This document shows positions 1 through 64,000 of a stretch of 64,000 nt of DNA, one piece after another. The notes beneath the pieces were generated by a model. It was not told the origin of the DNA and searched no databases. It was given only the letters and a program-made list of their open reading frames with translations. This DNA is from Onchidella celtica (Eukaryota > Mollusca > Gastropoda > Systellommatophora > Onchidiidae), in NCBI GenBank assembly GCA_963931925.1, contig OZ007575.1:39700846-39764845 (forward strand), written 5' to 3'. The stretch's first letter is position 1. The number at the start of each line of letters is the position of its first letter. The position numbers and the translations under genes are program-made.

Positions 1-277
1 ATAATAACTGTCCCACAGCAGTGCTTAATTTCCCTGCAAGAGGCCTCCTGTAAAATATTTCTGTCTGAAGACCGACTTTGCTGTACTCTAGGTTCCACTG
101 ACCACTCAGTTCCATTTCGGCCAATGAAAAAGTTTTGGACCTTCCAGCGCTTCTGCTGGGCTCATTTTCCGCGGTAATAACATCAATATCATCATTATCA
201 TCACTCTCGATGCCTTCATCTGCACCAAAATCATTATTGTCGCCAGAATCTTCATCAAGTATTAACTTGAGAAGCAT
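1..277 (-). pseudogene. Acidic ORF fragment, possibly a transposase N-terminus
   Basis: From an ATG at 277 the minus frame is open to the window edge. It has a strongly acidic start (DEDSGDNNDFG, ESDDNDDIDV), then ENEPSRSAGRSKTFS and a Trp-containing segment. Acidic N-termini of this kind occur in piggyBac-type transposases, but no catalytic region is inside the window. An alternative frame upstream suggests a frameshift. It may also be an unrelated gene exon. Confidence 0.25.
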
Positions 278-775
278 CGCAGGAATCACCCGCAAAGTCA
301 TTTTCTTGTTCCAGTTGAAGGGTATCTCTCTCATTATTGAGAATATTTTTTGGTCGGCTTCCCTTCACGATGCAGATTAAACGAGATGCCCTGATCAAAG
401 CAAATAACTAACAAAGTCTGATTGGAGTGTATTGTAGCGCATTTGCACTGAAAGTTTACAATGCTTGCACGATTGAAAAGAGCAATGATGTAAAACAAAA
501 TTCAAACATACGCACGCACATGTTCTGTGGCACAAATCGTGAAACTGAGACCTATCGCACCAAATTTCTGAGCACCTCCACCGGTTGCGCTGATGACTGG
601 ACTGCCCGAGTGCGGTCACCAACATTTGACTCACTTTGTCAGTGTTGACCTCTATTGTTCTCATGTAAATATTCACGAGCCTATGGCCTTGCAAACATAG
701 ACCCTCTACACAAACTTTATAATCTTAACTAATTTGAAAGTACAAAGGCAGTATCACCAATTCTTCACAATGAAG

Positions 776-897
776 TTCGGGTCGAATAAGACCCAGTCAC
801 CGGTTCTTCTTTTAAAGTAATCGGGTCGTATAAAACCCGATCACCATCCTCTCTTTACAGTTATCGGGTCATATACTAGGACCCGATCACCATTCAA
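776..897. repeat. Small palindromic tandem repeats
   Basis: Three degenerate units contain a short hairpin in which cgggtc and gacccg-type halves flank an AT-rich loop (for example atcgggtcgtataaaacccg at 820-839, and atcgggtcatatactagg with gacccgat after it). Units end in atcacc or gtcacc and are about 50 bases apart. They could be subterminal repeats of a DNA transposon. Confidence 0.55.
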
Positions 898-2280
898 GGA
901 GGTCAGGGTCAGATCCCACTGGTCAAGCGGCTGTTTGTGAATATTTTAGTTGATACGTGGCATACATTAGCATAAATGAATTTAGGGAAAGTAAAACAAA
1001 TTCCAGAACTCTAGCTCCGTTATGCAAAATGGCAGCTGTTTAAAAGTGGGTTGGGACTAAATATGACCCAATCACTACGGCACAGGTTAAAAATATGATC
1101 TTCTGCTCTTTATTCAGACCTTTTTAGTTTTTGTTTTTTAGCGCAGGTCATTGTTTAAATAAGCAAAACCTGATTGTTTTGAACATTATAAATTGACTGA
1201 CACAGGGTCCACCAATATTAAAAGTGTTAGTAAGTATCCAGACAAGCCCTTGAGAACATAATGCGACATGTATTTCAAAGTGACGAGATACCATATCATG
1301 ACATAAAAAAAAAAGATGATAGAATTCATCCATTCACAAGGATTTACACCTACAATGGTTTGTAAAAGTAAGCAAAATAAATTCTGCCTACCTTACTGTG
1401 AGGAATCTGAATCCTGTGGGAAACAACTCACAACACATGCATAAAAGAAAGCCAATTAATCAATTTAGAATGGAAGGCATGAAACTGTTTTTATTTACAT
1501 AAATGTGTAAATATGTTTATGCTTGACTTAAAGCAGCATTACAAAATGGCACCAGACACAAATCTCAACTGTATAATGTAAGAAATGAGAGGAAAATTTA
1601 TCATGACAGCATGCATTATCATGCAAAAGTGGTAATATTAAAATTCTGGAAATGCTCTTACACATTATATGAGATAATAGTAGCACACTGCAGTGTATCT
1701 CAATGGAATTAATATAATTTATACTGAAGCAGTTCTATAAACTATGATCTATATTCACACCATACGATACTAGGACAATTATTACACATGATAAAATCAT
1801 TTTCAGATTCAGTCAAAGTTCAGTTCTTGAAAGAAGGTGCGTGAGTTTAGATTTCGTTATTATCAAAGTGCCTTGTAAAATATTGTAACAAACATGAACA
1901 TAAAAAAAATTAAGAGGATAAAGAAAGCCATGCAAGAGGGATTAAATTCATAATTGACAACACAAAATAAAATATTCTCCGTGCTTCAAAAAAATATAAC
2001 ACTATCTTTCAAAAAGAATACAACTCTAAATCAAACACCAGCATAATCTGAACGCAAAACAATGTCATGATAAGTTCAATACAGCTCACCAAGACGCAAT
2101 AACTGTCTCCTCAACCTGCCAACCCAGCCCGTCAATTTGATGATCTACTTCTCTTGTGTACCCTGGTATCTCTTCAAATGTCCAATCTGACAGTACCTGA
2201 TGTATTTTCAACTTGTGTGTTACTCAGCCACACAAATGTTCATATTATAAAGGACAGATGAACACATCATGTCTAATTTC
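898..2280 (-). other. 3' UTR and downstream region of the giant gene
   Basis: AT-rich, with no coding signal on either strand. Because the stop codon is at 2281-2283, the part nearest it is expected to be 3' UTR. A minus-strand AATAAA is present at 1490-1495 and another near 1107; which one is used, if either, cannot be told. Confidence 0.45.
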
Positions 2281-5200
2281 TCACTTTCTCCTCCTCCGCC
2301 TTCTCCTCCTACTGGCTTCTAACAAATCATAATAGTAGTTATAAGATTTTTTATAGTAATCTGCCAGATGATTAAAATACTTTGTTATTTTTGTAGACGT
2401 GTCATTATAAGTGTTGCGCAGAACATCACATCCATATTCATAAGCTTTACGGATATTTCTGTAGGCTATCTTTAAACGAGTGCTGTAGTCAACGTAGCCT
2501 CTCTCTGCTGGGACATACACAACCTCCACTACTCCTCTCACACAATAGCTCCACAGTCTGGATAACTGCTCTAGTGTCTTCCTCAGCATCTCCCTAGCAC
2601 GCCTGTAAGCTTCAACAGCTGTTTCTCTGCTGATATTCATCACATCTTTCACCACTTTATATACAGTCAACTTCACATCAACACCTGTTCTTGGGTCCCC
2701 TGGCACATTTTCACCATTTGGACCAGTGCGAATACCTCTGTAGACAGGGATTCCACCATCTGGGCCTGGCCGGCCAGTGTAATAGAATACAGTTTCATTA
2801 CCTTCCTGAATCCACTGGTGCCAATCTGTCTTTTGAGAGGCATTTCTATCTGGAAGAACCATTCCAGGAACCAACTGTATGCCATTAGGTCCTTTTATGG
2901 GTACTCGTACAATAGGTGGTTTTGTTTTGGATGGGTAAGTTCCTATCCACTTGTTAGGAGACAATATAACCACTCCTTTTGCAGGGCCTCTATAAATAGG
3001 GGGAGCCTTTGTTGTTGGTGTGACAGGCCACTTGGTCAAGAATTCTGCTGTGTGCCACCTATCTGGTTGAAATGTAGTTGACGTTGTTGGTTGCTCAGTT
3101 GCTGTAGGGCGGGTTACTGAATCACTTGAACTAAACCACTTCACAATAACATCGCCCCTGCCATCTTTACGTGTGGTCACCTTGATAGCAGCAGTGAGTG
3201 CTGGCTTTTTGGTCATTAACTGGATTCCACTATCTTTGCCACCAGGAAGAGATGATACTTGTGGGGTACTTTCTGCATGTCCTGCAGTTCTTTCTGTGCG
3301 GTCATCTTCTAAAATGGTTGACACAGTAGTATAAACAAGTGTGGAGACAGTGGAGAAAATATTTGGTAGTGAGGTGGTATCGGCCTCTGTTGTTTTGTCC
3401 CAGGTCTGAGAATCTGGTGCAAAACTGCTTGTTGCGTTTGAACCGAACAAAGAAGAGGTGGACTCTGAAATGTTTGTCTCAGATGTTGAGCTCACATCCT
3501 CCTGAGAGGAAACAGTTGACAATGTGTTAGATAACCATGTCACCATAGTCTGTAGGGTTGTGGTGATGGGGCTTGGGCTGTCTGTACTAGTCGTACTGTC
3601 AAACTCTGTGGTCTGATCTGAGACTGAAGACACACTGGATGTTGTAGTTTCCAAAAGAGGTTTCATAGTAACTGTTTCCATTGCATGGGTTTTAATTTGT
3701 ATTGGTTGTTCTGTTCTAGTGGGTACTGCATCAGAAGAGGCTGTCACTGTGTCGAGTTCTATTACTGGAGGAACCTTTGTAACAAGTTGAATTTGGTCAT
3801 CAGGTGTTTGAAATTTGTCTTGAGTTGTTGGGAAGATCTCCATTGGTTTGAGCGTTACTGTTTCCACTTCATGAGTTTTTAATAGGATTTTCATATCTGT
3901 TGTTGTTGAATACTCAGTATCTATTGATGAAATGGCCGTATCCATCTTCTTGAAAGATGTTGAGCTGTCAGTAGCTACTGCTGTGGTTGGTTTGTCTGAA
4001 AGTGCTGAGGATATGGCTGGCTCAAGAGTCATAGTTTCTACCCCGTGAGTTTCAATGTGTGGTATCACAATGTCAGTTCTACCTTCACTAACACTGACGG
4101 TAGTGGTTGGGGTCTCACTTGTAGAATCAGTTACGTTGGATATGTTAGTGGTTTCAGTTAGGATGGTGCTACTTCCCACCCCTGCAAGGTCTATTGTTGG
4201 TTTTAAAGTCACTCTCTCCATGGGATGAGTTTCAATATGTAAAATGTCAACAGTCTTATTGATAGTCTGTGTTGTCCCATTAGAAGGTGACAGAGATGTC
4301 AGGATGGACACGGTGGTTATATCACTGTCTGTATGTGGCGAGATTGTTGGTTTTAATGTCATGGTCTCTACTTTATGTGTTTCAATGTGCAGAGTGTCAG
4401 TGTCATTAGACTGGCTGACATCTGTAGTGCTTGCATCTGTTGGTTTCAGAGTCATGGTTTCTACTTTGTGTGTTTCAATGTGCAGAGTATCAGTGTCATT
4501 TGTCTGGCTGACATCTGTAGTGCTTGCATCTGTTGGTTTCAGAGTCATGGTTTCTACTTTGTGTGTTTCAATGTGCAGAGTATCAGTATCATTTGTCTGG
4601 CTGATATCTGTAGTGCTTGCATCTGTTGGTTTCAGAGTCATGGTTTCTACTTTGTGTGTTTCAATGTGCAGAGTATCAGTATCATTTGTCTGGCTGACAT
4701 CTGTAGTGCTTGCATCTGTTGGTTTCAGAGTCATGGTTTCTACTTTGTGTGTTTCAATGTGCAGAGTATCAGTATCATTTGTCTGGCTGACATCTGTAGT
4801 GCTTGCATCTGTTGGTTTCAGAGTCATGGTTTCTACTTTGTGTGTTTCAATGTGCAGAGTGTCAGTGTCATTAGTCTGGCTGGCATCTGTAGTACTTGCG
4901 TCTGTTGATTTCAGAGTCATGGTTTCTACTTTGTGTGTTTCAATGTGCAGAGTATCAGTGTCATTAGTCTGGCTGACATCTGAAGTGCTTGCACCTGTTG
5001 GTTTCAGAGTCATGGTTTCTACTTTGTGTGTTTCAATGTGCAGAGTATCAGTATCATTTGTCTGGCTGACATCTGTAGTGCTTGCATCTGTTGGTTTCAG
5101 AGTCATGGTTTCTACTTTGTGTGTTTCAATGTGCAGAGCATCAGTATCATTTGTCTGGCTGACATCTGTAGTGCTTGCATCTGTTGGTTTCAGAGTCATG

Positions 5201-8200
5201 GTTTCTACTTTGTGTGTTTCAATGTGCAGAGCATCAGTATCATTTGTCTGGCTGACATCTGTAGTGCTTGCATCTGTTGGTTTCAGAGTCATGGTTTCCA
5301 CTTTGTGTGTTTCAATGTGCAAAGTGTCAGTGTCATTAGTCTGGCTGGCATCTGTAGTGCTTGCATCTGTTGGTTTCAGAGTCATGGTTTCTACTTTGTG
5401 TGTTTCAATGTGCAGAGTCCCAGAGTCTTCAGTTTGGCTGGTGTCTGTAGTGCTTGCATCTGTTGATTTCAGGGTCATGGTCTCTACTTTATGTGTTTCA
5501 ATATGTAATAGTCCTGTGTCACTGCTGGTTTGTGTAGAACCTTGTGCCTGACCTGTAAAAGAGGTCATTGTGGTTTCATGCTGAATGGCAGTTGTCTCAT
5601 CTTGAATAGGACTAGCTGAGTCAGTTTCAAATTGTGCAGAAGTGGGAGTCAGAGTGCTGAATGTCATGTTTTCTGTATCACTTGTGTCATGCACAGAACT
5701 CAATGTTGTTACTTCAGTACTGTTTCCCTCCATAGCTGTTGCCACTGGTGTCTCTGTGTCTTCAGCAAAGACAGTTGTTGATTTTTCTTTAATTCCTGTG
5801 TGTCTTTCCCACTCTTTGGTGACCCTTTCCCACGGCTTAGTCCGTCTCTCCCACTCCTTTGTGACCCTTTCCCACTCCTTTGTGGGTGGTGCAGTAGTGG
5901 TTGGCCAGCCTGATGTTGAGCTGTCCCATTCATTAGTGTACATAGTTTCAGTTGTGCCCTCCAAACCGATGGTAATAATGCCAAGGCCATCAGCAATCTT
6001 TTGTACTTCTTTATCCTTGGGTAAATCTGCAACATTGTCACTTGACTCTGTCATTTTGTTTATATCACTGTCACTTGGACTAACATCACTTCCTGTCACT
6101 TGCACATCAACAACAGGGGTTGTTGCATTGACATCGGCACTTAACTCCAAACCATCATGTGTAGGAAGTGTAATTTCTTCAGACAATGCCGTTGATGGTA
6201 TTATATCTTTTAGGTGCAGACCATTACTGGTAGTTTCCAAAGGAATAGCTGTTGTTGTTCTTATTTTGTCTGCCTCAGTCACATAATGTTCATGTGTTTC
6301 TTTTGAAGAACTGTCAGTACTAATTCCAGGAGAGGGCTTTCTTGTACACCCTTTTCCTTTTTGACTTAGTACTTCTTTCATTTTAAAAATACTTGAAAGT
6401 ATTGAACCACTCTGCTCATCACCATCAAACTTATTTGTCTCATCACTATCATCTTCACACAAGGCTAGTTCATCTACAATTGATGTTGTAAAGTTCATGT
6501 CATCTACGTCCTGAGCCACTATGGACATATTTGCAGTAACACTGGTTCCATTCTCTGGCGAAAGATCAGTGACACCAACTGTGGTGCTTGATGTCACACC
6601 TTCTTTAGCATTTTCAACCTCTCTTCCATGTCCTTCCCCTGATGGAAGTTCTTCTTCACCAGATATTGTTTCAACCTCACCATCTCCTGATGAAAGTTCT
6701 CCCTCACCAGATACTATCCCTATTTCCCCTTCTCCTGATGGAAGTTCTCCTTCATCAGATGTCTCCACCTCTCCTTCACCAGATACTCTCTCCACGTCTC
6801 CTTCTCCTGATGGAAGTTCTCCTTCACCAAATACAGTCTCCACCTCTCCTTCTCCTGATGGAAGTTTTCCTTCACCAGATACTGTCTCTACTTCTCCTGA
6901 TGGAAGTTCCTCACCAGATACTGTCTCCAACTCTCCTTCTCCTGATAAAAGTTCTCTGTCACCAGATACAGTCTCTTCTTCTCCTTCTCCTGATGGAAGT
7001 TCTACATCACCCGATATAGTCTCAACCTCTCCTTCTCCTGATGGGAGTTCTCCTTCAACTGGCACTGTCTCCAGCTCTCCTTCTCCTGATGGAAGTTCTC
7101 CTACACCAGATGTTGGCACTTGGCCTTCACCAGATATTGTATCCGCCTCTCCTTCTCCAGGTGTAAGTTCGCCTTCACCAGACACTGTCACTACTTCTCT
7201 TTCTCCTGATGGCAGTTCTCCTTCACCAGATATTATATCTACTTCCCCTTCTCCTGATACAAGTTCTCCCTCACCAGATACCGTCTCCACTTCTCCTTCA
7301 CCTGATGGAAGTTCTTCACCAGATGAAGACTCTATTTCCCCTTCTCCTGAGACAAGTTCTCCTTCACCAGATCCTCTCTCCACCTCTCCTTTTCCTGATG
7401 GAAGTTCTCCTTCACCAGATACTGTCTCTACTTCTCCTTCTCCTGATGAAAGTTCTTCCTCACCTGTCTCCACTTCTCCTGATGGAAGTTCTCCTTCACC
7501 AGACACAGTCTCTACTTCTCCATCTCCTGAAGGAGGTTCTCCTTCACCAGATACTATCTCCATCTCTCCTTCTCCTGATGGAAGCTCTCCTTCACCAGAT
7601 ACTCTCTCCATTTCGCCTGATGGAACTTCTCCTTCACCAGATACTATCTCCATTTCTCTTTCACCCGATACAGTCTCTATTTCTTCCTCTCCTGATGGAA
7701 GTTCTCCCTCTCCTGATACTGTCTCCAGCTCTCTTTCATCTGATGGAACTTCTCCTTCACCAGATACTCTCTCCATTTCGCCTGATGGAACTTCTCCTTC
7801 ACCAGATACTATCTCCATTTCTCTTTCACCCGATACAGTCTCTATTTCTTCCTCTCCTGATGGAAGTTCTCCCTCTCCTGATACTGTCTCCAGCTCTCTT
7901 TCATCTGATGGAACTTCTCCTTCACCAGATACTCTCTCCATTTCGCCTGATGGAACTTCTCCTTCACCAGATACTATCTCCATTTCTCTTTCACCCGATA
8001 CAGTCTCTATTTCTTCCTCTCCTGATGGAAGTTCTCCCTCTCCTGATACTGTCTCCAGCTCTCTTTCATCTGATGGAACTTCTCCATCACCAGATACTGT
8101 CTCTATTTCTCCATCTCCCGATGGAAGTTCTCCTTCACCTGATACTGTCGCCAACTCTCTTTCATCTGATGGAACTTCTCCATCACCAGATACAGTCTCT

Positions 8201-11200
8201 ACTTCTCCATCTCCAGATGGAAGTTCTCCTTCGCCAGATACAGTCTCTACTTCTCCTTCTCCTGACGGAAATTCTCCTTCACCAGATATTGTCTCCACCT
8301 CTCCTTCTCCTGATGGAAGTTCTTCCTCACCAGATACTGTCTTCACCTCTTCTTCTCCCAATAGCAGTTCTCCTTCACCAGACACAATCTCTATTTCTCC
8401 ATCTCCTGAAGTAAATTGTCCTTCACCCGATACAGTCTCTATTTCTCCTTCTCCTGATGGAAGTTCTCCTCGACCTGATACTGTCTCCAGCTCTCTTTCA
8501 TCTGATGGAATTTCTCCATCACCAGATAATCTCTCTACTTCTCCATCTCCCGAAGGAAGTTCTCCTTCGCCAGAGACAGTCTCTATTTCTCCTCCTGACG
8601 AAATTTCTCCTTCACCAGATGCCGTCTCTACTTCTCCCGATGGAAGTTCCTCACCAGATACTGTCTCCACCTCTCCTTCTCCTGATGAAAGTTCTCTGTC
8701 ACCGGATACAGTCTCTACTTCTCCATCACCTGAAAGGAATTCTCCTTCACCAGATACTACCTCCATTTCTCCTTCTCCTGATGGCAGTTCTCCTTCACCA
8801 GATGCTCTCTCCACCTTTCCTTCCCCTGATGGAACTTCTCCTTCACCAGATACAATCTCTACTTCTCCTTCTCCTGATGGAAGTTCTATTTCATCAGATT
8901 CTATCTTGCTTTCACCTGATGGAATTTCTCCACCACCAGATACTGTATCTACTTCTCCTTCTCCAGATGGAGTTTCTCCTTCGCCAGATACTGTCTCAAC
9001 TTCACCTTCCTCAGAGGGAGTTTCTCCTTCACCAGATTCTGTTTCAAATTCACCTTCCCCAGAGGGAGTTTCTCCTTCTCCAGATTCTGTCTCAACTTCA
9101 CCTTCCCCAGAGGGAGTTTCTCCTTCACCAGATGCTGTCTCAACTTCACCTTCCCCAGAAGGAGTTTCTCCTTCACCAGATTCTGTCTCAACTTCGCCTT
9201 CCCCAGAGGGGGTTTCTTCTTCACCAGCTGCTGTCTCAACTTCACCTTCCCCAGAAGGAATTTGTCCTTCACCAGACATTGTCTCAACTTCAACTTCCCC
9301 AGAGGGAGTTTCTCCTTCACCAGATACTGTCCCAACTTCACCTTCCCCAGATGGACTTTCTTCTTCGCCAGGTATTGTCTCAACTTCACCTTCCACAGAT
9401 GGAGTTTCTCCTTCACCAGATATTGTGTCAGCTTCACCTTCCCCAGAGGGGGTTTCTTCTTCACCAGATGCTGTCTCAACTTCACCTTCCCCAGATGGAG
9501 TTTCTCCTTCACCAGATGCTGTCTCAACTTCACCTTCCCCAGAGGGAGTTTCTCCTTCACCAGATGCTGTCTCAACTTCACCGTCTCCAGAGGGAGTTTC
9601 TCCTTCACCAGATGTTGTCTCAACTTCGCCTTCCCCAGAGGGGGTTTCTTCTTCACCTGATGCTGTCTCAACTTCACCTTCCCCAGATGGAGTTTCTCCT
9701 TCACCAGATGTTGTCTCAACTTCACCTTCCCCAGAGGGAGTTTCTCCTTCACCAGATACTGTCTCAACTTCACCGTCTCCAGATGGAGTTTCTCCTTCAC
9801 CAGATGTCTCAACTTCGCCTTCCCCAGAAGGGGTTTCTTCTTCACCAGATGCTGTCTCAACTTCACCTTCTCCAGATGGAGTTTCTCCTTCACCAGATGC
9901 TATCTCAAGTTCACCTTCCCCCGATGGATTTTCTCCTTCACCAGACGTTGTCTCAACTTCACCTTCCCCAGATGGACTTTCTTCTTCGCCAGGTATTGTC
10001 TCAGCTTCACCTTCCTCTGATGGAGCTTCTTCACCAGATACTGTCTCAATTTCACCTTCCCCAGATGGAGTTTCTCCTTCACCTGGTGCTGTCTCAACTT
10101 CACCTTCCCCAGATGGACTTCCTTCTTCGCCAGGTATTGTCTCAGCTTCACCTTCCCCAGATGGAGTTTCTTCTTCACCAGATACTGTCTCAATTTCACC
10201 TTCCCCAGATGGAGTTTCTCCTTCACCAGATACTGTCTCAATTTCACCTTCCCCAGATGGACTTCCTTCTTCTCCAGGTATTGTCTCATTTTCACCTTCC
10301 CCAGATGGAGTTTCTCCTTCACCAGATACTGTCCCAAATTCACCTTCCCCAGATGGAGTTTCTCCTTCACCAGATGCTATCTCAACTTCACCTTCCCCTG
10401 ATGGAGTTTCTCCTTTACCAGATGCTGTCTCAACTTCACTTTCCCCTGATGCAGCTTCTTCACCAGATATTGTCTCAACTTCACCTTCCCCAGATGGAGT
10501 TTCTCCTTCACCAGATGCTGCCTCAACTTCACCTTCTTCAGATGGAGTTTCTCCTTCACCAGATGCTGTCTCAACTTCACCTTCCTCAGATGGAGTTTCT
10601 CCTTCACCAGATGCTGTCTCAACTTCACCTTCTCCAGATGGAGTTTCTCCTTCACCAGATACGGTCTCAACTTCACGTTCTCCAGATGGAGTTTCTCCTT
10701 CACCAGATGCTGTCTCAACTTCACCTTCTCCAGAGGGAGTTTCTCCTTCACCAGATACTGTCCCAAATTCACCTTCTCCAGATGGAGTTTCTCCTTCACC
10801 AGATGCTGTCTCAACTTCACCTTCTCCAGAGGGAGTTTCTCCTTCACCAGATGCTGCCTCAAATTCACCTTCCCCAGATGGACTTCCTTCTTCGCCAGGT
10901 ATTGTCTCAGCTTCACCTTCCCCAGATGGAGTTTCTTCTTCACCAGATACTGTCTCAATTTCACCTTCTCCAGATGGAGTTTCTCCTTCACCAGATGCTG
11001 TCTCAACTTCACCTTCTCCAGAGGGAGTTTCTCCTTCACCAGATGCTGCCTCAAATTCACCTTCCCCAGATGGACTTCCTTCTTCGCCAGGTATTGTCTC
11101 AGCTTCACCTTCCCCAGATGGAGTTTCTTCTTCACCAGATACTGTCTCAATTTCACCTTCCCCAGATGGAGTTTCTCCTTCACCAGATACTGTCTCAATT

Positions 11201-14200
11201 TCACCTTCCCCAGATGGACTTCCTTCTTCTCCAGGTATTGTCTCATTTTCACCTTCCCCAGATGGAGTTTCTCCTTCACCAGATACTGTCCCAAATTCAC
11301 CTTCCCCAGATGGAGTTTCTCCTTCACCAGATGCTGTCTCAACTTCACCTTCCCCTGATGGAGTTTCTCCTTTACCAGATGCTGTCTCAACTTCACTTTC
11401 CCCTGATGCAGCTTCTTCACCAGATATTGTCTCAACTTCACCTTCCCCAGATGGAGTTTCTCCTTCACCAGATGCTGCCTCAACTTCACCTTCCCCAGAT
11501 GGAGCTTCTCCATCACCAGGTGCTGTCTCAACTTCACCTTCCCCAGATGGAGTTTCTCCTTCACCAGATGCTGCCTCAACTTCACCTTCTTCAGATGGAG
11601 TTTCTCCTTCACCAGATGCTGTCTCAACTTCACCTTCCTCAGATGGAGTTTCTCCTTCACCAGATGCTGTTTCAACTTCACCTTCTCCAGATGGAGTTTT
11701 TCCTTCACCAGATACTGTCTCAACTTCACGTTCTCCAGATGGAGTTTCTCCTTCACCAGATGCTGTCTCAACTTCACCTTCTCCAGAGGGAGTTTCTCCT
11801 TCACCAGATACTGTCCCAAATTCACCTTCTCCAGATGGAGTTTCTCCTTCACCAGATGCTGTCTCAACTTCACCTTCTCCAGAGGGAGTTTCTCCTTCAC
11901 CAGATGCTGCCTCAACTTCACCTTCCTCAGATGGAGTTTCTGCTTCACCAGATGCTGCCTCAACTTCACCTTCTTCAGATGGAGTTTCTCCTTCACCAGA
12001 TGCTGTCTCAACTTCACCTTCCTCAGATGGAGTTTCTCCTTCACCAGATGCTGTCTCAACTTCACCTTCTCCAGATGGAGTTTTTCCTTCACCAGATGCT
12101 GACTCAACTTCACCTTCTCCAGAGGGAGTTTCTCCTTCACCAGATACTGTCCCAAATTCACCTTCTCCAGATGGAGTTTCTCCTTCACCAGATGCTGTCT
12201 CAACTTCACCTTCTCCAGATGGAATTTCTTCTTTGCTAGGTACTGTCTCAACTTCACCTTCTCCAGATGGAGTTTCACCTTCACCAGATGCTGTCTGAAC
12301 TTCACCTTCCCCAGATGGAGTTTCTCCTTCACCAGATGCTGTCTCAACTTCACCTTCTCCAGATGGAGTTTCGCCTTCACCAGATGCTGTCTCAACTTCA
12401 CCTTCTCCAGATGGAGTTTCACCTTCACCAGATGCTGTCTCAACTTCACCTTCTCCAGATGGAGTTTCACCTTCACCAGATGCTGTCTCAACTTCACCTT
12501 CTCCAGATGGAGTTTCACCTTCACCAGATGCTGTCTCAACTTCACCTTCCCCAGATGGAGTTTTACCTTCACCAGATGCTGTCTCAATTTCACCTTCCCC
12601 AGATGGAGTTTCTCCTTCACCAGATGCTGTCTCAACTTCACCATCTCCAGATGGAATTTCACCTTCACCAGATACTGTCTCAACTTCACCGTCTCCAGAT
12701 GGAATTTCACCTTCACCTGATGCTGTCTCGATTTCACCTTCCCCAGATGGAGTTTCTCCTTCACCAGATGCTGTCTCAACTTCACCGTCTCCAAATGGAA
12801 TTTCACCTTCACCAGATACTGTCTCTTCACCTTTCCCAGATGGAGTTTCTCCTTCACCAGATGCAGTCTCAACTTCACCTTCCCCAGAGGGAGTTTCTCC
12901 TTCACCAGAAGCTGTCTCAACTTCACCTTCCCCTGATGGAGCTTCTCGTTCACCAGATGCTGTCTCAATTTCACCTTCCCCAGATGGAATTTCTCCTTCA
13001 CCAGATGCTGTCTCAGCTTCACCTTCCCCTGATGGAGTTTCTCCTTCACCAGATGCTGCCTCAACTTCACCTTCCCCAGGGGGAGCTTCTTCTTCGCCAG
13101 ATGCTGTCTCAACTTCACCTTCCCCAGATGGAATTTCTACTTCGCCAGATGCTGTCTGAACTTCACCTTCCCCAGATGGAGTTTCTCCTTCACCAGATGC
13201 TGTCTCAATTTCACCTTCCCCAGAAGCTATCTCAACTTCACCTTCCCCGGATGGAGTTTCTCCTTCACCAGATGCTGTCTCACCTTCCCCAGAGGGAGTT
13301 TCTTCTTCGCCAGATGCTGTCTCAACTTCACCTTCCCCAGATGGAGTTTCTACTTCGCCAGATGCTGTCTCAACTTCACTTTCCCCAGATGGAGTTTCTC
13401 CTTCACCAGATTCTGTCTCAATTTCACCTTCCCCAGAAGCTGTCTCAACTTCACCTTCCCCAGATGGAATTTCACCTTCACCAGATGCTGTCTCAATTTC
13501 ATTTTCCCCTGATGGAGCTTCTCCTTCACCAGATGCTGTCTCAACTTCATCTTCTCGAGATGGAGTTTCACCTTCACCAGATGCTGTCTCAAGTTCACCT
13601 TCCCCAGATGGACTTTTTCCTTCACCAGATGCTGTCTCAATTTCACCTTCGCCAGAGGGAGTTTCTTCTTCACCAGATGCTGTCTCAACTTCACCTTCCC
13701 TAGAGGGAGTTTCTTCTTCACCAGATGCTGTCTCAATTTCACCTTCCCCAGATGGACTTTCTCCTTCACCAGATGCTGTCTCAATTTCACCTTCCCCAGA
13801 GGGAGTTTCTCCTTCACCAGATGCTGTCTCAACTTCACTTTCCCCAGATGGAGTTTCTCCTTCACCAGATGCTGTCTCAATTTCACCTTCCTCAGAAGCT
13901 GTCTCAACTTCACCTTCCCCAGATGGAGTTTCTCCTTCACCAGATGCTGTCTCAATTTCACCTTCCCCAGAAGCTGTCTCAACTTCACCTTCCTCAGATG
14001 GAGTTTCTCCTTCGCCAGATGCCGTCTCAGCTTCACCTTCCCCAGACAGAGTTTCTCTTTCACCAGATGCTGTCTCAACTTCACCTTCCCTAGAGGGAGT
14101 TTCTTCTTCACCAGATGCTGTCCCAACTTCATCTTCCCTAGATGGAGTTTCCTCTTCACCAGGTGTTGTTTCAACTTCACCTTCTTCTGGATAATCCATA

Positions 14201-14709
14201 TTACTTGAATCTGTTTCAATAGTTGGGAACTGACTTTGGTCTTCAAAAATCTTTCGTACAGTTTCTTTTTCAGTACCAACTGTGGCTGGAACAGAAGGTT
14301 TGGAGGTTGTTGCATAAACTATAGTGTAATGCAAGTATCTATCATCTGTCACTTTTGAAAATGGGCTTGTTTCGTCTGTTGTGTTGATCAACTCCGTGCT
14401 CACAGTAGATGTCATGCTTTCATTTATGTTGTTCATGGCTGAGCTGGTTTCTTGTGTAAGGAAACTTGAAGATTCAGTTACAACAGTATTATCCACATCT
14501 TCAGATGACTGCACAAGCATGGTCGTGGGTGTCATGGTTTCCCCTGAAATGGTTCCAATTTTGTCACTGACAGTGGTCATTACTGGTGACTCAAAAGTTA
14601 TTTCTGTTGTTTCTACTTGAGTTGTACTCGCTAACTCCTGGGTTGATAGTTCATCTGCTTGAGTACTTTCCTCCATGCCGCTCGTCTGTGTTGAGACTGT
14701 TGGCTCAAC
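2281..14709 (-). CDS. Terminal exon: giant SG-rich acidic repeat protein, C-terminal 4,142 residues
   Basis: One uninterrupted coding exon of 12,429 bases. The frame is open to an ATG at 14808, but a good acceptor (gattttccag) at 14709 fits the preceding exon in phase 0. In order: a Ser/Thr-rich, mucin-like stretch (14709-14200); acidic SGEGE repeats (14190-6632); a mixed segment; a four-fold KEWER motif (about 5884-5806); thirteen Thr-rich repeats (5510-4345) and degenerate copies to about 3670; short GPxG motifs (about 2990-2690); a basic helix-prone, Tyr-rich C-terminus with two Cys; and a final Arg8-Lys. No hydrophobic segment long enough for a membrane span is seen, so secretion is inferred. 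I recognise no named family. Proteoglycan core or extracellular-matrix/mucus component is the best guess. Confidence 0.88.
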   Translation of the reverse strand, partial: VEPTVSTQTSGMEESTQADELSTQELASTTQVETTEITFESPVMTTVSDKIGTISGETMTPTTMLVQSSEDVDNTVVTESSSFLTQETSSAMNNINESMTSTVSTELINTTDETSPFSKVTDDRYLHYTIVYATTSKPSVPATVGTEKETVRKIFEDQSQFPTIETDSSNMDYPEEGEVETTPGEEETPSREDEVGTASGEEETPSREGEVETASGERETLSGEGEAETASGEGETPSEEGEVETASGEGEIETASGEGETPSGEGEVETASEEGEIETASGEGETPSGESEVETASGEGETPSGEGEIETASGEGESPSGEGEIETASGEEETPSREGEVETASGEEETPSGEGEIETASGEGKSPSGEGELETASGEGETPSREDEVETASGEGEAPSGENEIETASGEGEIPSGEGEVETASGEGEIETESGEGETPSGESEVETASGEVETPSGEGEVETASGEEETPSGEGETASGEGETPSGEGEVEIASGEGEIETASGEGETPSGEGEVQTASGEVEIPSGEGEVETASGEEEAPPGEGEVEAASGEGETPSGEGEAETASGEGEIPSGEGEIETASGEREAPSGEGEVETASGEGETPSGEGEVETASGEGETPSGKGEETVSGEGEIPFGDGEVETASGEGETPSGEGEIETASGEGEIPSGDGEVETVSGEGEIPSGDGEVETASGEGETPSGEGEIETASGEGKTPSGEGEVETASGEGETPSGEGEVETASGEGETPSGEGEVETASGEGETPSGEGEVETASGEGETPSGEGEVETASGEGETPSGEGEVQTASGEGETPSGEGEVETVPSKEEIPSGEGEVETASGEGETPSGEGEFGTVSGEGETPSGEGEVESASGEGKTPSGEGEVETASGEGETPSEEGEVETASGEGETPSEEGEVEAASGEAETPSEEGEVEAASGEGETPSGEGEVETASGEGETPSGEGEFGTVSGEGETPSGEGEVETASGEGETPSGEREVETVSGEGKTPSGEGEVETASGEGETPSEEGEVETASGEGETPSEEGEVEAASGEGETPSGEGEVETAPGDGEAPSGEGEVEAASGEGETPSGEGEVETISGEEAASGESEVETASGKGETPSGEGEVETASGEGETPSGEGEFGTVSGEGETPSGEGENETIPGEEGSPSGEGEIETVSGEGETPSGEGEIETVSGEEETPSGEGEAETIPGEEGSPSGEGEFEAASGEGETPSGEGEVETASGEGETPSGEGEIETVSGEEETPSGEGEAETIPGEEGSPSGEGEFEAASGEGETPSGEGEVETASGEGETPSGEGEFGTVSGEGETPSGEGEVETASGEGETPSGEREVETVSGEGETPSGEGEVETASGEGETPSEEGEVETASGEGETPSEEGEVEAASGEGETPSGEGEVETISGEEAASGESEVETASGKGETPSGEGEVEIASGEGETPSGEGEFGTVSGEGETPSGEGENETIPGEEGSPSGEGEIETVSGEGETPSGEGEIETVSGEEETPSGEGEAETIPGEEGSPSGEGEVETAPGEGETPSGEGEIETVSGEEAPSEEGEAETIPGEEESPSGEGEVETTSGEGENPSGEGELEIASGEGETPSGEGEVETASGEEETPSGEGEVETSGEGETPSGDGEVETVSGEGETPSGEGEVETTSGEGETPSGEGEVETASGEEETPSGEGEVETTSGEGETPSGDGEVETASGEGETPSGEGEVETASGEGETPSGEGEVETASGEEETPSGEGEADTISGEGETPSVEGEVETIPGEEESPSGEGEVGTVSGEGETPSGEVEVETMSGEGQIPSGEGEVETAAGEEETPSGEGEVETESGEGETPSGEGEVETASGEGETPSGEGEVETESGEGETPSGEGEFETESGEGETPSEEGEVETVSGEGETPSGEGEVDTVSGGGEIPSGESKIESDEIELPSGEGEVEIVSGEGEVPSGEGKVERASGEGELPSGEGEMEVVSGEGEFLSGDGEVETVSGDRELSSGEGEVETVSGEELPSGEVETASGEGEISSGGEIETVSGEGELPSGDGEVERLSGDGEIPSDERELETVSGRGELPSGEGEIETVSGEGQFTSGDGEIEIVSGEGELLLGEEEVKTVSGEEELPSGEGEVETISGEGEFPSGEGEVETVSGEGELPSGDGEVETVSGDGEVPSDERELATVSGEGELPSGDGEIETVSGDGEVPSDERELETVSGEGELPSGEEEIETVSGEREMEIVSGEGEVPSGEMERVSGEGEVPSDERELETVSGEGELPSGEEEIETVSGEREMEIVSGEGEVPSGEMERVSGEGEVPSDERELETVSGEGELPSGEEEIETVSGEREMEIVSGEGEVPSGEMERVSGEGELPSGEGEMEIVSGEGEPPSGDGEVETVSGEGELPSGEVETGEEELSSGEGEVETVSGEGELPSGKGEVERGSGEGELVSGEGEIESSSGEELPSGEGEVETVSGEGELVSGEGEVDIISGEGELPSGEREVVTVSGEGELTPGEGEADTISGEGQVPTSGVGELPSGEGELETVPVEGELPSGEGEVETISGDVELPSGEGEEETVSGDRELLSGEGELETVSGEELPSGEVETVSGEGKLPSGEGEVETVFGEGELPSGEGDVERVSGEGEVETSDEGELPSGEGEIGIVSGEGELSSGDGEVETISGEEELPSGEGHGREVENAKEGVTSSTTVGVTDLSPENGTSVTANMSIVAQDVDDMNFTTSIVDELALCEDDSDETNKFDGDEQSGSILSSIFKMKEVLSQKGKGCTRKPSPGISTDSSSKETHEHYVTEADKIRTTTAIPLETTSNGLHLKDIIPSTALSEEITLPTHDGLELSADVNATTPVVDVQVTGSDVSPSDSDINKMTESSDNVADLPKDKEVQKIADGLGIITIGLEGTTETMYTNEWDSSTSGWPTTTAPPTKEWERVTKEWERRTKPWERVTKEWERHTGIKEKSTTVFAEDTETPVATAMEGNSTEVTTLSSVHDTSDTENMTFSTLTPTSAQFETDSASPIQDETTAIQHETTMTSFTGQAQGSTQTSSDTGLLHIETHKVETMTLKSTDASTTDTSQTEDSGTLHIETHKVETMTLKPTDASTTDASQTNDTDTLHIETHKVETMTLKPTDASTTDVSQTNDTDALHIETHKVETMTLKPTDASTTDVSQTNDTDALHIETHKVETMTLKPTDASTTDVSQTNDTDTLHIETHKVETMTLKPTGASTSDVSQTNDTDTLHIETHKVETMTLKSTDASTTDASQTNDTDTLHIETHKVETMTLKPTDASTTDVSQTNDTDTLHIETHKVETMTLKPTDASTTDVSQTNDTDTLHIETHKVETMTLKPTDASTTDISQTNDTDTLHIETHKVETMTLKPTDASTTDVSQTNDTDTLHIETHKVETMTLKPTDASTTDVSQSNDTDTLHIETHKVETMTLKPTISPHTDSDITTVSILTSLSPSNGTTQTINKTVDILHIETHPMERVTLKPTIDLAGVGSSTILTETTNISNVTDSTSETPTTTVSVSEGRTDIVIPHIETHGVETMTLEPAISSALSDKPTTAVATDSSTSFKKMDTAISSIDTEYSTTTDMKILLKTHEVETVTLKPMEIFPTTQDKFQTPDDQIQLVTKVPPVIELDTVTASSDAVPTRTEQPIQIKTHAMETVTMKPLLETTTSSVSSVSDQTTEFDSTTSTDSPSPITTTLQTMVTWLSNTLSTVSSQEDVSSTSETNISESTSSLFGSNATSSFAPDSQTWDKTTEADTTSLPNIFSTVSTLVYTTVSTILEDDRTERTAGHAESTPQVSSLPGGKDSGIQLMTKKPALTAAIKVTTRKDGRGDVIVKWFSSSDSVTRPTATEQPTTSTTFQPDRWHTAEFLTKWPVTPTTKAPPIYRGPAKGVVILSPNKWIGTYPSKTKPPIVRVPIKGPNGIQLVPGMVLPDRNASQKTDWHQWIQEGNETVFYYTGRPGPDGGIPVYRGIRTGPNGENVPGDPRTGVDVKLTVYKVVKDVMNISRETAVEAYRRAREMLRKTLEQLSRLWSYCVRGVVEVVYVPAERGYVDYSTRLKIAYRNIRKAYEYGCDVLRNTYNDTSTKITKYFNHLADYYKKSYNYYYDLLEASRRRRRRRRK
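4345..5510 (-). repeat. 93-bp coding tandem repeat, 13 copies
   Basis: Period 93 bases (31 residues). The unit core is HIETHKVETMTLKPTDASTT followed by a DVSQTNDTDT-type segment. Thirteen close copies are followed toward the C-terminus by four degenerate ones (ETHPMERVTLKP, ETHGVETMTLEP, KTHEVETVTLKP, KTHAMETVTMKP) to about 3670. Units are rich in Thr and in His/Glu/Thr. Each spacer also carries an Asn-Asp-Thr. Confidence 0.93.
5806..5884 (-). repeat. TKEWERV motif, four copies
   Basis: A short in-frame repeat of about 21 bases gives TKEWERV, TKEWERR, TKPWERV and TKEWERH in a row between the acidic array and the Thr-rich repeats. It is charged with a conserved Trp. Function unknown. Confidence 0.8.
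7601..8095 (-). repeat. 165-bp higher-order repeat, three copies
   Basis: Inside the SGEGE array a 165-base (55-residue) block recurs three times head to tail, starting near 7601, 7766 and 7931, and the copies look almost identical. Each encodes DERELETVSGEGELPSGEEE plus flanking SGEGE variants. This marks recent unequal exchange. Confidence 0.85.
10105..11690 (-). repeat. 957-bp-offset segmental duplication within the array
   Basis: Landmark variants recur at a fixed spacing of 957 bases (319 codons): for example acttccttcttctcc at 10261 and 11218, and ttcccctgatgcagc at 10441 and 11398. The arrangement of variant units around them is shared, so a block of several units was duplicated in frame. 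Exact limits were not determined. Confidence 0.75.
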
Positions 14710-15654
14710 CTGGAAAATCAAGTAGACGTATGCTTTCATTTCTTGAAATATAAACCTGTGAGCCCACCATTCTATCCCTCTCTCTTTTTGGTCTAAACAG
14801 TGTCCCATATTCTACTGCCTCACTACAGATTTCATGCGCACCACAACACTACACAATCATTTCTGGTAAGGAAATTGTGTGCACAGAATTGAATGCGTAT
14901 TAATATCATTTCCGATGCGATGGGCTTATTACAGGGAACCAAAACAAAGATCATTGTAGTTTATAGTTTTACAATTTTTTATTGAAAAATACCTGAAACA
15001 TGAATCAACACATTCGGTCGATACATAAGTGACTGGGTTGGATTAGTTGCAACTTCAGAAAATTAACTTCAGAATTTTTAAAACTGCCATTTTGGTTGCA
15101 GTGTTGAGCAAAAAAAAAGACTAAAGAGCCAAAATTCCCCGACATTGAATTAACCCCGCCACTATTTTTTTGATAATTGATTTTCCACAGATATCTGTAA
15201 TGAACTCTCAAGTCAATTATGAATTAATCAGAAATAAGATTTCATTTGCTTACAGGACAGCTACTTCAAAATTTTCTAAACTCCATGTAAATCAATGACT
15301 GAATGATGACTACAGTAACGATGACCTCTGTCACATTACAGAAATCTCTAAACATCTGTGAAAGTGTACACATGCTTTTTGAACCCTCCATCTCCCACTA
15401 AAAGGCCTGCTAAAATACTCATGTTTGAGTTTGGGTTTTTATGACATTTAAGGTAGGTAAAGACCACACAAAGACCACAACAGTTGCTATTAAGGTTTTA
15501 CCATTTTACAGTATGAAAGCCTATGAAGTTTAGGAAATCCTACTCTTTTGGCTGTATGATGTAACTGCCAGTTACTCTTTCAAAGGATCTGCCATGTCTT
15601 ACTGATTTTGAAATTGGATTTCCTAAACGTCACATGGTTCATAAAAATGTTTAC
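14710..15654 (-). other. Intron before the terminal exon
   Basis: 945 bases, AT-rich, gtaaac donor at its high-coordinate end and ttttccag acceptor at 14710. Nothing else is recognisable. Small ORFs here show no family resemblance. Confidence 0.6.
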
Positions 15655-15716
15655 CTTATCAGTTTGTATCCCAGAAAGAGGTGTGCTTGCATCCAGTTGT
15701 ACCTCACATTGTTTGC
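15655..15716 (-). CDS. Linker exon joining EGF 10 to the repeat exon
   Basis: A 62-base exon, acceptor ttttgacag and donor gtaaac, reading SKQCEVQLDASTPLSG then IQTDK. It supplies the sixth Cys of EGF 10 (KQCEVQ, as in TGxxCE of other repeats) and changes phase from 1 to 0, which is what the giant exon needs. Joining the previous exon directly to 14709 would hit TGA at once. This is the key link between the Notch-ligand head and the repeat tail. It is short, so transcript support would be valuable. Confidence 0.78.
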
Positions 15717-17607
15717 CTGTCAAAAGTCATGAACAGACAAGTAAATTTAGTCTGATAGTGTTTAACTGTTCGCACGTCTCCACATTGTGCAGGTGAAGCA
15801 ATGAATAGATGTTTGTATGACAATGACAATGAGCTCATCTCTCAGTAACTTTTTCACCAGGGAAAACTGGGAGTCCTGCCCCAGTCATTCAAGAAAGAAG
15901 TCTGTGCTTAGAGAACCAAAACTTATGGAAGTTCAGCCTTATAACAGTGGAAGGGGGGAGGGGTGAATGTTATCTGGCTTAAAAGATAATTTATTCACTT
16001 ATGGCATACCATAGGGACAAGTACGTACAGATATCTTGGGAAGTAGGTTAAAACATGTTTTTACAATTCATCTATAAGCAGAAAATTCTTAATCATGAGC
16101 TCTTATCTGATAACAAAACTTGTACAATTGCATCTCATCACAAGTACTCTATCCAAATATGTAGGACTAATTCAAAATTCATCCAGCCATGTTTACGTTA
16201 TTATGTACTAAAGTAAACATGATATGAAACCTCTGTTTCAAAATGGCTCGACTGACCCAATCATTAAAGTTAGTGGCAACACACGAGTAAATGACTGATT
16301 GGTCAATGGCAGTCACTTCCTATTGCATGGACTGGTCCATTGAATGCAGGATAAGGATTGAAATATTATACTCTATTAGCTAATGCATTTTCATCTTAAT
16401 GATACATGAAAGTGATCCATCAACATCCCCCTGTTAAGGCCTGGTTACATGTACAATAGAACTTGATTATAACGAGAGGTCATGTTACACCAAAAATATC
16501 TTGTTCATGTTATACCTGAGGTCTCGCTATTCCAGGAAAGAGTACAAAAAAAAAGGCCAGGGATTAAAATACCCCACTTGTGCAGGACATGCTAACAAGG
16601 GAGGTAACCATAAAAAAGTGGGGTAGTTTAATGTTTACCCCCCTTGGCTTGCACTGTACATCAACGTAGTATGTAATATCAAACTGACAGCAGATCTCGG
16701 CCTTGATATTATTATTATTGGTTGTTGGTGTGTTTTGTTTTTTTGTATTTTTATGCTAACGGTAACCATGTTTCGATCAAATTACAAGAGAGTCAAATGC
16801 AAAAGTTAGAGGCAGATGAGTACGTTTGTTTCCGGCGGTTTCCCGTGCAGTATTATTCATAGTATGGGAACAGGCTGGCCACGTGTTTGTGACACAGGTA
16901 ATGCAGGCATCTTGTCACAAAGCCTGGTCTAGACAAAGAGCATACGCCGCGCACCGATCAATTACGATCAAAGACCGTGCTACATGTAATAATCATTGGT
17001 AGTGACCAGAGAGTACATGTGTGTGACGAAACTACACAGTTGTAGCCTTCTCGGCCTGTATTTAATATTTGCCCCAGTGAGTGGTGAGTCATCACTTTGA
17101 GCTGGCTGCATGTAGTGTGCCGTCACAGCACGTGGTCACTAGGGAGAGAAAGCATACTAGCCTGAAGCGAGAGATGGCCAGGTGGGGTCACAACTCGCAA
17201 GGCGATCGAGTAGTAACAAACAAAAAATGATGCATGTCATAGTCTGAGTGGACTGGCTCTCAAGACATTGTTCTGCAGCCGCTCCCACCATTTGCTCGTA
17301 CGAACTCAAAATTAATTCTCTCACTATAGTAGGTGCTTTGATTATCGACTGCCGTTATTCAAGTATTTTATTGTATAGCTCAGATAGGAGAAAAAAACGG
17401 GGATTTAGAATGTGCCCGATATTGGCAAAGGTCTCGTTGTTAATATTAGCATTGTCGTTAAACATGATAGTCCACTGCATAATTTTAGATTTATTGCTTT
17501 ACTGTAACTTCCTGTTTGTGGACTCCCATCGTTTCTCAAGAATTCCTGAGATGTGAAACATTTTCTGTTCTTTTCACACATTTTATTCAAGACAATAGGA
17601 ATCTTAC
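15717..17607 (-). other. Intron between EGF 10 exon and linker exon
   Basis: 1.9 kb without coding signal. Around 16455-16545 the text reads tagaacttgattataacgag, then runs through an ataacctg-like stretch to ctcgctattccagg, which recalls the ends of pogo/Tigger-type DNA transposons. I could not define the other end, so this is only a hint. Confidence 0.35.
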
Positions 17608-17778
17608 TTGTAAATCCAGCAGGACACTTGCAGAAAAAGTCATCTATTTGGTCAATGCAACTCCCTCCATTTTCACATGGCTGGGTCTCACATTCATCAA
17701 TTTCTGTCTCACACATGTCGCCAGTGTATCCTCCACTACAGCTACATGCAAACGTGTCATACATGTTCAAGCAGGTAC
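17608..17778 (-). CDS. Exon: EGF 9 end and EGF 10
   Basis: A 171-base phase 1-1 exon. It completes EGF 9 (GTCLNMYDTFACSC, GGYTGDMC) and encodes EGF 10 (IDECETQPCENGGSC, FFCKCPAGFT). EGF 10 has the IDEC calcium-binding start. The donor is gtaaga. The last Cys of EGF 10 comes from the 62-base linker exon. Confidence 0.92.
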
Positions 17779-18656
17779 CTACAGAAACAGAATAACTGGC
17801 CATCATTTTCAGCATTACAAGAATCATGTTGTTAACATTGAGTTAATCTGTCTTTCGATCACCTATATATATCACAAGAGATTTAATTAGAAAACTATAA
17901 GTGCTATAATGCAAATTTTACATCTTTGGCAATTAATAAATTAAAATATTGGATGCAGCTCTGCATGTTTAAGCTGATGGTGGTCTCACTGGCAAATTAT
18001 CAACAGCACATTTTGATAATTGAAGACTTAATATTTGGTCACAGCTAGGGAATTTGGCCGCTGCAGAAATGTATGTACTGTAGGAAAATAGATCTTCTAG
18101 ATTCACAAAAGTGTTAATGTGAACAGTTACCAGTGGTTGTATCCACTGCATAGATCTTTACATCTTTTCTCACAACTGTAAACACAATTGGAACCCACGA
18201 TTCATACAATCGTTTATTATTTATTATTTTGCCTTTGCTGTAACGCTGAATGATTTATATATCTACTAAGTCCATTTTTGTGATTTCTGACGTACTACCA
18301 TTTTGTCATATTATCACAAATGATGTGCTTAACTTGCATTTGCCAACAATAACTTTTCATCCCAGCAGAACTGTATTCCATACTGCATCAATTCAGAACA
18401 AAATCATATACATGTATCAATACTTCTGTTGTTCAGTTGCAGATCTGTGTATTTTAAGTCACTTCCTCTCCCTCTTCATGCTATAAAGAAGCAGCAGTAG
18501 CCTATATCAAAATGAAATAGCATAACGTAATTCTTAAACAGAAATATAGTCGATTTCCGCCTGACCTCTCTTTAATTTGCTGCCACTGCATCAAAAAATG
18601 AATCAGCCTAATCACCATCGACTCATTTCAATTAAATCAAGAAACAGACCAGTTAC
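17779..18656 (-). other. Intron within EGF 9
   Basis: 878 bases, AT-rich, with clean gtaact donor and ttctgtag acceptor. No repeats or ORFs worth naming. Confidence 0.6.
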
Positions 18657-18836
18657 CTCTATTCTGACAAGGTTGTGATCTGCAGAAGTTAACATCCACT
18701 GTACAAGTTTTGCCCCTGAAGTAAGTTGGGCATTCACATGTAAAATCACTACCTGATCCAGGACGACATGTGCCACCATTTTTACATGGGCGGGCATCAC
18801 AGGGATCTATTGTTATAAAGATCTCACACATGGGGC
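18657..18836 (-). CDS. Exon: EGF 7 end, EGF 8, half of EGF 9
   Basis: A 180-base phase 1-1 exon. It closes EGF 7 with PMC, encodes EGF 8 (CDARPCKNGGTC, FTCECPTYFRGKTC) and starts EGF 9 (NFCRSQPCQNRG). The acceptor is catattttcag and the donor gtaact. Confidence 0.92.
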
Positions 18837-19313
18837 CTGAAAATATGGATAGCTATCAATACATGTCTTTGGTCCTTTCAAACATTGACAGTACATTTAC
18901 GTGTGCTCTAAGTACAACCTGTATCAGACTACATATTTCATTTATTCATTACACTAAATCATTCACAAATTTACTATATTCAGTCCCTAAAGCATGACAC
19001 GGGCTCCTAAGATGGTATCATTAATGACAGAACAAGCAAATCAAACTCAAAATGTTTGTGCTTTTGCTGTGTATTCAGATTAAAGTTCAATAAACATCAT
19101 AACACAGGAGACTCAACTCTGATTGTGAATTTATCATAAAGAGTCACCTGTTCATGTGCAGAAACACAATGTTCATCAATATCATCCTCATTCTCTGAGT
19201 TTTAAGCTGCCCAGGATGTCATGTCTGTAGCATTATTTGCTCGATCAAGACAGGGGAGCATGCTAAAATGTGGGCAAAGTAAATTCATTAAAGTAAATTG
19301 TGTACAGCCTTAC
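18837..19313 (-). other. Intron within EGF 7
   Basis: 477 bases, gtaagg donor and cag acceptor. No other feature seen. Confidence 0.6.
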
Positions 19314-19427
19314 TGTCAGTCCCTGGAGGACATGTACATGTGAAGCCATCCTCTGTCCCCGTGCATGTTCCACCATTCTGACATGGATTGCTGCGGCATT
19401 TGTCAATAAATTCCTCACAATTGACAC
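19314..19427 (-). CDS. Exon: EGF 6 end and EGF 7
   Basis: A third 114-base phase 1-1 exon. It closes EGF 6 with VNC and encodes EGF 7 ([26 protein letters not shown]). The donor is gtaagg. It is separated from the preceding exon by a 5.75-kb intron filled with nested LINE remnants. Confidence 0.92.
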
Positions 19428-19869
19428 CTGCAAGTCATCAAAGCATCTCAGTTATCAGTCATTGGACTGATCATTTCCAATACCAAGCTGTAGGTCATAT
19501 TTTCAATTCAAATTAATTTACTTACCTACAGGGCTTCTGAGCACATTATATTATCTATTACAGTTCGGATATTAACCATATTTTTGACAATTTCATGATT
19601 AAAATTCTTAGTACTACTTTTGTACAGTGAGGGAAGAAGCTTTAGTTGTATCTATACAGCCTTATGTGTATCTATGCAGCCCTATGTGTATCTAATAGGG
19701 CCAACAGCATTATGCTGAGATCCCAAGAAACAGGGATCTTACCTCATTGAGAAGAATGTTTGCGGCTAACTCTTCCAGCGATCATTACTCGGCCCCCTTG
19801 TGAAAGTTCAAAACCAAAGTTGAAAAAATGCCCCTTGATTTCTCATCCCTAGATTCCCTCTCCCTACAA

Positions 19870-20837
19870 CGAAACTTTTACAACTGAAGAACTGACATCC
19901 AGCCTGAGCGAAGCCAGTCTGAGTCACAGAGCACCTGACCCCAACTAGATACATAATGGAATTCTAAAACACCTACCCCACATTCCCTCTCCTGCTTACT
20001 AATCCTATTCAACCAAATCTGGATCTTGGGAACTTTTCCTCCATCCTGGAGAAAGGTTAACATTGTCCCCATCCCAAAACCTGGAAAAGAGGACTTGGAT
20101 CCCAAAAATTACTGCCCCGTAGCTCTCACCAGCTGCCTTTGCAAGCTGATGGAGTGAATGGTGACCAAACGTCTCAACTGGATACTGGAAAGCAGCCAAT
20201 CCCTCTCTCCTTTACAGTGCAGATTCCATGTAAAGCGATCCACGACAGACCATCTCGTCCGTCTGGAAACCTTCATCCAAGAAGCCTTCGCTTCTGAGCA
20301 GTACGTAGTTGCGGTTTTCTTTGACCTGGAAAAAGCCTTCACCACAACCTGGAGGCACTGTATGCTGAGAGATCTTCATGGACTTGGACTAGGGCAACCT
20401 ACCGGTCTTTGTCCAGAGTTTCCTTATGAAAGGTGAAAGTGGACTCCATTCTCTCTGATCCATTTGATCAAGAGCAGGGAGTCCCCCAAGGCTCTAATCT
20501 ATCTCACACCCTATTTAATATTAAAATAAATTCAATTACTGAAATGCTTTTACAAAATATTAATTCCTCCTTGTACGTAGACGACTTTCTCGTCTGCTAT
20601 GGTGCCCCCTGACAGACGGAACAGCGTGGAAACTGCAACTACAACTCAACACCATCCAGAGGTGGGCAGATTTAAACGGCCTTAAATTTCCCCCCACAGA
20701 AAACCGTTGCAAAAATCAACAAATTCCTGTGAAGGGCGAGGCCAAATTTCTAGGACTTGTATTCGTCAAAAAAGTAACTTTTATCCCTCATATAAAATAC
20801 CTTAAACTCTCCTGCCAAAAAAGCTTTAACATCCTAA
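19870..20837 (+). mobile_element. Jockey-like LINE remnant, 5' part
   Basis: Decayed reverse transcriptase of the Jockey clade on the plus strand. Recognisable pieces across frames are VNIVPIPKPGKEDLDPKNY, VALTSCLCKLME, STTDHLVRLETFIQEAF, VVAVFFDLEKAF, the GVPQGS motif, a SLYVDDFLVCY active-site box, and IKYLKLSCQKSFNILK at the right end. Several stops and frameshifts break it. It continues after 22560, so the element was split by later insertions. It sits antisense to the host gene inside an intron. Confidence 0.85.
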
Positions 20838-22083
20838 AGACCCGAATACAGAATGCAACAGACCAAAAACTTCGCGAGGAGCAAGCTGGTTTCAGGAGTA
20901 ATCGATCAACCACCGACCAGATCGCCACGCTGAGAATCATAGTAGAGCAGTCGCTAGAGTGGAACTCCCAACTGATAGTGAACTTCCTTGACTACGAGAA
21001 GGCCTTTGATAGCATCGATAGAGAAACACTGTGGAGAATATTGAGACATTATGGAATCCCAGAGAAGATGGTGAATCTTATCAAGAGCATGTACGAGGGG
21101 ACAAGTTGCAGAGTCGTACATGATGGTGAGCTTACTGACAGCTTTGATATCAAGACTGGTGTTAGGCAGGGTTGTTTGCTGTCCCCATTTCTGTTTATCC
21201 TGGTGATTGATTGGCTTATGAAAGAAACCACCAGTGGAGGAAGAAATGGCATACAATGGACCCCATGGACACAGCTGGACGATCTAGATTTTGCAGATGA
21301 CTTGGCACTATTGTCGCACACACACGACCAGATGCAAGCAAAGACTACAGCTCTAAACAAAATTTCAGAATCTATTGGATTGAGGATACATCCCGCGAAG
21401 TCGAAGGTCCTAAAAATTGTTGCACCCCTAAGCGAACAAGTCACAGTAGGAGATCAACCACTGGAAGATGTAGAGTCCTTCTGCTATCTTGGTAGTATCA
21501 TTGACAATAAGGGAGGAACAGAGGCAGAAGTCAAAGCACGAATTGGAAAGGCACAGGCAGCTTTCACATCCTTAAGCAAGATTTGGAGAACCAAGGATAT
21601 ATCTCTAAAAACAAAGCTGAGGATATTCAACTCGAACGTGAAGTCAGTCCTGTTGTATGGATGTGAGACTTGGAATGCGTCCCAGGCCTGCATAAAGAGA
21701 ATCCAAGTTTTCATCAACAGATGTTTGAGGAAGCTACTTAAGATCAGATGGACAGACAAGGTCAGTAATGAAATTGTATGGAAAAGAACAAGACAGAACC
21801 CAGTCAGAGAGGAAATTGGTAGGAGGTGATGGAGATGGATCGGCCACACTCTCAGGAGGCCAGGAAACAGCATCACGAAGAAGGTATTGGACTGGAATCC
21901 CCAGGGCAAGAGATCAAGAGGAAGGCCGCGCGGAACGTGGAGAAGAGCCAGAGAAAATGATGTGCAACGAAGCGGAAAGACTTGGAATAATGTAAAGAGG
22001 CTGGCCCATGATAGAGAGGGATGGAAGGTGTTTGTTGGTGGCCTATACCCTGATCCAGGGTGAGAAAGGCAATGATGATGATG
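20838..22083 (+). mobile_element. RTE-like LINE, 5'-truncated, inserted in the Jockey element
   Basis: The frame from 20838 to 21829 encodes a reverse transcriptase from REEQAGFRSNRSTTDQ through GVRQGCLLSPFLF and LDFADDLALLSH to the C-terminal LLYGCETWN and KIRW. A TGA at 21827-21829 interrupts it, and the same frame then continues with WRWIGHTLRRP, GKRSRGRPRGTWRR and DREGW to a second stop, the usual end of this type. The endonuclease half is missing. The copy ends in GATGATGATGA, a short-repeat tail typical of RTE elements. The single stop in an otherwise intact frame suggests a fairly young copy. Confidence 0.88.
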
Positions 22084-22559
22084 ACAGCTGACGAAATATT
22101 ATAAAAACCACAGAAAAATTGTGGGGTCGCAGAAAGGCTATTTATAAGCAATGTCAAAACTGTGCTAAAAGAAAAAGTTGTATGTAGCAAAGCCTCGCTT
22201 AAAAAATAATACCCAACGGATACAATGCAAACTAAACGCATGCGCCACTTAGAGCTTCCACACATTGGCACACGTGCTTCTGTGCTACTGACCAAGCAAG
22301 AACTCAGGATAAGTATACATATTCTGTTTAGATTCTATACATTTCCTTTTTCCTTTTTCTTTTGTTGTTCGATTGTTTTATTTGTTCTATTTTCCTTTTT
22401 TTGCTGTTGTTGTTTTTTTCTTTTTTTCCTTGATGAAGACACTTGCCGAAATATCGGCCATTTTATGTCTTCTCTTTTAGTTTGCACTGTATCGTTTGGG
22501 TATTATTTCTTATGCGAGGCTTTGCTACACACACCTTTTTCTTTTTGCCCAGCTTTGAC
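22084..22559. mobile_element. Unclassified 476-bp segment with 83-bp inverted repeats
   Basis: Arms at 22153-22235 and 22477-22559 are imperfect inverted copies (shared words agcaaagcctcgct, and gcgaggctttgct on the other arm; ataatacccaa and gggtattat). Between them lies a T-rich stretch and gatgaagacacttgccgaaa. It abuts the resumed Jockey sequence, so it probably inserted together with, or next to, the RTE copy. It could be a MITE or a Penelope-like terminal fragment. Confidence 0.55.
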
Positions 22560-23880
22560 CTAGATTACAGTTGCATCATCTATGGATCAGCTAAACCGTC
22601 ATGCTTCAAAATGCTAGACCTGTGCACCAAGGGCTACGTCTTGCTCTGGGTGCTTTCTGCACCTCTCCAGTCGAAAGTCTGCATGTCGAGGAAAACGAAG
22701 CGTCCCTACCCGACAGGAGAGACAAACTCTCTCTTCTGTAGGATTAAGATCGTCTTCTCACCAAGACAATCCCGCTTACAATTTAGTTTTTAATAAAAAA
22801 TACATCCAAAATTTCAAGTCTTTTCAAGGCGTCACCCCTCCCTTTTGCCTTCAGTAGACCGAAATTCGACAGTGTGAGGTGGAGAATGACCCATTTCCTG
22901 CCATCCCACCATGGCTAACACATAAATCAAACTTCATTTTAGATCTTGCGGCATTTCCCAAGAACAATACCATGCCAGAAAATTACATGCAGATGTTCGG
23001 AGGGGGGGGGGGGGTCGGTAAATACCCTAATCATAGGCCTTTCTACACAGACGGCTCTAAACACCATAACTCAATAGGAGCTGCCTCATTCCCAAGTGTA
23101 GATGGCAAAACCGAATGCCTCAGCCTCAACCCCAAAGCCTCCATCTTTGCCACTGAGGTTCAAGCAATCAACTTGGCCTAAAATTAGTAAAATCTTATAT
23201 CCAATTCCCATCAAGGATACGTCATTATCTTTTCTGATTCGCTGTCCTGCTTCCAGGCTTTAAAAAAGCCAAATATGAACATCTCCGTACACTGTCCAAC
23301 AGGAAATATAAAATTGTTTTGCATTGGATCCCTGGACACACTGGCCAAAGAAACATTGAAACGTCCACCAGAACGCCTAAAAATACCACACACCGGCTTT
23401 AAACCTGCTATTAACAACTTCATTAAATCGAAACAGCAGGAAAGATGGGACCAACCAACATCAAATAAACTACACCCTGTCCAGGATCAACTTGGACAGT
23501 GGACCCATGCCTCTCAACAAAATCGGAGAGATGAAATTGTCTTTAGTAGACTCTCTCTCCATGAAAGAATTATTTTCTGACGTGGACCCGCAGAGCATTT
23601 TGTCATTTCTGAAAGAGATCGAACTCTACATGTTGATTTAACACTTTTACTGTATTTACAACATTCATAGACATAATTTACAGTATGGGTCTTTTCCCAT
23701 TAGATTTTTAACAGGGACCTTTCCCGTTTGATCTTTAACTTCACTTTTATCTGATTTTACCTATAGTCATCTGAGAGCTGAAAGCTAGCCCAACACGAGA
23801 TAATGAAAAAGCCGTGAGAGGCGCAAAGTGGCCATTATCGTGCCAACATGCCATTAAACCCAAACTCAAACTCATTAAGA
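22560..23880 (+). mobile_element. Jockey-like LINE remnant, 3' part with RNase H-like end
   Basis: Resumes the element at LDYSCIIYGSAKPSC, the Jockey RT thumb region. Continues through IPPWLTHKSNFILDL, an RNase H-like FYTDGSKHHNSIGAASF, a later FSDSLSCFQAL, and a frame-shifted W-I-P-G-H-T-G motif at about 23325, to a C-terminal region near 23660. The last 300 bases (23582-23880) recur as truncated copies elsewhere in the window, marking the 3' end. A run of G near 23000 and several frameshifts show decay. Confidence 0.82.
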
Positions 23881-24459
23881 AGAACCCATATCATATTCAA
23901 ACCAGACACACTATCTCAGCATGAAAGCAAAACTTATAAAAGAACAATAGTCTAACATAAAGAAAAAAACGGGAAAGTTGACCATTCCAACCATGGAGTT
24001 ACTTTTCAAGAGCAGAACTGTCACCTGTTAGTTGCCATCAGTTTGTTGGTTTCATGATGAAGGGATGCTTAGACATCAACAGCTGTACAAGGACAAGGCA
24101 AAGCCTAACTTCTCTGCATGAAGAAGGGGGAGCCACCAAAATCAGTGTTGCCAGAAATTCGGCTTTCAAAATCTTGTGCTACTATCATCATCGATTTCTC
24201 ACCTCCTCGTCGTATTACATAATACAAAAACTAAATGAGACTTAACAAAATTGCTCCTGTTGGATAAAGGCCCCTGCAATAATTATACTTTTGATAACCA
24301 CAAAAGAATAAATACATATATATCCAGTTTGACCTATTCACCCCTTTGTCATACAGAAAAGTTAAGTGTTCATCTTTTCACTATGAAGCTATTGTTATCT
24401 ATCCGCTCCTTCGTCATGAAACTGGTGAGTGGTAGGGATAAATTTTATTTAATTTTGCC

Positions 24460-24730
24460 CACTTGGTGGCCTGTTCGGCTTGCTGTTCTTGATTTCTAAC
24501 CACCAAGGTATCTTTAATGTTCACAACATCCACACAGGCCCTCCGAGTTTTTGGTCCTTATCCAAGAAGACTAGGTGTTCGATCCTACCTACCATAGGAT
24601 CGGGGATGGATGGGAAAAGATGAGAAAAATACCAAATTTTCAACATGCCTAGTCCAACCGGGATTCAAACACGGTCCCGTCAGCATGAGAGGCGAGCACC
24701 TTTCCTCTAGTCCACCGTGTCCTTTAATTT
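24460..24730 (-). mobile_element. tRNA-derived SINE candidate
   Basis: Reading the minus strand from about 24725, GGTGGACTAGAGGAAAGG resembles a pol III box A and, about 45 bases on, GTGTTTGAATCCCGG resembles box B. The rest to about 24460 would be the SINE body. No terminal duplication was identified. Confidence 0.5.
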
Positions 24731-25177
24731 CATTACCTTATTTTTCATTACTATATGGTGATAACACCTGTAAAGAGACATCTTTCAGTTTCTCTCATCT
24801 ATTTACTATTTACTATTTCTGGGCAGGGCAAAAATACATGTAGTATTTGTTATAACACAGTATTCCTGGGCTAGTGACCCAGTTACATTTGAACATTTTT
24901 TTAACTGAATCATCATTACATGCCGTTGGGCACTTGAACATTTGTAATACGTTTCAAAGAAACTACTAAAACTATACTGCCCTGGCAAAAATATTAATTT
25001 ACATAGCAAATAAATTGAGAACATCAGACTCATGACGTAGCATGATGCAACATAGACAAATAAATAACTGTCATACTGTCAGTCACTTTTATTGCAAATC
25101 ATCCCATAATTTTACCAAGAAACTTTACAATATACTAGATTTCCTCCACTGAGCCAGGACATGATCGGCAAACTTAC

Positions 25178-25291
25178 CCCTTGTTTGATCTGTGCACAGA
25201 CATTTGTAGTGCAGGTGTAAGTCCAAACATAAGCCACCATTCTGGCAGGGGTTACTGTCACATTCATTGGTCTCATGCTCACATCTGTCAC
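25178..25291 (-). CDS. Exon: EGF 5 end and EGF 6
   Basis: A 114-base phase 1-1 exon. It closes EGF 5 with DRC and encodes EGF 6 ([26 protein letters not shown]). The last loop, TDQTRG, departs from the usual P-x-G-F/Y pattern. The acceptor is ccgtgtag and the donor gtaagt. Confidence 0.92.
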
Positions 25292-25613
25292 CTACACGGA
25301 ATAAACAAATGTAAGCTTTTTATTATAAATAATTTTTTCTAAACTTACACTGAAGCAACAATAGCTGCTACCTTTACTGGCACATCCTTGTAAACACAGA
25401 CATTGTTCTGTATAATGCTCACTGGTAAGAAAATGTGTTTCTTTTTTTTTTCTTTTAAGTTAGTGCTCCATTCAACTGATTGCATTATAAGTAAACTTGC
25501 AAAGATTGGTTCCTGTGTAGGCCTACATGTATTCAGAAACCTTCATTGCATATTATAAATGCAGATATTTATATTGAATAGCTCAGTATTGGAATTGTTG
25601 TTCTTCAGCTCAC
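25292..25613 (-). other. Intron between EGF 5 and EGF 6 exons
   Basis: 322 bases with gtgagc donor and gtgtag acceptor. Nothing notable beyond a T-rich run near 25440. Confidence 0.6.
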
Positions 25614-25727
25614 CATAGAATCCATCTGGACACTGGCACACAAAAGTATCGCCTTCGCTAGCACAAGCACCATTGTTGAGGCAGGGATCACTGTCACAAA
25701 TGTTTATTTTCCTGTCACAATTTTTAC
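25614..25727 (-). CDS. Exon: EGF 4 end and EGF 5
   Basis: A 114-base symmetrical phase 1-1 exon. It closes EGF 4 with KNC and encodes EGF 5 (INICDSDPCLNNGAC, FVCQCPDGFYG). The acceptor is tattttgcag and the donor gtgagc. Confidence 0.92.
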
Positions 25728-25891
25728 CTGCAAAATATTTCATCTGTTGTGATCAGTTTGTTTTTTTTTTATGGTCTTGTTAGTCAACTGCATCACATTC
25801 TGTTGGTTGACACATTTGGTTCTTTCAATCACTTGTTTCTTAAAAGAGTTTGGTTTTTGTTGGGTTTTTTTTTGCTGTTTTTTTCTTACAG

Positions 25892-26073
25892 TACCGGTGT
25901 AACAGGCCAAAATATACCCCCCGCCCAGACTATACCCGGGGTTAAACTGGCCTAGCCCAGAATATACCCCGGGGTATATTCTGGGCTAGGCCAGTTTATA
26001 CCCCGGGGTTACTTTGGGCTAGGCCAGACTATACCCCCCCAGTCCAGATTATACCCCCTACTTTTTTTTTTAA
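25892..26073. repeat. Left terminal inverted repeat with nested palindromes
   Basis: Dense in ataccccgggg-type motifs. It contains a perfect self-complementary core in which gcccagaatataccccgggg is followed by its mirror complement tatattctgggc. The matching right terminal repeat is at about 28890-29068 with the same core. Confidence 0.85.
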
Positions 26074-28889
26074 AAACAAGTCAAGACCACAGAACAGACC
26101 ACCTGTTCTTTATCACTGTCATCAGATATCATATTAATACCTACATGAACACATTCTTGACACCCATAAATCATAATACAATTTATAGGAAATAATAATA
26201 ACAATTTATTTCAGCCTTAGTTTAAATTGTTTACATATGGTGTATACATTCTTGACTCCTGTTAATCATGATACATTTTAGAGGAAACAAACATGCATTA
26301 AAATGCATTGATATACAAAAGGATTGAGTATCCATTCAAACTGATATGATTAGACTTCAGCATTAATTTCACTCTAGTGTGTTGATATTACTATTATTAT
26401 TATTTTGATAATTGGTTGGCCATGAGTAAACCATGCATTGTATTTTTTGTTACAATGATGAGGAGAGAAAAGGCCGGAAAACAACACACATAGAAAAAAA
26501 TAATAAAAACATATTAATAACCCAACTGACAGATGGTGCAAGTCCATCATCCACGTCACATAAAACTAAATAGGCACTAAATTTTTTCGCCAGATGAACT
26601 CCACCTGTCCAGATCTACTTGAAACGTTACAGAATGCTAGTCAGTAATATACATTAATAACAATAAGAACACGAAATCATCTTATTTACTCTTGAAAATA
26701 AAGAGAAATATCAATATCAGAATCATCAGCATCATCTTGGAATAATACAAAGATATAAGAGGGAGTGTAGAAACAGCAGCAATATGTGTGTATCAACTGC
26801 ATTTATAAAGTGTGTTAAATCTTTTCAAATATTCAAGTAGAACTGGACAGAAAGCTTTAGTGAAATAGCCTTGACAGGTGTGTAGACCGACAAAGTAAGT
26901 CCACTGAGACAAAAGTAGTGCATTGTAAAAAGTAATTAGATCTATAGCATGTTAAGGCAAAATTCGATGGATTATGTTGCATTAACAGTATTTCTTGTTA
27001 GTGAATATTATTCTTTCATAGCATATTTGTAGAAAGATATACATTTCATGTATCTTATGTTTTAAGACACTGGATTAGTTTGCAAAGGCATTTGAAATAT
27101 TGAACTTACGTGTTATAGTGAATAAAGGTTTGTCACTCGCGAGTGAAATAAAATTTAAAAAAAAAAAAAGACCTTGTCCGTCTTTACCTTCCTTAGCTTG
27201 ACACGTCCCTTGCCAGAGGATTTAACAACTGTGTATTCGCACACAAAAACACTCTAAAAAGACTTCATTTTTATGAGTGTCTTAATTATTTCATCCATTG
27301 TGACTAAGTGTATGTCAGTGCCATAACTGCCAAACAAACAATAGGGTGCAAAGTTTACTCATGGGCAACCAACTATAAAAACAACTACAACATGACAACG
27401 AATGTGAGTGAAATGAGGGTTGAATCATAATATCAGTTTGAATGGATATGCACCCCATATCATATCAATACATAATAATGCATGTTTTTTCCTCTGAATT
27501 GTATTATGATTTACGGAAGTCAAGAATATATGTATGTATGTACATGTATTACTATGGTGCCCGTTGACAGTGATAAAAAAATGAATTAAACTATGATTGA
27601 AATAAACTGTGGTGTTTTGGCCAAACTATATTCCTCCAGTCCAGATTTTACTCCCATATTCAGGCAAAATATTCAAGGATACAACATTAAGTTTTAAAAA
27701 TTTTATTTTACCCACAAGTGACATGCCTTTATTCACTATAACACATAATTGCAATCCTTCAACTGCCCTGCAAACTAATCCAGTGCCTTAAACCACCAGC
27801 TACATGAAATGTATTCCTTTCTACAAATAAGCTATCAAAGAATTTACTAACAAGAAATGTTAACGCAACATGATCCATCGAATTTTTGCCGTAACATACT
27901 GTAATTACCTTCTACAATGCAGTTGTCTCAGTGGATTTAATCTGTCAGTTTTCACGACTATCAAAGCTACTTTACTAAAGCTTTCTGTCCAGTTCTACTC
28001 GAATAGGTGAAAAGATTTAACACATTTTTTACATATACATGTAGTTGGTACACACACACTTTGCTGCTTATAGATTCTAGAATGATATGTAGGTCATTTT
28101 TACATTCCCTCTTATCTTTATAATATTCAAAGATGATGATGATGATGATTCTGATATTGATTATATTCTCTTTATTTTCAAGGTAAAAAAGATGATTTCG
28201 TGTTCTTATTTTTTATTACTGTATATATTACTAGTTAGCATTCTGTAATGTCTCAAGTGGATCAGGACAGGTTAAGTTCATATGATGTGAAAAATTTTTA
28301 GTATGTATTTAGTTCCGTGTGAAGTATTTAATGTCTGCTTGATGGTGGAATTGCACCATCTGTCAGTTGGGTTATTAAAATGTTGTTGTTGTTGTTTTCT
28401 CTGTGTGTTCTTTCCCGGCCTTTTCTCTCTGCATTATTTTAACTTTATATGTAGATCTAATTGTTCTGACATATCAAGCGCATTCCTGGTTTTCAAAAAT
28501 TAAAATAAAATTCAGATGGCTTTACACTTATGAGTCTTATAATTATTTCATACCTTGCCACTAAGTATATGTCAGTGGTGCCAAACAAACAAAAAATACA
28601 ATATATATATGTTTATCTCATGGACAACTAATTACAAAAAAAACCCAAAAAAAAACCAATAATAATACCAACGGGCACAAGTAAAATTAGTGTTAAAGTC
28701 TAATCATATCAATTTGAATGGATTTTCAATCCTTTTGTATATCAATGCTTTTTAGTGCATGTTTATTTCCTCTTAAATGTATCATAATTTACAGAGTCAA
28801 AAATGTATGCTTCAGTATGATACCTAATGACAGTAATAATGAACAATTTAAACTAAAGTTGAAATAAACTGTGGTCTTGACTTGTTTTT

Positions 28890-29068
28890 TAAAAAAAAAG
28901 TAGGGGGTATAATCTGGACTGGGGGGGTATAGTCTGGCCTAGCCCAAAGTATACCCCGGGGTATAAACTGGCCTAGCCCAGAATATACCCCGGGGTATAT
29001 TCTGGGCTAGGCCAGTTTAACCCCGGGTATAGTCTGGCGGGGGTATAATCTGGCCTGCTACACCGGTA
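28890..29068. repeat. Right terminal inverted repeat of the foldback element
   Basis: Inverted counterpart of 25892-26073, including the agtagggggtataatctgga block and the same self-complementary ccccgggg core. Differences are a few substitutions and small length changes in homopolymers. Confidence 0.85.
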
Positions 29069-29788
29069 TTACAGAAGTACTGTACAGGAATTTTTAGGCT
29101 TCTCACTTTAACCTAGTATCAATGAACAGTCAAGTCAGCAACCTGTACAGTATTTGCTTCTCTAACTGTACAAATTTCCTTCAATGCAATGTAAAAGAAA
29201 AAATACATGTACAAAAAAAACCTGACAGATGGATGAAAAAAATATTTTGATACACGCAAAAACTGAGCCTGCATGTCCAAGCCTGCAATTCAGATCCGTA
29301 TCCATTAGCCTATTGATATTCTGACCAATTTGAGTCAGACTCTTGTGCGAATTGTATTCTCTTAAACCATTTCTATAAATGACAGCATTGCGCATCTTAT
29401 GGAAGTGATTAATAGAAAAGCCTAATGCAGCTGTGTTCCATTTCAACTCTATTATTGGGCAAGGAGACAAGTTTTACTCGTTAAATTATGTATCATCATT
29501 TTAAAAATACAATAGCCTAAGTCACTTTCATGTTCTTCATGGCTGAAGCCTATTACTGCCATATAAACAGACCGCAGATTTGCCAATCCAGGCCTGCCAT
29601 AATAATGGAAACAATTGACACCATAAGATGAATGTTTCAACTTGATACAATTTTGTTCACTTTTTCTCAAAACAGTGCAAAATGAGATGTGCCATTAGGT
29701 TAGCACACTGATTACACAAGGGATAATGAAATAACCAAAAAAAAAAAAGAACAAAACACCTTCAACATTGGAACATTTAGACACACAC

Positions 29789-29963
29789 CAGTATATCCAG
29801 TCTGACAGATACATATGTAACTTCCACCAGGGATGTTCTCACACCATATCATATTCACACAGGGTTTGTCGGCGCAACTGTTTTGACTCTTGTTACAAAA
29901 CTGTCCAGTGTAACCTTCTTCACATAAGCAGGTGTCTTTGCCTCTTATACTGGTACAAAGACC
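29789..29963 (-). CDS. Exon: rest of EGF 3 and most of EGF 4
   Basis: Begins GLCTSIRGKDTCLC in phase 0, completing EGF 3 with EEGYTGQFC. EGF 4 (SCADKPCVNMIWC, YICICQTGYTG) runs to a phase-1 donor gtgtgt. EGF 4 is divergent, with Met-Ile-Trp where most repeats carry N-G-G. The acceptor is ctgattgtag. Confidence 0.88.
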
Positions 29964-30559
29964 CTACAATCAGACAAGAAATTCATTTAGCAATACATGT
30001 ACTTTCTTTTTATGACAATCACAGGACACGATCAATAGCAATTAGAGAAAATAAAGAAAAAGAACATGAATTAGACCGGGGAAAAAAAAAAGATAATGCC
30101 ATCATTTAGAGTAAAAGTAATGTCGTTGTTAGCATTGTAATACATTGAAAATGCAAAGTTTGTACTGTTTCGATAGAAGTTCCCTTAAAACTAAATGTTT
30201 AAACATCTCCAAACTCAAGAGATTAGCTGAACAAGATGTAGATTGACATTCATGGTAGTTCCATCTCTTGCAAGGTAAAATGCAGTCAATATTAAAATGA
30301 AGCTTTTCTCAGGAACTCAAATTCTTATGAATAAAACATAAGTTTCAAGCTGTGACAACTGAATCTGGTTTGCAGTTTTTTTTTTTGGATAATAATAGTA
30401 ATAATAATAATATTTAAAAAAATGACATTCTTATAACACTTCGTTCCATTTTACAAGTTCTAAATCTAAGCGCTTCAGTCATTCTGCCACTCACAATCAA
30501 TTCACAGTTTAAGAGCATACTAAAACATGTTATAACGGTCAGAAATAGATGAAGTTGCA
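29964..30559 (-). other. Intron sequence, low-complexity
   Basis: AT-rich intron DNA with an AATA-type stretch near 30380-30420. No feature recognised before the LINE remnant begins. Confidence 0.5.
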
Positions 30560-31320
30560 TTCCATAAATTGAAAAAGTCTGTGTTAAAATGTTTCTTGAA
30601 ATTTCAGTATTTTGTATACCTCTTAAGTTTTAAAGCAGTGAATTCCACACCTTCAGGACATAAAAAGAAAATGATTCTTCACTGAGTGACCGAAGAGACA
30701 TAGTTGGGACTATTAATTTAGTTATATCAGCTGAAGATCGTAGCTGGCATTCTGGAACACATAAATTCAGTAATTCGATAACATGTGATGGTGCTGATAC
30801 ACATCAGTGTCATAATGTGGCCACTTTAATGCAATAAAATTATGGTTTTCAGCTGGCAGCGAGTGCAAAGACTTCAGAAGAGGTAATGTCTGTTTTTCTT
30901 TAAGACTGGTCTTGCAGCGTAGTTTTAGACAATCTTTTTAATTTATCCTTGGTTATTCCGGTCAAGACAGTCTAAAGTAAACAAAACAAAAGAATTTATC
31001 AAGACAGCTGCAATCTCTGTGGAGATGAAATTTCTGATCTTACTAATAATTATTTTCTTGATTTCAAGACACACTTTACAAACATGATGCTTGACTTGAC
31101 TGGACACTAACAAATCAGCATCTTTACAGATACCACGATTTTCAGTATTTTTAGAAAGGTTTATCAAATTTCCACCACTGTTCATGTAGGCTCTATCAAC
31201 TTCTGTGAGGGTCCTTGCAATGCCCACTAAGTCTCCCTCTGTTTTTTCTTCATTCAACATTAGTTTGTTTCTATTCATCCAGTTCTTCGATGGGTCCAAT
31301 AAATCTGCTTTGAGCACATT
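30560..31320 (-). pseudogene. CR1/L2-type LINE remnant
   Basis: A minus-strand stretch encodes WMNRNKLMLNEEKTE followed by a region with ADLLVSSQVKHHVCKVCLE and INSFVLFTLDCLD, the C-terminal part of a CR1/L2 reverse transcriptase. In broken frames toward 30600 come CVPECQLRSSADITKLIVPT, SLRSLSEESFSFYV and KVWNSLL, the typical end of these ORF2 proteins. There are several stops. Same orientation as the host gene, within its intron. Confidence 0.82.
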
Positions 31321-31381
31321 TTACTGATTCTATCAAACAAAAAATGTAAAGACGTTAAAAAATACTGCTGAAATAACTAAC

Positions 31382-31548
31382 ATGGTCACATAAGTCTTTG
31401 GCACACTGGACAATTTTGGTCTCACATAAGTGACCAGCCCAGCCTTGTGGGCATTGACAGGAAAACCCGTTGAATTCATCAGTGCAGGTCGCGCCATTCT
31501 GACAAGGTAGACTGGCACATTCATTAATTTCACCATCACAGTAAACAC
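31382..31548 (-). CDS. Exon: EGF 1 end, EGF 2, start of EGF 3
   Basis: Encodes VYC from EGF 1, all of EGF 2 (INECASLPCQNGATC, CQCPQGWAGHLC), and the first two cysteines of EGF 3 (QCAKDLCDH). EGF 2 carries the I-N-E-C start typical of calcium-binding EGF modules. The donor is gttagt, phase 0. This is the only EGF in the gene split by a phase-0 intron. Confidence 0.9.
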
Positions 31549-33906
31549 CTGGAAGATAACAACACCAGCAACAACATTATTTTGGATGTGTTATGTTGGA
31601 CTAAGAATGTCAAAATTTATTATGACCAACATGCGTTCAGTTCATTCTTTTCTTTCACTAAAACCTTAGTTCAATGAAGTATGGAGATTTACACTGAGAT
31701 TACACCTATAGGTAGGCTATTCTGTATTAGTAATTTGTCTATATGAGGTCTGTTTGCTCTTTACAATACGGTGTGCATCATTTTGTTTTGTTCAGCAAAA
31801 TTAAACTTGAGACCCTTTTGAAAAGACAAAATAGTCGACTGGTCACATTCTATGGAAAGAGATTGGAAAAGGAGAAAGAGTATACTTTAGGAAAGAAACT
31901 GATTAATTACACACTGACAGGAATTCAACACAGTACTCTTGATTTATATTTAATTTATAACTCTACCAATTTTTTCTTTAATGTACGGTATGTGCATTAT
32001 AAAACGGCCCCAAATACACTGTTTGTCTGGCTGGGCACATCATAACCTTTGCACGATTGAAATGGGAGACATGAGGATTCTACTAAACTGGGTATATCTT
32101 TTCTGACAAATGTACATTTATGTTGGATTTATTTCAACAGTACCCCATTATTATTACGAAGGATGCCTTTTTGACCAGAGGCTGGAGATTACAAGGTTTA
32201 TGACAACCTAAAGGAGTTTACTATTCTACAAAAGAAAAATTATCATAGCTATTGACAACCATTCTCAGATCTCTCTAATATTGGGAAAGGAAATAATCTT
32301 GTTTGAGATCCCAGTCAGCATGGACAGGAATGAAATTTTCAATGGGTGGCTAAGTTGTTAAGCTCTTGAATTATTGTATGTACCATGAGCTACCAGATTC
32401 AAATTATACAACATGTAAAACCAGAATGTCATAAACTATATCAGTTTGATCTTTCATCACATCGGATATGTCATGTCATAAAATCCTTTCCTTCCTCTGT
32501 TATTGCCTGCTGTCTCTGTCGGTCCATCTTTCTCTCTCTCTCTTTCTTTAAGTTTCTTACTTTTTTCATTCTTTTTTCACTTTCCCGTCCCGTCTGTCTT
32601 CCCTCTGCCCTGCTATGATTAGCGTAACTTCAGTTTAAAATCAAAACTACATTAATATAATTGTTCTACGATGAGATCAGCCAGAACTAAGGTTAAAGCA
32701 TGTAAAATGCAACACTGATAACAGAAAGAATGCTCAGTGACATCCACATGTGTGCACATGTGTTTCAAAATGAACATCAGACAATTATATACATGTACAT
32801 GTATAAGGAAATAACAATAACAACAGAAAATGCTTCCTGCTGGATTTGGTGTAAAAGAAATGTACACTAAATTCTTATAGCTGAAAATTATATCATATAA
32901 ATAACTGGTGGCAGTATGGCAGAATGGACAACACACCTGCACCAGAGACCAGCGGTACTGGTTCAAAGCCAAAGAAGAGCGTGGGGAAAAAATAGGTGGA
33001 TGACAAACAACACCGAGAGTCATGAATTCCGTGTGGGCCGGGATCCTAGAAGATGTCAGGAAGTTAAAGACTGAAACATCTAATGAAAGAATCCACTCTT
33101 CCTCTGAAAATCGTCCACCTGCCTCGCTCTACCTAAGGAGTTTCTTACCATTGTAAACAAAGCATGCTTGCATTATATGTAAATATAATGTTGAAAATAT
33201 GTTTCCTAGAAATTGATATTGTGCAAAGAACTTCTAACTCTGCTTTTTACATCTGCCTCCCCCCTTGTCCCCGCATGTCCCTTTGTCCACAGGAAACCGC
33301 ATTCAGGTGTGATGACCCGAAAACGGACAAACAGATAGTTCTGCTCCTTCATTAAGCCTGAATTAGCAGAATGAATTGTCAAAAAAGTAATACACTGTTT
33401 TAACCTTTTTGCATCGCGGGGATCACGGCTCTCGCATACCAACTGTAGGTTCCTTTTTTACAGTGGCTACTACTTGTAATTGCACTATTTTTGGGAGTGT
33501 TTTCGAAAATTCATATAAAATCTTCTGATGAAGCTAGATCTATAATTGCTGCCATTGGAAAGGTTATTCAGACAGAGAAGAATTAATGACAATCGTTTGA
33601 TTACAAACACTAAAAATATAAACAGCATGTGCTATTAAACCACGTTATCCCAAGTGGTGCGGGTATCATGAATGGATGTCTGAGTGGCCGCAACCTCACA
33701 CTAGTCACAGGCAATCGGTGTATCGATGGGTTGTAGAACAGCCCATACCGGACAGGTGTGTGATGATGCGAAAAGGTCAATGAGAGTTATACACTTCGTG
33801 TCTAGGCTGCCCATTTCACCATGGACATCTGAAGCAGAGCTGTCTGGTTCTGCATCAAAACTTAAGTACAGATGATGATGATACTGAGGAAGATTACAAC
33901 ACTTGC
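31549..33906 (-). other. Intron between EGF 1 and EGF 2 exons (GC-AG)
   Basis: 2.36 kb. The donor is GC (gcaagt) and the acceptor is ttatcttccag. It holds the SINE candidate at about 32910-33160 and a TC-rich run near 32520-32560. No other coding signal. Confidence 0.55.
32910..33160 (+). mobile_element. SINE-like tRNA-related sequence
   Basis: At 32915-32980 the plus strand reads tggcagaatggacaac (box A-like), then ggtactggttcaaagcc (box B-like) at the expected distance. The 3' limit is a guess. Weak, as the boxes are diverged. Confidence 0.35.
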
Positions 33907-34029
33907 CTGTTCTGCCTGGTGGGCACTTGCATGAGTAATAACCAATCTGATCTATGCATGTAGCTCCTTCATAGCATCGATTACCATAGCAGTCATCAAG
34001 ATTTTTTGTACAGTTTGGTCCTGCCCAAC
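33907..34029 (-). CDS. Exon: DSL end and EGF repeat 1; GC donor
   Basis: Completes the DSL domain with GWAGPNC and encodes EGF 1 (C-YGNR-C, CIDQIGYYSCKC, PPGRTG). The exon must end at 33907 on a GC donor (ACAG followed by gcaagt), because only this join gives GGT (Gly) and the expected RTGVYC across to the next exon. A GT site nine bases downstream would create an odd Cys and break the EGF pattern. EGF 1 lacks the DOS pattern seen in EGF 1-2 of typical Delta and Jagged. Confidence 0.88.
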
Positions 34030-34184
34030 CTGAGAAGAAATGGGAGAGATGGCAATAAGATTTAGTGTTATGTCTAGCCTGGATTCTCTGTTTTATTACT
34101 AGCAATGACATTCTGTGTATACAGATTTTATCAAGCTCTGAGAATCAAGATGCAGTAAATAAAATACCCCCAAAAACTATGACA

Positions 34185-34240
34185 GAGACAAAGTGGCCAT
34201 TATCATGCTGCCGTGCCATTTAACTAAAACTTAAACTCAA
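34185..34240 (+). repeat. Short copy of the Jockey 3' end
   Basis: gacaaagtggccattatcat through atttaactaaaacttaaact matches the terminal segment near 23830-23875. A 5'-truncated fragment. Confidence 0.6.
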
Positions 34241-34426
34241 ACCTGTACACAGATGCAGCGTTGTGAATCTGAAATTTTAGTGAATCACAACTGAAAATGA
34301 TGCACCAAGTTGTCATTTTTTTGTTTCAGCTTGAATTTGTAAGTGAATAAACTGATTACTGCCCTTGTGCATTTAAGTATAAAAAATAATATCAAATGGG
34401 AATGAAAATCTTTTGTAGAAACATAC

Positions 34427-34563
34427 CAAGAAGACATATTTTTTCTCCACTAACTGGGTTACACATGTAGTGGCCTTGATGATCATCCCTGGCTCTGCAG
34501 TAGCGTGCACAATCAGGACCAAAATAATATGGGTTACAGTAGACTAACAGTTCAGCATCCAGT
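34427..34563 (-). CDS. Exon: DSL (Delta/Serrate/LAG-2) domain
   Basis: Encodes most of a DSL domain, the module through which Notch ligands contact Notch EGF11-12. The motif YYFGPDCARYCRARDDHQGHY aligns with the canonical Y-Y-x-G-x-x-C-x-x-x-C-R-x-R-D-D-x-x-GHY core, and all six DSL cysteines are present once the next exon adds WAGPNC (44 residues, residues 165-208). The two residues after RDD are H and Q, where vertebrate ligands carry F or A followed by F. The second Phe is part of the Notch-binding face in JAG1. The acceptor is tatttcag and the donor gtatgt, phase 1. Confidence 0.95.
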
Positions 34564-34897
34564 CTGAAATACATTAGGAATTGAGGCATATGTGAATTTT
34601 ATATTTTTTTTAATATGATCATACTGGTGCCTTCCTCAAAATAGTAACACCTGATGTCACCATAACTCACAATAACAACTTTCCTGGCATTATGTAACAG
34701 CTTACTGCTCTACCCTTTTTTGGGGGGGGGGGGGTGGGGGGGGGTTGTTGTTATTGGTGTTGGTGGAGGTGGTAGCACTCTAAATATCTTACTGCATCAA
34801 TTATCTCAATTATCCACTGAACGCTCATGAAAAAACAGTTACTTGCTCCAAACAGGAGTGGAAATTGATATGAGAGAGAAACAATATGGTTACTTAC
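34564..34897 (-). other. Intron before the DSL exon
   Basis: 334 bases with a long G-rich run (about 34722-34746) followed by GTTGTT and GGTGGT repeats. Otherwise plain. Confidence 0.6.
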
Positions 34898-35052
34898 GTG
34901 GTAACTGCACCAATCAGACGGAGTTTTTGCGGACGAGCATCAATCCTTCTTCTCATGACACCAGGTACATACTGGTAGTCAAAGTGGTCAATGAAGTCAT
35001 AAGTGTCTCCTTCATCTTCATCATAAATGTCAATTTTCAGCTTGGCCACGCC
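34898..35052 (-). CDS. Exon: MNNL to DSL connecting segment
   Basis: Encodes 51 residues plus two bases. It begins GVAKLKIDIYDEDE, the equivalent of the strand after the WP motif in Delta and Jagged (…SLIIEA…). Through QKLRLIGAV it leads to the start of the DSL domain. It is acidic in its first half, with a DEDEGD cluster. The acceptor is tttcaaag and the donor gtaagta. The trailing AC is completed by A from the next exon to give Thr. Confidence 0.87.
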
Positions 35053-36829
35053 CTTTGAAACAAGAGATAGTTTTACTGCACATTCTATACGAGCCTATAA
35101 CTCTGCTAGGAGTGGCTCTTTAGGCATAGCGAAGTGCGTGAACTGAAAACAATACTAACTGAAGAACCAACATGAAAAATCATAGTAAAACATCCATGTT
35201 GACAAAATAATAGTGCTTATTGTCCGAACTCCTTCAATGTTGAACACATTTATTCACTTATGAGAGAGGGCCCCAAGAGGATAAATAACTTTTATTCATT
35301 ATGAAGTACACTGCCTTGTGTCCCGCAAATAAATCTTGCCAATTACAAATCGAGTAACTTAAATCCCTTCAAGATAGAAAAAAATCCAGACGATTGACAT
35401 TTCCTTCGTAGCTGTGTAAATGATGGCACAGGAACTGATATTACAATTGCTTAACAGACATCCAGATCCTCAAGCCCTTGCCCTTGGGCGATTGGTCAAA
35501 CATGCCATATCGCCATTCATTATCAACACCTACAACAAAGCCTGATATAAAACGATCTGAGTATACTTTTGCCTGGGATTGATGAGTAATATGCATTGAA
35601 CACTGCAAAATACGACATTGCGATGGAACTAGCAAGAGCAGAAATCATTGCCTAGCGCCGATTCACTTTATTGACAGCTTCTGCTTTCTGTCACCTCCTG
35701 CCTCATGCATTATCTTCATTTTCTCTGCTCTTTGATAGTTCCCTGCGAGGTTTCTGCGCCACGGAATAATACAGCAGACAGCCATGACAAAGACGAAAGG
35801 TTCAATATGTGTTCCATGAAAACACAGTGGTGGATGTTCTTTGCCTAGTGCATGAGAAAATGGAGAGATGTTGATCAGAGCCCTTGCTGTGAGTATCTGG
35901 AGTGGGGATTCATAATGTGCAATGGGTCCAGGGCAGCGGAAAATGCTGCTAGACCAGCTGGGGCGGGAGGGGAGCTATCGCAGGCTATTATTAAAAGTCG
36001 AAGAAGGGAGGCAACTGTCAGTGACAACTAATAGCGGCAGAGAGAAGCACCAGGGATTGCTAATGGAAGCGCATATCCGTAATTCGTGAACACCATACCA
36101 AGTTTTGTTTCAGCAAACCTTCACTAGTCGCGCTTTTTGGTAAACATGTTGTTCGGATATGCACTGTCCATATCCATACAACATGTTGTACGGATATACA
36201 CTTCCATCGCTAATATTAATAGGGTTCCTGTCAGGAGCTGAATGTTGGGTTAAACAGTAGTGATAAGGTACGGTTTTGTACTGATGCCAAGCGCTAGAGG
36301 ACTTTGACTCAGTTTTCGCTTCATGTGACAATATCTTGCTGCACAGGGACATACTAGGCATTTGGATGAGAGTGTCAATCAAGGACAAGCCTCCTGTGAA
36401 GACTTGGGTGCCAATGGTTCAGTTGAAACGCCAAAGTGTGGGCCAGGTGTGGTTCTGCCGCTGATGCTTTAATAATTATTAATTCTAGTTTCTAGCAATG
36501 TTTGCAGAAGCGTCTCAGAGTGTCTCATGCTGGCTGTGGTCTAAACAGGACCAAACACTTGAACATGGCTTGACAAGATTTCTTTCAACATTAACCATGG
36601 TCGCAGATGGCCATAAACTGAAATCTTTACAACACGAATTTCTCCAAAAGTGGAGCAGGTCTGAATTTCATGGCAACCCCCTTTGTTTTTTTCGACGAAT
36701 TCCAAAAAGGGGCTCAGCCTTGCCTTTTATATCTTCTCAGAGTATTACAACGGGTGGGGAGCTCAAACATTTGTTTCATCTCCCTCCCTCCCTCCCTCCT
36801 CCCCTCCCTCCCTCCTCCCCTCCCTCCCT

Positions 36830-36926
<97 letters not shown>

Positions 36927-37551
36927 TCACGCTCAACTGCAGAATTTTTATATCATCAGTCAGACAAACCAGACCATCTACTTTGCTACATAAGTATGCA
37001 TATGTTCTTCATTGCTGTGCTGTTTTATTAGGGTTGTTTTCAACATAGTTTCAAATAGGCCTACTTGCAAACACTGAATTTATCATACCATCAGAGTCAT
37101 AACACAATTGTTGTCGTCATTTTAAAAAACATTTTTGAGGTTGGGCCTAACATCCCAGATCAAATAAAGTTACTTTGTTGTTTTGTTTCCTGAAAAGCAT
37201 GACGTTTTGCATTGGGCCTTCAAAGTCTGAATTTTGGCACAAAACATCTTTTGTACAATCATAATATTTACAAAGCAATGATACCTTTTCATGCCTTCTG
37301 AAAATGTTGAAAAAATGACCTACGCAAATGTGTTATGTTGTGGCGATACATACACACACACTTGTTGCCATCCACCACTGAATCATGAATTTGGTCCAAC
37401 CATAAAATGAAGCAAAAGTAGGATCCCAGCTTAATTGCATCTCTCCTTTCATTATGCCACATTAAGTGAACTTGGTCACTTTCCATTTCAGATACTTCTG
37501 ATAACATTCAATAGATGTAAAGAAATCAATTTATGTCAAGCTAGTACTCAC
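35053..37551 (-). other. Intron within MNNL-coding part
   Basis: 2.5 kb. It holds the CCT/CT microsatellite and, at about 36145-36189, a short inverted pair built on acatgttgt with atatcc that could fold as a hairpin. No coding signal. Confidence 0.55.
36778..36923 (+). repeat. CCCT/CT microsatellite
   Basis: About 60 bases of CCCTC-rich repeats lead into about 86 bases of uninterrupted CT. It creates three overlapping Leu-Ser ORFs that are artefacts. Confidence 0.98.
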
Positions 37552-37681
37552 AGGCCACGTATTGAAAGGAAATCTGAGGGGGTTTGCAATACCTCCAATA
37601 TCTCTGCCGAACTTGATGTAGTTTTCTGATATTGGCTTCGACTTCCTGAGACCATAGTCGCATGAAGCCATAGAACTGGAC
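37552..37681 (-). CDS. Exon: second half of MNNL domain
   Basis: Encodes 43 residues after one phase base. The C-x-YG motif and the stretch NPLRFPFNTWP match the strand of Delta and Jagged proteins written NPIRFPF...WP, part of the membrane-binding C2-like MNNL fold. The acceptor follows a ttattcaacag context and the donor is gtgagt. The antisense and alternative sense frames are also open here, but only this frame gives family similarity and correct phase with both neighbours. It is separated from the preceding exon by an intron of about 9.6 kb that holds a Gypsy retrotransposon. Confidence 0.88.
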
Positions 37682-37889
37682 CTGTTGAATAAGTTAACAG
37701 TTGGGAATGAATAAAGGCGAATGTTTTAAAGCCAGGAAAACAGTGGTACCAGGTGGCACTGGTAAACGATTTTAATTATACATGTATTAAATAGCTATTC
37801 GTGGGACACGAGTGGATCAGGAAAAGTGGGCAATGGTGATCGAGTTTCAAGTCTGGAGGTTTTGCTCTGTCTGCTTATGTCAGGTACCC

Positions 37890-37975
37890 AGCCTGTTGTG
37901 CAATTCTTTGGCATGTGCAGGAGCGCTTGCCTTGTGGTCGAAGAACCCTCGGTCTAGTACCAGTTTATGTGCCTT
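37890..37975 (+). repeat. Possible tRNA-like SINE fragment
   Basis: tgtgcaattctttggcatgt followed by gtggtcgaagaaccctcggt has loose box A/B spacing. Weak. Confidence 0.25.
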
Positions 37976-38218
37976 TTTTTTTTTAATACCCCGCGGTTTA
38001 TTTTCTGATCATCGTTTTGAAATTATTTTAGTTTTTAAGATATGATAGCCTTTCTTTGCTTCATCCGAAACACTAGATTCTGGAGGGATTTTTTGTCCAC
38101 TACTAAATATTATCATACACTGTAAAATAGTGATATAAGAGCCCATAGACCTGAAGAAATTCAAATCAAGGAGGAGCATGTTAACTCTGAATTTTGACCG
38201 AATAGGAGAAAAAGCCAC

Positions 38219-38435
38219 TGTTGTATCTTGTGCAGGACACAGAACTTCAGAATGAAAGAACTCAAAAACACGTGTGTACTGACTTGGCATCTTTTTAATC
38301 ACCTCCCAAAACCGTCGTTGCATCAGAAACATTTGCCTACTCACCACGGAATGTGTAAAGGAACATAACTCCACAATTAAGAATACAACATCTCTAAAAT
38401 GAGTCAAGTCCCCTGATCTGATCTGATACATTACA
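38219..38435 (-). repeat. 3' LTR of the Gypsy element
   Basis: Pairs with 46268-46485. Visible differences are cacaat/cacagt and gagtca/gagtta plus a length change of about one base. Confidence 0.95.
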
Positions 38436-38446
38436 TTCCTCCCCCC
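38436..38446 (-). other. Polypurine tract
   Basis: On the minus strand GGGGGGAGGAA directly precedes the 3' LTR, the expected plus-strand primer site. Confidence 0.8.
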
Positions 38447-39022
38447 TGATATTGAACTTCATCCAAAAATTATGATGGACGTCTATGGATTTGAAAACTA
38501 ATAAAAATAACACTTGAAGTACTGGAATGTTCATATGAAATAAGTTTGGATTAACAATAACAATCAAGTACCAAGCCTTTTAAAGTACGAACGAATTGAA
38601 ATTGGAAGTTTTGAACAGTGAAAAAGAAATCAATCAAGTATGAGCATGAAATGAAATAAGTTGATATTGACGATGATAATTTAGAAATGACTAACGAATA
38701 AACATGAGACATAAGTGAATAATAATGAGGCTAAGATATGCAGAATGGTAGTAATGAATAAATGATAAATGACTGAAAATCTACTCAGATCTACTACATC
38801 TTAGTAAATGATTCAAGAGATTAACTCTAATATTAGCACAGGAATAAATCTAAAATTGAAAGGTAAAGTCTTTAACAAACTCAATGACAATAAAACTGGA
38901 AATAGTGAAGTAAGTACTGAGTATTTCAATACATCCACACAAAATCAAAATCAAGTCAGATCATAATGCCATAGATCTCATATATCATAATGTTATGAAA
39001 TGAATTAAGATCACATCTTGTA
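38447..39022 (-). other. Gypsy 3' non-coding region
   Basis: About 576 AT-rich bases between the integrase stop and the polypurine tract. No env-like ORF. Confidence 0.6.
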
Positions 39023-40100
39023 TTACAAATACAAGGTTAATTTATCAGGAGCTTTTCTGATTCTGTCAGATCTTCTGAGAGGAGCTAGTTCACTGCTTTT
39101 ACTTTGTTTTGGTTCAGAATGAACAATATTTGACTTTTTGTTACTAATCTCATAATTTGAGCTCTCCTGCACCTTTTCTGGCTCTTGCACAACACTACTT
39201 GGTGCAGTTTTTGAAATTTGCTCTGGTAATGTCACTGATTGATCTGAAACCATTGTTTTCTCTTCCTCCCCCATAGATGAATGTGGTAAGGTTTGAGGTG
39301 AAGTAGACTCAAATTGGGAGTTTGAGGAGTACCTAGGCTTTAGCTGGTTAGCATGGCGTCGGATAAGACCTTGTTCTTTAGTTGTCACATTGAATGAAAC
39401 TGGTCCAGTTTTTGTAGTTACAACTCCTGGAACCCAAGGTTCACCATGAGCAGAGTAATTTCTTACAAAGACATCATCATTGATATCAATTTGTCTGTCC
39501 TTGCAGTTGCTGTCATAGTACAGTTTTTGTTTTGTTTTGTGCTCATTTACAGTTTGATAAAAATCAGGAAATAACAAATCTAAGTGTGTTTTCATTCTTC
39601 TACCTAGGAGTAATTCTGATGGTGTTACACCTGTGGTTGTATGTGGAGTGATTCTGTATTGTGTGAGAAATCTCAAAACTTTTTCTTCAATTGGACCTTT
39701 ATGAGACATTTTTCTCATAGCACTTTTTAATGTTTGAACAGCCTTTTCTGCTGCCCCATTAGTAGAGGGATGAAAAGGAGCAGAAGTTACATGTTTCACA
39801 CCATTTCTTTTGAGAAAGTTCCGGAATTTCTCACTTGTGAATGTGGGACCATTGTCAGAAACAATGCATTCCGGCAAGCCAAAGTTTGCAAAAATGCCTC
39901 GCAACTGAAAAATTGTATTTTCAGCAGTAATGTTTGTCATGACTTTTACATCAAGCCATTTTGAAAATGGATCCACAAGAACTAAGAACATGTGACCCAT
40001 AAAAGGCCCAGCAAAATCAATGTGCAATCTTAACCAGGGGCCTGCAGGCAAACTCCATGGATGCAAAGGAACCTTTGGTGGGGTATTTTGATGTTTCTGG
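39023..40100 (-). pseudogene. Gypsy integrase, separated by a frameshift
   Basis: Continues pol in another frame: HIDFAGPFMGHMFLVLVDPF, IVSDNGPTFTSEKF and HPSTNGAAEKAVQTLK carry the D, D and E of the integrase core. The C-terminal part has LLLGRRMKTHLD and a Ser/Lys-rich tail ending in KAPDKLTLYL. No chromodomain is seen. Confidence 0.88.
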
Positions 40101-40103
40101 CAT

Positions 40104-42266
40104 TCATGACACTTGTTTTACAAACTGTTCAATTTCTTTATCCAAATTAGGCAACCAAACATAGGAGCGACACAGAGTTTTCATCCTGCAGATACCTGGA
40201 TGAGAATCATGAAACATTTCAAGCACCGCTGATCTGAAAATTTCAGGAATTATAATTCTGGTGCCCCATAGAATACATTGATTGTCACAACTAAGCTCTG
40301 ACCTTCTATTGAAATATGCATGCATGTGAGCACTTTTGTCACCCGATAACTCACTTGGCCAACCATTCTTAACAAAAGAATACACTTTTGAAAGCAGTGG
40401 ATCTTCTTGTGTAGCTTTAGCAATTTCATCAGATGTGACCATTGAGTGATCAAATGTCAAAAATAGCTCATGAATGTCTTGAGGCATGGGCACATTGAAA
40501 GAAGTGTCTGAAATAGGCAATCTGCTTAAAGCGTCACAATTTGCATTTTGTTTACCCTGGTGATAACATAGTTTGTAATCATAAGCAGACAATGTTAATG
40601 CCCATCGAATAACTCTTGCCGAAGCTGTCGTTGGAATAGTTTTGTTTTCACCTAACAGTCCAAGGAGAGGTTTGTGGTCTGTGTAAATTGTCACAGGTCT
40701 TCCGTATACGAATTTGTGAAATTTCTTGACACCAAACGTTATCGCTAAACCTTCCTTATCTAGCTGTGAGTAGTTTTTCTCTGCTGGCATGAGTGTTCTT
40801 GATGCATACGCAATTGGTTGCCCTTTACCATCATCCATGATGTGCGAGAGGACAGCACCAACACCATATGGAGATGCATCGCAGCTGAGCACAAGTTTCT
40901 TGTCAGGATCAAAATGAACAAGAAGTTTGTCAGACATGAGTAGTTTCTTTGCTCTGGCGAAACACTCCTGATGTTGTTTAGACCAGTGCCACTTTGTTGT
41001 CTGGTTCAGCAAGGAGTAAAGTGGAGCGAGCTCTGACGAAAGGTTATGAATGAAATTGCCATAGTAATTCATAAGGCCTAAGAACGCTCGTAGTTGTTGA
41101 ACGTTTTGCGGAGGATGTGCCGCTTGGATTGCTCGAAGTTTTTCTAGTTGTAGTTTCACACCTTCTGCCGTTAGTTGATAACCTAGAAAACTTATTTCCT
41201 TTTTCATGAAGGCACACTTTGCTTTGCGTAAACGAAGCCCACTGTCTTTTAATCTGCCTAAAACTTTGTCAAGACTGGCAAGATGTTCTTGTTCTGTTGC
41301 ACCAGTGATGTATATGTTGTCGATGTACACAGCAACATTGTCCATGTCCTGCAGAAGACACTCTACTAAGGTTCGTTGGAAGATGCTAGGTGCAGCAGCA
41401 ATTCTGTACACTAGTCTGTTGTAACGAAACAGTCCCTTATGTGTGTTAATGGTGGTCAAGTTCTTTGAAGTTTCATCAAGCTCAAGCTGATTATATGCGT
41501 TGCTCAAATCGATTTCTTGCATTTTCACGAGAAGTTCATCTTTTGTAGGCAGAGGATATTTGTCCACATTTGATACTAGATTAATGGTTCTCTTGTAATC
41601 ACCACATAATCTTATTTGCCCCGATGCTTTAGGCACTGCAACAACTGGAGATGCCCACTCACAAAATGTCACTTTTTCTATTACACCTTTTTCCAGTCTG
41701 CGAAGTTCTTCCTCTATCCCCTCCCTCTGAGAAAAAGGTGCGGGACGAGACCTGCAGAATTTTGGTTGTGCTCCATCCTTGATGTTGATGGATGCTTTGA
41801 AATCTTTGAGACACCCGAGTTCATCGGAGAATACTTTATCATGTCTCTCGAGAATCTCGTCTAATGGTTGTGACAATAAGGAAAAGATTTCAGTCCAGTT
41901 AAGTTTGATTGCAAAAAGGCAATTTCGACCCAATAATGGAGGACCTGAATTGTCGACTACGACAAGACGTAGGGTGCACTGTTGACGTTCGTATGTGACA
42001 GAAACAATTGTTTCTCCGATTACTTTCACATTGTCACCAGTGTAAGACTTGAGAATTTTGTTGGATTTCTGGAGGTGATGTTTGTCTTTGAATTCACTAT
42101 TATAAGTTCTGATATCCATGACAGTGATACTTGCACCTGTGTCAACTTGAAAATCAATATTCTGATCATCAATCTGAAGCGAAACAAAAACTGGCTTTTT
42201 GTAAGTATATATATGGCCTTTAGCGTCTTTACAGACGGTCTTAGCAGCTAGAATATTCACTTTCAC
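40104..42266 (-). pseudogene. Gypsy protease-RT-RNase H
   Basis: Aspartic protease DTGASITVMD near residue 40, then RT with RLCGDYKRTINLV, EIDLSNAYNQLELDE and INTHKGLFRYNRLV, and RNase H with LSCDASPYGVGAVLSH and YTDHKPLLGL. The RT active box reads VYIDNIYITG; the second Asp of the usual YIDD is Asn (41316-41318), and the nearby FGI-type residues read YRI, so polymerase activity is probably lost. It ends in an integrase zinc-binding region (FHDSHPGICRMKTLCRSYVW) and then a frameshift near 40110, just before the CHEC pair. Its first codon is not a real start; in the intact element pol follows gag. Confidence 0.88.
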
Positions 42267-45200
42267 TTTGACTGACAGCTTCTCTCGTGGCTTATTCTAC
42301 CAATGTTTGACCCGAGAGTGCGATGGCAGTGATTGCAGGTCAGTCTTTTGGGTTCACTTTGGCGAGTGTTTTCATTCCGCCTCTGTCGTTTTGTCAGGTA
42401 GGTTTCTTTTGCCTTGAAGTCTATTGCGAGCGTGCCACTGCGCAATTTTTGTCTCCATCTGCTTCGATCATTTGCAAGGTTCTCCCATTCATTGGGGTCG
42501 ATGTTGAATGCTTTCATCGTGACCTTGCAAGTGTCTTTGAATCGCAGATGTGGCCTACCTCTGGGTCGGTTGCCAGTAGCAAGTTCCCCGTAGCGAATTT
42601 GTCTGGGGATGCGATCATTTTCCATACGGTGGAGATGTCCAAGCCACCGCAGTCTTTTTTTGCCTAGGAGAGCCTGAGTTGATGGAATGTTGGCTCGGCT
42701 CAGAACTTCGATATTTGAGATCCTGTCTTGCCACTTGATCTTGAGAATTTTGCGTAGGCAGCGCAGGTGGAAGGAGTTGAGGGATCTTTCATGTTTGGAG
42801 TAGGTGGTCCATGTCTCTGAGCCATACAGCAGGGTGCTTAGGACGCAAGTTTGGTACACGAGTACCTTTGTTTTGATGGTCAGCTTGCTATTGTTCCACA
42901 CCCTTTTTGAGAGTTTGCCAAAAGCTGTGGCCGCCTTTCCTATTCTGGCATTTATTTCAGTTGTTATGTCTGTGCTACCACTGATGGTTGAGCCTAGGTA
43001 GCAGAATTTTCCCACTTGCTCCAGAGGAGAGCCATTCAGCATGATTGGGTTGGGGTTTCTCAAGCCTTGTGTCAAAACTACAGTTTTTGAGACACTGATC
43101 CTTAGCATGAATTTGTCACAGGCTTTGGCAATGCTATTGATGAGAGCCTGGAGCGTGGTTTCATCGTGGGCCACGATTGCAGCATCATCTGCGAAGAGGA
43201 GCTCTTGTAACATAATATGCTCTGTACGAGATTTTGCTTTTAGTCTGGCAACATTAAAAATGGAGCCGTCCACTCTGGTGTTAATAAGTACTCCACCTGA
43301 ACATTGACCAAAGGCATTCTTGAGTAGGGCTGCAAAATATATACCAAATAAGGTAGGAGCAAGAACACATCCCTGCTTCACACCGCTGTTTACAGCAAAT
43401 GAATTGGATGTGCAGCCTTCAAAGTTGACACATGCCCTCATGTCAGTGTGGAAGGATGCAATAAGTTTTAGCAATGTTGGTGGACAGCCTATGGATTTAA
43501 GGACTGCATACAGGCCAGATCGGCTTACGGTGTCGAAAGCCTTTGTTAGGTCCACAAAGCATGTTATAAGCGGCCTGTTTTGTTCTTTACATTTTTCTTG
43601 GATTTGCCGAAGTGCAAATATCATGTCAATAGTTGATCGTTTGCTTCGAAAGCCACATTGTGTTTCTGGTAAGACTTTTTCCGCCAGTTGTTGAAGGCGG
43701 CAGAGGATGACGCGAGCAAAAGCCTTTCCAGTAATGCTGAGGAGGGATATGCCTCGATAGTTGTTGCAGTCGCCTTTGTCTCCTTTGTTCTTGTAAAGTG
43801 TGACAATTTTGGCGTCTCTCATATCATGTGGTATCACGCCTTCTTTCCAACACTGCAGTAACAGATTATACAGGTGTGGTAATAGTGGGCCTTTTAGGTC
43901 TTTTAATACCTCTGCAGGAATGTTGTCACTTCCTGTGGCTTTTCCAGCAGACAGGTGGTCGATTGCATTGGAAAGCTCGACTAAGGAAGGTTCAGCGTCA
44001 AGTTCGGCCATTATTGGCAGTTTTTGGAGGTGTTCCTCAAAATCTGGTGGAATATTTTTCTCAGTTGAATACAACAGAGAGTAATGCTCTACCCACCTAT
44101 TCAGTTGTTCATTTTTATCTGTGATGGGTTCACCATTTACAGACTTAAGTGGGGTGCTTTTGGTGATGATTGGCCCAAGAGCTACTTTCATCTGACTAAA
44201 GGCGGTTTTCATATCTCCCTTTTCATTTGCCTCTTGTATGCTGTTACACAAGTCTGTCCAGTATTTGTTGGCGCAACGTCTTACCTCCAGCTGAAGTTTA
44301 GCTTTTGCATTTTTCAAACAAGTTTTTGTACTCTGATTGCAATTTTTGTTATACTCATTGAAAGCAGATTTCTTTTGCTCAATGAGAGGTAGGAGAATTT
44401 CGCTGTTCTGGGCTACCCAGTCGTTGTTTGAAACTTTATGCTGTCCAAAAGACTTGATGGCACAGTCATGAATTTTTGAACTGAGAGTGTTCCATGTTTC
44501 ATCTACCGAGTCACATTGGCTGACATTATCCATGCTTTCAGCAAATAACTTTTCAAATGACTTTCTATTTGATTCATCTCTGATTGCTGTTACATTGATC
44601 TTAGGGATTGAAGGGGCTTTTGATCTGTATATTTTCTTGGCCGAAATTTTGATTTTGCTGACTACCAGTGCATGGTCGGTGTCACAGTCAGCACTGTGGA
44701 GGGAACGAGTTATTTTTATACAGCCCAAACTCTTCCTCCTTGAGAGAATAAGATCTAATTGATGCCAATGGCCAGACCTGGGATGGCGCCATGATGTTCT
44801 TTGGCATCTCTTAAGGTCAAAGTACGTGTTTGTAACACATAATGAGTTTACGGAGCATAGCTCCAGAAGGCGCTGCCCGTTTTCGTTGATGTTGCCAATG
44901 CCGAAGTGCCCAATGCACTTTGGCCATGCGGAGTGATCTGCTCCCACTCGAGCGTTAAAGTCACCCAGAATTAGCAGGCCTTCGGTGAGAGGGATGTTGT
45001 GGAGAGTCCTCTGCAATGCCTCGTAGAAAATGTCTTTGGTTTCGTCAGAGGAGGTAAGTGTTGGGGCATAGACACAGATAATGTTGGTAAAACCAGACCG
45101 GGTGTTCAGTCTGAGTGTCATGATGCGTTCTGACACTCCAATTGGAGTTGCGATCGAATTGATAAGGGAGTTTTTTACGGCGAAGCCCACGCCGTGGATT

Positions 45201-45304
45201 CTCGGCTGTTCGCTGCTAAGGCCCTGCCAGAAGAAGGTGTAGTTTTCTTCTTTGACTGACCCGGAGTCGGGAAGTCGAGTTTCTTGAAGGGCAGCGATGT
45301 AAGT
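42263..45304 (-). mobile_element. LINE with endonuclease-reverse transcriptase ORF, in frame with gag
   Basis: About 1,010 residues: an apurinic-type endonuclease beginning at AALQETRLPDSG (its first strands are missing), with ILGDFNARVGADHSAWP and DTDHALVVSKI; a reverse transcriptase with GFRSKRSTIDMIFALRQI, SGVKQGCVLAPTLFGI and the intact LLFADDAAIVAH box; a thumb with LLYGSETW; and a C-terminal zinc-finger-like CNHCHRTLGSN with HERSC before TGA at 42263-42265. The ORF has no stop or frameshift. The clade is uncertain; it is the common invertebrate EN-RT type with LQETR and GDFN motifs. Confidence 0.88.
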
Positions 45305-46243
45305 GGAGCCAAGAGAATACAGTTCATACGATGTCTCATCAGTAAATGACGATGGCTGATCCAAACCTTGATCAAGTTGGTGTTGTCTGAAGGTTGTTGC
45401 TGTAGATCTAGGCCTGGAGTTAGATGTATTGTTCAGAGTGGCTGAACCCTGTTTAGGGGAATGTTTAGGTTTAGACCCCAATCTACTTACTCTCTTAATA
45501 TGTCCTCGTTTGCCACAGGTATGACATACATCATCACGAAACTTACAGAATTGTCTCTTATGGTTGTCCCCACAAATTTTACAAGATGAGTAAGAACGAG
45601 AAGTAGTTGTAGGTCTACTAGTAGGCTGAGCATTGAATTTAGAAGACTTCGTGAAGTTGATTGACGAAGCTGAATTGGAAGGATCGGCTGAAGGTTTATT
45701 TTCAAAAGAACGAACACCTTTGTTGGAATCCATCATGAAGTGAGCCAGTGACATTGCCTTGGATGAGGTTAGATTATCTTCTTGGAGGAGTTTACGTTGT
45801 ATGGGACCATCATTTACACCCATAACAAATCTGTCCAGTAATCTTTCATTAAGCGAGTCGCCGAACTGGCAAAATTCAGTCAATTTTTTTAAGGCAACAA
45901 AAAAGTCTTGAACTGATTCATTATGGTATCTGATCCTTTCTTCAAATTGTTTCCGTTGGACAAACTTAGGTGGAGTAGGATTGAAGTGGTTTGTTAACAG
46001 GTTGCAAAGTTCTGAGTAAGTTTTGTCTCTTGCACTTTGAGGGAAACACAGATCTTTAATAATGCGGAAAGTCGAGGGACCCACTACAGTGAGTAGGATA
46101 GCACGTTGTTTAGAAACATCTGTGACATTATTAGCCTCAAAGTAGAAATTGAGACGTTCTTGGTATTCAACAAACGGAGTGTCTGAAGAGTATGGCTCAA
46201 GATTGCCAAACAGCATGGTCGAAGCAGACGATGTCGATGTCAT
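45305..46243 (-). CDS. Gypsy gag (capsid and zinc knuckle), truncated by LINE insertion
   Basis: Starts at the ATG giving MTSTSSASTMLFGNLEPY. Capsid-like region includes FVEYQERLNFYFEANNV, LLTNHFNPTPPKFVQRKQF and a coiled segment. A CCHC-type knuckle region follows (CKICGDNHKRQFCKFRDDVC, HTCGKRGHIKRV). The frame then runs into YELYSLGS, where LINE protein begins. Gag normally binds and packages element RNA. An upstream in-frame extension into the LTR is unlikely to be used. Confidence 0.88.
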
Positions 46244-46267
46244 GGCCAGTCTAGAGCTCGTCGCCAA

Positions 46268-46485
46268 ATGTTGTATCTTGTGCAGGACACAGAACTTCAG
46301 AATGAAAGAACTCAAAAACACGTGTGTACTGACTTGGCATCTTTTTAATCACCTCCCAAAACCGTCGTTGCATCAGAAACATTTGCCTACTCACCACGGA
46401 ATGTGTAAAGGAACATAACTCCACAGTTAAGAATACAACATCTCTAAAATGAGTTAAGTCCCCTGATCTGATCTGATACATTACA
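46268..46485 (-). repeat. 5' LTR of the Gypsy element
   Basis: Starts and ends TG...CA when read on the plus strand. Nearly identical to 38219-38435, including tgttgtatcttgtgcaggac at one edge and ctgatctgatctgatacatt near the other. Confidence 0.95.
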
Positions 46486-47244
46486 GTCACATTTTAATGA
46501 AAGGAGTGTCAGTACGTAAGAAACCCCTTAGTTTTCTTAAAAATGCAATGAGTTATTTTTGTTTGTTGCTTTGTTTTTGTTGTTGTTTTCTTTATAAACT
46601 CGACACTCCTGTTTCTAAGTGTGTTGGATTCTTTCACAGGCACCATACAGCGAAGGCAGCCTATGTAGCAAACTACAAGCTGGACAACACGTACGTAGCT
46701 GTTGCAAGAACAGCTGGAGGCAAAATCATAGATTTTCACCTTCAGGGCTATCATGGATGGTGTCCTACCCCACCCACAGAATCTACATAGTATATTTGCT
46801 CTCCAAATTAAAATTCTGATGTTGCAAATAATGTTCTGCACTTACTTAAATAATACGTGACTTATTACTTTGTCACATGGATTCTGAAATGCCGCTCTTG
46901 ATACTATTCCTTCTTGATATGATTCGAGGGAGTGGGCTACGTGTGAGTGGGTATGTTTTGGTGGGGGGGGGGGGGGGGGCTACAATATTTGCATAATTGT
47001 AATTTGCCTAATAAAGCTAGATGACACTCAGCAGAAGGATATATTAGCGAAGGAAAACACCTTTTGCGTGCCATTTAATAACAGATAAAGTCACTAGAAA
47101 TACACACAGAAAGTATACATGTACTTTGTATACGGAAGATAACATATAGTTCGGATTAGTATTAATTTTCATTACACTCAGGGTCAGCTGGCCTTAGCTC
47201 TTTCCTTATTCTGTAGGACGATAAAAACGATGCAGCCCACTCAC
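46486..47244 (-). other. Intron between Gypsy and first MNNL exon
   Basis: Ordinary intron DNA with a run of about 17 G near 46962-46978. Small ORFs on both strands lack family resemblance. Confidence 0.55.
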
Positions 47245-47426
47245 TGTGTATCATTTCCCAAACAAATGTGGAAGACATGTTGACAAGAATCACATTCGTC
47301 ACTAGAAGAAAACCAGCTCCATCCTGATGAATCACAGCACTGGTTGCCTCTCTTTCTGCCTTCAGCATTATTGAAACTCAGTAGACGGAGTTCAACCTCG
47401 CCCTCGCCCTGGCTGGTTGGGCACAG
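47245..47426 (-). CDS. Exon: first half of MNNL domain of the DSL gene
   Basis: Encodes 60 residues plus two bases. The reading GEGEVELRLLSFNN followed by GNQCC and ending in HVFHICLGNDT matches the start of the Notch-ligand N-terminal (MNNL) domain, where an F-E-L strand is followed by a Cys pair and an F-x-x-C-L motif. The acceptor is a cttggcag context and the donor is gtgagt. The two trailing bases CA are completed by G from the next exon to give Gln. The frame is open upstream to an ATG at 47447, but that start gives no signal peptide, so I treat this as an internal exon in phase 0. Confidence 0.85.
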
Positions 47427-47682
47427 CTGCCAAGATAAAGAGAACATGATGATTCATTCATACCGATGGCGATTTCAATGAGGATGATCAATGATCATAC
47501 TATGTGAATGATGCCAAATCAACCATGAGGCATTGTTGGTCAACATAGAGACATTTCGGTTGTTATTCACTGGCACGGCTGAACGCTGTAAAATGATTGC
47601 TAGAGATTGTGATGCCAATTATCCCTTCTTAATCTTGGTAGACGAGTGTTAAAATGTAGCTCACCAGGTTATAACTAACTAT

Positions 47683-47805
47683 TGTGTGTGTGTGTGTGTG
47701 TGCGTGTGCGGGCGCAAAGGGGGGGGGGGGTAGGAAGAGAGAGAAAGAAAGAAAGAGGAAAAACATTTACGGAGAGCGAAAAAGAGAGACAGAAAGAGAG
47801 AAAGT
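47683..47805 (+). repeat. GT microsatellite, G run and GA-rich tract
   Basis: About 28 bases of GT, then a run of about 12 G (near 47719), then GAAA/GAGA-rich sequence. The ORFs crossing it are composition artefacts. Confidence 0.95.
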
Positions 47806-47974
47806 CAGCGATGGCTGGAACTATAACAATCAAACCGTTAATAAAGACTACCAAGCTTTACTCTTTACTTCAGAACAACAGTGTGTTCCATCCAAAAAGT
47901 TGTTTTTGTCAGCCTTGTCGGCGTCAAGTTCAATGTAACATTATCAAAGATCTGGCGAAATGACAATTTCACCA

Positions 47975-48150
47975 CTGTTGTATGATCGGCCAGACCGGGG
48001 CTACCGTGGGAGAACAGGGATGATGTTGGTCGAGTGGCCCTTGTGTCGAGAGCTTAACAGCAACGCTACCTTTTTCGGGCGGAAGTTGTAATTCTAACCT
48101 CCGTCTATGAGCTACAGCGTTAACTACCGTACTACACCATCTGCTACGCT
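47975..48150 (-). mobile_element. SINE-like tRNA-related sequence
   Basis: On the minus strand tggtgtagtacggtagttaa resembles a box A region and ggaggttagaattacaac a diverged box B about 45 bases on. Body and ends are not defined. Confidence 0.35.
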
Positions 48151-50883
48151 GGTGATTTCTGTAGAACATGTTCAAAAACTGAACACGAAAAAGAAAGAAG
48201 AGAAATTAAAAATAGATATATTATGTTAACTGAACTAATGAGGGAGAATGAGAAAAACCAATCTTGTACTTCTCAATGAAGATTTTGTTCTAAAATTTCT
48301 AGTTCCATCAAATCTGTAGCTTAACATGAACTACGATAAACTATTTTTTTTTTTTTTTTGCCCATAAGCTGCTGTTATCGTTGCTGGCGATGATTCTGGG
48401 TTCATAAATACTCACGCTTAAGCTTGACCCTGAAGTTCATGGTCTATCTATCGTCCCTAGCCTCAGTGGAAAGTCCATCAACATGGTGTTCCACTGGATA
48501 TAAGCTTATATTGCATTTCAAACAGCTATTTTAATTTTTGTTTTCCCTTTTCTTGGAGTATTCATGTTTTCGTCCTAGCAACATCTACAGTTTATATTCT
48601 GAAGTAAAGAATAAAGAAAACAAAGCAGCCATTTGGCTTAAGCTTGGGATGATCAGGGCTCTCTGGCCACACATAAAGATGAAAAAATGACATGTTCATG
48701 AGTGTAAACCCTGCTGCTGAATGTTTATAACTGTCGTAAAAAGTTGTCCAGCTCACTAGTGGAGATTTTTTTCGAAGCTTACATTACTGATATCGTATTT
48801 CAAGACATTATGCAAATTATTCATTTCTTCTGCCTGTACTTGAAAATTTAGTTTCGGTGCATCTGGCCTTTCCGCACTGCTCATAATTATACATATCAGC
48901 CTTTTGTTGTCATGTGGAAGTCCATCCCTCCCGTTTTTCTTAAGTATCATGACTGCCACCCATAATTATTTGCCGGCAAGGTACTTGACTGAAATTCCAA
49001 AATCCACTAACAAATAGAAAACAAACAAAATTTATCATGCAAATGATCGCTACCGTAAATGTTCATTGTACAGTATTTGGATTTCACTACCAATAATAGT
49101 ACCATAGATAGTTTATTTCTCTCTGACCTCTCCTATGATTATATGAGTGGAGAGTGGGATAAGCTACATTAATCCCCCCCCCCCACCCCCCAAAAAAACT
49201 TGTCCTTTGTTAAGAGACGTGAGAACTGTCTCTTCAGTCCCACCTCCCGTGACTCTGGTGATGGGCCAATATTGTTTTCATCTGGGTAATGGTGGTAGTC
49301 GCGCCCTTTGTTTAGTTGTTCAGTTACCATCGGCCTAGCCCTGAAATGCGAGGCAGGTGCACCAATGGGGTTGGTGTCAGCCAGAAAGTCAAACTTGACA
49401 CCATCATGTGGCTGCAGTACTATATCGCCATTAGTTGCAGCATGACTGTAGTGTGTGCACTTCAAAGTCAAGGACATGCTCAGACTGTTGGTAGTCTACT
49501 AGCGGTACTGCTACTACTGGTTAAGTCCACTTTTTTTTTTTTTTTTAGATAATGGAGTGGTGCAGGATGGCACACGGATGTTGATGTGAGTGGCGCTGAC
49601 GGGTGTGATGATGGTGTTGGAGAAAGTAGCTGAGAAAGAGCATTGCGTTGATAGAGATTTACAAACCTTTACATTTCACTATTATGTTATGACGTGACAA
49701 ACGGTTCAGATTATTTTGTTCCAGGCCTGCAGGCCTAAAGACGCAAATGATAATTTTTAAAAATCAACGCTGTGCGCACACACAAAAGTGTTTGGAAACA
49801 CCAGGAAAAATTGAAAATAAAAATAAACTTTCCCAAGCCTTTTTGTCATTGGTGTAAAGACAATGGAACCAATTATTATTCCTAATTCAGCTCGCCAAAA
49901 TTAAATATTCCAGTCTAAAGTGTGACGTTTAAAATTGGACAATTCCTGTCTTGCATCAGATTACGCCATGTGGTCACAATAATAACATGGAAAAAAAATT
50001 ACCTCATGCCGAGTTTCCTTATATGAATGGAAAGTCTGATTCATATTAAATTTTTGCGCCGGCTAAATTGTGTTGAGGCTGAAACATGTTTTTCCACCCA
50101 GGCGAAACAAACGAATACTATAACCTATTATAATATTGGGGCGACCAGAAATGATAAATTGAAAATGAGTTGGGTTTGTTCACTCGTGTGTTAGTTTCGA
50201 CTGAGAGCGTTTCTCTCTACTCCCAAGTCAAGCCCTTGTAATCTTCTCACTTTTATTCGTTCTCCGGCCGTGCTTGTCACTGTCAACAAATCCATTAGCA
50301 ATGATATTGTACGGTAAATTTATGATTGTAGTACTGCAAAAGATAAGTTTGCAGGAAATAATTTTATAGTATTTATTATGATAAAGATGATGTATTTGCA
50401 TTTCAGCGGGTCTCTGTCTGTTTTCACTTGTTCTATTTCTGTTCAGAACAAAAATGCGCCAGATTATTAAATACAAACAATCTCTGATACTTTGCCTAAT
50501 AGGCCACAGATTTGGTTCGTTACCGGAGAATTGAGTCAATGCGCGCCTGTGCCACCCCAGATAGAAAGGTGTGAATGGGGTTAATAGAGAAATGAACATA
50601 TGAACGCTGACGGCCCCATTTACAAATGTTTTGAATCGGAAATCGGAAGTAGCTGCATTTGCTCCGTAAAGAATAAAAATGTAAACACATACCACATGGG
50701 ACCTCCTGAGAATGTCGAAGGGTGTGGGAAGCAGGCTTTTTGTCTGGTTCTGTATTAGGATCAAGACAAATATAGGCCATGGTGACATACAGATTTCACT
50801 GGAGAATTGAATCTCGAAGGCGCATTCCAAACAACAATAAGGGAGGGTCTGTAAGATGTATCTGATAGCCTAAGTAGACGGTT

Positions 50884-51130
50884 TGAGTTTGGCTTTAACG
50901 GTGCGTCGGCGCGATAACGGCCATTTTGCGCTTCTCCCGGTTTGTTCGTTATCTCTCTTTGGGCTAGCTTTCAGCCCTCAGATGCCTATAGGTAAGATCT
51001 GATAAAAGTGAAGTTAAAGATCTAACGGGCAAAAAGAGGCCTCTATTAAAAATCTGGCGGGAAAAGGCCCAGACTGTAAAGTATGTCTATGAATTTTATG
51101 AATACGATAAAAGTCTGTTAAATCTACAAC
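50884..51130 (-). mobile_element. 5'-truncated Jockey-like 3' end
   Basis: Inverted copy of 23582-23880: shared blocks gggctagctttcag, cagataaaagtgaagttaaa (with one change here) and atgtctatgaat. It represents the last about 250 bases of the Jockey-like element in the opposite direction. Confidence 0.8.
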
Positions 51131-54100
51131 AGAACACGGTACTTTTCATCCGTCCTCTGCACTTTAATTTAACAACATTCCTTCTGGTAGACGATAAGGC
51201 AGCGGGCATATTGAAAGAAATGGTTTGGCGGCTGCATTTTCGGATAAAAAATTTTTTTTTAAATGCACTCGACGGCATTGATTTAATGCTGTTTTCAGTT
51301 GCTCTTACACGTATTGTCCTTCATTACAATGCGCCATTCTGAGAGTATTTGAATGTAGATAAATGCAAATAGTATTTTTCGTGATTGATCGCCCCCCCCC
51401 CCCCCGGACACACACAAACGCTCATGCAAACTTTTTTTTCCCCCTAAACTACTACTGTCTGCCGCCCGCCGGCCTGTCCTTTTCCTGATGTAGTAGTTGT
51501 CTGCAAATGATTTCAACATTCAGTTAATAGCGTGTCGATTCACTAGATGTGTCAAGTAATGCAAACCAACTGACATATATTTCAAACAACAGTAAGCGAG
51601 GCGGAAAGGGCAAAAGCCCGCCAGGAAGTCATTGTGCCACCAGAGACACAACTTCCCTCTTGCGTCTTGTCTTTTTCTTTTTGTCGTTACCCTTGCAGGC
51701 ACAGTGTCCTGCAAGTGCCGCCTTGTTTGCCTATGTTTACACATTTCGCAAAATGGAGCAGCTGTGGAGAACATAGCAAAGGTTGACCGTGTCTAAGATA
51801 AATCTTACATCTCCAAATATTTTTGCGATAGGAAGGGCATCTAATATTGTAATAACAACAGTTGGCAACATCTTGGTGTAATGCATACATACTTTTTTCT
51901 GGTTGCTGTTGCAGATTGGCATAAATGTAGGAGTAAAAGAATGACTGAAGTAAAAAGCTATAAAACTAATGTATATTAGTACTGCACACTGAAAATGAGA
52001 ATTTCCCGAGAAGAAAAACAACAACTGATACAGACATGGGGGGGGGGGGGGAGAACTGTAAACTCATTCATGTCTGATCGCACACCATCAAAGGTTGTTT
52101 AACAAAGATTAAGAATGTTTAACGCCCATAAAATAATGTACCTAGTAGAATGAAACACGGCAAATTTGTTGCAAGAATACCAGCAGATTTTTGTTGTTGT
52201 TGTTTAAATCAGATTTGAGGCGGTTCGGCCAGCTTTTCCTGTCGAAGCATCTCTCCTTCGGACTGCACACTGCAAACTAATGGTGTCCTCGGGAAACATG
52301 AAGCCGCTAGAGCAGATGTCTGAATTACTTGTGTCTGAAAAAGTGCCGGAGGAGCCTGTCTACCTGTGTACTTATTTACCAACGCTACCATGCGAGGCAA
52401 ATTCATTGGGAATGATGCAATTCCTGCGGTTAAGTCACAGTTTGTCACCAAGAAACAAACTCACCAGCGGCCAGTTTTTTTTGTTGTTGTTTTTTTTATC
52501 GAACTGAAGGGTATCCAACCTACCTGCCCATTGAGTTCCAATATCTTCCAAGAAGAGCACTATTAGAAGGCGTCAGTAGGTCACTATACAAAAGTACCTG
52601 TTTCAAAAGAAACATTCTTCCGGCTACCACCTCCCTCCTCCCTTTTTCCCCTAAAAAAGAAAAAACTCAAGCTTTTTTAAAACACTTCTGAGTTGAGCTT
52701 GACAAACCAGTTAGTAAAGCACACATGGTGTATTTTCTTATCTTGCCGTTTTCAAGAGCCATGTGCACTGAAAGTGAAAAAAAAATACAAATTAACTCCG
52801 GCCTGTTCTTTACTAAAGTGCATAGTCCATCATCTCTGTTCTATTACTCAACACAATGACTAACTTGAGACAGATACTTATTGCTTATCCGCCAGTTGTG
52901 TCATGCCATCTTTAGTGTGATTTAACAAATAATCTTCACTATCAGGTGTAGCCTATAGGGCCACAAAACTTCGGCGATAAATCAATGTTTTGCAGCCGTG
53001 GTGGTATTTGACGAAATAAATCGGCGTTTTCTATTAAAACCTGGCTGTTACAATGTAAGTGTCAAAAGAATCTGCAGAGTTCTGTATACGTCCTTCCAGA
53101 AAAATATTTTCTGTTATTGAGCTAACATAATTATGAATTTCACTAAGGAGACAGTGAGATAACAGCATTTTTTATTTTTAAAAAAAGGGGAGGGGGGGGG
53201 GCAACACAGTATGTATGCCTGTACAACCGGGTTATAAACCTGGATCTTTTTAATTGTAGTGAGTAACTTGTTTCCTTCATTTGCCAGTCCTCCGTCCCAA
53301 ACAGACGAATCTAACGCTTGAGCACAGTGAGTAAAAGACTCATGCCATTGCAATATCGGTCACATGGTTGGACAAAATAAATCTTTTGAATTTCGTCTAG
53401 GATGCCACCTGAAATATCGTGCCTGACATCAGACAAAAAAGCCAGTGATAAAATCTGACAGAAACTAAAGCTTTTGAGTTCGCTGTCATTTGGAGTTCCA
53501 TCCACGGTGTCCATGGCGACTCTCACTCTCCCATCCCCCGAAAAGGGAGAAGGAAGCAGTTCCATAACAGGTTATTCTGGCCAAGTTCGCGAGCTAGAAA
53601 CTGACAGCACACTTTTTATTGAACCTGATCACCTTAGGGGAGTTTTTGATGCTGTGTTACCAAAGACCTACCACATGCTATCCGTAACAATAATGCTAAC
53701 TAATTAAAAAAAAAAAAAAAACCTGCGATAATTATGCACAATTAACTGGTGCATGAAGTAGAAACAAGGTTTAATGTTGACCCTGATGTGGATTCGCGTA
53801 CCAGGTTCTAAATCCACGTGCTGTTACAATGTTGGCCTGCGATTTTAGTATTTTAGTACTAGAGCAACAACAAATGAACAAATAATTAAAAGTGCATTTA
53901 TTGGAGCCCTTTGGCCATTCTATTTTAATTCTTAAGTTTTTTTTGGGTGCGTGTTTTTTTTTTTGTTTGCTTGTTTGTTTTTTTATCCTTACTTTATGCG
54001 CATTTACACTACGTATTTGTCTTTGTATTTGTAAAAATGTAATATTTTAAGATTTTCTTTGCTACAGTAAATATGAACTTTTCTCATTAAATTTATTTAT

Positions 54101-55844
54101 CCACATAATTAGAGGCCCATTTATTCATGTGTTTTCCCCCAACGCTTTAATTCGCTTTCTCCGCCAATTCAGTTCATCAAATTATAAACTATCAGGAAAC
54201 TAGTTCATTTATTCATCCGTACACGTGAACAAAACGCATAATTTTTATTTTTGTCTTTTTTTTCTGTATATGTGCATGAAGAAGGTCCCACAGATCAAAA
54301 GCCTGCAGTGTTTTTTATGAGTTTATCCTGGTCTTAAAAGTCACGTCCAGCATCCCCGTATCTGATCACTCCCTCAGCAAATACCACATTTTATCATTGT
54401 TGCTCCACCATAATCTTGCGCCTAATCCTACTACCGACCCACAATTGTGTTCGTTTATGCAGGTTCATAAAAATTATGTTTGTATTTTATAATTAGTAGG
54501 CCTATAATGATTAAGAAAAGGGCCAACTGTATTGTTGCCATCCAAGGAAAGAATTGGTGACTGAATGTGTGCTGCAGATTAAAATCAATGCTTGCCGCAG
54601 ATGAACGTTTTCATAACTTTTAAATCTGAATAAAATTATGTTAATAGTGGGGCATTATAAACTTTGTCTTTTAAATAGGACTTTGATCAGTGCGTATCTT
54701 GTTTCAGTGGCGCCGTTAATGTAATAAATCACAGCCATCAAAGCATTCCACTGGAAGTGTTAATGCTGAACAGAAATCCAACGAGTGGCACGAAGTTTAA
54801 TTGTTTTTTCTTCCAGTGTGGCCGTGGGACAATATCATTTTGCACCGAACAAGTGCCGCGTCGTGAATGCCTACAGATATCTGAATTTTGGAGCTTGTTC
54901 AAACCTGTAGGATACCACAACACGGGATTGTTCAAGTTCCATCACCCAGCACGGTAACTAACATCTTAGGTGCATGCGCGCGCGTGCCCCGCGCGCGTGC
55001 CCCCCCCCCCCCCCCATCTCTCTCTCTCTCTTTGGCTTTCTTACTTTTAAACTCATTTAAAATATTTTCCCTCCACTGCTTGACTGACATTTTGACGACA
55101 TGTGAGAGATTAAATGGCTTCGCCAAGAATTTAAACAACCTACAGAAAAAGATACGTGTGACCAGTTAAAACAATACCGTACTGAGAATATTTCCAGACT
55201 TCTCACGACAAATCCTTCCCTCTCCTACGCCAAAAAACGGACGAGCTGGTAAATTTTGGCCATTGTACAGAGAGAAGATAAATCAACCGTCCGGCGATAT
55301 CACCAACATCTTCGGACTATCTCTTCCTCCAATATATATTAATATAGAGCCAATGAAGTCATTGAAATGGTCTCCTAATGCGACTGCCATGCACAAGTAG
55401 GCCCTACAAAATGTGCACGGGGCGCATATCTGAAACCAAAATGCACCAGAATACAGGGCCGACAAGAGCTTGAGTCTAAAACTGTTAGTTAGTAGGAAGA
55501 ATGGGCCGAAATTTTATTATAAAAAAAAATAGTGGTGGGAGTCATTCATTGTGGTCCAATATTTGGTCCCCCCTTTTTTTTTACTCGATGCTACAGTCTA
55601 AATGACAGTTTCAAAAATTCTAAAGTTAATTTTCCTAAGTGTCAACTAATCCAGCCCAATCGCTTTGTATCAACCGAATGTGCTGATTCAGTTTCTGGTA
55701 TTTTTAAATAAAATGTAAAATTGTAAAATACAAAGATCTTTGTTTTGGCACCCTGTCGTAAGCCCACCGCACCGGAAACAATATTAATACGCGATCAATT
55801 CCGCGAACGCAATTTTCCTACCAGAATGGGTGTGTTGTGGGTGC
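51131..55844. other. Non-coding stretch, no gene recognised
   Basis: 4.7 kb of AT-rich DNA with long homopolymer runs (C near 51391-51406, G near 52039, T near 53950, C near 54998-55013) and a CT run near 55018. ORFs of 60-95 codons occur on both strands, but none has signal peptide, domain or splice context that I can support. Confidence 0.5.
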
Positions 55845-55970
55845 CCATGAAATCTGTAGTAAGACTGTGGGATGTGGGAAGCTTTCTAGACCAAACAGAG
55901 AGAGAGCTATCGAACAGTGAGTTCGCAGGTTGATCCCGGATTACGCCGGGTACCTCATCTGGTAAAATAA
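55845..55970 (+). repeat. Possible SINE fragment
   Basis: gttcgcaggttgatcccgga resembles a pol III box B, with gtagtaagactgtggg about 70 bases before as a loose box A. Weak. Confidence 0.3.
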
Positions 55971-58264
55971 AAATTTTTTTACAAAAAGTTTGTCCGGACC
56001 TGCTACTAAGAATTGTCGGTTGAACGAAAGTACTTCCTCGTGTCCATTCACTTATATTCAGTGAACCTGCTATTGCTTTTTACCTGTACAGGTCAGTGAT
56101 GTTGGATTCGATCTTTTGTCACTGGACCGAGTTTCTTCCATCTTCATCCCAAACCCACCAATTTTGAATCTATCCACGGCAGAGCTCACCACTGATTTGA
56201 ACATCCGATATACAAAGAAAAACAAAAAAAAAACATATTAACTTTGTCCTCTGGCGGAACATTTTTCACTGATCAAGAGGTGAGACAGTCTTCTAGCATG
56301 CTTCTGTTCTTATAATGTAAAATAAACGCGATGCATGTTAGTTTGGAACATCCACGGCAAATGTGAAATGGAAAGATTCCAGAGATATGCCCAAACCATG
56401 CAGCGGCGACTGGGTGTTGTCTGAGGCGCCTCTGCATTAAAATTTTAATAATGCTTCTTACAACATTAATTTATTCTTCAATGTCGCATACAATTCTTCT
56501 ACCTGCCTTATTTACATCAATGCATTGTACTATGTCAGAAAATCCACCATTTAGGCCTTCATTGCTGGATCATGGAAACAATAAGTCAATTAGTGCATAG
56601 CTTCAACCGTGTGAATGAGATCTTTGTAGAGATAGTTACTCTTACATCCTCGTGACATAATTTTGCTGTTGTGTGTCAAGAATATCCGCTAAGCGCTGTC
56701 ACGCGACTACAGAACAGTACTGGGATCATTCGGTTCAGCCGACATTCTGTTAAGGGAAGACGTATACTGTAATTTATTTGTTAGTTTTGTTCGCTAAGAC
56801 ATTAATTTGGTTTTCATCTTTCTGTAAACAAGCTGTACTTGACTACTAAGATGGCATTGTCAAGGTTAATGCTATGAACCCGTCCTAATGTCAAGTCGCG
56901 TCGTCTCCAATGCTGCTAGTGCTAGCGTCAGCGTGGGAACGACAGGCGCGATATAACGTTATAATCTGAAACAGTGGAAACATAGTTTCAGGCAGGCAAT
57001 TGAAGATGTAACATACTTAAGAATTCACTAACTGCGAGCTGGACCTGCTTGCCTCGGTTTTTGATGTTTTATAGTGTGTCAACAAAACAAGAATGACTTC
57101 CTGGGGGGGAGGGGGGTGGTCATAGTGGACATGAGAAGAGCATGACTAGTGCTGCAAAACTAACGTTTTGCGAACTTACCGATATACGTGATGTGCATAA
57201 GATTATGTGTTACCGATACACAGATCAGAGAATAAAGTAATTGCCTAATTACGGAAAACGCGGATGAAGTATGTGCATTTCACACAGGAACTGCGCAAGA
57301 ATTCACATATCGGGATCTGCGCAAGAGTTTATAAATTGATTGTCCCCGAAAACGTCATGGTTAACTCCACATTGATTCTGCGTGAGAGACAGACAAGACA
57401 TGGACAGAATGGAGGATAGACTCATAGATGGCACGGCACAGAAAATTATAGCACTAGCAGAAACCATTAACAAAAATAAATTCTACAGGACTGAGCATAA
57501 GCGATATGGTTTTGATGTAACAGGCAGACAGACTATTTGGGGATTAATAAACATATTGCATCGTCGAAAGATTTTGAGTTCGAGTTTGGGTTTAACGACG
57601 CTTCGGCGCGATAATGGCCACTTTGCATCTTTCGCGGTCTTATGGGGTACTTTCCAGAAAAGGGATTATTCGAACAGGACAACAGTGGATATGTAGATCC
57701 TCGTCCAAAAATAATTAAGTTTCAAATAAAAAGTGGAGAAAGTGTAACCAGGAGTGCTATGCTAGCCTACATAAATTTTGAGACTGGAGTCCCGAAAGAG
57801 ACATGGTTAGATAGACAACTTGGGGATCAACTGGCGGCAGTAACGTAAAGCCAACCGTGAAATATTCACTGTCGATCTACATAATAAATAAATGCTAATT
57901 AATTAAGTGAAAAATGGGAATTGTCTGTATGTAAGCGTCCGCGCTTTATTCGGAAACTACTAGAGAAACTTAGAGCCTAAGATATATCGTGATTCAGCAT
58001 CACCAAAGGAAGATCTCTGTATCACTTGTTTGGACCGATGACAGGTTAAGGACAAAAAAAAAAATGCAAGACAGACATAGAGCAAAATACTGTAAACGTG
58101 GCTAAACTTCTTCTAGTTCTAGCCTGTGACGCCTTGCTGTTCGCCACAAACCCCGGACACAATAATAATTAATATGCACCCTAAGATAAATTAAATTTTT
58201 ATTGGTTCGAGATCTTAAGAATAGCAGTAGTGACCTAAGAGTAAATTATTGAAGAAAAGCAAAT
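55971..58264. other. Non-coding stretch with a Jockey 3'-end fragment
   Basis: No supported gene. An ORF at 57382-57696 on the plus strand has no family resemblance and crosses the LINE fragment at 57568-57650. A G-rich run lies near 57103-57119. Confidence 0.45.
57568..57650 (-). repeat. Short copy of the Jockey 3' end
   Basis: gagtttgggtttaacgac with gcgcgataatggccactttg matches, inverted, the end of the element near 23800-23880. Truncated. Confidence 0.7.
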
Positions 58265-58580
58265 AGACGGAAGGGCAGGAGCGATAACCTTAAGGAGATG
58301 AGGGGGAGAGGAGGAGACTGGGAGAGGTGGAGAAAGAAAGAGGACAGGGACGGGAAGGAGATGAAGACGACAGAGGAAGGTGAGGAGAGGTGGGGAGAGG
58401 GAAGAGAAGGAGAGGAAGGAGCGGGGATGGGGAGAAGATGAAAGAGTGGGGAAATGAAGGAGAGATGGGGAGGGGCAAGAGGAGGAGAGGTGGGGGCAAG
58501 GAGAAGTAGGAAGGGATAAGGAAGGAGGAGAGGTGAGGACAGCTTGGGCGGGGGAGGAGGAGAAAGGGGAGGAGAGGGGG
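58265..58580 (+). repeat. Purine-rich GGA/GAGG tract
   Basis: About 300 bases almost wholly A and G on the plus strand (GGAGAGG, GGGGAGG). The Ser/Pro ORFs on the minus strand are artefacts of this composition. Confidence 0.95.
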
Positions 58581-59329
58581 TCAGAGTTTATGCCGAGCAT
58601 TCCCGGGTAACTTGGACAGTGAAAAAAAATGTGCTTTACTGTCCAATAATAATTATGACATTAACTTCTAGTCAGAAAACGCAAAATGAACAGATTGTCC
58701 AGGGATTGAATGAAGCAACTTTTTTTTTGCTGGTTCACAAAGTGTCGTGATTTTCTGAAGTAACTATGGTGTGGTATCGAACTGCATACTAGTAAATGGC
58801 TTATTTGTTCTGCGCGCTAATTCTCCTAAAACAATTATTAAAGGATCTGCGCATACGACTACGCAAGGCGAGAAACAGACAAACTGCCAAGTTTTCGACA
58901 TATAAAACCCATAACTTTAGCAAAGAACAATTTCTTTTAACTTAAAGAATTGTGTTACCGGCAAAGAAAGAAATTATTTCATCAGTGACTAAGCATGGAT
59001 GATGAGTAGAAATTACTTTGGTTTTTTTTCGAAATGCGAAAATGTTAACGGCCACTCCTTGGAAAAAGTTGAGAGGACAATGAAGATGTGGCTGCAACGA
59101 CTGGTGTTTTGGCAATAATGATTATTTTATTTTTTATTGTGTATGGGCTGTCTGCAGTGCTTAACTACGCAGGATATACATCAAATGACTGCTCTATCCC
59201 CTCTAAAATTAAAATAAGCAAAATTACAAGGGGCACCCACCCTTTGATAATTCAGTGTAAATGACAAATTACAGTTTGGCATTGGTAAGTATGCGATCTT
59301 CTGTGCATAAATATCAGTATCCTTTATGG
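58581..59329. other. Non-coding stretch
   Basis: AT-rich, nothing recognised on either strand. Confidence 0.5.
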
Positions 59330-59333
59330 AAGT

Positions 59334-59640
59334 GCATAGGTAGGGAAGATATCCCCCACCTATACACTTTGCATAGGTAGGGAAGACACCCCCTACCTAT
59401 TCACCTTGCATAGGTAGGGAAGATATCCTCTGCCTATTCACTTTGCATAGGTAAGGAAGATATCCCCAGCCTGTGCAATCCCTATTGCAGAGAAGATATT
59501 ATTTCTTGACTATTCACTTAACTTAGGCAAGGAAAATATTTTTGTCTCTGCATATTTTTTAGGTCGGGAAGATATTCCTTGTGTAATAGGCCTACTTTGC
59601 TTAGGCAGGGAAGATAGTCCTTTCTACCTGTATTTTGCCT
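59334..59640 (+). repeat. 37-bp tandem repeat
   Basis: Units begin gcataggtagggaagatatc at 59334, 59371, 59408 and 59445, so the period is 37. Later units to about 59625 are increasingly diverged. Similar inverted units occur at 60861-60910. Confidence 0.9.
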
Positions 59641-59783
59641 GCTCTGTTTGCGATAGCTATGAAACATAATTATACATAATGGTCATGTATCACACTCATC
59701 ATCCGGCGGTAAGCAGTGCTTATCCCCATTACCTCCCATTGGCGACAGCAAACCTAACCTACCTCTGTCAAAATATGGCAAAA
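59571..59783. repeat. 213-bp inverted repeat, left arm
   Basis: From gatattccttgtgtaatagg to atatggcaaaa. Matches the reverse complement of 61223-61435 with only a few mismatches (for example tttgcgat against tgtgcgat, and attatac against attgtac). Confidence 0.93.
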
Positions 59784-61222
59784 TTAAAAAGAAAAAGCTG
59801 TAAGAGGAAAGATTTTCTGTTGTTCTTATGCTTCTTCAATTTACGTTCATGTGAGAGGGAACAATGAATTTGACAGGCTTTAATTTTAAGCCCATGGAGC
59901 CAGAATGTAATTACATGTATTATTGTAATTGAGCATGGCACCTATGAAAAGTCCAGAGTGGATCTATTGGGAGAGGAGCAAGGGGAACTAGCTGTTTCCT
60001 GCCTGCTCAGGAAAACATACAGTAAAGCACATGTAGATACACGAAGAATATATCGGCATTTAATTTGTTGAGGCACTTGTAGGTCAAGCATTCCAGGGAA
60101 TTTCCCAGCCAGCACCCCTGCGTCAATCCGACGTATTTGTGCAAGATATCCCCGTAGAGTAGGTAGGATTACCGTAGGGGTGGGGTCCCTACATCAAACA
60201 GACGTCGGTCAATGCTGTAAACAGCGGATCTACGAGGAACAATACCATTGCTTTGTGCAAACATCCTATACAGAGGACTACCTTAGGGTTGCTGGCTGGA
60301 GTGATACGACTACGCAGTAGTTCGACGATCGAACCCTTCACATTTCAGGTCATTCTCCACAAATTACACGGGAGGGGAGAAACAAAAATTTTGAAACTAT
60401 TTGAAGCTAATTTGCTTCTTGCAAGTGCAGTATTGTCCACGCAGATTTTTTTGTTTGTTTGTTTTTCAATTTTGGGAATAAAGAAATCGTCTGATCCCCC
60501 CCCCCCCCCACACACACAAGTTCAGTAAGCGCATGGTTATGTCCATGCTGCCGCACCACGAGTTCGGCTTCCCTCTTGACCTTCTCTGCTCGGAGTGGGC
60601 GATGGAGCAGCGAGCCTTTGTCCCTACGTTTTGCTTTGAGCTCAGTCTAGGCTGTTTGTCTGTCTCCTGTCTTTGCTGACTCGCCGACTGATTCGAATGA
60701 TTTTGATTCATATAACCTCCTGTCGTCGACTGACTCGAATCGCGAGTCGCTCCTGCCGCCACTGGCTTGCCGACAACTAATTCTAAGATCGCGATTTAAA
60801 TCAAACGAACTAAATTTAGACCAATAATAATTCCACGTTTAGTGATGACGTAGTACACTATCTTCCCTACCTATGCAAAGTGCATAGGGGGGGAATATCT
60901 TCCCTCCCTATGCACTTCCACAAAAAATATAGCTTAGCAGCCAAACCTACGAGCAGGGGCCAAACCCCGGCCAAATTATTAATACGGTCAATCTAACAGC
61001 AAAAAATTTGGCCTACGTATAGCCAAATTGGTAAAACGATGGAAAATGCACCAAACCGGAAAAGATATTTGATGCGACCTTGGCCTGGTGACTTCGTTTT
61101 TTAATTTTTTCTTTTTTTTTTTTATTATAAAAAAAAATATTAATTGCGGTAATGGTTGCCATTAAGGCTCAGGTTGCGGCCGCAAGTTGCCAGTTGCGGC
61201 CGCGACAAACTCTGATGACAGT
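59784..61222. other. Spacer between the inverted arms
   Basis: 1.44 kb. Contains a poly-C run near 60497-60509, an inverted block related to the 37-bp repeat (60861-60910), and two gttgcggccgc words near 61175 and 61193. No coding sequence supported. Confidence 0.5.
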
Positions 61223-61435
61223 TTTTGCCATATTTTGACAGAGGTAGGTTAGGTTTGCTGTCGCCAATGGGAGGTAATGGGGATAAGCACTGCTTACCGC
61301 CGGATGATGAGTGTGATACATGACCATTATGTACAATTATGTTTCATAGCTATCGCACACAGAGCAGGCAAAATACAGGTAGAAAGGACTATCTTCCCTG
61401 CCTAAGCAAAGTAGGCCTATTACACAAGGAATATC
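61223..61435. repeat. 213-bp inverted repeat, right arm
   Basis: Partner of 59571-59783 in the opposite direction. Confidence 0.93.
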
Positions 61436-63262
61436 AAGGATATTATATGAGGTAACCGCCATCGCCCGGAATAAACCCGTGCTTCCATCCCTCTCTCTCG
61501 CTCTCTCTTTCTCTCCAGTACAGTAATAATCCAAAGTCTTGCTTCAAAACTCATGGGCGCCAGGGGGCACAATGCACCTAATTGAATGGGTGTCAAAATT
61601 AATAATACATTTATTTGTAGTCTCCCGTGCGGTGGGCTTGTCAAAGGGAGGACACACAGAAAAAAAAAAAAAAGTCCTTGTAGACCAATTTTACATTTTT
61701 ACAACTTTAAACAAACAAAAATGCCTGAAACTCGAATAAACGCAACAGAGCAATAGAAAAGAAAATGGGTAAGATTAGTTGATGAGAAAATCAATTTCAT
61801 AATTCTTATGGCTTTTTATATAGGCTGTTGCATTGAGGAAAAAATGGCTCGAAGTTACCCCACATGAAGTCCTTCCGCCACTATTTTTTTTTTTTATAGT
61901 AACTGTGGAGAGATAGCATGTTTCATACTTGTTGAAAAATAATGCCATAGTGAGAATTATGACAGAAGATATTGAACGTCGAAACAAATAGTTACCCAAA
62001 TAAATAGAATGGTGGAAATAAGCAGCTGCATCCTGGAATTTCAAGTCACATCACAGAGAAATAAATAGCCGAAGGAAAAGCCTGTTGGACACACTCAGTT
62101 TTGAACTACTTCATTTCTATACTGCACGTTTGACAAGGAAATGGTTTCCTGTTTGCGTGAATATCGGAAACAGACAAAATCAGTGTCCGGTATTTGCTGG
62201 TATATTTGTAGGTCCAATACGACCAGTCAAGCAAATCATACCAGCTGACAAAAAAGTCAAGAGTGATATGAAGTGCGAGTTGCGCCACACGGTAAGACCA
62301 AGAGGTTGGTGAGTGCGGTTAACGGCGGTCGCACATAGGGCGGGCAGAGAAAGGCGTGTCACATTACACTCCAGCACTTTCGCCAGTTCTTTGACGCTCC
62401 TAGTAATAATGGACTATCGTGTTTCTTTTTCTTTCTTTTTTTTTCTGCCTCTCTCTCCCGAGTCCCTGTATTGTTCGAATCGTTACTTACTCATTCAAAG
62501 TCTCACACACACACAGTTCATTCCTTCACATGATGAGGCGGTTACATCGGACGATGAGAAAGGACAAGGGGGAGGGGTAACGTCTAGAATACAGTATAGT
62601 TTTTAGATAGCATACAGTAGTTTTTAGAGGAAATGAGACACATCGAAATTCGCATCTAGCTCCCTCGTAGGGCAATGCATCACACATCTTTTCCATGCTT
62701 CTGTGCCAGAGCTAAATTTCAAGCATTATGATGTTGAGTCGTGGGGTGTGACAGGTGTCTATGTGGTACTAAAAGTAGTTTATTATTAAGAGAAGACGCA
62801 ATAGATAAAATCACAGAAAACAGTAGTTTCCGTTTCTGCTTTCGCTTGGTTAACACCGTTCGCTTAACAGAGTTTTTATCGTATGTGAATATAATAGTAA
62901 TAATATATTCCGACAACCACAATGAATAAGATACCGGTATAAATAAAGCAGGCACAGTCCAAGAGGAATGACCTCAGAGGGCTGGAATGATTATTGATGT
63001 TATGAAATAAATTAATGTAAGACTTTATGTGAAGCGTGAAGCACAATGCATGTTGGATATACCACAGACAATTACAACGCCACGAGGGACATTAAATTTC
63101 CAGAATGTCGGTCTTCATAGACTGACAGAGCTGCGAAACATGGTGTGAATCATACAATTATCATAATCATGTTCCCTTTTCGGTAACCACATGAATCTCA
63201 CGTCTTGAGCTCACGGCAGATTTCTTCAGGCAAAAATCATAGGGCGGGACTTCTGACTTATA
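61436..63262. other. Non-coding stretch
   Basis: No gene recognised. Contains a CT run near 61490-61515 and poly-A and poly-T runs near 61660 and 61885. Confidence 0.45.
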
Positions 63263-63624
63263 ACCGTGTTTCTCAAGCTTTTTTGCCCCACGCCCCACTT
63301 CAATGTTAAAAAAAAGAAAAAACGTGCGCCCTTCAACGCTTGTAGCGAGCGACCAAGAACACATCGGCTAGGCTGCGCATAGCCATTAAAGTAAGGTCGT
63401 GCATCCAGTAAGTTCGATGTTTTAATCCGAGCTAAATAAGGAAACCACCAACATAACATAAACAAACAACAATTTAGCTATAATAGTTTAGTTAAAATGC
63501 ACTAAGATATGAAATTAAGATTTCCACGAAAAATCCTGACGCCCCATTCTGAAGTCTCATGCCCCACCAAAATACTGCCACGCCCCACCGATGGAGCGTG
63601 TATCCCACTTGGAGAAGCACTGGT
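63263..63624. mobile_element. Possible short DNA transposon (hAT-like MITE)
   Basis: Ends are imperfect inverted repeats: accgtgtttctcaag at 63263-63277 and cttggagaagcactggt at 63608-63624. Both are followed inward by gcccca- or cccac-rich sequence, a look common in hAT non-autonomous elements. A target duplication was not confirmed. Confidence 0.35.
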
Positions 63625-64000
63625 CGACAATGTGTATCATTTGGAAAGACAAAAGTTTTTGCCAGAGGGGAAGGGTGTGCGACCAAAGATAGTAGATTGA
63701 TAAGATCAGACACTCCCTTCTTCGGGCTTCTTCTTAAGTTGAAATACCGTTTACATCCTGTCACGGGCACCGCCCATTCTCGGCGCGCAGAGCCAGAGCT
63801 TCGCACAATGGATTTGCATAGAAAATAAGACACAACACCTATCGGTTTCACTTCCAGAGGTAGTTTCACCGTCAAAATATTTTTAAAGTATGTAGTTTGC
63901 AATTAATAATTAATTTTTCTACAAAGCAAAGCTAAATAGTAAAAAAGGGAGGGTGAAGGAACGGAAAAGAGAGCGAAACAGATTTTTCACGAGATGGCTC
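63625..64000. other. Right edge, nothing recognised
   Basis: AT-rich sequence to the window end without supported coding or repeat structure. Confidence 0.45.

Follow-up and report, generated by a model that had tools for sequence, protein, structure and literature searches.

The main finding was that a Notch-ligand type of head and a giant repetitive tail are encoded by fourteen exons that join in phase on the minus strand of a 64,000-nucleotide stretch of the Onchidella celtica genome (contig OZ007575.1; the whole stretch is called the window below). We tentatively favour the reading (probability about 0.42) that this is one DSL-EGF gene from a non-canonical, locally expanded set, with a tandem-duplicated tail that probably carries chondroitin sulfate (CS) and a matrix-held head that would modulate Notch-type signalling.

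The exon chain and its DSL-family head

All fourteen exons chained in the original prediction were recovered with consistent phases, giving 14,253 nt with a single stop, at the terminus (2281). An AG acceptor was found for each exon (14/14), and the donors are GT in 12 of 13 cases and GC in one (after E5). An assembly gap was dropped as an explanation, as the window is free of N runs.

47245..47426, minus strand: E1, initial part of MNNL (Notch-ligand N-terminal C2-like domain)
37552..37681, minus strand: E2, central part of MNNL
34898..35052, minus strand: E3, final part of the C2-like domain
34427..34563, minus strand: E4, DSL domain (Pfam PF01414, E 2.7e-14)
33907..34029, minus strand: E5, DSL end (GWAGPNC) and EGF1 (ordinary type, not DOS), followed by the GC-AG intron
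31382..31548, minus strand: E6, EGF2 and start of EGF3
29789..29963, minus strand: E7, remainder of EGF3 and majority of EGF4
25614..25727, minus strand: E8 (phase 1-1), end of EGF4 and majority of EGF5
25178..25291, minus strand: E9 (phase 1-1), end of EGF5 and majority of EGF6
19314..19427, minus strand: E10 (phase 1-1), end of EGF6 and majority of EGF7
18657..18836, minus strand: E11, end of EGF7, EGF8 and start of EGF9
17608..17778, minus strand: E12, remainder of EGF9 and majority of EGF10
15655..15716, minus strand: E13, last Cys of EGF10 and a short linker (phase 1 in, phase 0 out)
2281..14709, minus strand: E14, giant tail exon (4,142 codons and stop)

Several frames are open across the repeat array, on either strand, and open length alone is therefore weak evidence for the frame. 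Among 105 repeat units the synonymous share of codon differences was highest in the reading frame (0.382) and fell to 0.16 in the two shifted frames, but it reached 0.377 in one antisense frame, and the codon test was dropped as a means to choose the strand. What settles the frame is its continuation from the EGF exons, together with the splice signals and its freedom from stops. Neither Rfam nor a tRNA scan found anything in the window.

The head was predicted to consist of MNNL, DSL and ten EGFs, and this was borne out by Pfam matches to DSL (PF01414, 53.6 bits against a cut-off of 24.2) and to MNNL (PF07657, 63.2 bits against a cut-off of 22.5, E 2.6e-17, with residues 1-166 searched alone; MNNL is not listed when the whole head is the query) and by the fit of all ten EGFs to the six-cysteine pattern. 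The DSL domain could be aligned end to end with the Jagged-1, Delta, DLL1, DLL4 and Serrate chains, and by pattern match the ten EGFs contain six O-fucose, five O-glucose and five hydroxylation motifs. Judged by the domain matches, the head genuinely belongs to the DSL family. A search with residues 1-212 in a protein database of unspecified animal content yielded 217 candidates, none significant, and DSL-EGF1 had eight pattern matches in bacterial and archaeal contigs, none confirmed (a miss there says little for an animal gene).

At the 5' end, the model lacks both a start codon and a secure exon for the signal peptide. A signal-peptide scan over 16.6 kb gave five start-donor pairs with three distinct donors, and the best candidate (47766-47665), also the nearest to E1, is weak because it is built on microsatellite sequence (pyrimidine- and CA-rich repeats).

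The giant tail and its Ser-Gly sites

The following parts of E14 were delimited.

6520..14085, minus strand: SGEGE repeat domain, 16-residue/48-nt unit (borders approximate)
4345..5502, minus strand: T-rich 31-residue array (93 nt x 12.5)
2284..3069, minus strand: non-repetitive C-terminal part, terminating in R8K

Acidic Ser-Gly is the usual context of chondroitin-sulfate attachment. There are 281 Ser-Gly pairs in the tail exon (286 chain-wide), with a spacing of mostly 7 and 9 residues in the SGEGE domain; chain-wide, 253 of the 286 have at least two acidic residues among the six preceding ones, and 202 of these 253 also conform to SGxG, in agreement with the claim of a proteoglycan-like tail. 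In the cited part of a study of CS sites from human urine, these sites have acidic residues ahead of the serine and lie in disordered or low-complexity sequence (PMC10424144). Many of the Ser-Gly sites may thus carry glycosaminoglycan (GAG) chains, and the tail of ~4,140 residues is probably a chondroitin-sulfate-bearing domain followed by mucin-like T-rich stretches.

Composition and repeats suggest that the tail is disordered. It matched no Pfam family at E 0.1, its Cys content is 0-1% in each part, and the VWC/cysteine-rich domain that follows the EGFs in Jagged is absent. For the last 270 residues AlphaFold, run without an alignment, gave a low-confidence helical prediction (mean pLDDT 45.9), and the last 238 residues had no second match elsewhere in the source genome. 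Searches with the C-terminus of the tail gave 1,342 candidates in the protein database of unspecified animal content (none significant), 36 pattern matches in bacterial and archaeal contigs and three in viral contigs (none confirmed; misses in these two sets say little).

Probable single transcript and possible membrane anchor

E12 and E13 share the last EGF (residues 560-591, CETQPC...TSKQC), and E13 leaves in phase 0, the phase in which E14 opens 4,142 codons from 14709; the predicted in-frame entry from the last EGF into the repeat exon was thereby recovered. Equal or better scores than that of acceptor 14709 were found for 49 of 4,470 AGs, and among the 60 AGs scored between E13 and 14709 (945 bp) it is the only high-scoring one with a long phase-0 frame. 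We infer that the chain is one transcript. Two genes are conceivable, a DSL-EGF gene that ends soon past 15,655 and a repeat-protein gene that begins at about 14,800-14,700, but we regard this as very unlikely. The donor of E13 is weak, its score being matched by 747 of 3,627 GTs, and read-through past E13 adds 24 further codons and a stop, with an AATAAA at 14983 in the same intron, so that a short secreted end that uses this site is possible; in-frame Met codons are also found at 14808, 14739 and 14676. However, none of these Met codons is accompanied by a signal-peptide-like segment (best 11-residue mean 1.2), and a start codon of the tail's own was dropped as weak; a search of 17607-14710 for a phase-0 first exon of signal-peptide type that could serve a tail gene found none, AATAAA is common anyway (51 on the strand, 0.8 per kb), and the donor of E13 needs the phase-0 partner that 14709 provides.

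The chain contains no transmembrane (TM) segment (best 19-residue hydropathy mean 1.05), and the product may be secreted. The description 'apparently secreted' in the original prediction rests solely on this absence of a hydrophobic segment: it stands for the chain as modelled, whereas a membrane-anchored isoform could arise via an open reading frame (ORF) 3' of the stop. The following features lie 3' of the stop.

1866..1985, minus strand: hydrophobic ORF behind a strong acceptor-like site at 1983, a candidate alternative membrane-anchor exon or a chance occurrence
1490..1495, minus strand: possible poly(A) signal AATAAA, 786 nt past the stop

A second AATAAA 3' of the stop begins at 1114. 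A giant membrane-anchored ligand, whose TM segment would come, after the stalk, from a 3' exon that is alternative or missing from the model (candidate 1985-1866), is in our judgement unlikely. The candidate ORF has a 19-residue mean of 2.85, and segments of at least 2.8 are rare, with densities of 0.03 (minus strand) and 0.12 per kb (plus strand); its acceptor-like site ranks 12 of 4,470, two phase-matched donors scoring at least 3.5 occur in the final 3 kb of E14 (3221 and 2519), and in one non-canonical DSL gene on C6 a T-rich stalk exon is followed, ~3.5 kb on, by a clear TM-like ORF (mean 3.38). Yet the candidate ORF lies in AT-rich 3' sequence with nearly no basic stop-transfer residues, further, weaker hydrophobic ORFs are also present 3' of the stop, the two donors are low-scoring (4.4 and 3.7), their use would lose the open C-terminal coding part, and the stalk-to-TM junction of the C6 gene is out of phase as read. 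The E13-E14 intron holds one hydrophobic ORF (mean 1.95), which was left as a weak candidate TM exon, and in the 10 kb 3' of the window the sole ORF at a cut of 2.3 is a low-complexity isoleucine run and was rejected.

Notch contacts, possible function and known systems

In the cited part of PMC3415683, F199, R201, R203, D205 and F207 are the conserved DSL contact residues of Jagged1. Their equivalents here, read from the alignment, are Y, R, R, D and Q, so three of the five are identical and the change of F199 to Y is conservative, that of F207 to Q not. Neither the DOS consensus (taken from the cited part of PMC11162419) nor a looser short-loop pattern had a match in residues 1-620, and PF21795 and PF21700 stayed below cut-off. 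The looser pattern is the fairer DOS test: at locus L002, in the same genome, it matches in one place where the strict one likewise misses. Because DOS-type EGF1-2 are absent and the F207 equivalent is Gln, the 'Notch-binding' assigned to the head in the original prediction is uncertain and may be weak or lost; the R201, R203 and D205 equivalents are retained. The shell-forming role considered in the original prediction gained no support. An inactive head on one secreted proteoglycan- or mucin-like protein, that is a structural molecule with a relic or repurposed head (e.g. for adhesion), seems rather improbable to us. It would account for these losses, and the contact face is often lost in this set: four other non-canonical DSLs of the genome keep, by alignment, 0, 0, 2 and 1 of R201, R203 and D205. 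The 1.14-Gb genome gave 15 DSL matches in all, this gene among them. Here, however, all three are retained together with MNNL, and a DSL gene on C7 with a short-loop EGF after the DSL has Leu at the 207 site, so that the F207 change alone need not mean lost function.

In our preferred reading of one gene with a matrix-held head that modulates Notch-type signalling, the stretch past the last EGF would have grown by tandem duplication into the tail, the tail would hold the molecule in matrix or mucus, and the DSL head would act on signalling from outside the cell. According to the cited part of PMC7613405, soluble ligands inhibit Notch, immobilised ones activate it, and activation requires a ligand that resists pull. 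A mobile head may act as a competitor and a fixed one possibly as an activator, given that Notch requires resistance to pulling; the direction of the effect is not set by the sequence.

Notch is the textbook contact-dependent pathway. We offer as a bolder and rather improbable proposal that a ligand of the Notch family has turned into a huge secreted CS proteoglycan bearing ~250 candidate GAG sites. Matrix or mucus would then itself carry a Notch-binding head, as a Notch signal or sink that is cell-free and mechanically anchored, in an animal that retains canonical-looking ligands. If true, a signal that usually stays on the surface of cells could be housed in matrix or mucus instead, the gene would be a natural test of whether matrix presents or buries Notch signals in vivo, like the immobilised ligands of engineers, and the stalk of a signalling protein would have turned into a proteoglycan core through repeat expansion within one exon.

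Like the Delta/Delta-like and Jagged/Serrate ligands, the predicted protein has MNNL, DSL, an EGF series and the R201, R203 and D205 equivalents, and it differs from them in the lack of DOS-type EGF1-2, the change of F207 to Gln, the lack of a TM segment in the chain and the 4,142-residue tail. Genes at C6:36.19 Mb and C6:40.39-40.47 Mb also have a DSL directly followed by ordinary EGFs and then an S/T-rich stretch, but their stalks are ~50-200 residues, without SGEGE repeats in the stretches read, and one has the downstream TM-like ORF described above (the C6 exon chains are partly worked out). The novelty of the layout is reduced by precedents for secreted DSL proteins; among the papers listed by our open-literature searches, none showed a DSL protein with a giant GAG tail. 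Mollusc Delta2 is likewise reported as a DSL-EGF protein that ends ahead of the TM domain, but by early termination, being shorter than Delta1, and a giant tail is not mentioned in the cited part of the report (PMC8166818). In C. elegans, DSL-1 and the DOS proteins are secreted Notch-pathway ligands or coligands (PMC3415683, PMC11162419), but DSL-1 has one EGF, the DOS proteins lack a DSL, and the cited parts mention no GAG-repeat tail.

The many acidic-context Ser-Gly sites resemble those of aggrecan-type proteoglycans, which have another head. Aggrecan has globular domains of its own, of which none was found by Pfam in the SGEGE tail, where GAG is predicted only. The 281 candidate Ser-Gly sites of the tail outnumber the ~100 CS chains given for aggrecan in the cited part of PMC4106107.

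Exon chain and its predicted junction with the repeat exon

As originally predicted, fourteen exons (E1-E14) chain in phase over 14,253 nt, from 47426 to 2281 on the minus strand, with the only stop at the end; the intron after E5 is the only GC-AG intron. The composition proposed for the head was also recovered, as PF07657 and PF01414 matches and the six-cysteine pattern of ten EGFs, and MNNL and DSL could be aligned jointly to the solved chains of Delta-like 1, Delta, Jagged-1 and Serrate. The PF07657 match appears with residues 1-166 as the query and is absent when the whole head is used. For the 4,142-residue product of E14, the exon encoding the tail, a Pfam search (E 0.1) gave no match.

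Predicted features
E1-E3, minus strand: MNNL/C2 domain (PF07657, E 2.6e-17, residues 1-166 alone as query)
E4-E5, minus strand: DSL domain (PF01414, E 2.7e-14)
E5-E13, minus strand: ten six-cysteine EGFs (cysteine pattern)
1985-1866, minus strand: hydrophobic, transmembrane-like ORF 3' of the stop (mean 2.85)

The claim that the last EGF is completed by E13 (15655..15716) was confirmed, since E12 (17608..17778) lacks the final cysteine of EGF10 and E13 provides it, ending at a donor in phase 0. A matrix derived from the other 13 acceptors was applied to the 60 AGs from E13 to 14709, the latter included. Only 14709 (score 8.3, equalled or beaten by 49 of the 4,470 AGs on the strand) combines a long phase-0 frame with a high score; the AG at 15406 scores higher (8.9) but opens a frame of two codons. 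The donor of E13 is weak (747 of 3,627 GTs match or exceed it), read-through beyond E13 gives 24 extra codons and then a stop, and an AATAAA (51 on the strand, 0.8 per kb) lies at 14983 within the E13-E14 intron; two others follow the stop at 1495 and 1114. No signal-peptide-like phase-0 first exon of a separate tail gene was found between 17607 and 14710, nor does any signal-like segment accompany the in-frame methionines near 14.7-14.8 kb. E1-E14 probably represent one predicted transcript.

Intron 1 contains, at 39026-46348 on the minus strand, retroelements that are nested: one of gypsy type (RT, RNase H, integrase) and, in a neighbouring 1,361-aa open frame with a gag-like start as judged by eye, the endonuclease and reverse transcriptase of a non-LTR element. 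Intron 9 holds a further reverse transcriptase frame of non-LTR type, at 20564-21829 on the plus strand, which shares DUF6451 with the one in intron 1. The acidic open frame at the left window end (2-364, minus strand) is perhaps, by its look, a transposase start.

Composition and coding character of the tail

Judged from composition and repeats, the tail runs from an S/T-rich linker through the SGEGE domain (about 2,500 residues, unit 48 nt) and S/T-rich stretches, which hold a 31-residue array, to a non-repetitive C-terminus closed by R8K; its last 238 residues match only themselves in the 1.14-Gb genome. The chain has 286 Ser-Gly pairs (281 in E14), of which 253 have at least two acidic residues among the six preceding, and 202 of these 253 also fit SGxG. 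At human urinary chondroitin-sulfate sites, acidic residues likewise precede the serine and the surroundings are disordered or of low complexity (PMC10424144, in part); the shared acidic context makes GAG substitution of the tail, as a prediction from sequence, likely. Aggrecan is described as carrying about 100 chondroitin-sulfate chains (PMC4106107, in part).

Differences between repeat units are highest at the third codon position (0.115, 0.137 and 0.214), and the synonymous share is 0.382 in the reading frame versus 0.16 in both shifted minus frames. The three antisense frames give 0.124, 0.377 and 0.16, so the test agrees with coding but cannot decide the strand. An antisense open frame of 1,927 codons (6515-12298, plus strand) crosses the SGEGE repeats and is probably a by-product of their composition.

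The head and other DSL genes of the genome

The Jagged1 contact residues are given as F199, R201, R203, D205 and F207 (PMC3415683, in part); in our alignment the window DSL has Y, R, R, D and Q at these sites. A DOS-type EGF pair (the short-loop EGFs directly after DSL in canonical ligands) was found in the head neither with the published pattern (PMC11162419, in part) nor with a looser short-loop pattern, and EGF1 is an ordinary EGF. The strict pattern also misses the control L002, another DSL gene of this genome, which the looser one matches once, so the looser test weighs more. Two tested features of canonical Notch ligands, the DOS-type EGF pair and a single transmembrane segment, are lacking in the chain. 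The EGFs carry candidate motifs for O-fucose (six), O-glucose (five) and hydroxylation (five). With Q at the 207 site, no DOS-type EGFs and these motifs present, the protein is at best a putative modified Notch ligand.

A six-frame search of the genome (1.14 Gb, 43 contigs) gave 15 DSL matches, some being several domains in one ORF, and five MNNL places, the window included in both counts. Judged from MNNL and DSL only, they include a canonical-looking Delta (C3:67.03-67.07 Mb) and, at C3:75.61-75.68 Mb, a further ligand whose face reads RPRDD-F. In a third, at C7:21.85 Mb, R, R and D are conserved, Leu occupies the 207 site and DSL is followed by a short-loop EGF. DSL genes on C6, their exon chains partly worked out, pass from DSL to ordinary EGFs and a short S/T-rich stretch, which is the plan of the present gene minus the SGEGE expansion. 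A cluster with three DSL matches lies at G000:C6:40.42-40.51 Mb; the two read are nearly identical copies of a gene with the layout DSL-EGF-S/T-stalk, and in one of them the EGF and stalk exons are duplicated.

In a seven-sequence alignment the closest DSL (26 of 44 positions identical) is one domain of a C5 ORF, the other five sharing 18 to 21 of 45-46 positions. This ORF, L004 (G000:C5:43737557-43740694), is open over 930 codons and has three DSL matches as well as EGFs and T-rich linkers. A study of Notch genes in lophotrochozoans describes a mollusc Delta2 without TM and reports tandem-DSL genes without EGFs in bivalves only (PMC8166818); having EGFs, the C5 ORF falls outside that class as defined there.

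Proposed secretion and possible action on Notch signalling

That the protein is secreted, as suggested before, stands in so far as no transmembrane segment was found in the chain E1-E14, but a membrane isoform is retained as quite unlikely. The ORF at 1985-1866 is strongly hydrophobic (density of such segments 0.03 per kb for the minus strand, 0.12 per kb for the plus strand) and is preceded by an acceptor-like site ranking 12th of 4,470; however, the two phase-matched donors within the final 3 kb of E14 are both weak (4.4 and 3.7). The gene at C6:36.19 Mb pairs a T-rich stalk with a TM-like ORF (mean 3.38) about 3.5 kb further, but their phases disagree as read.

Since the Notch receptor has to be pulled, its ligands compete and inhibit in soluble form and activate when immobilised (PMC7613405, in part). 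The head would sit on a giant, matrix-held tail, negatively charged with 1,054 acidic versus 175 basic residues, and could act as a mobile or matrix-bound antagonist, or else as an anchored activator. Extracellular modulation of Notch-type signalling is the favoured reading, tentatively (about 0.4 for the statement as a whole); a structural protein with a repurposed head ranks next and is rather unlikely. A DSL head and a chondroitin-sulfate proteoglycan tail in one protein did not turn up in searches of an open-licence library that lacks most subscription papers; taken singly, both kinds of protein, the secreted DSL protein and the chondroitin-sulfate proteoglycan, are already known.
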